Notes under the pieces: model-generated | What the model was told of the DNA's origin: nothing | Databases searched by the model: none | What the model saw: only the letters and a program-made list of their open reading frames with translations | Program-made: the position numbers and the translations under genes | Shown: one piece after another, positions 1 to 20,390 of the stretch | Layout: each line of letters starts with the position of its first letter | Numbering within the stretch: the stretch's first letter is position 1 | From: a virus | DNA: 20,390 bases | Direction: 5' to 3' (one strand) | Virus record (IMG/VR): IMGVR_UViG_3300001419_000079 | Span: 1 to 20,390 of that record

Positions 1-836
1 ATGTTTAATGACTTTGTACTATTGCCATGATGCATAGTATATGGTGAAGCACTGAACCAGAAATAACCACCAGGAGATTTCTTTTCAGATGGATGTTTGA
101 ATGAAATACTATCATTAGGATTGTTTTTGATAGCAACGAAACCAAGGTTTTGGAATACTTTTAGACAAAGCTTTTCCATACTGTCAGCTTCAATGTTTTC
201 AAGTTCAGAAATATTGATTTGAACACCTTCACCAATATATTCTTTCTTGATTTCATTGATGTGTTCAATTGCTTCTTGTTTTTTGAACTTGAAAAGAGAA
301 CCATTTTCATTATTAAGCAATACGTTGTTTTTAAGGATAGGAGCATTCAACGATGCTTTTCTTGATGCAGACTCATCCATAGTACAGATGTGACCAAGAT
401 CATGATGGATATTAGAAATAGCAAGTTTTAGATGTTCGTGAGGAATACATTCGGTAAATAGGATACCCTTCATATTGAAGCAATTGATGCCATTGTACGA
501 CTTTGATTCACCAAGAATAACTCTGTAATCTTTGAAGTACTCAAGGATTTTGTTTTTGTCTTCTTCAGTTTTTACGTCATCAATATCAAGAATGAAATAA
601 TCAGAGCAATCCTTGTAGAAAGGTTCCAAGTTAGCTTTGCGTCTGAATGTACGAGTAGGTTTTTCTAGCTTTTCCAATGGAATATTCAGAATGAAGTGTG
701 ATACCATTACAGAATACATTTGAAGATTTGAAGTAGCCTCGTGTGTTTCAAATACAAATGTATTATCATCATACGGAGACATTGGAGTTTTACTCATTGT
801 CTTCTTTGCATGGAAAATAGTAATCTTTTCCGTCAT
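1..836 (-). CDS. Possible primase-polymerase / helicase-type protein, N-terminal 278 residues (3' end outside window)
   Basis: The frame is open from the ATG at 836 through the left edge, so only the N-terminal 278 residues are visible. AAAGGATAGAT precedes the ATG, and a promoter of the window's common type lies at 871-893. I do not recognise the family with certainty. Residues around 80-90 read YFILDIDDV, a hydrophobic-D-h-D pattern like the metal-binding motif of archaeo-eukaryotic primases (AEP). It is followed about 20 residues later by VILGESKSYNGINCF, which could be the second AEP motif but lacks its usual histidine. Near the visible end there is a conserved-looking segment SPGGYFWFSASPY with two following histidines (MHH). 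A primase/helicase role would fit the replication genes here, but the AEP reading is inference and a different nucleotide-binding role is possible. Confidence 0.6.
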   Translation of the reverse strand, partial: MTEKITIFHAKKTMSKTPMSPYDDNTFVFETHEATSNLQMYSVMVSHFILNIPLEKLEKPTRTFRRKANLEPFYKDCSDYFILDIDDVKTEEDKNKILEYFKDYRVILGESKSYNGINCFNMKGILFTECIPHEHLKLAISNIHHDLGHICTMDESASRKASLNAPILKNNVLLNNENGSLFKFKKQEAIEHINEIKKEYIGEGVQINISELENIEADSMEKLCLKVFQNLGFVAIKNNPNDSISFKHPSEKKSPGGYFWFSASPYTMHHGNSTKSLN

Positions 837-870
837 ATCTATCCTTTACCTATTAAGTTTTTATGTATTT

Positions 871-893
871 ATTATAACATGATTTCCGTTAAA
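871..893 (-). promoter_or_regulatory. Promoter of the common window type, for the partial gene at 836
   Basis: On the minus strand TTTAAC is followed after 11 bases by TATAAT (plus-strand ATTATA at 871-876), with TG just before the -10. This is one of ten sites sharing WTTAA and the identical spacing. The start codon is 35 bases downstream of the -10. Confidence 0.6.
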
Positions 894-913
894 GTTTGAC
901 TAAATCAGAGAGC

Positions 914-945
914 AAAAAAGGGCACCTAAATGAATAGATACCCTT
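914..945 (-). terminator. Rho-independent terminator after the capsid/small-protein cassette
   Basis: Read on the minus strand, AAGGGTATCT (945-936) can pair over 10 positions (two G-T wobbles) with AGGTGCCCTT (927-918). The loop is 8 bases, and a run of six T follows at 919-914. It lies 23 bases past the stop of the 76-residue gene and before the promoter of the next gene, the expected place for a terminator. Confidence 0.75.
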
Positions 946-968
946 ATTATAACAAACCATTGTTTAAT
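946..968 (-). promoter_or_regulatory. Promoter-like site abutting the terminator
   Basis: ATTAAA, 11 bases, TATAAT on the minus strand with TTTGT directly before the -10: an exact match to the shared promoter pattern. It overlaps the stop region of the 76-residue gene, and its predicted start point falls inside the 5' arm of the terminator hairpin at 914-945. It may be a real promoter for the gene at 836, in tandem with 871-893, or a degenerate relic. Confidence 0.4.
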
Positions 969-1198
969 TAACCACCAAACTCGTGACCAGCAACTCTTTT
1001 CATTTGTTTAGTAAATTCTTCGAATGAAGGCTTCTTTTTGTAAAGTTTAATAGAAATTTCATTTCTTTCTTTACCTTTGATACGCCATTTATATCCATCT
1101 GCTATATGGTCTGGGTCAGTAGTTTTTACAACTCTACGTTTGTAACCATCTTCCCATGTTTCAGATTTTTTCTCATTTAAAAATTCAGAAAATTTCAT
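968..1198 (-). CDS. Small protein (76 aa) with capsid-targeting-like N-terminus
   Basis: The product begins MKFSEFLNEKKSE, which resembles the T4 capsid-targeting peptide MKTYQEFIAE carried by internal head proteins. The rest is basic and compact (DGYKWRIKGKERNEISIKLY, ending AGHEFGG). From memory similar small proteins occur in marine T4-like phages, but I know no function. AAGG lies 9 bases before the ATG. It is the last gene of a five-gene run (capsid-like protein, then four small proteins) and is followed by a strong terminator. A role as a packaged head protein is inference from the N-terminus and the neighbours. No membrane segment or known enzyme motif is seen. Confidence 0.75.
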   Translation of the reverse strand: MKFSEFLNEKKSETWEDGYKRRVVKTTDPDHIADGYKWRIKGKERNEISIKLYKKKPSFEEFTKQMKRVAGHEFGG

Positions 1199-1208
1199 AA
1201 TAACAACC

Positions 1209-1859
1209 TTATTTTACTTTAGCAGCTAAATCAGCGTCAGCCTTACCCCAAGTACCAGAAGACATCGTAGCAAAAGAATTAACTCTCGCTAAACCCCATT
1301 GAATTGGAGTAGTTCCAGGTCGGTGACTTGTTTTCCAAGCAGCTACACCTCTATCAAATACTTGTTTTAAGATATTATATGGCATACCAGATTGTTCAGC
1401 TTTTTTCTTTAAAGCAGCCGTCGCGTCACCTTCATCAAGCTCAATTGTTTCAATTGATTCTTTTATAGCTTCTACTTCAGCTCCTTTAGGGAAGCCTTTA
1501 ACATTATCTTTAAATCCTAAAGCGTCCATCTTAGATCTAAACCAAATATCATCACATGTACGCAGTCTAGTAACCGGGCTTATATAACAAACAGTTGCTT
1601 TAACGTTATATGGTCCTATTTGAGTTAACTTATAGTTACGTTGAGTTCTGCGTGATTCATCGACTTCTTCAGTTTCACCAAACATTTGTTTGAACTTTTT
1701 AGTGTGTTTAGAAGGTTTAGTTTTAGCGGTTGCATCACCAGGTGCAGGTTTATATGCTTCGGGATCATCGTCATCCATTTTAGCTTGTTTGTTAAACTGT
1801 GCTTTTCTTTTAGCTAAAGTAGACTTTGAAAGTTCGTTTAATAGCTCTTTGAAAGACAT
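1209..1859 (-). CDS. DUF5824-like protein (216 aa) with capsid-targeting-like N-terminus
   Basis: I place the start at 1859, not 1886, because that ATG overlaps the upstream stop (TAATG) and has AAGGA about 9 bases before it. The product begins MSFKELLNELSKS. Residues about 10-60 are basic and low-complexity, with a DPEAYKPAPGDATAKTKPSK block and an MFGE segment. A middle part (about 70-140) follows. The C-terminal 70 residues (SGMPYNILKQVFDRGVAAW ... HRPGTTPIQWGLARVNSF) match what I remember as DUF5824, a domain of unknown function common in T4-like marine phages. The N-terminal peptide resembles a T4 capsid-targeting sequence, so packaging inside the head is possible. The mosaic build (targeting peptide, basic linker, DUF) is clear, but the activity is unknown. 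Confidence 0.8.
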   Translation of the reverse strand: MSFKELLNELSKSTLAKRKAQFNKQAKMDDDDPEAYKPAPGDATAKTKPSKHTKKFKQMFGETEEVDESRRTQRNYKLTQIGPYNVKATVCYISPVTRLRTCDDIWFRSKMDALGFKDNVKGFPKGAEVEAIKESIETIELDEGDATAALKKKAEQSGMPYNILKQVFDRGVAAWKTSHRPGTTPIQWGLARVNSFATMSSGTWGKADADLAAKVK

Positions 1860-2026
1860 TAGTCTGATTCCTTTTCGCCTTTCCAACCAGCATCAACTTC
1901 ATCAAAGAATTTCTTCTTAGTTTCAGCATCTAATTCAGATGGATTATCAACACCATATTTCTTTAGCATTTTAGCAAAAAACTCTTTGTAAGTTTCTTCT
2001 TCTTGTAAAAACTGTTTAAATTTCAT
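1859..2026 (-). CDS. Small acidic protein (55 aa) with capsid-targeting-like N-terminus
   Basis: Open from the ATG at 2026 to the TAA at 1861-1859. The product starts MKFKQFLQEEETYKEFFAK and ends WKGEKESD, with a predicted amphipathic helix in the first 25 residues and a short charged C-terminal half. AAAAGGATT lies just upstream of the ATG. Its stop shares a base with the next ATG (TAATG), so translation is probably coupled. The N-terminal nine residues follow the same M-K-F-x-x-F-L-x-E pattern as the neighbouring small proteins. No known family recognised. Position and N-terminus suggest a head-associated protein; this is inference. Confidence 0.7.
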   Translation of the reverse strand: MKFKQFLQEEETYKEFFAKMLKKYGVDNPSELDAETKKKFFDEVDAGWKGEKESD

Positions 2027-2038
2027 TTTGTAATCCTT

Positions 2039-2305
2039 TTAATCTACAATAAATACAGATTTGTTTTTAATTTTGATTGTAAAATCTTTTAAAAGATCTT
2101 TAATTTCTTCTTCTTCATATTTTTTAGCGAAGTCAATTTGCGTTCCAAAAGAAGTTGGAGTAACTAGTTTGATTTTGAAACCAGCTCCTCTAAGTATTTC
2201 TTCAGGTTTTTTCGCCTCTTGAATAGCTGAGGTTTTAGACTCAGCCAAGATTGTTTCGCTTTTTGCAATAACTTTTTCATCTTTAAGTATCTTTAAAAAG
2301 CCCAT
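2039..2305 (-). CDS. Small protein (88 aa) of the capsid cassette, unknown function
   Basis: Starts ATG at 2305, with GAGG seven bases upstream, 10 bases after the stop of the gp23-like gene. The first 30 residues are charged and helical (MGFLKILKDEKVIAKSETIL), with several hydrophobic-x-x-E stretches (TILAE, SAIQE) of the kind T4 prohead protease gp21 cleaves. The C-terminal half (about 38-88) looks like a small alpha/beta domain ending KNKSVFIVD. Possible roles are a scaffold or internal head component processed on maturation, or a partner of the capsid protein encoded just upstream. I recognise no family. Confidence 0.7.
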   Translation of the reverse strand: MGFLKILKDEKVIAKSETILAESKTSAIQEAKKPEEILRGAGFKIKLVTPTSFGTQIDFAKKYEEEEIKDLLKDFTIKIKNKSVFIVD

Positions 2306-2315
2306 TTTGAACCTC

Positions 2316-3176
2316 TTATACGTTAATGTCGAATTTGAACATCATCTCATTATCAGTTGCGTGTAATGGAGATGCAGTTACTGCAAATCTGTTATAGATG
2401 TGATATGTAGCTTCGCCAGAATCTGGATTAATTGCTTCAACAACTTCATCTCTATACGGCGAGAATACACCAGCTGATTTACTTGGGTTAGTAGTATCTA
2501 CTAAACCAACATAAGCTGTAATACTTGTAGCATCTGGATTCATAAAGATTTTAGTTTTACCAACTTTAGCCAAGAATAAACCAGACTCTTCAGCTTGATT
2601 CATAGCGGCAAATGCAGCACCAGCAATATATGGTACAACAACAAATGCTTCATATGTTCTTTGATTTAATGAGTTAGCTTTTAAAACTAGTTCGTGAGCT
2701 CTTTGAGTAACTTCTCTGTAGATAGTTGTAGCATTTGTGCTATCAGAAAGATCTAGATCAGCTTCATCTTTACATTCAGCTTCTAAGAAAGCTAATGTTG
2801 CGGTATTTTCTTGATCATTAGCTAATCCTCTTAAAAGAGTACCAATGATAGAGTCTGCTTCTTTACCGTGTTGTGATCTTAAATCTTGAATAGCTTCTTG
2901 AGAAATACCAGTGCTAATTGATTCACTGTTTTCTACTTCTACATCAGCTCTAACTAATTCAAAATCATTAGCTCCAGCCTTTTTTCTGATATTGAACAAT
3001 GCGGCCGTAGGACCATTCATTGGAATAACAGAAAAGATTTGTCTACCTAGTGATGGTAGCGCAGTTTGTTGATACATTACATTGACAGATAAATTCTCGT
3101 CAGTTGTTGCGATCTCCGGAGCGTTTGGAGTCGATGTATCTTCAATCAAATTTTGTTTGATATCGATATTTTCCAT
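2316..3176 (-). CDS. Compact gp23-fold (HK97) capsid protein, 286 aa
   Basis: Several blocks align by eye with T4 major capsid protein gp23. VIPMNGPTAALFNIR corresponds to the VQPMNSPTGQVFALR region. ISQEAIQDLRSQHGKEAD corresponds to TPELAQDLKAVHGLDAD. The segment from KIFMNPDATSITAYVGL to GVFSPYRD corresponds to KVYIDQYA ... GIYYAPYV. T4 gp23 is 521 and vertex protein gp24 427 residues. Here only about 25 residues separate the first two blocks, so the insertion domain is missing, and the N-terminal extension (about 35 residues) is short. It is not next to the usual head genes (20-21-22-23). It could be the main capsid protein of a divergent phage, a vertex protein or a second capsid-fold decoration protein. 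Two perfect late-promoter boxes lie upstream, and AAAAAAGGAAG is a strong ribosome-binding site. Confidence 0.8.
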   Translation of the reverse strand: MENIDIKQNLIEDTSTPNAPEIATTDENLSVNVMYQQTALPSLGRQIFSVIPMNGPTAALFNIRKKAGANDFELVRADVEVENSESISTGISQEAIQDLRSQHGKEADSIIGTLLRGLANDQENTATLAFLEAECKDEADLDLSDSTNATTIYREVTQRAHELVLKANSLNQRTYEAFVVVPYIAGAAFAAMNQAEESGLFLAKVGKTKIFMNPDATSITAYVGLVDTTNPSKSAGVFSPYRDEVVEAINPDSGEATYHIYNRFAVTASPLHATDNEMMFKFDINV

Positions 3177-3210
3177 AGTTATATCTTCCTTTTTTAAAAG
3201 TATTTTGTTT

Positions 3211-3226
3211 TATTTATATATTTATA
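3211..3226 (-). promoter_or_regulatory. Tandem T4-type late promoter boxes for the capsid cassette
   Basis: The minus strand carries TATAAATATATAAATA, i.e. two perfect, abutting copies of the T4 late promoter -10 box TATAAATA (3226-3219 and 3218-3211). The capsid gene starts 35 bases further on, and the previous gene ends at 3239, so the boxes fill the short gap. Late recognition by a gp55-like sigma factor is inferred from the T4 family. Confidence 0.75.
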
Positions 3227-3238
3227 TTGGAAGATTTA

Positions 3239-3916
3239 TTAAATATCTTGACTACAATGCGTCTTGAAGTCACACCAGTCGCACAATCTAGTTGGATTTT
3301 TTGCGTAGATCTCATCTTTTTCAACGTTATTAATAAGCTCCATAAGCTGACTAACATAGTTATCTAGATATTGACGTTCTAAGATAATATCATTTTCCAT
3401 ATCTTCATGTTCAACATAAACATATGCTATTTTAATTTTATCGATGTTTGGGTAACGCTGAAAGAAATATATTCCATAAAACATTAACTGATCGTATTCT
3501 TGCCATTTTGGATCTTTATATTTTCCAGATTTCCAATCAACGAGATGTAACGTGTCATCAATTGTAGTAATGAAATCTATAGAGCCTCTAAACAATGCTT
3601 CTTTATCAGAATATTTTGTAGGAGTTAATTCTTCGGTTAACCCAAAGTCAAATTCTCTAATACTATCTTGTGTTAGATATTTTTCACCTAAATGAGTACG
3701 TACAAACTTATCTACAATATGTTGATACTGCGGAGCAAGCTTATGACGTGCCGGTTCAGGATAATGCTCAATAATAGAATGAACAGCTCCACCTTTCAGT
3801 AGAGCCGTAATGTCCATTTTATCCTTAGGAGCCTTATCAATATAGTTGTACTTAAACTTGCGGTTACAAGATTTATGAGTAGCAATTTTACTAAATGAAT
3901 AAGGCTTAAATTTCAT
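3239..3916 (-). CDS. PD-(D/E)XK nuclease of the RecB/Cas4 type with Fe-S cysteines
   Basis: The order of motifs is that of the RecB/Cas4/AddB nuclease domain: GGAVHSIIE (H46), GSIDF (D114), LVDWKSGK (D127, K129) and YDQLMFYG (Q143, Y147). Cysteines at 17, 212, 215 and 221 (one N-terminal; the others C-x2-C-x5-C at the C-terminus) match the four-cysteine 4Fe-4S 'staple' seen in Cas4, AddB and Dna2. At 225 residues it is a stand-alone nuclease without helicase. It probably acts as a DNA exonuclease in recombination, repair or host DNA breakdown; the exact polarity cannot be told. It starts with ATG 2 bases after the DsbA-like gene's stop, so it is part of the replication operon. Confidence 0.85.
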   Translation of the reverse strand: MKFKPYSFSKIATHKSCNRKFKYNYIDKAPKDKMDITALLKGGAVHSIIEHYPEPARHKLAPQYQHIVDKFVRTHLGEKYLTQDSIREFDFGLTEELTPTKYSDKEALFRGSIDFITTIDDTLHLVDWKSGKYKDPKWQEYDQLMFYGIYFFQRYPNIDKIKIAYVYVEHEDMENDIILERQYLDNYVSQLMELINNVEKDEIYAKNPTRLCDWCDFKTHCSQDI

Positions 3917-3918
3917 AA

Positions 3919-4206
3919 CTATTTCGCTATTAGTTGGCCAATAGAATCATCGATATCTGTATTAGATTCCAACCATTCTTTGATAGTTTCTTCTTCAAAG
4001 ATTTCAGCATCTGATTTTTTCTTCTCAGCTTTGATCTTGTTTAGAATAGATGCGACTTTACCAGTAGGTACACCTTCTTCATTAAATTCTTCTTTAAGAG
4101 CTTTAATATCTTGATCCAATACTTTCTTTTGCATTTGAAGTTCTAGATACCTTTTAGTGAAATTTTCAATATTTTCTCTAGCTTCTTGTGATGATCTAAT
4201 TTCCAT
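3919..4206 (-). CDS. DsbA-like dsDNA-binding protein, 95 aa
   Basis: A short, highly charged, mostly helical protein. By eye its C-terminal two thirds resemble T4 DsbA (double-stranded DNA-binding, stimulates late transcription). Here FNEEGVPTGKVASILNKIKA then EIFEEETIKEWLE sits against DELGVDGKMFNRLLALYHK then DVFEAETEEVVELYD in T4. The arrangement of a coiled-coil helix, a short loop with GxPxGKV and a second helix also recalls GapR (DUF2312). In T4 dsbA neighbours rnh and gene 32, as here. The ATG follows AAAGGAAAG. The assignment is a weak-similarity inference, strengthened by synteny. Confidence 0.6.
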   Translation of the reverse strand: MEIRSSQEARENIENFTKRYLELQMQKKVLDQDIKALKEEFNEEGVPTGKVASILNKIKAEKKKSDAEIFEEETIKEWLESNTDIDDSIGQLIAK

Positions 4207-4223
4207 TCTTCTTTCCTTTTGTT

Positions 4224-4676
4224 TTATTTAAGTGCATCTTCAACGTACGCTTTGTATTCTTTATATCCGGCGTAATCGTTACAATTTACATATACGAATT
4301 CTGATGTAATTTTATCATTACCATCAAAATCTTTAAATGTAACTGGGTGGCTTAAGTTAAAAATAACACGATTTTTCTTATCGCTATATTTAACTGAGCT
4401 AATTTCATTCTTATTAATAAATCCATTACCATTAATTTGATAAATGTAATTTTCGATAAAAAATTCATTTTGTGATAATGCTAATAAATTATTTGAAAAA
4501 TCAACATGGTTGTGACTGTCCCAATATACATAATCACTGATTAACTTAGACTTTCCGTAGCTAGATATTTCAATGTTGTAATTGAGATTAAAAATAATTC
4601 TATTCCTATCTTCTAAAATATTGATATTAGATACGTTTTGTAAATTAACGATCCTATCTTTGGTTTGTAAAAACAA
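4224..4676 (-). CDS. Unknown protein (150 aa) with two internal repeats; TTG start
   Basis: No ATG fits. The start is TTG at 4676, with GGAGAAGG directly upstream, and the product reads MFLQTKDRIVNLQNVSN. The protein is built of two similar halves. Residues about 8-58 contain VSNINILEDRNRIIFNL then ISDYVYWD; residues about 86-136 contain ISSVKYSDKKNRVIFNL then TSEFVYVN. Each half looks like a small beta-rich unit, so the gene probably arose by internal duplication. No catalytic motif or membrane segment. A promoter of the common type sits at 4700-4722, so this gene heads its own transcript running into the DsbA-like and nuclease genes. Function unknown. Confidence 0.75.
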   Translation of the reverse strand: MFLQTKDRIVNLQNVSNINILEDRNRIIFNLNYNIEISSYGKSKLISDYVYWDSHNHVDFSNNLLALSQNEFFIENYIYQINGNGFINKNEISSVKYSDKKNRVIFNLSHPVTFKDFDGNDKITSEFVYVNCNDYAGYKEYKAYVEDALK

Positions 4677-4699
4677 TTGTCCTTCTCCTTATTGATATT

Positions 4700-4722
4700 A
4701 TTATAACAAGACTTTGTTTAAA
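4700..4722 (-). promoter_or_regulatory. Promoter of the common window type, for the duplicated-domain protein
   Basis: TTTAAA, 11 bases, TATAAT on the minus strand, with CTTGT before the -10. It overlaps the last codons of the primase gene, and the TTG start at 4676 lies 24 bases past the -10. Confidence 0.6.
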
Positions 4723-5716
4723 GTTTAGATTTAATTCGAACTTGAGCGGATATTCCGCTAAATATATTTTTTTGAATTATATCAGATACAACAATATCAC
4801 TATGGTTTAGCATTAGTTCATTCATATCTTTTTCAATGTACTTATCCGGTTGGATGTACACTTTATATTTCTTCGAATATTCTAAGCTATTTATTAAACC
4901 TGTTTTGTCATTATCAAGGACAAAGACTGGATGTTTTAATTCATTCAAACGATCATCTGGCATTTTAGCACCCATCAAAGCAATACTATTTGGTAGACCA
5001 CCAGCAATGGAATCAAAGATGCCTTCATAAATGAATACTGGTTGATCTTTATTGATATTGAACCAATTCCAAATTTTATAACCAATGTTTGCGTCATGCA
5101 TGTACGTATAGAATGTTTTATCTTTAATTGATCTTGAGTAGAAGCCATACATTTGTCCTTCAAAATATAAAGGAATAACGATAGCATCTGTGATCTTATA
5201 AAGAGTTTCACCAATTTTTAGATCTTGGAAACCAAAGTACCATTTACCAAATTTTGATTCCTTATATTCAAAACCACGACCTTTAAGATAATCTAGAGCT
5301 TCTGGAACTGTAGATATATCTTTAAGGTATGGAGTTAAATCATGAATGAGAACCTCTTTTTCTTTAGGTTCTTCAACAGTCTTTTTAAATGAACCGAATA
5401 CATCTTCAGTATCACCTTTAGCTAATTTAGCCATAGTGTTACCAAAGTTTTCGCGTTTGTATTGATTCAATAGAGCTGGGAAAAAATCTCTTAGAAATGA
5501 GTACACTGTTTTGTTATGTGCTGCGCAATCACCGTTAAAGCAATTGACATTAGTCACATTATTTTTGATGTACAAATGAAGTCTTTTCTTGTTTTTGTGA
5601 GTACGACTATCGCCGCATACTGGACAACGAGCTGTAATGTCAACATCAGATTCCTTTCCAATGTTGTCCATTCCAACCGCTAACTTGAAGTATTTAATAT
5701 CAAGTCTGTCTAACAT
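4718..5716 (-). CDS. 61: DNA primase, T4 gp61 / DnaG type (332 aa)
   Basis: Makes RNA primers for lagging-strand synthesis with the gp41-type helicase. The N-terminus holds a zinc-binding module CPVCGDSRTHKNKKRLHLYI ... CFNGDC (C31, C34, C59, C64). A TOPRIM catalytic core follows, with VFIYEGIFDSIAG (E231) and VFVLDNDKTG (D268, D270). T4 gp61 has 342 residues. I choose the second ATG (5716) because the first (5722) overlaps the AAGGAT ribosome-binding site, while the second is 5 bases from it. It sits 20 bases after RNase H in the replication operon. The zinc module plus TOPRIM make the assignment firm even though overall identity to T4 looks low. Confidence 0.9.
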   Translation of the reverse strand: MLDRLDIKYFKLAVGMDNIGKESDVDITARCPVCGDSRTHKNKKRLHLYIKNNVTNVNCFNGDCAAHNKTVYSFLRDFFPALLNQYKRENFGNTMAKLAKGDTEDVFGSFKKTVEEPKEKEVLIHDLTPYLKDISTVPEALDYLKGRGFEYKESKFGKWYFGFQDLKIGETLYKITDAIVIPLYFEGQMYGFYSRSIKDKTFYTYMHDANIGYKIWNWFNINKDQPVFIYEGIFDSIAGGLPNSIALMGAKMPDDRLNELKHPVFVLDNDKTGLINSLEYSKKYKVYIQPDKYIEKDMNELMLNHSDIVVSDIIQKNIFSGISAQVRIKSKL

Positions 5717-5736
5717 ATCCATCCTTCTTTATTTGG

Positions 5737-6840
5737 TTACCAACCAAAATCGTCAGCAGTAAGCTCTCTGTTAATTTTGAAGTGGTTAGGTAATTCCATT
5801 AATATAGATTGTAACTTGTTTTCCGTTAAATATTGTTCAAAATCTTTATCGTTATAATCCGCTCGTGCTTCTTTAAATTCGATAATAATTTTATTCCAAA
5901 TATCTGAAGGAATACCTTCTTCCATAACTAATGTAAAGTTACGGTCATAGTGTTCTCTATATAATGGATGAGAATCAAGCCAATTGTCTAATGAACCATG
6001 TTTTGCAACAGCTTTTGTAAGCGTACTTGGTCCAAAACGAATATCTTTGTAGATATCCTTAACGCCAGTTGATTCACCTTTACGATTTGTTTTGTAAACA
6101 TCGAAATCTTCGAGTAATTTACGTTTGATATCACTATCAATGGGTGCTGCTTTGAATTCCATAGGATTAGCAATATTATATCCTTGATCAGATATAAAGT
6201 TGATAAACGTTTGTGTAAACTCTGTATGGTCAACAACTTTAGGTACATCATCCGAATCATCACCTAAAACAACATGTTCCATTATCCAATGTTCCATTGT
6301 TTCGTGTTTATTTTCAGGTACCAACCATTTTTTAGTCAAAGCACTATATTGAAATACATTTTCAGTATTACGTTGTGCTTGAATCATATCTTTATCTGGT
6401 GAATGAATTAGAATCTTTTCAGATCTATTAAATTCTTTTGCTAGTACTAGCATAGTATCATCAGCTTCAGCTTTTGGTACTTCAATTACTTTCCAAGGAA
6501 GGTTTGTTTTAATTTGTTCAATTAAACCATCTACTTCAGCGAATACTTCACCAAAGTTTACTTCCGATTCTTCTCTACCACTCTTACGTCTATGTTTATA
6601 ACCTGGAAAAAAGTCTTTTCTCCAATATCCATCGGCAGATTTATCTAAGCAAATAATAATATCTCCAAATTGTTGTCCAAACTCTTGTTTAATTTGGAAC
6701 AACTCTTGGAAGATATAGTATTTAGTCAAGCCTATAAAGTCGCTAGTAAGAAATTTACCATCAACTTTTTTAGGCTTGGCTTGAGCTATAGAAGTATGAA
6801 TCTTTCTATGAATAATAGAACTAAAATCTATTAATATCAT
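5737..6840 (-). CDS. rnh: RNase H / 5'-3' exonuclease (FEN family)
   Basis: Removes RNA primers from Okazaki fragments. The acidic metal-binding residues of the FEN family are all present: D5 (MILIDFSS), D66 in ICLDKSADGYWRKDFFPGYK with the arch/helical region after it, E125/D127/D128 (AEADDTM), D149/D151 (SPDKDM), and the helix-three-turn-helix entry GDDSDDVPK (D194, D195, D197). At 367 residues it is about 60 longer than T4 RNase H (305), mainly in the C-terminal half. It starts with ATG at 6840 after a perfect AGGAGG. Directly downstream of gp32, as these genes are close in T4, where gp32 stimulates this enzyme. Confidence 0.92.
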   Translation of the reverse strand: MILIDFSSIIHRKIHTSIAQAKPKKVDGKFLTSDFIGLTKYYIFQELFQIKQEFGQQFGDIIICLDKSADGYWRKDFFPGYKHRRKSGREESEVNFGEVFAEVDGLIEQIKTNLPWKVIEVPKAEADDTMLVLAKEFNRSEKILIHSPDKDMIQAQRNTENVFQYSALTKKWLVPENKHETMEHWIMEHVVLGDDSDDVPKVVDHTEFTQTFINFISDQGYNIANPMEFKAAPIDSDIKRKLLEDFDVYKTNRKGESTGVKDIYKDIRFGPSTLTKAVAKHGSLDNWLDSHPLYREHYDRNFTLVMEEGIPSDIWNKIIIEFKEARADYNDKDFEQYLTENKLQSILMELPNHFKINRELTADDFGW

Positions 6841-6857
6841 TATTATACCTCCTAGCT

Positions 6858-6873
6858 AAGGGGAGAACCCCTT
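6858..6873 (-). promoter_or_regulatory. GC-rich hairpin between gp32 and RNase H genes
   Basis: AAGGGG-TTCT-CCCCTT: a six-pair stem with a four-base loop that includes part of the gp32 stop codon and ends 8 bases before the AGGAGG of the RNase H gene. No T run follows, so it is more likely an mRNA 3'-end stabiliser, a partial terminator or a translation-modulating hairpin than a full terminator. Confidence 0.55.
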
Positions 6874-7813
6874 AAACTAGTCCATTAAGCAAGTCGTCTA
6901 AACTGTCTGCTTTTTTAGGTTCAGGGGCTGGTTGAGCTGCTGCAACTGGTGCTGCAACTGGTTCAGGAGCGACTGCCGCTGGTTGAGCTGGAGTAACTTC
7001 TTGAACTGGTGCAACTGCTGGAGCCACTTCAGCCGTCAATGGAGCAGATGGAGCCACTACTTCTTGATCACTGAATGTTACCCAAGCTTTCTTTTTAACC
7101 AATTCATCGTAAGACATAAATGATTCAGGTTTCATAAGATCTGAAAGTTTGTAAGTATTAGATTTGATATCTTCTAATGCTGCTTCAACAGAATCATAAA
7201 TTGAAGTAACTTCATTGATAACTTCAGAAGCATCATAGTTGATAATACCGTTTGCACCACGTTTAGATACTAAACGGAATGAGTTACCAGCTAATGGGTT
7301 GAACATTTCTTTAGGAACTGCACCTAGCGATCTATCTTGTTCAGATGGGTCAACTGCTTGTTGGATTTTATCCTTCATCATACCAGACATTTCAAATAAG
7401 AAGATTTTACCTTCGTTGGCTGGGTTAGCTGGATCTTTAAGAACTTTAATGTTAGCTAGGTATTTAACACCACGACCATACATTTTAGCACCTTCTTTAT
7501 CACCGGCATTCCATAGGTTTTGCCATTCTTCTTGGAAAGGGCAAGGTTGACCAATTGTGCTTGGAGAGAATTCAGAAACGAAACGTTTCTTACCATTTTT
7601 AGTAATTGTCGTATTGATTTTGAACATTTTCTGAATCATACCTTTTTCAGAATCAGGTAAGAAACGAATTAGAGCGGCACCGTTACCCTCTTTGTCCTTT
7701 TGAAGCTTATAGAATCTTTCATCTACAGCGTATTTGTTGGTTGCTTGTGCGAATGGGTCTACTCCCATTGCTTCTTTCATTGCGTCAAAGTTAAATGCGT
7801 TTGCGTCGATCAT
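6872..7813 (-). CDS. 32: Single-stranded DNA-binding protein, T4 gp32 type (313 aa)
   Basis: Coats ssDNA and organises the replisome. The OB-fold core matches gp32: GNGAALIRFLPDSEKG, then KKRFVSEFSPSTIGQPCPFQ, then RGVKYLANIKVLKDPANPANEGKIFLF (T4: [20 protein letters not shown]). T4 gp32 binds zinc through H64, C77, C87 and C90; here only one cysteine (C91) exists in the whole protein, so the zinc site is lost. The basic N-terminal cooperativity motif of T4 (KRKST) is not evident. Residues about 250-300 are a long Ala/Pro/Val-rich linker, and the end DSLDDLLNGLV matches T4's acidic tail DLDDLLNDL, which recruits partner proteins. AAAGGA lies before the ATG. The long leader upstream probably mediates autoregulation. 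Confidence 0.93.
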   Translation of the reverse strand: MIDANAFNFDAMKEAMGVDPFAQATNKYAVDERFYKLQKDKEGNGAALIRFLPDSEKGMIQKMFKINTTITKNGKKRFVSEFSPSTIGQPCPFQEEWQNLWNAGDKEGAKMYGRGVKYLANIKVLKDPANPANEGKIFLFEMSGMMKDKIQQAVDPSEQDRSLGAVPKEMFNPLAGNSFRLVSKRGANGIINYDASEVINEVTSIYDSVEAALEDIKSNTYKLSDLMKPESFMSYDELVKKKAWVTFSDQEVVAPSAPLTAEVAPAVAPVQEVTPAQPAAVAPEPVAAPVAAAQPAPEPKKADSLDDLLNGLV

Positions 7814-7879
7814 ATTATTTCCTTTTAGTCGATTATTTCGAATAGTTCATGTTTAAAGTCACATTGGACTTACCTCTAT

Positions 7880-7905
7880 GCTACAAAACAGTGTAGCGGC
7901 TGTTT
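7880..7905 (-). promoter_or_regulatory. Candidate H-type pseudoknot in the gp32 mRNA leader
   Basis: On the minus strand AAACAG (7905-7900), CC, GCTACA (7897-7892), CTGTTT (7891-7886), TGTAGC (7885-7880): the first and third segments are complementary, and so are the second and fourth. Trimming to ACAG:CTGT and GCTAC:GTAGC leaves sterically reasonable loops of 2, 1 and 3 bases. It lies about 17 bases after the predicted transcript start and 67 before the ATG. T4 gene 32 mRNA has an unrelated-sequence pseudoknot at the same place, used to nucleate gp32 autorepression. Confidence 0.55.
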
Positions 7906-7911
7906 GAGTAC

Positions 7912-7968
7912 CTGTTACTCATACAATAATTATAACAAATAGTTGATTAATAATTGTATGAATAACAG
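7912..7968. repeat. 21-base inverted repeat enclosing the gp32 promoter
   Basis: Arms at 7912-7932 and 7948-7968 are reverse complements at 19 of 21 positions, with a 15-base spacer. The -10 lies in one arm and spacer, and the WTTAA box at the other arm. RNA read through from the clamp gene would form a long hairpin; RNA started at the internal promoter would contain only the 3' arm. It may be an operator, an RNase III site or a cruciform. Confidence 0.7.
7929..7951 (-). promoter_or_regulatory. Promoter of the common window type, for gp32
   Basis: ATTAAT, 11 bases, TATAAT on the minus strand with TTTGT before the -10. Predicted start near 7922, giving a leader of about 110 bases that contains the pseudoknot and an A+T-rich, weakly structured stretch before the ATG. 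Confidence 0.65.
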
Positions 7969-7993
7969 AAGGAAATCTAAATTAAATTTCCTT
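7969..7993. terminator. Hairpin downstream of the clamp gene, weak terminator candidate
   Basis: AAGGAAAT, a 9-base loop, ATTTCCTT: a perfect eight-pair A+T-rich stem 13 bases after the clamp stop codon. On the minus strand no T run follows, so termination strength is doubtful. It directly abuts the 21-base inverted repeat. Confidence 0.4.
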
Positions 7994-8002
7994 ATGTATT
8001 TT

Positions 8003-8010
8003 TATTTATA
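8003..8010 (-). promoter_or_regulatory. Possible T4-type late promoter box upstream of gp32
   Basis: A perfect TATAAATA on the minus strand, covering the clamp stop codon. T4 gene 32 is also transcribed late, so this could add late transcription of gp32. However it overlaps coding sequence in an A+T-rich genome and could be chance. Confidence 0.35.
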
Positions 8011-8710
8011 CCTTAACAGACATCAATACTTTGAAACCTTCAAGTGATTTGTTCAACATTAGAATTCTGTAAGAATCCCTAGCTGAGTTGTATTTTACTT
8101 CAACTGTATAATCAGATACTGGTAACATTTTAAAGTTATCTACAGGAATTTTGATTTCAAATTCTTTAGATGTATTTGCTGATTTAGTAACACTGAATGT
8201 ATTTGACTTAGCGTTGAACTTATTAGTTGCACCAAGAGAAACTTTCATATCACCATCTTGAGATACAAATAATACTTCAGATAGATCTTTGAATACGCCA
8301 GTTGCAGACTTTAATGATTTGATATCATCAACACCAAGATCAAAACTAGCTACCGATGGAACAGCTTCAGTCTTTTCAAATTGAGCAGGTTCTTTGTTGT
8401 AAGCATCCATTAATGCCAAGTTATCCATAATGTAAGATGATGATGTGTTACCACCACTAACACTAATAGTATTTGCATCAATATCAACAGTACGATCTTC
8501 AGGGAATAGTTTGAATAGATTTAAGAAATCAGATAAAGAATCTTTCAATCCGATATCAGGGAATTGATCACCATCAAGTGCTGCGATATCTACTAGTAAC
8601 ATCATATCCTGCGATTCAGATACTGCTACTGTTTGCGGGTATTTAAGAATAACTGAATTAGTTACACTATTTAGTTGTGACAATACGTCAGTAACATTTT
8701 TATTAAACAT
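8006..8710 (-). CDS. 45: Sliding clamp, T4 gp45 type (234 aa)
   Basis: DNA polymerase processivity clamp, also the mobile enhancer of late transcription in T4. Length is close to T4 gp45 (228). The composition is typical of clamps: acidic, alternating beta strands, no enzyme motifs. Segments such as EFEIKIPVDNFKMLPVSDYTV and DFLNLFKLFPEDRTVDID correspond by eye to the NFIINMANMKMQPGNYKLL and GFLGILSLVNDDAEI regions of T4. I take the ATG at 8710, which has AAGGAAAG 5 bases upstream. The in-frame ATG at 8749 lies within or upstream of the promoter at 8739-8761. Homology is weak per residue, so confidence rests on length, pattern and the neighbouring gp32 and RNase H. Confidence 0.8.
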   Translation of the reverse strand: MFNKNVTDVLSQLNSVTNSVILKYPQTVAVSESQDMMLLVDIAALDGDQFPDIGLKDSLSDFLNLFKLFPEDRTVDIDANTISVSGGNTSSSYIMDNLALMDAYNKEPAQFEKTEAVPSVASFDLGVDDIKSLKSATGVFKDLSEVLFVSQDGDMKVSLGATNKFNAKSNTFSVTKSANTSKEFEIKIPVDNFKMLPVSDYTVEVKYNSARDSYRILMLNKSLEGFKVLMSVKV

Positions 8711-8738
8711 TTGCTTTCCTTCTTTGTTTGGATGATTT

Positions 8739-8761
8739 ATTATATCCAATACTTTATTAAT
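8739..8761 (-). promoter_or_regulatory. Promoter of the common window type, for the sliding clamp
   Basis: ATTAAT, 11 bases, TATAAT on the minus strand, with TTGGA before the -10. The clamp ATG at 8710 is 28 bases past the -10, which also settles the choice of that start. Confidence 0.65.
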
Positions 8762-8767
8762 AATTGA

Positions 8768-9028
8768 TTAAAGAATGTACTCAGGGAAATCTTTTTTCAA
8801 TCTTTCAACATAATATTTGTAGTACTTTGAACTCTTAAAGTTTGTAATATCCTTGCCTTTTTCTAATTGCTCTAACATGCAATAAAATCTGGCATCTTCA
8901 CGACTATTATATAGTTGATTATCTTTCTTTTTAAATATTACATCAGCTGGAACAAGGTACCCATCACCGACTTCAACCACAGATATTACTGAGTTTCCGT
9001 CGATGATGAACTTTGTTTCAGGTTTCAT
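8768..9028 (-). CDS. Unknown protein (86 aa), translationally coupled to the actin-like ATPase
   Basis: Its ATG overlaps the stop of the actin-like gene (ATGA), and no clear ribosome-binding site of its own is seen, so translation is probably coupled. The N-terminal half reads as beta strands (TKFIIDGNSVISVVEVGDGYLVPADVIF). The C-terminal half is helical and basic (SSKYYKYYVERLKKDFPEYIL). In plasmids a ParM actin is encoded just upstream of its DNA-binding adaptor ParR; the position here is the same, but the sequence does not show an obvious ribbon-helix-helix, so a ParR role is speculation. Alternative: an unrelated replication accessory protein before the clamp gene. Confidence 0.75.
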   Translation of the reverse strand: MKPETKFIIDGNSVISVVEVGDGYLVPADVIFKKKDNQLYNSREDARFYCMLEQLEKGKDITNFKSSKYYKYYVERLKKDFPEYIL

Positions 9029-9981
9029 GCTTTTGTACAGGCGAAGTGAAAAAACCCGATACTGTTATAATACTCGTGTTTAGTTTTTGGTACTCTAATA
9101 AATCCATCATCTGTAGATTTGAAGATAGTAGATCCTCCACCACTTAAGCTAATGAAATCACATTTATCTAGAATTTTACCATACTTTGCTTCAATCAATG
9201 CTAGCAATTCTTTTAGATAAGATTTTTTAACTTCATCTACGTAATCCTTGAACTCGTGTTTCGTTCCACGTAATTTGTAGATTCCAGTATCGATAATTTC
9301 TTTAGCTTCGTGTAAAGTAATACTCCTACCGTGAAGCTCTTTAACTTTTTTGGCAACCAATGTAGCAATTTTCATTACTCCTTCTCGTTCAATACCTTCA
9401 AATAAGTTTGGCGATGTTTTACCATCTGTAACCAAGAACATATCCAACGTATTAAATCCAATATCACAACCTACGAACGAAGTTGCTCCAGTGAATTCTT
9501 GCTGTTGATTAGGGAAGTTATTACCATATTTGTCAATACATAGTTTAGATCCAGCACCCTGAGGTAAGATATAAACTTCATTGAATTCAAATGGTTCACC
9601 ACTTACTTCGAAGCTCATTAAGCCTTCTTTGAAGTGACCTGAATTTTGAATTTGTGCTTTTGATAATCCTGATACAATAATATCAGGTTTAAAACCAATC
9701 AATTTAATTACATGATATAGGAATAATGGTGCGTAATATTCTAGGTTTTTATAATCAGTAATGTCAATCAAGTTTTCTGATGGTAGATGCAAAGCATTCT
9801 CACCAACATAATAACTATGATCTTTGAAATCATAAATCCTAGAATCTTGAACGTATTCATTGCGTTTAGTGATTCCAATAGTTGATGTAAACTTAAATTG
9901 CTTATCAACTTGTCCTTCTGATGTACCTACGGTGACTTTAACGTCGCCAAAGCCGATATCAATACCTAACACCTTTTTCAT
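9025..9981 (-). CDS. Actin-like ATPase of the ParM/Alp family (318 aa)
   Basis: Motifs of the actin/Hsp70 ATPase fold are in order: phosphate 1 GIDIGFGDVKV (D8), phosphate 2 VGCDIGFNTLDMF (D173), and adenosine motif ISLSGGGS (281-284). Length is typical for ParM (about 320). Such proteins polymerise into filaments that move plasmid DNA; in phages relatives may position or segregate replicating DNA or virions. AAAAAGGATAGAT precedes the ATG, and a promoter of the common type lies at 10013-10035. The gene leads an operon with the coupled 86-residue protein and lies just ahead of the clamp gene, suggesting expression with replication genes. No centromere-like iteron array was seen in the upstream gap. 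Confidence 0.88.
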   Translation of the reverse strand: MKKVLGIDIGFGDVKVTVGTSEGQVDKQFKFTSTIGITKRNEYVQDSRIYDFKDHSYYVGENALHLPSENLIDITDYKNLEYYAPLFLYHVIKLIGFKPDIIVSGLSKAQIQNSGHFKEGLMSFEVSGEPFEFNEVYILPQGAGSKLCIDKYGNNFPNQQQEFTGATSFVGCDIGFNTLDMFLVTDGKTSPNLFEGIEREGVMKIATLVAKKVKELHGRSITLHEAKEIIDTGIYKLRGTKHEFKDYVDEVKKSYLKELLALIEAKYGKILDKCDFISLSGGGSTIFKSTDDGFIRVPKTKHEYYNSIGFFHFACTKA

Positions 9982-10012
9982 ATCTATCCTTTTTGCTTTT
10001 TAGATTAAGTTA

Positions 10013-10035
10013 ATTATATCCAATAGTTAGTTAAT
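10013..10035 (-). promoter_or_regulatory. Promoter of the common window type, for the actin-like operon
   Basis: ATTAAC, 11 bases, TATAAT on the minus strand, with TTGGA before the -10, in the 61-base gap after the 106-residue gene. The ATG at 9981 is 32 bases past the -10. Confidence 0.65.
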
Positions 10036-10042
10036 TTTTTGA

Positions 10043-10363
10043 TTAAAAATCGAAATTCTGTAACTCTTCAGCTACACTAACTGGTTTTTCCTCACGATGA
10101 ATTTGAGGAGGTTTAACAACTTCATTTGAAACTCCGCCAAAATCAGTATTTAGATCTAGTGTTTCTCCATTTCTAGACTTTGGTCGCGAAGTTTGATCGC
10201 TTTCATTAGTCTTTGGTGTCGTTTTAATTGACGTTTCTTCTCTTGTTTTGTTTCTATTAGAATTGCTATTGTCACCACCAGTAGTAACAACAGAGCTACC
10301 ATCGCTAAAATTAATGTGAAGTTCATCAATGTCCTTTGTACATTCTATATTTAATTTAAACAT
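10043..10363 (-). CDS. Unknown protein (106 aa) with clamp-binding-like C-terminal tail
   Basis: The N-terminal 30 residues look like a short beta domain (FKLNIECTKDIDELHINFSDG). The next 60 are hydrophilic, Ser/Thr/Asn-rich and probably disordered. The end is VAEELQNFDF. The preceding gene's product ends DEMQNLEF, so both share [DE]E-[LM]-Q-N-[FL]-[DE]-F. T4 DNA polymerase ends SLFDMFDF, the peptide that docks on the sliding clamp, and T4 gp33 and gp55 use comparable C-terminal tails. A clamp-tethered small protein is therefore a reasonable guess. The start overlaps the upstream stop (TAATG). No family recognised. Confidence 0.72.
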   Translation of the reverse strand: MFKLNIECTKDIDELHINFSDGSSVVTTGGDNSNSNRNKTREETSIKTTPKTNESDQTSRPKSRNGETLDLNTDFGGVSNEVVKPPQIHREEKPVSVAEELQNFDF

Positions 10364-10638
10364 TAGAATTCCAGATTTTGCATCTCATCAGGAATTTCCT
10401 TTGTAGGTCTTTCATCAGATCTAAAATTTGGGCCTTCTGGCGTAGTCTTTTGATTTAAATTAGTTGATTGCATTGGTGGAACCGGATCATCAAATGTAAT
10501 GTCATTGTCTTCATCTACCCTTGGTCGAATAGTGACATCTTCATTAACAGTCGAAACTTCACCATCTTCAAACTCAATATCGAATGTGATTTTCTTAACA
10601 TCTCTATTATTTGGTAAATCTTTAATCTCAATAATCAT
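10363..10638 (-). CDS. Unknown acidic protein (91 aa) with clamp-binding-like C-terminal tail
   Basis: I start it at the ATG at 10638 (AGGAAAGAA directly upstream) because the longer frame to 10707 would read through the promoter at 10664-10686. The N-terminal 40 residues resemble the same part of the following protein in being a short beta domain (VKKITFDIEFEDGEVSTV against ELHINFSDGSSVV). A proline-rich, charged linker then leads to the terminal DEMQNLEF. The two genes look like diverged tandem duplicates: beta domain, disordered linker, same tail. A role tied to the sliding clamp, for example a late-transcription or replication accessory factor, is inference. It is acidic and has no enzyme motif. 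Confidence 0.72.
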   Translation of the reverse strand: MIIEIKDLPNNRDVKKITFDIEFEDGEVSTVNEDVTIRPRVDEDNDITFDDPVPPMQSTNLNQKTTPEGPNFRSDERPTKEIPDEMQNLEF

Positions 10639-10663
10639 TCTTTCTTTCCTATTGCTTTCGTTT

Positions 10664-10686
10664 ATTATAACAAAAGATTGCTTAAA
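10664..10686 (-). promoter_or_regulatory. Promoter of the common window type, for the two small tail-motif genes
   Basis: TTTAAG, 11 bases, TATAAT on the minus strand with TTTGT before the -10. Its upstream end overlaps the stop of the 144-residue gene; the ATG at 10638 is 26 bases past the -10. Confidence 0.6.
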
Positions 10687-11116
10687 AATCGCGCTTAATT
10701 CTATCAATTATGCCTTTACACATTCGAATAGTATCAAGAGCAGTTCCAAAGTCTTTAGCTAGTTTACCTCTAATAGATTCATTGACATATGCATCTTTAA
10801 TGTTGTTTAAAAGAAATTCATCCATTGATTGAGCAACTTCACTCAATGGCCAGGAATAACCTGGAATGTCTAATTTTTTTCTAATAGTACGTAGCTCACT
10901 ATATTTGCTAATCAAAAATTCATCAAGAGCATTAATATAATCTATATCAATATATTTTATTGTTGAAGGGTCGTCAAGATAGAGTAAGCACAGAATTTTA
11001 ATTTCGTGAATTAATTTATCCTGCTTCTCTTCATTTACATATCCTCCAGATGTTGCTATATCCTGGACAATATCTAAAATCTCTTCCTTCGTAAATTCTC
11101 TATCTTGACTAACCAT
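10682..11116 (-). CDS. Unknown helical protein (144 aa) downstream of phoH
   Basis: Almost entirely helix-forming and charged, with no membrane segment or recognisable motif. Segments include FTKEEILDIVQDIATSGGYV near the N-terminus, LDIPGYSWPLSEVAQSMDEF in the middle and MCKGIIDRIKRDF at the end. The ATG shares a base with the phoH stop (TAATG), so the two are translated together, which suggests a functional link with the PhoH/PIN protein. I do not recognise a family. Helix-rich small proteins of this size in T4-like replication clusters include recombination and transcription accessory factors, but nothing in the sequence points to one. Confidence 0.75.
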   Translation of the reverse strand: MVSQDREFTKEEILDIVQDIATSGGYVNEEKQDKLIHEIKILCLLYLDDPSTIKYIDIDYINALDEFLISKYSELRTIRKKLDIPGYSWPLSEVAQSMDEFLLNNIKDAYVNESIRGKLAKDFGTALDTIRMCKGIIDRIKRDF

Positions 11117-12495
11117 TATTTGTTCTCAAAGATTTTTTCGGTCCAAGCAGTAATCTTACCACGTACAACTTTATTAAGTTCAGTACCAAATAATACAACA
11201 TCTTCAGATTCTTCACGAGACGCACTGATCAAAGTTGATAAACCATTTGTATGTTTGTTAACATATGGGTGGTCAATCTGACGGTTAGATCCAATACAAA
11301 TTACTTTACAATCTTTATCCATACGTGATAGAACAGTTTGTAATGATGTTTTTGCAAAGTTTTGCACCTCATCAATGATAACATAAGCACGTGAAATTGT
11401 ACGTCCACGAATAGAACCGTTCCACATAGTCTCAATGTTGTATTTACCAATCATGTCAGCAACTTTAGAATCAATAGACTCCTGAGATTCATTGTTATCT
11501 TTTTTCTTCATATCTTTTTGAGCAATGAATTCCAATGTATCATATAATGGGTAATTATAGATTTTGAATTTTTCTTCCATACCTGGTAAGAAACCAACTT
11601 CTTCAGCTTTATCAACTGATTCTACTGAGTTACGAATATAAACAATTTTGTCATATTTACCTTGGCGTACTTGCTTAATACCAGCAGCCAACGCTAGAAG
11701 TGTCTTACCTGAACCAGCTAATGCTTCAATAATAGCAACATCAACTCGATTATCAAGCATTCCAGCCATTGCAAATTTTTGTCCAACATTTAATGGCTTA
11801 ACTGTTAGGCCGTGGAAATCTTCTTCACCAATAAAGTTAATTTGTTTATTAACAATAAATGCGATTTTTTCATTTCCATCTTCAGCTTTAAAATGATAAC
11901 AATAGTTTTCAGGCTTATATTCTGGATCATATTCACTAATGAATTTTCCTTCCATTGAATTGAATTCGCCACTTTTTACGTCTTCTAAAACTTTAATAAA
12001 CTCAGGTTTATCAGATCCTTTAGTATGAGCAGTTCCTTCTGTTTTTACGTTTAATGAAATAGCACGTGTACGACACATAATATCATTACTTAGAAGAATT
12101 GTTTCTTCTGGCATTTTGTAATAATTTGTTACAAATTGAGCAACTTTAATAATCTTACGATCATTGATTACATCACGTTCTACATTGTGAAGTGCATAAT
12201 CTTTAAAAGAAATAATATCAACATAGATATTTTTAACTTTTAATGACATAATCGTCACGTCTTTCTTAGAACCAGCTTTCTTAGTTTTAACAACCTCGGC
12301 TTCTGAAAGAATGCGCCCGAATTCTCTTGCTTGGAAATTTATTTCAGCAAATCCAGATTTTTTTGAATCTAGTTCATCGATAACTGTTTCTGGAAGTACG
12401 ATAAGATTATTACCGCCTTGTCCAATTGTTAAAACTTCTTGCGCATCGGCTAGTATAATGTTTGTATCTAGCACATAAATTTTTTCAAAGTTCAA
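11116..12495 (-). CDS. phoH: PhoH-like ATPase with N-terminal PIN domain (459 aa)
   Basis: Two domains. Residues 1-145 are a PIN-type nuclease domain: VLDTNIIL (D10, N12), VIDELDSKK (E41, D43) and LLSNDIM (D138). Residues about 230-455 are the PhoH P-loop ATPase: Walker A ALAGSGKT (258-265), Walker B YVIIDEVQN (D375, E376) and sensor-like IGSNRQID. The fusion matches the PhoH2/YlaK type thought to act as an RNA helicase/RNase. phoH genes are common in marine and other T4-like phages; the link to phosphate is by name only. The start is TTG at 12495 with AAGGGG upstream, as no suitable ATG exists. The stop overlaps the next gene's ATG. Confidence 0.9.
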   Translation of the reverse strand: MNFEKIYVLDTNIILADAQEVLTIGQGGNNLIVLPETVIDELDSKKSGFAEINFQAREFGRILSEAEVVKTKKAGSKKDVTIMSLKVKNIYVDIISFKDYALHNVERDVINDRKIIKVAQFVTNYYKMPEETILLSNDIMCRTRAISLNVKTEGTAHTKGSDKPEFIKVLEDVKSGEFNSMEGKFISEYDPEYKPENYCYHFKAEDGNEKIAFIVNKQINFIGEEDFHGLTVKPLNVGQKFAMAGMLDNRVDVAIIEALAGSGKTLLALAAGIKQVRQGKYDKIVYIRNSVESVDKAEEVGFLPGMEEKFKIYNYPLYDTLEFIAQKDMKKKDNNESQESIDSKVADMIGKYNIETMWNGSIRGRTISRAYVIIDEVQNFAKTSLQTVLSRMDKDCKVICIGSNRQIDHPYVNKHTNGLSTLISASREESEDVVLFGTELNKVVRGKITAWTEKIFENK

Positions 12496-12510
12496 ATTTA
12501 ACCCCTTAAG

Positions 12511-12891
12511 TTAGATAATTTCTTTTTCTGCTTTTTCGATAATTTTAATGATTTTCTCCTTATGTTGTATTTCAAACCACTCTTTCGACAATGTCGTTGG
12601 AGGTGTATGGTCATACATATAACTCAAAACTCGTCTTTCTACTTCGTTGACATCTTCAAACATTTTGCTGATAAGTAACATTTTAGCTGTAGGAAATGGT
12701 TTATCTGAGTTATAGCCTATTAAGCGTCTCTTACAATCCGAAGTCCTTCCAACTTTAATATACTCTGGAAAATTTGAATCAAATAGAACATACATAAAAC
12801 CTCTACGGTCTGTATATTTTTCTAATGGTGGAGTGGTATAATCAGCGATGTTAAATTCTGTCAAGTCCTCCGTATCTGGTACTATTAACAT
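12511..12891 (-). CDS. T5orf172 / MUG113-type GIY-YIG superfamily protein (126 aa)
   Basis: Residues about 29-110 show the T5orf172 layout: RGFMYVLFDSNFPEYIKVGR (the GIY-YIG-like beta hairpin, ending in the conserved K-x-G-R), then a basic helix DCKRRLIGYN, VNEVERRVLSYMYD and SKEWFEI. These proteins belong to the GIY-YIG nuclease superfamily; some act on DNA, but many are uncharacterised. The N-terminal 28 residues are acidic and unique. AAGGAGA lies 4 bases before the ATG, and the gene starts 9 bases after the upstream stop. It could be a stand-alone nuclease or a DNA-binding factor; it does not look like a homing endonuclease inserted in a gene. Confidence 0.8.
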   Translation of the reverse strand: MLIVPDTEDLTEFNIADYTTPPLEKYTDRRGFMYVLFDSNFPEYIKVGRTSDCKRRLIGYNSDKPFPTAKMLLISKMFEDVNEVERRVLSYMYDHTPPTTLSKEWFEIQHKEKIIKIIEKAEKEII

Positions 12892-12899
12892 ATCTCTCC

Positions 12900-13559
12900 T
12901 TAAATATTGAATTTAGAACTATAATCACCACGAATTTTAGGGCGTTTATATTTTCCATCTTCAAAGTACGGTGTTTCTGTGAATTTGATTAGTTGATCGT
13001 TCCCACGAAAAACTTTCCAATTCAGTTCTGCTTCAAATCTACCAGGTTCTGATAAATCCTTATTTCTTTCTAATAAAATTTGCTCTTTATCCAAAAAATT
13101 ATTAATCATTTTATTGGTCGCTAAACAAACTCTATATTTGTTGTTATAGTATTTACCCATATACCATACACGGCCAGGATAATCTTTCGTGATTGATTCA
13201 ATCTCTTCTCTATTTTTAACAGTAAAAAATACAGCATAATCAGATTTACGAGCTTCTTTTAATGGTTCATTTTCCACAAACTTTAATAGTGCTTTTGCGC
13301 CATTATCATTGTCACGTCTCAACAATAGATATTCTTCATTAGCTCTTAATGGCATTACGGTATTAACCATCCAACGAGACTCTGAATCAGTGGCTTTGTC
13401 ATAGTTAACCATTACTGGAGTTTCTTCTAGCTGGAAATACCAATCAAAAGGCGCTTTAACATTAATGAATTCTTTAAAATCTACACCATTATTTTTAAGT
13501 GCTTCTTTACATTCATTATAAAATTGTGTATCATAATATGGGTCAATAGTAATAAACAA
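12900..13559 (-). CDS. Unknown protein (219 aa); TTG start
   Basis: The frame upstream is closed by a stop 24 bases before, and no ATG is available. TTG at 13559 with AAAAGGAAA at a fair distance is the best start (product MFITIDPYYDTQFYNE). The protein is soluble, rich in aromatic and charged residues and of mixed alpha/beta pattern. Notable segments are DWYFQLEETPVMVNY, SDYAVFFTVKNREEIE, PGRVWYMGKYYNNKYRVC and the basic end YKRPKIRGDYSSKFNI. I see no catalytic signature. GATAAATA, one base from the late promoter box, lies at 13581-13588, so late expression is possible but uncertain. Function unknown. Confidence 0.75.
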   Translation of the reverse strand: MFITIDPYYDTQFYNECKEALKNNGVDFKEFINVKAPFDWYFQLEETPVMVNYDKATDSESRWMVNTVMPLRANEEYLLLRRDNDNGAKALLKFVENEPLKEARKSDYAVFFTVKNREEIESITKDYPGRVWYMGKYYNNKYRVCLATNKMINNFLDKEQILLERNKDLSEPGRFEAELNWKVFRGNDQLIKFTETPYFEDGKYKRPKIRGDYSSKFNI

Positions 13560-13592
13560 CGTTTTGTTTCCTTTTGTTTTTATTTATCAAAG

Positions 13593-13964
13593 TTAATGTA
13601 ACTCATAATCAACAACTTTAATAATAGCTAAATTATCTGAAACAATAACACCTTTAACTAAACCATATTGCCCTGGGTATTTAAAAAGATGATACAAATA
13701 AACACTATTTAACCAAGCTGTGTAAGTGGGAATAAACCAAAGTGTTAGAGCTGAAATAAGTAGTTTTTTATCTGTATTATTTTGTTTTATTGCGGATGTT
13801 CTCATTAAAATAAAATTAGTATATTCAATTTTACTCTTTTCATCTAATGAAATTAACTTTATTGATGCAACTAATCCTGTTAAAATAGTACTTACAAAAT
13901 TAATTATATATCCAAAAATAATATAAGAAATAATCATTTCACTAGAAAAATTAAAGAACTCCAT
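13593..13964 (-). CDS. Predicted inner-membrane protein (123 aa)
   Basis: The ATG directly follows the gp52 stop (TAAATG). Residues about 10-38 (IISYIIFGYIINFVSTILTG and beyond) form one long hydrophobic segment. A second lies at about 69-90 (LLISALTLWFIPTYTAWLNS). A charged loop with several lysines separates them. The C-terminal 30 residues are hydrophilic to mixed. This is a two-span membrane protein with no signal cleavage site evident. It may remodel the host membrane or, by position next to the topoisomerase genes, relate to membrane-attached replication, but that is guesswork. No family recognised. Confidence 0.72.
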   Translation of the reverse strand: MEFFNFSSEMIISYIIFGYIINFVSTILTGLVASIKLISLDEKSKIEYTNFILMRTSAIKQNNTDKKLLISALTLWFIPTYTAWLNSVYLYHLFKYPGQYGLVKGVIVSDNLAIIKVVDYELH

Positions 13965-15272
13965 TTAAAGCTCCTCAATCCAAAGTTGTTCAATAGATTT
14001 CTTAAGTAGTTCATCCAATTTAGATTTGCTTACTTTGATATCATCTTGAAGCTTTGCCATACGTTCTTCAGTCAGTGAAAGAATATTCATATTCAATAGG
14101 TAATCATAAGAACCATCTTTTTGAATAATCTCTGTTACATTGTCAAGATCTTTTTCAATATCAGCTTTTTTACGTTTAGCAACTTTTAGTTTATCTTCAA
14201 CAATCATTTTAATGAATAGATATTTAGAAAAGTCAAACCTAATTTGTTCATCTAACTTGGCAGCAACATTATCTTTACGATCACTCATATAAGATAGTTT
14301 TACTTGGATGTAATGATCTATGATTTCTTTAGCACCATCAAATACTTTGATTTTGTTATTCTCATCGATAACAGTATAGTTTTCTGATACCTTTTTAACT
14401 AGCTTAAGTTTAACAAGCAATTCATCTTCAGACCATTGCTTTAGTAGCTTACTTGGAATAGTAACTTCAAAGTTGAAATTATCATCTTCAGATTTATCTT
14501 TGTAAGATTGAATAATCTTCTTATCTTCCAAGTCATCAAGAACATTGATATAACTTTTTAAGTTATAACCAATCGGTACTTCAGTAATTTCTACTTTGTT
14601 GACACCTTTAGTTTTTACTACACCTTTGATTAACCATTGAGCACTATGTTCACCTTGTTCAATAGTACCACCAAAGCCGTTGTAAAATGGTTCAAAACCA
14701 TAACGAGGAGACTTACCTTCAAGTGTTGATTTGATGTAGTTTGTAATCTTAGCTGGATCACGTGGTAAAATCTTTTGGGCAAAACCAGATGATACACCTT
14801 CACTTCCATTAACTAATAGTATAGGTAATGAAGGAACATAGAACATTGGTTCAATTTGTTGTCCTTCAAAGAATTGATGCTTAAGGATAGCAGTATCTTC
14901 TTTCTTGAACAATTCAAAGAATTCAGGAGTACCATAAGTGTAGATATACCTTGATGCTGAAGCTTCTTGAGAGAACCTTGTACCAAAGTTACCTTTTTTC
15001 TGTAGTAGTGGAACGTTGTTTGTACCTGGGAAATCTTGTCCAAGGTTAACAATAACACCATCAAGACTGCCATGTAGATATTCAGCAAACTCAGCTACCT
15101 TTGAACCAAGTTGAGATACCTTAATTTTATCTTTAATGTTTTTCTCAAGGATTGTGTATAGAATTTTACGTGAACCGTTTTTCTGACCATCAACCAAAGA
15201 AGCAATCTTACGTAAGTTATCATAAGATGCTTGGTCAACGTAATCCTTATTAAAAAATTCTGATATTTTCAT
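13965..15272 (-). CDS. 52: DNA topoisomerase II medium subunit, T4 gp52 type (435 aa)
   Basis: DNA breakage-reunion subunit, equivalent to GyrA/ParC. The catalytic arginine-tyrosine pair is in EASASRYIYT (R108-Y109), preceded by the GNFGTRFSQ stretch. Upstream are DGQKNGSRKILYT (the winged-helix DNA-binding region) and EFAEYLHGSLDGVIVNLGQ. Downstream the GSEGVSSGFAQKILP and GFGGTIEQG segments match type IIA cores, and the C-terminal third (about 330-425) is a long coiled-coil arm. Length is close to T4 gp52 (442), with no GyrA-type C-terminal wrapping domain. AAAGGG precedes the ATG, and a promoter of the common type is at 15301-15323, so it can be expressed apart from gp39. Confidence 0.95.
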   Translation of the reverse strand: MKISEFFNKDYVDQASYDNLRKIASLVDGQKNGSRKILYTILEKNIKDKIKVSQLGSKVAEFAEYLHGSLDGVIVNLGQDFPGTNNVPLLQKKGNFGTRFSQEASASRYIYTYGTPEFFELFKKEDTAILKHQFFEGQQIEPMFYVPSLPILLVNGSEGVSSGFAQKILPRDPAKITNYIKSTLEGKSPRYGFEPFYNGFGGTIEQGEHSAQWLIKGVVKTKGVNKVEITEVPIGYNLKSYINVLDDLEDKKIIQSYKDKSEDDNFNFEVTIPSKLLKQWSEDELLVKLKLVKKVSENYTVIDENNKIKVFDGAKEIIDHYIQVKLSYMSDRKDNVAAKLDEQIRFDFSKYLFIKMIVEDKLKVAKRKKADIEKDLDNVTEIIQKDGSYDYLLNMNILSLTEERMAKLQDDIKVSKSKLDELLKKSIEQLWIEEL

Positions 15273-15300
15273 TTGAACCCTTTGTTTAATTTATAGTACT

Positions 15301-15323
15301 ATTATATCAAGTATTTCGTTAAA
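15301..15323 (-). promoter_or_regulatory. Promoter of the common window type, for gp52
   Basis: TTTAAC, 11 bases, TATAAT on the minus strand, with CTTGA before the -10. The gp52 ATG at 15272 is 28 bases past the -10. A TTTACT sits where a sigma-70 -35 would be. Confidence 0.65.
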
Positions 15324-15348
15324 AGTAAATAAAATAATGAATAATATT

Positions 15349-15364
15349 CTGCACTAATGTGCAG
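15349..15364. repeat. Perfect hairpin CTGCAC-TAAT-GTGCAG in the gp39-gp52 gap
   Basis: A six-pair perfect inverted repeat with a four-base loop, 45 bases after the gp39 stop. No T run follows on the minus strand; a short TTTAATT follows on the plus strand. GTGCAC occurs again nearby at 15391-15396. It may be a weak terminator, an mRNA-processing hairpin or a protein site. Confidence 0.5.
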
Positions 15365-15408
15365 TTTAATTGGGTGTTTTGAGCATTTATGTGCACGACA
15401 GATCAGTA

Positions 15409-17208
15409 TTACAATTTAGCAATACTGAAGTCGTTATCAAGAATGTATTTTTTACGAGGTTCCGAATCATCACCAAGCCATTCATCAATAATCTTATCGT
15501 TATCAAACTCAAGGATGTTAATCATTTTAGCTAATCCATCAGCTTTAACAACTTCCTTAAGATCATCGCTATCCCATGAACCTAAACCTTTGTAGTAGTT
15601 TGAATGTTCACCAGCTTTTAGTTTTACTTCATCACTAAGGTTATAATACCAAGATATCAATTTATCTTTCTTAGTAACACCAATAACTGGAGTTTGAAGC
15701 ATACCAATTTTACCTTTAAGCTCAGGTAAGTATTTCACAAAGAATCCAGTCAATAGACCTCTAATATGATAACCATCCAAGTCTTGGTCAGTAGCATAAA
15801 TGATGTATTGGTAATCTTCATTTTGAATGATCTTATAAAGCTCAGATAATTCTTTGTTTGCGGTGAACTTAGATTGTGCTGCACTATAAGCATTCAATGG
15901 TTTACCTTTAAGAGTATAATAACCACATTCTTTACGACCAAGAACTGGAGATAAACCACCAAGTGCTGATTCACCTTCAACAAGTAGTAGATATTTCTTA
16001 ACACCAATGCTTGGTAGATACTTATCAGACTTAATCTTCTTAACAGTTTTTTGTAGACCTCTTAGTTCTTGACGCTTTTTGAACTCTTCCTTAATTCTAT
16101 AAACTTCAGTGATAGGATCAATGATGTCTTTATTACGGAAGATTTTATTAACGATTTGATCAAATGGAATATCACCAAAGTACTCATTAATTTCAGCAGT
16201 ACCATTAGTAATCTTTTCTTTTGATTGTGAATTGAACTTTGTATTCTTTACATTCTTAAGGAATGCAACAACCATTAATTTGTTTTTGATATCACCAGGT
16301 TTGATAGTCTTGAACTTTTTAGCAAGCTTATCCCTAAGACCCGATACAACATTGTGAACAATAATGTCAATGTGTGTACCACCATCAGGAATTTTAAGAC
16401 CATTTACATAACTGAACTGACGAAAATCATCAGCTTCATTTGGAAGGATAGCAAATTTGTAATCCTCAGTTTCATAAATTTCAGAGCTGTCAGTAAACAG
16501 GCTGATGTATTTTTTGAATGAGTTTACATTAATTTTCTTACCATTGAACTTGAATGTAAGCTCAGGGAAAGACATAGATAAGTTGATTAGTCTTTGATAG
16601 ATAACATTCATATGTACAGTATCAATAGCTTCTAAGCCAAACTTAGGTAGATCAGGCCAGAATTTTACATTAACTCCAGTTTTACCTTTTGCTTCATCAA
16701 CTTTATCAGTAAATGATGCGGCATTATCTTTGAATGTGATAGTGTAAGATTGTGAACCATCATTAGTTTTACCAACGAACTTCTTAGAGAAACAGTTAGT
16801 AGCAAATGAACCAACACCATTCATACCAATTTGAGTACGATTTTTATCATCATCAAAGTTTGAACCAGCTCTGGCATGACCCCAAGCTAATTCAGCTAGG
16901 TGGTGTCCATCAACATTTTTTTGAACAGGAATACCTGTACCATTGTCAATAACCTCAACAGTATCATCAGTCATTTTAACTGAGATTTCATTACAACCTT
17001 TGAAGTTTGTTTTGATTGCGACATCGACAGAGTTATCAATGATCTCGTTAATGATTTTGATTAGACCAGGTACGAAAGAAATTTCTTTGTACTGGATTTT
17101 GTTATCTTCAAAAACATATTCACTAGATTTAGTAAGGTCAACAGCACCAATGTACATTGATGGTCGTTGAATAATATGTTCTCTTTCGGAAAGTTTACGT
17201 ATGCTCAT
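15409..17208 (-). CDS. 39: DNA topoisomerase II large subunit, T4 gp39+gp60 in one chain (599 aa)
   Basis: ATPase and TOPRIM subunit, equivalent to GyrB/ParE. GHKL ATP-binding motifs: INEIIDNSVD (E55, N59), VIDNGTGIPV (D88, G90) and IGMNGVGSFATN (128-137), then the transducer with QSKEK. TOPRIM motifs: LLLVEGESALGG (E411) and YATDQDLDGYHIRG (D474, D476, D478), plus KGKPLNA and YYKGLGSW. In T4 this sequence is divided between genes 39 and 60, with a translational bypass in gene 60. Here it is one uninterrupted frame, as in many T4 relatives. GCAAAAAGGATAGAA precedes the ATG, and a promoter lies at 17238-17266. Confidence 0.96.
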   Translation of the reverse strand: MSIRKLSEREHIIQRPSMYIGAVDLTKSSEYVFEDNKIQYKEISFVPGLIKIINEIIDNSVDVAIKTNFKGCNEISVKMTDDTVEVIDNGTGIPVQKNVDGHHLAELAWGHARAGSNFDDDKNRTQIGMNGVGSFATNCFSKKFVGKTNDGSQSYTITFKDNAASFTDKVDEAKGKTGVNVKFWPDLPKFGLEAIDTVHMNVIYQRLINLSMSFPELTFKFNGKKINVNSFKKYISLFTDSSEIYETEDYKFAILPNEADDFRQFSYVNGLKIPDGGTHIDIIVHNVVSGLRDKLAKKFKTIKPGDIKNKLMVVAFLKNVKNTKFNSQSKEKITNGTAEINEYFGDIPFDQIVNKIFRNKDIIDPITEVYRIKEEFKKRQELRGLQKTVKKIKSDKYLPSIGVKKYLLLVEGESALGGLSPVLGRKECGYYTLKGKPLNAYSAAQSKFTANKELSELYKIIQNEDYQYIIYATDQDLDGYHIRGLLTGFFVKYLPELKGKIGMLQTPVIGVTKKDKLISWYYNLSDEVKLKAGEHSNYYKGLGSWDSDDLKEVVKADGLAKMINILEFDNDKIIDEWLGDDSEPRKKYILDNDFSIAKL

Positions 17209-17237
17209 TTCTATCCTTTTTGCTATTTGACTGTTCT

Positions 17238-17266
17238 ATTATATCAAGTCTTTTACTATTTGTAAA
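17238..17266 (-). promoter_or_regulatory. Sigma-70-like promoter for the topoisomerase large subunit
   Basis: On the minus strand TTTACA, 17 bases, TATAAT, with GACTTGA before the -10. It has the same extended -10 as the other sites but lacks the WTTAA box and instead has a good -35. The -10 overlaps the stop codon of the 66-residue gene. Confidence 0.6.
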
Positions 17267-17439
17267 CGGTTTTTTTCAATTTCTTTTAACTTCATTTTAA
17301 TGTCATCAAGTCTATGAACAAACAATTTATTGTCAACATAAGATTGCGAAATACCAGATTCAAATGCTTTCTTCTCGTATTCATCAATATAATTATCTAT
17401 CTTCGTGATTAACTTGTTTATTGGATTTTTATTTATCAT
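17239..17439 (-). CDS. Small coiled-coil protein (66 aa)
   Basis: I start it at the ATG at 17439, which has GGAGAGG 6 bases upstream; the ATG at 17454 overlaps that site. It overlaps the end of the previous gene by 11 bases. The product is almost wholly helical and strongly charged (ITKIDNYIDEYEKKAFESG, then HRLDDIKMKLKEIEKNRLQI), with heptad-like spacing in the second half that suggests a dimeric coiled coil. No family recognised. It precedes the topoisomerase gene, whose promoter overlaps its 3' end. Confidence 0.65.
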   Translation of the reverse strand: MINKNPINKLITKIDNYIDEYEKKAFESGISQSYVDNKLFVHRLDDIKMKLKEIEKNRLQIVKDLI

Positions 17440-17626
17440 TTTGAGCCTCTCCATCTCTTAATGGATTGTAATCAGATTTACCAAAGATGAAATCTAAAAC
17501 TTGTTCTTTAATAACTGGTTGAGCCATCTTAGCTTTTCTTTCGCTAGATTCTTTTTGCGCTTTGTAGAGAGCTTCTTGGCCTTTTCTTGTTATCTCGTCA
17601 TTTTCTTTGTTAACATCTGTTTTCAT
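17429..17626 (-). CDS. Small charged protein (65 aa), unknown
   Basis: ATG at 17626, with AAAAAGGACC upstream and a promoter of the common type at 17654-17676. The N-terminal 35 residues form a charged helix (ENDEITRKGQEALYKAQKES). The C-terminal part contains IKEQVLDFIFGKSDYNPLRD and an acidic end. The gene is the first of the leftward run that includes the topoisomerase and overlaps the next gene by 11 bases. No family recognised; the pattern fits a small DNA- or protein-binding accessory factor, but nothing specific can be claimed. Confidence 0.65.
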   Translation of the reverse strand: MKTDVNKENDEITRKGQEALYKAQKESSERKAKMAQPVIKEQVLDFIFGKSDYNPLRDGEAQNDK

Positions 17627-17653
17627 TTAGGTCCTTTTTGATATATTTGAATA

Positions 17654-17676
17654 ATTATATCAAGTCCTTTATTAAA
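17654..17676 (-). promoter_or_regulatory. Promoter of the common window type, start of the topoisomerase run
   Basis: TTTAAT, 11 bases, TATAAT on the minus strand with CTTGA before the -10. It lies in the divergent gap that also holds the late promoter of gp15 at 17689-17696 on the other strand. Confidence 0.6.
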
Positions 17677-17688
17677 GAATGATTAAAA

Positions 17689-17696
17689 TATAAATA
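17689..17696 (+). promoter_or_regulatory. T4-type late promoter for gp15
   Basis: A perfect TATAAATA on the plus strand, 25 bases before the gp15 ATG, in a non-coding gap. This is the canonical late -10 box read by a gp55-type sigma factor with clamp activation, as expected for a structural gene. Confidence 0.75.
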
Positions 17697-17721
17697 ATAA
17701 CAAAAGTAAGTAGGAAATCAT

Positions 17722-18714
17722 ATGATTCATCACGGAACTATAAGAAAATATACCGCTGCACTCCTAGACTTATTTAATGGAATAGAGATCCAGTACGAAG
17801 ATAGTAATGGAACTACATTAAGTAGAAATATTCCAATTAAGTACAGTTCAAGAGAAAAGGCTAAGATTCTTGACGATTATACTTCAGAGCAATTGTTTTC
17901 CGGTAATACTAACGTATTACCTAGAGCCAATCTCGCAATGAGTACAATGGTAAAAGCAGATTCAAGAATTCAAAACAAAAATTTAAAAATTGCAAAAATC
18001 AAGACTGATGATACGTTTGAATATATGTATAATTCAGTTCCATACGAATTTACATTCGAATTAACTTTCCAATGTAGAGGTATGAATGAAGCTTCTCAAA
18101 TTGTAGAACAAATTGCTCCTAAATTTAATCCAACAGTTAATATAGACGTTTGGGATGTTTCAAATTTAGATGAACCAACAAGAGTTCCAGTTAAGCTTTT
18201 AGATATTGGTTTTGAAACTGAAGAATATGACGATGTTTCATCTAACATTGTTATGATTAATATTGGTCTTTCTATAATGGGTAATTTATATCCACCGATT
18301 AAATCAAGTGGTCGAATTAAAGAATTCAAAATGTACGTTAATGAACAACAAGGTAATTTCTTTAATAAGAAATCTATTCTAGGTTGGGACGTAGACGACA
18401 ATGGCGAATTGACAAACTCTAATATGACACAAGTAACTGATACGGTTACATATGCACCATCATTAATTAGTATTAACTCTGAGAATACCGTTCAAGTTGG
18501 ATTAAATAATCTAGTATTGATTTATGAAGACAAGGATAATAAGTTATCTGAGTTGACTTTTGAATGGGATGTTATAAGTGGAAGTGCCGTAGTTGTTGGT
18601 GATTTAGATACTGCTGAATTAACAGTTTCTGCAGTTGGTGATGTAGAAGTGCAAGTTACAATTACCGATGCATTTGGTAATTATAACTCACTTTCAAAAA
18701 CATTTACAATTTAG
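17722..18714 (+). CDS. 15: Tail sheath stabiliser / tail completion protein, T4 gp15 type, with an added C-terminal Ig/PKD-like domain (330 aa)
   Basis: Residues 1-210 match T4 gp15, the terminal hexamer that caps the contracted-tail machinery and joins it to the neck: IRKYTAALLDLFNGIEIQ (T4 FRRYATLMGDLFSNIQIK), NVLPRANLAMSTM, SQIVEQIAPKFNPTVN (T4 FQIVEQILPYFQPHFN) and MGNLYPPIK (T4 NGWMYPPVD). T4 gp15 has 272 residues. Here about 90 extra residues (roughly 245-330) form a predicted beta sandwich (LTFEWDVISGSAVVV, then VEVQVTITDAFGNY) like Ig or PKD domains that decorate phage virions. AGTAGGAAA precedes the ATG. It is the only plus-strand gene, away from the other tail genes, with its own late promoter. 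Its stop overlaps that of the convergent Sm-like gene. Confidence 0.85.
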   Translation: MIHHGTIRKYTAALLDLFNGIEIQYEDSNGTTLSRNIPIKYSSREKAKILDDYTSEQLFSGNTNVLPRANLAMSTMVKADSRIQNKNLKIAKIKTDDTFEYMYNSVPYEFTFELTFQCRGMNEASQIVEQIAPKFNPTVNIDVWDVSNLDEPTRVPVKLLDIGFETEEYDDVSSNIVMINIGLSIMGNLYPPIKSSGRIKEFKMYVNEQQGNFFNKKSILGWDVDDNGELTNSNMTQVTDTVTYAPSLISINSENTVQVGLNNLVLIYEDKDNKLSELTFEWDVISGSAVVVGDLDTAELTVSAVGDVEVQVTITDAFGNYNSLSKTFTI

Positions 18715-19010
18715 ATAATAATTTTTGATTTTTCCTGGATTTCGATACCAGTGGTTGCTTTTAAATAAGCTTTTTCGATTTCTGGGAAATCTTCTAATGG
18801 TGAACTCCATATAACATTCATTGGATGAATCTGCACAGCACCTGGGCCATTACCTAGATCCAAAATACCGTAAGGCATAATGTTACCTTCTTTTGCTTGA
18901 TATGGTTGCTTAATCAAAATTTCCTGACCATTAGCACTTTCAACTCCTTCCATATTACCAAAGATAATTTCTCCAGTAATTAACTTAATAACCTTCTTTA
19001 CGTTTGCCAT
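18711..19010 (-). CDS. Sm/LSm-like fold small protein (99 aa)
   Basis: The N-terminus KKVIKLITGEIIFGNMEGVE has the pattern of an Sm1 strand pair (h-x-h-x-G-x-x-h-x-G), followed by EILIKQPYQ and, near residue 60, VQIHPMNVIW. Small Sm-like proteins of about 100 residues with a K-L-I-T-G-E start are frequent in T4-like cyanophages and other marine phages, as I remember them; a role in RNA binding is suspected but not shown to my knowledge. AAGGAAAAAC precedes the ATG. It converges with gp15 and the two stop codons overlap, so antisense transcription between a late and an earlier gene is possible. Confidence 0.7.
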   Translation of the reverse strand: MANVKKVIKLITGEIIFGNMEGVESANGQEILIKQPYQAKEGNIMPYGILDLGNGPGAVQIHPMNVIWSSPLEDFPEIEKAYLKATTGIEIQEKSKIII

Positions 19011-19024
19011 GTTTTTCCTTCGTT

Positions 19025-19204
19025 TTAGTTTTTGTATTTACTATCTGTGCACTCTTCACAATTCAGAATTTTATGTGCCTTACATTTTTTACCTTTTTCA
19101 AGATGCTTTGGTCTTTTAACTAAATCTAGTTTTGTATCTACGGTTGCAATATCGGCAGATGTAGTTTCTTCTTTTAGTTTATTTAGATACTTCTTAAACT
19201 TCAT
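19025..19204 (-). CDS. Small cysteine-containing protein (59 aa) with capsid-targeting-like N-terminus
   Basis: Open from the ATG at 19204 to the TAA at 19027-19025. It begins MKFKKYLNKLKEE, like the small proteins of the capsid cassette far to the left. The C-terminal third, KKCKAHKILNCEEC, holds three cysteines and a histidine (C-x2-H-x4-C-x2-C) that could bind zinc. AAGGAAGTCAC lies before the ATG, and a promoter-like site is at 19229-19251. It is basic overall. No family recognised. Either a packaged head protein or a small zinc-binding nucleic-acid protein would fit. Confidence 0.68.
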   Translation of the reverse strand: MKFKKYLNKLKEETTSADIATVDTKLDLVKRPKHLEKGKKCKAHKILNCEECTDSKYKN

Positions 19205-19228
19205 TGTGACTTCCTTAGTATTGATTTT

Positions 19229-19251
19229 ATTATACTATATATTTATTTAAT
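19229..19251 (-). promoter_or_regulatory. Promoter-like site before the 59-residue gene
   Basis: ATTAAA, 11 bases, TATAAT on the minus strand, so box and spacing fit the common pattern. The bases before the -10 (TATAG) lack the usual TTG. The same stretch also contains AATAAATA, one base off the late box, so its timing class is ambiguous. Confidence 0.45.
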
Positions 19252-20390
19252 TACTTCTTCATTTTGAAAGAGATTTTCTTATTCGCTGGATTCTTAATGT
19301 TTGAATCGAAGTGATATTTAAATGTTGCTTCTTTAAATTCTTTAACAGTATATTTAAATGTTTTGGCACTTATGTCAAGATATAACTGTTGTGTGTTTAG
19401 ACTATTAAGAGAATCATTCAAAAAGTCTACGTGATCTTTTATATTATTTATTTCGTCAATCATATGATAACCAAGTGGAGATAATATTACACCAGCTTTT
19501 TTACCAGATGCTTTAAATAATTTTTCAGCGTTTGCTTCATTTGGAAATCTTTTCATTACTTCCCAAACTGAACTAAATTGTGCTTTAACCTCATCATAAG
19601 TCATTGCTGATATTTGTTTTTCAAATTCAACGTGTGTTTTAATTTTACCACCAGCTTTAACAATTGCTTGATACCCAGGCGTTTTATAACGTTCACTAAA
19701 TTCAACAATGGCGTCCATACCAGATAGATCTTTTACATCAGTAATGAATTTAGCAGCTTTCTTATATTTAGCAGCTGATTTAATTAAACCTTCATTAATT
19801 AGTCCACTTACTGCGGTTAATGATGGAGCAGCTCCTGCACCAGCTTTTGCTGATACATTAATCATACCACCATCTTTTGTACTAAAATAATAATCCACAA
19901 GTGCAGCATTAGAAGCTGCTGGAAAAGTTACAGAAACTGCTTCTTTATAATAATGTTTTATTGCCCATAGCGCACCAGTCAATTCACCAAAGTCTTTTGC
20001 AATAATATTAATATCAGCTTTAGAAACTCCCTCAGTATTAATTGATAGTTTATTTTTATAAGAACCTTCAATAAGATCTAGCACGGTGTGTCTAACAGAT
20101 GCGTCAATACTATCAAGTGATTTGATTAGCGCGTCATATAGTTGTTTTTCTTTATAAGTATTACCAGCAAATCCTAAAGCATCTGGAGTTAATTGTTTTG
20201 TTTTTAATACACCATTATTACTTTTACCATTGTTAACTAAAAGTAATTCAGTTCCTTTAGGAATACCTGAAGAAGCTTTAGTTGTAACAATATTTTCAGT
20301 TCCATATTTTTGTGTTAAGCTTACATCAGTATTTTTAAGTTCACATGGAACAATACCACTTAGAATATTTTTGGCAGCATCACCTAGTTC
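19251..20390 (-). CDS. Unknown protein, C-terminal 379 residues (5' end outside window)
   Basis: The frame stays open to the right edge, so the GTG at 20084 is internal and the true start lies beyond. The visible part is a mixed alpha/beta, lysine-rich protein. Its most distinctive stretch is TFPAASNAALVDYYF, then GGMINVSAKAGAGAAPSL. The spacing of the aspartate to the S-A-K resembles the D...(E/x)-x-K core of PD-(D/E)XK nucleases, and I recall comparable S-x-K-G-x-G-A-x-x-S segments in unannotated phage and restriction-type proteins. The C-terminal 90 residues are helical then beta (LYLDISAKTFKYTVKEFK) with a basic end. A nuclease role is a tentative inference; a virion protein is the main alternative. 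Confidence 0.72.
   Translation of the reverse strand, partial: ELGDAAKNILSGIVPCELKNTDVSLTQKYGTENIVTTKASSGIPKGTELLLVNNGKSNNGVLKTKQLTPDALGFAGNTYKEKQLYDALIKSLDSIDASVRHTVLDLIEGSYKNKLSINTEGVSKADINIIAKDFGELTGALWAIKHYYKEAVSVTFPAASNAALVDYYFSTKDGGMINVSAKAGAGAAPSLTAVSGLINEGLIKSAAKYKKAAKFITDVKDLSGMDAIVEFSERYKTPGYQAIVKAGGKIKTHVEFEKQISAMTYDEVKAQFSSVWEVMKRFPNEANAEKLFKASGKKAGVILSPLGYHMIDEINNIKDHVDFLNDSLNSLNTQQLYLDISAKTFKYTVKEFKEATFKYHFDSNIKNPANKKISFKMKK

Follow-up and report, generated by a model that had tools for sequence, protein, structure and literature searches.

Some T4-related phages of marine, Vibrio and Campylobacter hosts form a branch whose DNA-replication genes are preceded by a TTAA box at a near-constant distance of 12 bases ahead of TATAAT, and the reading of this box is probably aided by a phage protein that replaces the MotA protein of T4. 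Ten such sites occur in the window, by which we mean the entire 20.4-kb virus record analysed here, and it seems to us likely that they form one promoter class, which in a T4-superfamily branch lacking MotA would correspond to the middle promoters of T4. The motif has a fixed geometry, is conserved among relatives, and is separate from both early and late promoters in the Vibrio phage Va1 and from late promoters in the related contig G001.

The window derives from a T4-superfamily phage (32% G+C), and nearly all of its genes lie on the minus strand, including those for gp39, gp52, PhoH, an MreB/ParM-like protein, gp45, gp32, RNase H, primase, a RecB-like nuclease and a helicase-like protein. 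Among named phages, those closest to it are Va1 and pv27 of Vibrio, at 53-56% identity for gp39 and PhoH, and its gp39 is also 54% identical to that of Campylobacter phages such as CP20 and CP220. Closer relatives are present in IMG/VR, among them G001, a 205-kb contig with 85% identity in gp39.

All ten minus-strand matches to WTTAA-N12-TATAAT named in an initial sequence-only reading are present, each with exactly 12 bases between the box and the -10 element, and every other gene-strand spacing from 0 to 40 is represented 0-2 times. One further match, on the plus strand at 18256-18278, lies within coding sequence and looks like background. When aligned, the ten sites read (A/T)TTAAnnAAnnnnTTGnTATAAT, which is WTTAA plus AA at three and four bases after TTAA. 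The box first described as WTTAA is therefore present in all ten sites but is longer, and both this alignment and the G001 motif described below support writing it as TTAAnnAA. A start codon follows the end of the site by 23-34 bases in eight cases, one more than had been counted near gene starts, and the other two end 115 bases before gp32 and 109 bases before the helicase-like gene. As had also been noted, TG or GG falls within four bases 5' of the -10 in nine sites. Seven of these nine are true TGn extended -10 elements (TGnTATAAT) and two are GGA. Canonical -35 elements were sought as TTGACA-like hexamers at spacings of 16-18, and these were not in excess in the upstream regions of the window or G001.

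Table. Promoter-like sites and candidate regulator genes in the window (distances run from the site end to the gene start; the last column gives the relatives in which the box is kept).
Feature	Coordinates	Strand	Context	Box in relatives
Site, TTTAA-N12-TATAAT, TGn	871..893	-	34 bases before helicase-like gene starting at 836	4/5, including G001 and Va1 orthologues
Site, ATTAA-N12-TATAAT, TGn	946..968	-	second site of helicase-like gene, 109 bases
Site	4700..4722	-	23 bases before p150	8/10
Site	7929..7951	-	115 bases before gp32 (ssDNA-binding protein)	5/11
Site	8739..8761	-	28 bases before gp45 (sliding clamp)	5/8
Site	10013..10035	-	31 bases before MreB/ParM-like gene	6/10
Site	10664..10686	-	25 bases before small acidic protein gene 10363-10638	2/7
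Site	15301..15323	-	28 bases before gp52 (topoisomerase small subunit)	3/8
Site	17654..17676	-	27 bases before 65-aa gene, then 71-aa gene and gp39 (topoisomerase large subunit)
Site	19229..19251	-	24 bases before 59-aa gene; sole site without TG/GG	2/5
p150, candidate activator, 150 aa	4224..4676	-	two similar halves, LytTR-like predicted fold
p219, weaker candidate, core protein	12900..13559	-	downstream of gp52, as motA in T4

Dinucleotide shuffles of the window yield 0.40 expected sites (maximum 3 in 100 shuffles), and an order-3 Markov control for its gene strand yields 0.08 (maximum 2). The motif can also be recovered independently. An unseeded expectation-maximisation search of the upstream regions of 309 called G001 genes, with the window left out, returned as its best motif AtTTaAanaAA.ttgTGtTATAAT, with about 50 sites among the 309 genes. 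When the resulting matrix was applied to the window, the ten sites scored 15.9-22.3, an eleventh scored 12.8, and the opposite strand gave one site above 9. This top ranking answers the objection, raised in the sequence-only reading itself, that sequence of the same composition might give the box at the same spacing as often. A comparable unseeded search of Va1 recovered a shared C-terminal coding tail and no promoter.

Conservation at orthologous genes points in the same direction. TTAA-N11/12-TATAAT occurs in 37 of 71 regions upstream of orthologues of window genes that have a site, versus 2 of 75 for orthologues of window genes that do not (Fisher p = 1.8e-12), and in a spacing profile of the 71 regions, 34 fall at exactly 12 and 0-4 at any other value. 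The box and the -10 are retained even where the spacer and flanking sequence have diverged, a pattern clearest upstream of p150. The first W is missing at some orthologues (GTTAA, CTTAA), and we therefore take TTAA to be the core. G001 uses a spacing of 11 as well, with 24 sites at 12 and 11 sites at 11. Given the recurrence of the same box and spacing across the lineage, the original description of this promoter family as genome-specific does not hold.

Counts of WTTAA-N12-TATAAT on the gene strand and the other strand, respectively, are 24/0 in G001, 12/2 in both Va1 and pv27, 39/12 in CP20, 42/12 in CP220 and 18/4 in NCTC12673, and Markov expectations are 0.5 for G001, 0.9 for Va1, 3.8 for CP20 and 3.3 for NCTC12673. 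Five T4-like control phages have 2 (T4), 2 (RB49), 0 (KVP40), 1 (S-PM2) and 1 (HTVC008M) on both strands together. In Campylobacter phages the box takes the form TTTAAG and is often doubled. Doubling at an offset of 11 is seen in 1 of 35 G001 sites and 1 of 16 Va1 sites. It is found at 4 of 10 sites in the window, but offsets of 12 and 13 are each found there three times as well. A tandem half-site in the window was suggestive at 11 bp, but given its absence from G001 and Va1 we dropped the idea.

Like T4 middle promoters, as was originally proposed, these sites are placed ahead of replication genes, and they have no Mot box: GCTT/TGCTT at -30 to -27 shows no peak in the window, G001 or Va1, whereas the T4 positive control peaks clearly. 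In Va1, TTAA-N11/12-TATAAT precedes the genes for thioredoxin, gp44, gp41, the MreB-like protein, gp45, gp32, p150, helicase, nrdB, GroES, GroEL and a nuclease. A separate, T4-early-like class in this phage, GTTTAC-N17-TATAAT, stands mostly before unannotated genes, and the late-type TATAAATA lies upstream of structural genes; these class assignments depend on mechanical gene calls. It is the distinctness of the TTAA class in Va1 from early and late promoters, together with its position upstream of genes for replication and nucleotide metabolism, that makes it resemble the middle promoters of T4. The GTTTAC-N17 class is represented by one site or none in the window and in G001. In G001, TATAAATA is found upstream of capsid, portal and tail genes, a gp55-like sigma factor is encoded, and no gene in G001 or the window has both TATAAATA and a TTAA site. 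No clear, distinct early class was recognised in G001, and TTAA sites there precede many small genes, so in this phage the TTAA class may serve both early and middle expression.

The sequence-only reading had offered either a different activator or a MotA homologue with changed specificity as the protein that reads the box. The second suggestion finds no backing, as neither the Pfam profiles for the MotA N- and C-domains nor a profile built from five MotA proteins detected MotA in the window, G001 or the complete Va1 and CP20 genomes, and AsiA was not detected in these four either. The first remains the best reading, and the activator would be a phage protein, for which there are two candidates. 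Two genes annotated as ‘transcriptional regulator’ in CP20 proved to encode radical SAM proteins, and a Va1 gene with the same annotation has no clear domain.

Among the candidates, p150 has the more suggestive features. Its predicted structure is confident (pLDDT 93, pTM 0.84) and consists of two similar halves, and the best PDB match is the LytTR DNA-binding domain 3d6w (E 3e-3, prob 1.00, TM 0.41/0.52, rmsd 9.1). The Pfam LytTR match is weak (E about 0.1; 13.1 bits, under the cut-off of 22.6), and any match to this family appears in 2 of 10 p150 members. The protein is found in the window clade and in Va1-type phages and is absent from the five controls and from Campylobacter phages, which is the distribution of single-box promoters, and the box lies at exactly 12 before p150 in 8 of 9 p150 loci fetched. 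A net charge that is about neutral counts against an activator role. We tentatively propose, as a possibility that we still consider doubtful, that p150 is a compact, duplicated LytTR-like protein that binds TTAAnnAA 12 bases ahead of TATAAT, switches on its own gene along with the replication genes, and stands in for MotA and AsiA by means of an unrelated fold. If true, this would be a middle-promoter system peculiar to this branch of the T4 superfamily. The core protein p219 is encoded one small gene past gp52, where motA is likewise placed in T4; every motif-bearing genome tested has it, and it is, like p150, missing from the five controls that lack the motif. As a relative of MotA it was rejected, given a low-confidence model that matches no MotA structure and a profile probability of 0.2% or less.

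Several other explanations deserve consideration. A genome that is 68% A+T and a window that holds 37 copies of TATAAT might invite an appeal to chance, but the shuffle and Markov controls, the ranking by the G001 matrix, and the recurrence of box, spacing and strand at orthologous genes have already refuted this explanation and leave it a vanishingly small probability; the original argument that A+T richness could not fix the geometry is borne out. A phage-specific, conserved promoter-like class is real. It is also highly improbable that the box is bound by a MotA homologue (with AsiA) that has diverged beyond detection. The spacing does equal that of T4 middle promoters, and p219 is a lineage core protein with a gene located like motA, but the profile searches for MotA and AsiA were negative, p219 and p150 compared with MotA profiles give probabilities of 0.2% or less, and the p219 model, although poor, matches no MotA structure.

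More weight is due to the proposal, which we nevertheless think rather unlikely, that these are early promoters independent of any activator, in which an extended -10 and an A+T-rich element upstream of it are read by host sigma-70 holoenzyme, with TTAA doing no more than tune DNA shape or sigma contact. TGn is present at 7 of 10 window sites and 12 of 29 G001 sites, promoters of Campylobacter jejuni have no -35 and show periodic T at -17, -27 and -38 (PMC3847290), WTTAA at spacing 12 is in mild excess in C. jejuni 414 (40 versus about 20), and five NCTC12673 sites coincide with promoters annotated in GenBank (NC_015464), four of them labelled ‘extended -10’. Against this stands Va1, a phage with a Vibrio host, in which 0 of 14 TTAA-N12 sites have TGn and yet the box is kept, beside an early class with a -35. 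Moreover, TTAA at 12 accompanies 22-48% of gene-strand TATAAT elements in G001 and the window versus 3.4% in C. jejuni, and the doubled box occurs in 11-28 copies per Campylobacter phage versus one in each of two Campylobacter genomes. Alternatively, the phages might borrow a host regulator, such as CosR, an essential OmpR-type protein of the HP1043 family (TTTAAG-5bp-TTTAAG), in Campylobacter and another host activator elsewhere. The HP1043 consensus overlaps the -35 region (PMC8345958), CP20 repeats TTAA(G) 11 bp upstream in 23 of 44 sites in agreement with this consensus, and no OmpR C-domain protein was found in the phage relatives. We judge this quite improbable, however, as G001 and Va1 lack the doubling and the window shows it weakly, the position of the box is common to phages whose hosts differ (Vibrio, Campylobacter), and the footprint-derived CosR consensus of C. 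jejuni is different (PMC3139631).

We therefore favour a phage-encoded activator, and we consider it likely that the sites serve as promoters in vivo, with middle timing and such a protein at work. Host RNA polymerase carrying the main sigma factor would recognise TATAAT, and TGn would assist recognition in the clade of the window, where an extended -10 alone could be enough. The box is nearer to the -10 than ordinary contact by sigma region 4 permits. This distance and the lack of TGn in Va1 lead us to infer an activator, most likely an early product of the phage itself, that would bind DNA at TTAAnnAA (about -28 to -21), sit at the distance that MotA has on the Mot box, and substitute for the -35 contact. 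Genes for replication, topoisomerase, clamp, ssDNA-binding and nucleotide functions would then be switched on, and structural genes would await gp55 and TATAAATA.

Several T4-related phages lack MotA, and how these manage the middle stage of infection is an unsettled question; KVP40 and Aeh1 even retain AsiA without a known partner (PMC1524935). That RB49 and KVP40 get by with neither a TTAA box nor a Mot box is a point against our favoured reading. The matter becomes testable in a MotA-less lineage whose middle-type box is sharp and conserved, in which the cultured phage Va1 shows apparent early, middle and late classes, and for which there are two candidate proteins. For marine, Vibrio and Campylobacter phages, whose existing annotation relies on E. 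coli -35/-10 patterns, the motif also offers a practical guide to promoter annotation.

Compared with known systems, the closest parallel is with T4 middle promoters, which carry a Mot box N11-13 before the -10 (PMC1524935). Both classes share TATAAT, a box 11-13 bases upstream near -30, the lack of a -35, an association with replication genes and a separation from early and late promoters. They differ in that the T4 box is TGCTTtA rather than TTAAnnAA, in that MotA and AsiA were not detected here, and in spacing, which takes the single value 12 in the window and 11-12 in its relatives. T4 early promoters differ from the TTAA class by their GTTTAC-like -35 at 17 bases, and T4 late promoters consist of TATAAATA without an upstream box and are read by gp55, whereas the TTAA sites form a separate set. 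TGnTATAAT is common to extended -10 sigma-70 promoters and most window sites, but the sites described here have an additional box at a fixed distance, which Va1 keeps without TGn. As to the possible activator, the predicted fold of p150 is closest to the DNA-binding domain of LytTR regulators such as AgrA and ComE, from which it differs by its weak sequence match, its lack of a receiver domain and its internal duplication. HP1043/CosR sites in Helicobacter and Campylobacter have TTTAAG repeated at 11 bp across the -35 region, an arrangement shared by Campylobacter phages, but these sites belong to a host regulator, and sites in the window clade and Vibrio phages have one box with no clear repeat. 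Finally, Campylobacter phage NCTC 12673 belongs to the same lineage, and at its 18 gene-strand sites the TTTAAG box is often doubled with an 11-bp period, in contrast to the single box of the window clade and the Vibrio phages. An RNA-seq study of this phage attributes most transcription to two new A/T-rich promoter motifs (Sacher 2018, PMC6024767), and the TTAA sites of NCTC 12673 may correspond to these motifs.

One of the minus-strand window sites of the promoter class (WTTAA, 12 bases, TATAAT) leads directly into a hairpin that carries a run of T (AAGGGTATC...GGTGCCCTTTTTT); the transcript predicted from this site would therefore begin within a terminator-like element. The leader of the gene for gp32, the ssDNA-binding protein, contains a small hairpin, AGUC-loop-GACU, with an A-rich stretch behind it. 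Both parts are kept before gp32 in the closer relative G001 (a 205-kb IMG/VR contig), in Vibrio phage Va1 and in the other relatives G002, L130, L162, L165 and L167, with a variable loop; this may be a gp32 autoregulatory element.

Coordinates of the features discussed
Feature	Window position
Promoter site	946-968
Hairpin with T run	912-951
gp32 leader hairpin and A-rich stretch	about 7830-7860
Small acidic proteins	10043-10363; 10363-10638
86-aa protein	8768-9028
Head-protein-like gene	2316-3176
Late-type motifs	3211-3226

At their C-terminal ends, two adjoining small acidic proteins have a conserved tail in common (EMQNLEF and ELQNFDF; EMKDMEF and EMTNIEF in relatives), which might serve to bind the clamp. 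Some 40-70 small Va1 genes have in common the end tail (H/Y)PE.(F/L)I-stop, and the window's 86-aa protein ends similarly. Situated among the replication genes is a gene that matches the major head protein family, with two adjacent late-type TATAAATA motifs upstream.

In 800 kb of sequence from the host genome of Campylobacter jejuni 414, WTTAA stands exactly 12 bases before TATAAT 40 times versus about 20, a two-fold excess of which no description was found in the literature surveyed. Promoters of the Campylobacter phages CP20, CP220 and NCTC12673 carry TTAA(G) repeats at an 11-bp distance, yet in the host genomes such repeats are nearly absent in this geometry. These phage repeats resemble the site of HP1043/CosR, the OmpR-type regulator of Helicobacter and Campylobacter.

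Follow-up and report, generated by a model that had tools for sequence, protein, structure and literature searches.

In bacteriophage T4, gp32 nucleates on a pseudoknot in the leader of its own mRNA, spreads over UUAAA units and blocks its own translation (PMC535899, PMC3014915), while the gp32 mRNA itself outlasts all other T4 mRNAs and has an RNase E cleavage site at -71. A 2010 review raised the possibility that the gene 32 knot is the sole viral knot used for translational autoregulation, and called for wider study of gp32 autocontrol. The window analysed here is the whole stretch of 20,390 nucleotides of the IMG/VR virus record IMGVR_UViG_3300001419_000079. Its gp32 leader resembles the operators of T4, T2 and RB69 in placing a structure close to the predicted 5' end, with an A+U-rich stretch of UAAA units running from there to the ribosome-binding site. 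However, the structured module of the window has no sequence similarity to the T4/T2/RB69 knot: it is a hairpin of 3-6 bp with a loop of 5-7 nt, often in tandem, with a weak or absent second helix, and the docking of gp32 on it is putative.

As the original prediction stated, the gene adjacent to this leader is a gp32 gene (Table 1) without a zinc site, since its product holds a single Cys in 313 aa. Transcription is predicted, from a promoter-like sequence, to start at about 7922. Predicted promoters of the same TTAA-N12-TATAAT class lie in the window at 7950-7929, 8760-8739 and about 8 more sites, all on the minus strand. Occurrences on the coding and the other strand number 29 vs 1 in a 205-kb relative and 14 vs 2 in the genome of Vibrio phage TDDLMA, a strong bias, against 0-4 for a control pattern. 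The class may be a diverged middle-promoter box, because its spacing is close to that of T4 middle promoters, from the MotA box to the -10. A long imperfect inverted repeat, CUGUUAUUCAUACAAUUAUUA ... UAAUUAUUGUAUGAGUAACAG, surrounds the gp32 promoter (7976-7911, minus strand) between the clamp and gp32 genes; relatives carry inverted repeats of other sequence around this promoter, with 12-bp arms in TDDLMA, and when exact arms are scored only 6 of 24 leaders reach significance. An actin-like protein gene (ALP_N / MreB-like_C) lies near the replication genes at 9025-9981 (minus strand), and TDDLMA carries, at a comparable location, a gene annotated 'partition protein'.

Table 1. Coordinates of the gp32 locus within the window
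Feature	Position	Strand	Remarks
gp32 ssDNA-binding protein gene	6872..7813	-	313 aa ORF; Pfam PF08804, E 6.5e-26
Predicted gp32 promoter TTAA-N12-TATAAT	7950-7929	-	12-nt spacing enriched genome-wide on coding strand
Small 5'-terminal hairpin UGAGUA-ACAGG-UACUCA	7905..7921	-	Like GAG/CUC hairpins in the same place in L014 and L016
Originally predicted knot AAACAG-CC-GCUACA-CUGUUU-UGUAGC	7880..7905	-	Sequence present; 3/2000 shuffles; L3 = 0 as drawn
Hairpin GCUACA-CUGUUU-UGUAGC within the predicted knot	7880..7897	-	RNAfold; upstream-hairpin slot of sister phages
Conserved module AAGUC (7871-7867)/GACUU (7860-7856), loop CAAUGU (7866-7861), UAAAC tail	7847..7871	-	
Possible second helix AUGU (7864-7861)/ACAU (7852-7849)	7849..7864	-	L3 = UAA; 3/60 shuffles as good
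A+U-rich stretch up to start codon, Shine-Dalgarno-like AAAGGA (about 7825-7820)	7814..7846	-	From sequence

A base-paired module in the gp32 leaders of the clade

Related gp32 leaders were drawn from Vibrio phages and from IMG/VR, whose contigs are fragments and include some near-duplicates, giving 61 distinct leaders with that of the window. In nearly every gp32 leader of the clade a hairpin is followed by UAAA, in the form AGUC-CNNNGA-GACU-(A/U)UAAAC and its variants; the window's copy, AAGUC-CAAUGU-GACUU-UAAAC, lies 9 nt 3' of the predicted knot. These leaders hold 1-4 copies, many having two and some four, whereas the same detection on shuffled sequences gave 0.03-0.57 per leader, well below the real leaders. 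The module stands near the predicted 5' end of the gp32 mRNA, and from there A+U-rich UUAAA/UAAA units continue to the ribosome-binding site. The original description of this region as A+T-rich with only weak local hairpins overlooked the conserved hairpin, to which, however, RNAfold by itself assigns a probability of only about 0.27 in the window.

Because the detected hairpins had been picked for pairing, 20 leaders were aligned by sequence alone, and the stem pairs in all 20, in three stem types. Among 38 modules with six-nt loops, 97.4% of cells pair and both sides change in 3/4 pairs; stem covariation is 0.354 against 0.078 in shuffled data (0/500 shuffles), and only 26-41% is paired when the stem partner is slid by 1-3 columns as a control. 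L027, L028 and L072, which form one subclade, share an unchanging GAUUA loop across five copies with five different stems. The comparisons show that the module is an RNA selected for its base pairing, and almost every member of the clade has 1-4 tandem copies of it ahead of gp32.

The second helix is another matter, and a knot reading of the conserved module is weak in the window clade. Loop-to-tail pairing exceeds that of permuted partners across all modules (p = 0.0035) but fails to do so in single-copy leaders (p = 0.27), in a permutation that ignores kinship. A covariance model trained with the window and TDDLMA sequences, both of which match by construction because they are in the training set, finds weak matches in the gp32 leaders L110, L114, L115 and L116 (E 0.02-0.6), which are independent of training. 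At the gathering score, Rfam 15 has no match in the window or in 14 gp32 loci, and a relaxed search of window positions 7790-8010 returned only miRNA, sRNA and snoRNA models, far below the cut-off. A likeness to preQ1 riboswitches, to group I introns or to pieces of tRNA is only a conceivable parallel. In the open-access literature searched, neither the motif sequence nor a survey of gp32 leaders was found.

The element beyond gp32

In the 195.8-kb TDDLMA genome the coding strand carries a strict form of the module just once, at gp32, where it also stands in three further phages; two scans of the collection gave matches only in gp32 leaders. A third scan, with a CGCAA(A/T) loop, found 40 sites, spread over 39 contigs; just 9 of the sites precede gp32. 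Most of the remainder sit in intergenic leaders that belong to unrelated phage genes, among them several scaffold genes (PF06810 and PF14265). The exact motif is also present in 23 bacterial contigs, several times upstream of dnaK, against about 2 expected by chance, the chance figures for the collection scans being our own estimates. The notion of a gp32-specific module was overturned by the CGCAA(A/T) scan, the bacterial contigs and the matches in Streptococcus. Among 14 non-gp32 contigs, no Rfam match falls at the element.

Phage capsid scaffold genes are preceded by the same hairpin in L231, L234, L244, L255, L266, L270 and L274, directly after an intrinsic terminator in L234 and L244. It also lies 55-59 nt before an ORF of 46-50 aa (MSRDLLLGLMRKG.../MTKSVMISLLRKG...) in L218, L222, L241-L243, L249, L250 and L253, contigs of marine or aquatic phages. 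Additionally, it is located around 6188-6208 of L230, a 136-kb contig that matches OLE RNA as well, with a large array of phage tRNAs on one side and a ROOL RNA on the other.

In Streptococcus, the element GNCCGNAANGNCNNWAAACTA (GNC-CGNAAN-GNC-NN-WAAACUA) was found in 102 of 118 genomes, with 109 matches against 2 hits of the reversed control; since the sample is one genus, these are not independent events. All 109 have complementary middle letters, 82 GUC/GAC and 27 GAC/GUC by our own table count, and in the 29 loci checked the element lies without exception in the grpE-dnaK spacer, upstream of dnaK. Most streptococci (L307-L335 and others) carry one such hairpin per genome, with U-A/A-U covariation. 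A relaxed Rfam search of one streptococcal locus gave nothing relevant at the element.

The spacer element follows the formula of the commonest gp32-clade modules, GNC-CGNAAN-GNC-NN-(U/A)AAACUA. It differs from them in being mostly single-copy, 59-280 nt before dnaK and without gp32 involvement, and the window's own copy has diverged from it in loop and tail. On a tentative wider reading, a 21-nt element of this formula would be common to streptococcal grpE-dnaK spacers, Gram-positive phage and prophage scaffold leaders, a Paceibacterota dnaK and T4-like gp32 leaders. The comparison ties the gp32 module to an RNA element, without an Rfam entry, that most streptococci carry in their dnaK operon, and makes laboratory streptococci and E. 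coli reporters tractable systems for learning its role.

Possible roles: repression by gp32 or a general mRNA signal

The explanation favoured here, with a probability of roughly 0.48, is that the window module serves gp32 as a docking site in autogenous repression. The gp32 mRNA would start near 7922 with a structured leader, the conserved part of which is the hairpin with UAAAC (7871-7847). Free gp32 would dock on the hairpin together with the UAAAC tail, spread cooperatively over the A+U-rich stretch to the Shine-Dalgarno sequence and repress its own translation, as it does in T4 with a pseudoknot, several weak tandem modules doing the work of one strong knot. By analogy with T4, the operator role is favoured for the multiplication of modules, their nearness to the Shine-Dalgarno sequence and the A+U-rich continuation. 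The excess of modules over shuffles, the stem found in 20/20 aligned leaders, the compensatory stems, the constant GAUUA loop with its five stems, the lone coding-strand copy at gp32, the T4 precedent of a knot with UUAAA units and the covarying knots of cyanophages and Vibrio ackermannviruses also count for it. Against it stand the closely alike modules before scaffold genes and streptococcal dnaK, genes that gp32 cannot control, as well as the poorly backed second helix in the clade and the RNAfold value of the window hairpin.

Since gp32 can have no part in the streptococcal and scaffold cases, a general mRNA-processing or 5'-stabilising element is a serious, if less probable, rival. A hairpin with an A-rich tail would here mark or protect the 5' end of gp32, scaffold and DnaK mRNAs independently of gp32. 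The regularity of the streptococcal element (102/118 genomes, 109/109 complementary stems, 29/29 checked loci between grpE and dnaK) and the copies ahead of PF06810 and PF14265 genes argue for such a role, and the segmental decay of dnaK operons in Bacillus described in the literature and the exceptionally stable T4 gp32 mRNA with its RNase E cut at -71 fit it. Against it, phages of the gp32 clade carry the module in multiple copies, close to the ribosome-binding site and relaxed in their loops, whereas the dnaK copy is single and distant, and no known processing site coincides with the module. Operator and processing or stability roles could coexist. A wider proposal, which we advance tentatively and at somewhat less than even odds, is that the 21-nt GNC-CGNAAN-GNC-NN-WAAACUA element is a general mRNA-processing, stabilising or protein-docking signal that one T4-like clade has multiplied and diversified as a gp32 operator, in the place held by the pseudoknot in other T4-like phages.

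The upstream complement and the knots of other lineages

The original prediction had drawn an H-type pseudoknot upstream of the module. Its two interleaved 6-base complements are present exactly as claimed on the minus strand (AAACAG CC GCTACA CTGTTT TGTAGC, 7905-7880), with the 3' end 67 nt before the gp32 ATG (7813) and the predicted transcript start upstream, so that the candidate does lie near the predicted 5' end. The string is unusual, because two interleaved 6-bp helices within 26 nt or fewer appear in only 3 of 2000 dinucleotide shuffles of the 192-nt leader and at a single place in the 20-kb window. As drawn, with L1 = 2 nt and L3 = 0 nt, the knot is sterically excluded, since a zero-nt L3 must cross the 6-bp S1. 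Only trimmed forms would be feasible, the best, of 4+5 bp, being ACAG-cc-GCUAC-a-CUGU-uuu-GUAGC (ACAG/CUGU and GCUAC/GUAGC), which 2 of 60 shuffles equal in the knot scan. RNAfold forms the plain GCUACA hairpin with a pair probability of 0.97 for five pairs and 0.79 for the sixth.

Homologous leaders show no compensatory changes, an outcome that the original prediction had named as refuting the knot: it is kept in none of the 60 other leaders, and covariation therefore offers it no support. The relatives closest in leader sequence (L014, L016, L020 and L022) have unrelated hairpins in the same slot, at about -87 to -69, and on these few sequences the presence of an upstream hairpin in this slot may be conserved. 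Correspondence with the place of the T4 knot is loose, the T-even knot spanning -71 to -44, the candidate -92 to -67 and the conserved module -58 to about -34.

It is improbable that this knot is the main gp32 operator of the window phage: its rarity by chance, good trimmed form, position near the predicted 5' end and shared slot with the relatives' upstream hairpins are set against the zero-length L3 as drawn, its absence from all other leaders, its lying farther upstream than the T4 knot and the conserved module elsewhere. An incidental complement, in which the loop of a 6-bp hairpin matches upstream bases by accident, is a shade less probable still: the low chance level within a single leader (3/2000) counts against it, and for it that RNAfold forms the plain hairpin, that the knot adds only 3-4 feasible pairs and that one pattern was chosen out of a 20-kb window. 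In the favoured explanation, the hairpin or trimmed knot would be a lineage-specific upstream partner of the conserved module.

The knot scan, which recovers the known T-even knot (a15), also finds clear H-type knots in cyanophage gp32 leaders, namely UGGGGG-a-CCCAGA-a-CCCCCA-cccaaa-UCUGGG in S-B05 and others in L130, L135, L125 and L149, with 0/60 shuffles each. Second stems vary as UGGU/ACCA, UAGU/ACUA, UGUC/GGCA and UGGC/GCCA in S-CRM01/S-H34-like leaders, and as AGGC/GCCU, GGGC/GCCC and GGGG/CCCC in Vibrio ackermannviruses; the covarying knots of cyanophages and of Vibrio ackermannviruses sit at the predicted 5' end of the gp32 mRNA. The cyanophage (S-H34, S-B05) and Vibrio ackermannvirus (K489, D507) knots resemble the window module in lying upstream of gp32 with an A-rich third loop, but in them a second stem of 4-7 bp clearly covaries, a feature that the window module lacks. 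Under the scan filter, no knot appeared in the gp32 leaders of CBA120, LIMEstone1 and 0507-KN2-1; a genome scan found no gp32 relatives in bacterial contigs, and the K489 gp32 was not found in IMG/VR.

The lost zinc site had been tied to a changed operator, and no link is evident: as a cause it was rejected, a Cys-free cyanophage gp32 (L130) lying beside a strong knot. The broader idea, a control circuit that is kept while its parts change, stands better than its coordinates because covarying H-type knots occur in other T4-like lineages. Structured gp32 leaders of different sequence and similar architecture are widespread in T4-like phages, while the structure conserved in the window clade is the other hairpin module at 7871-7847, not 7880-7905. 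The comparison predicts covarying gp32 leader knots in several more lineages, and a clade with tandem hairpin-UAAAC modules in place of them. Leaders of the S-CRM01 type and the window clade have GUC/GAC-like stems and UAAACUC in common, a sequence likeness which suggests that the S-CRM01-type knot and the window-clade module may share a common origin.
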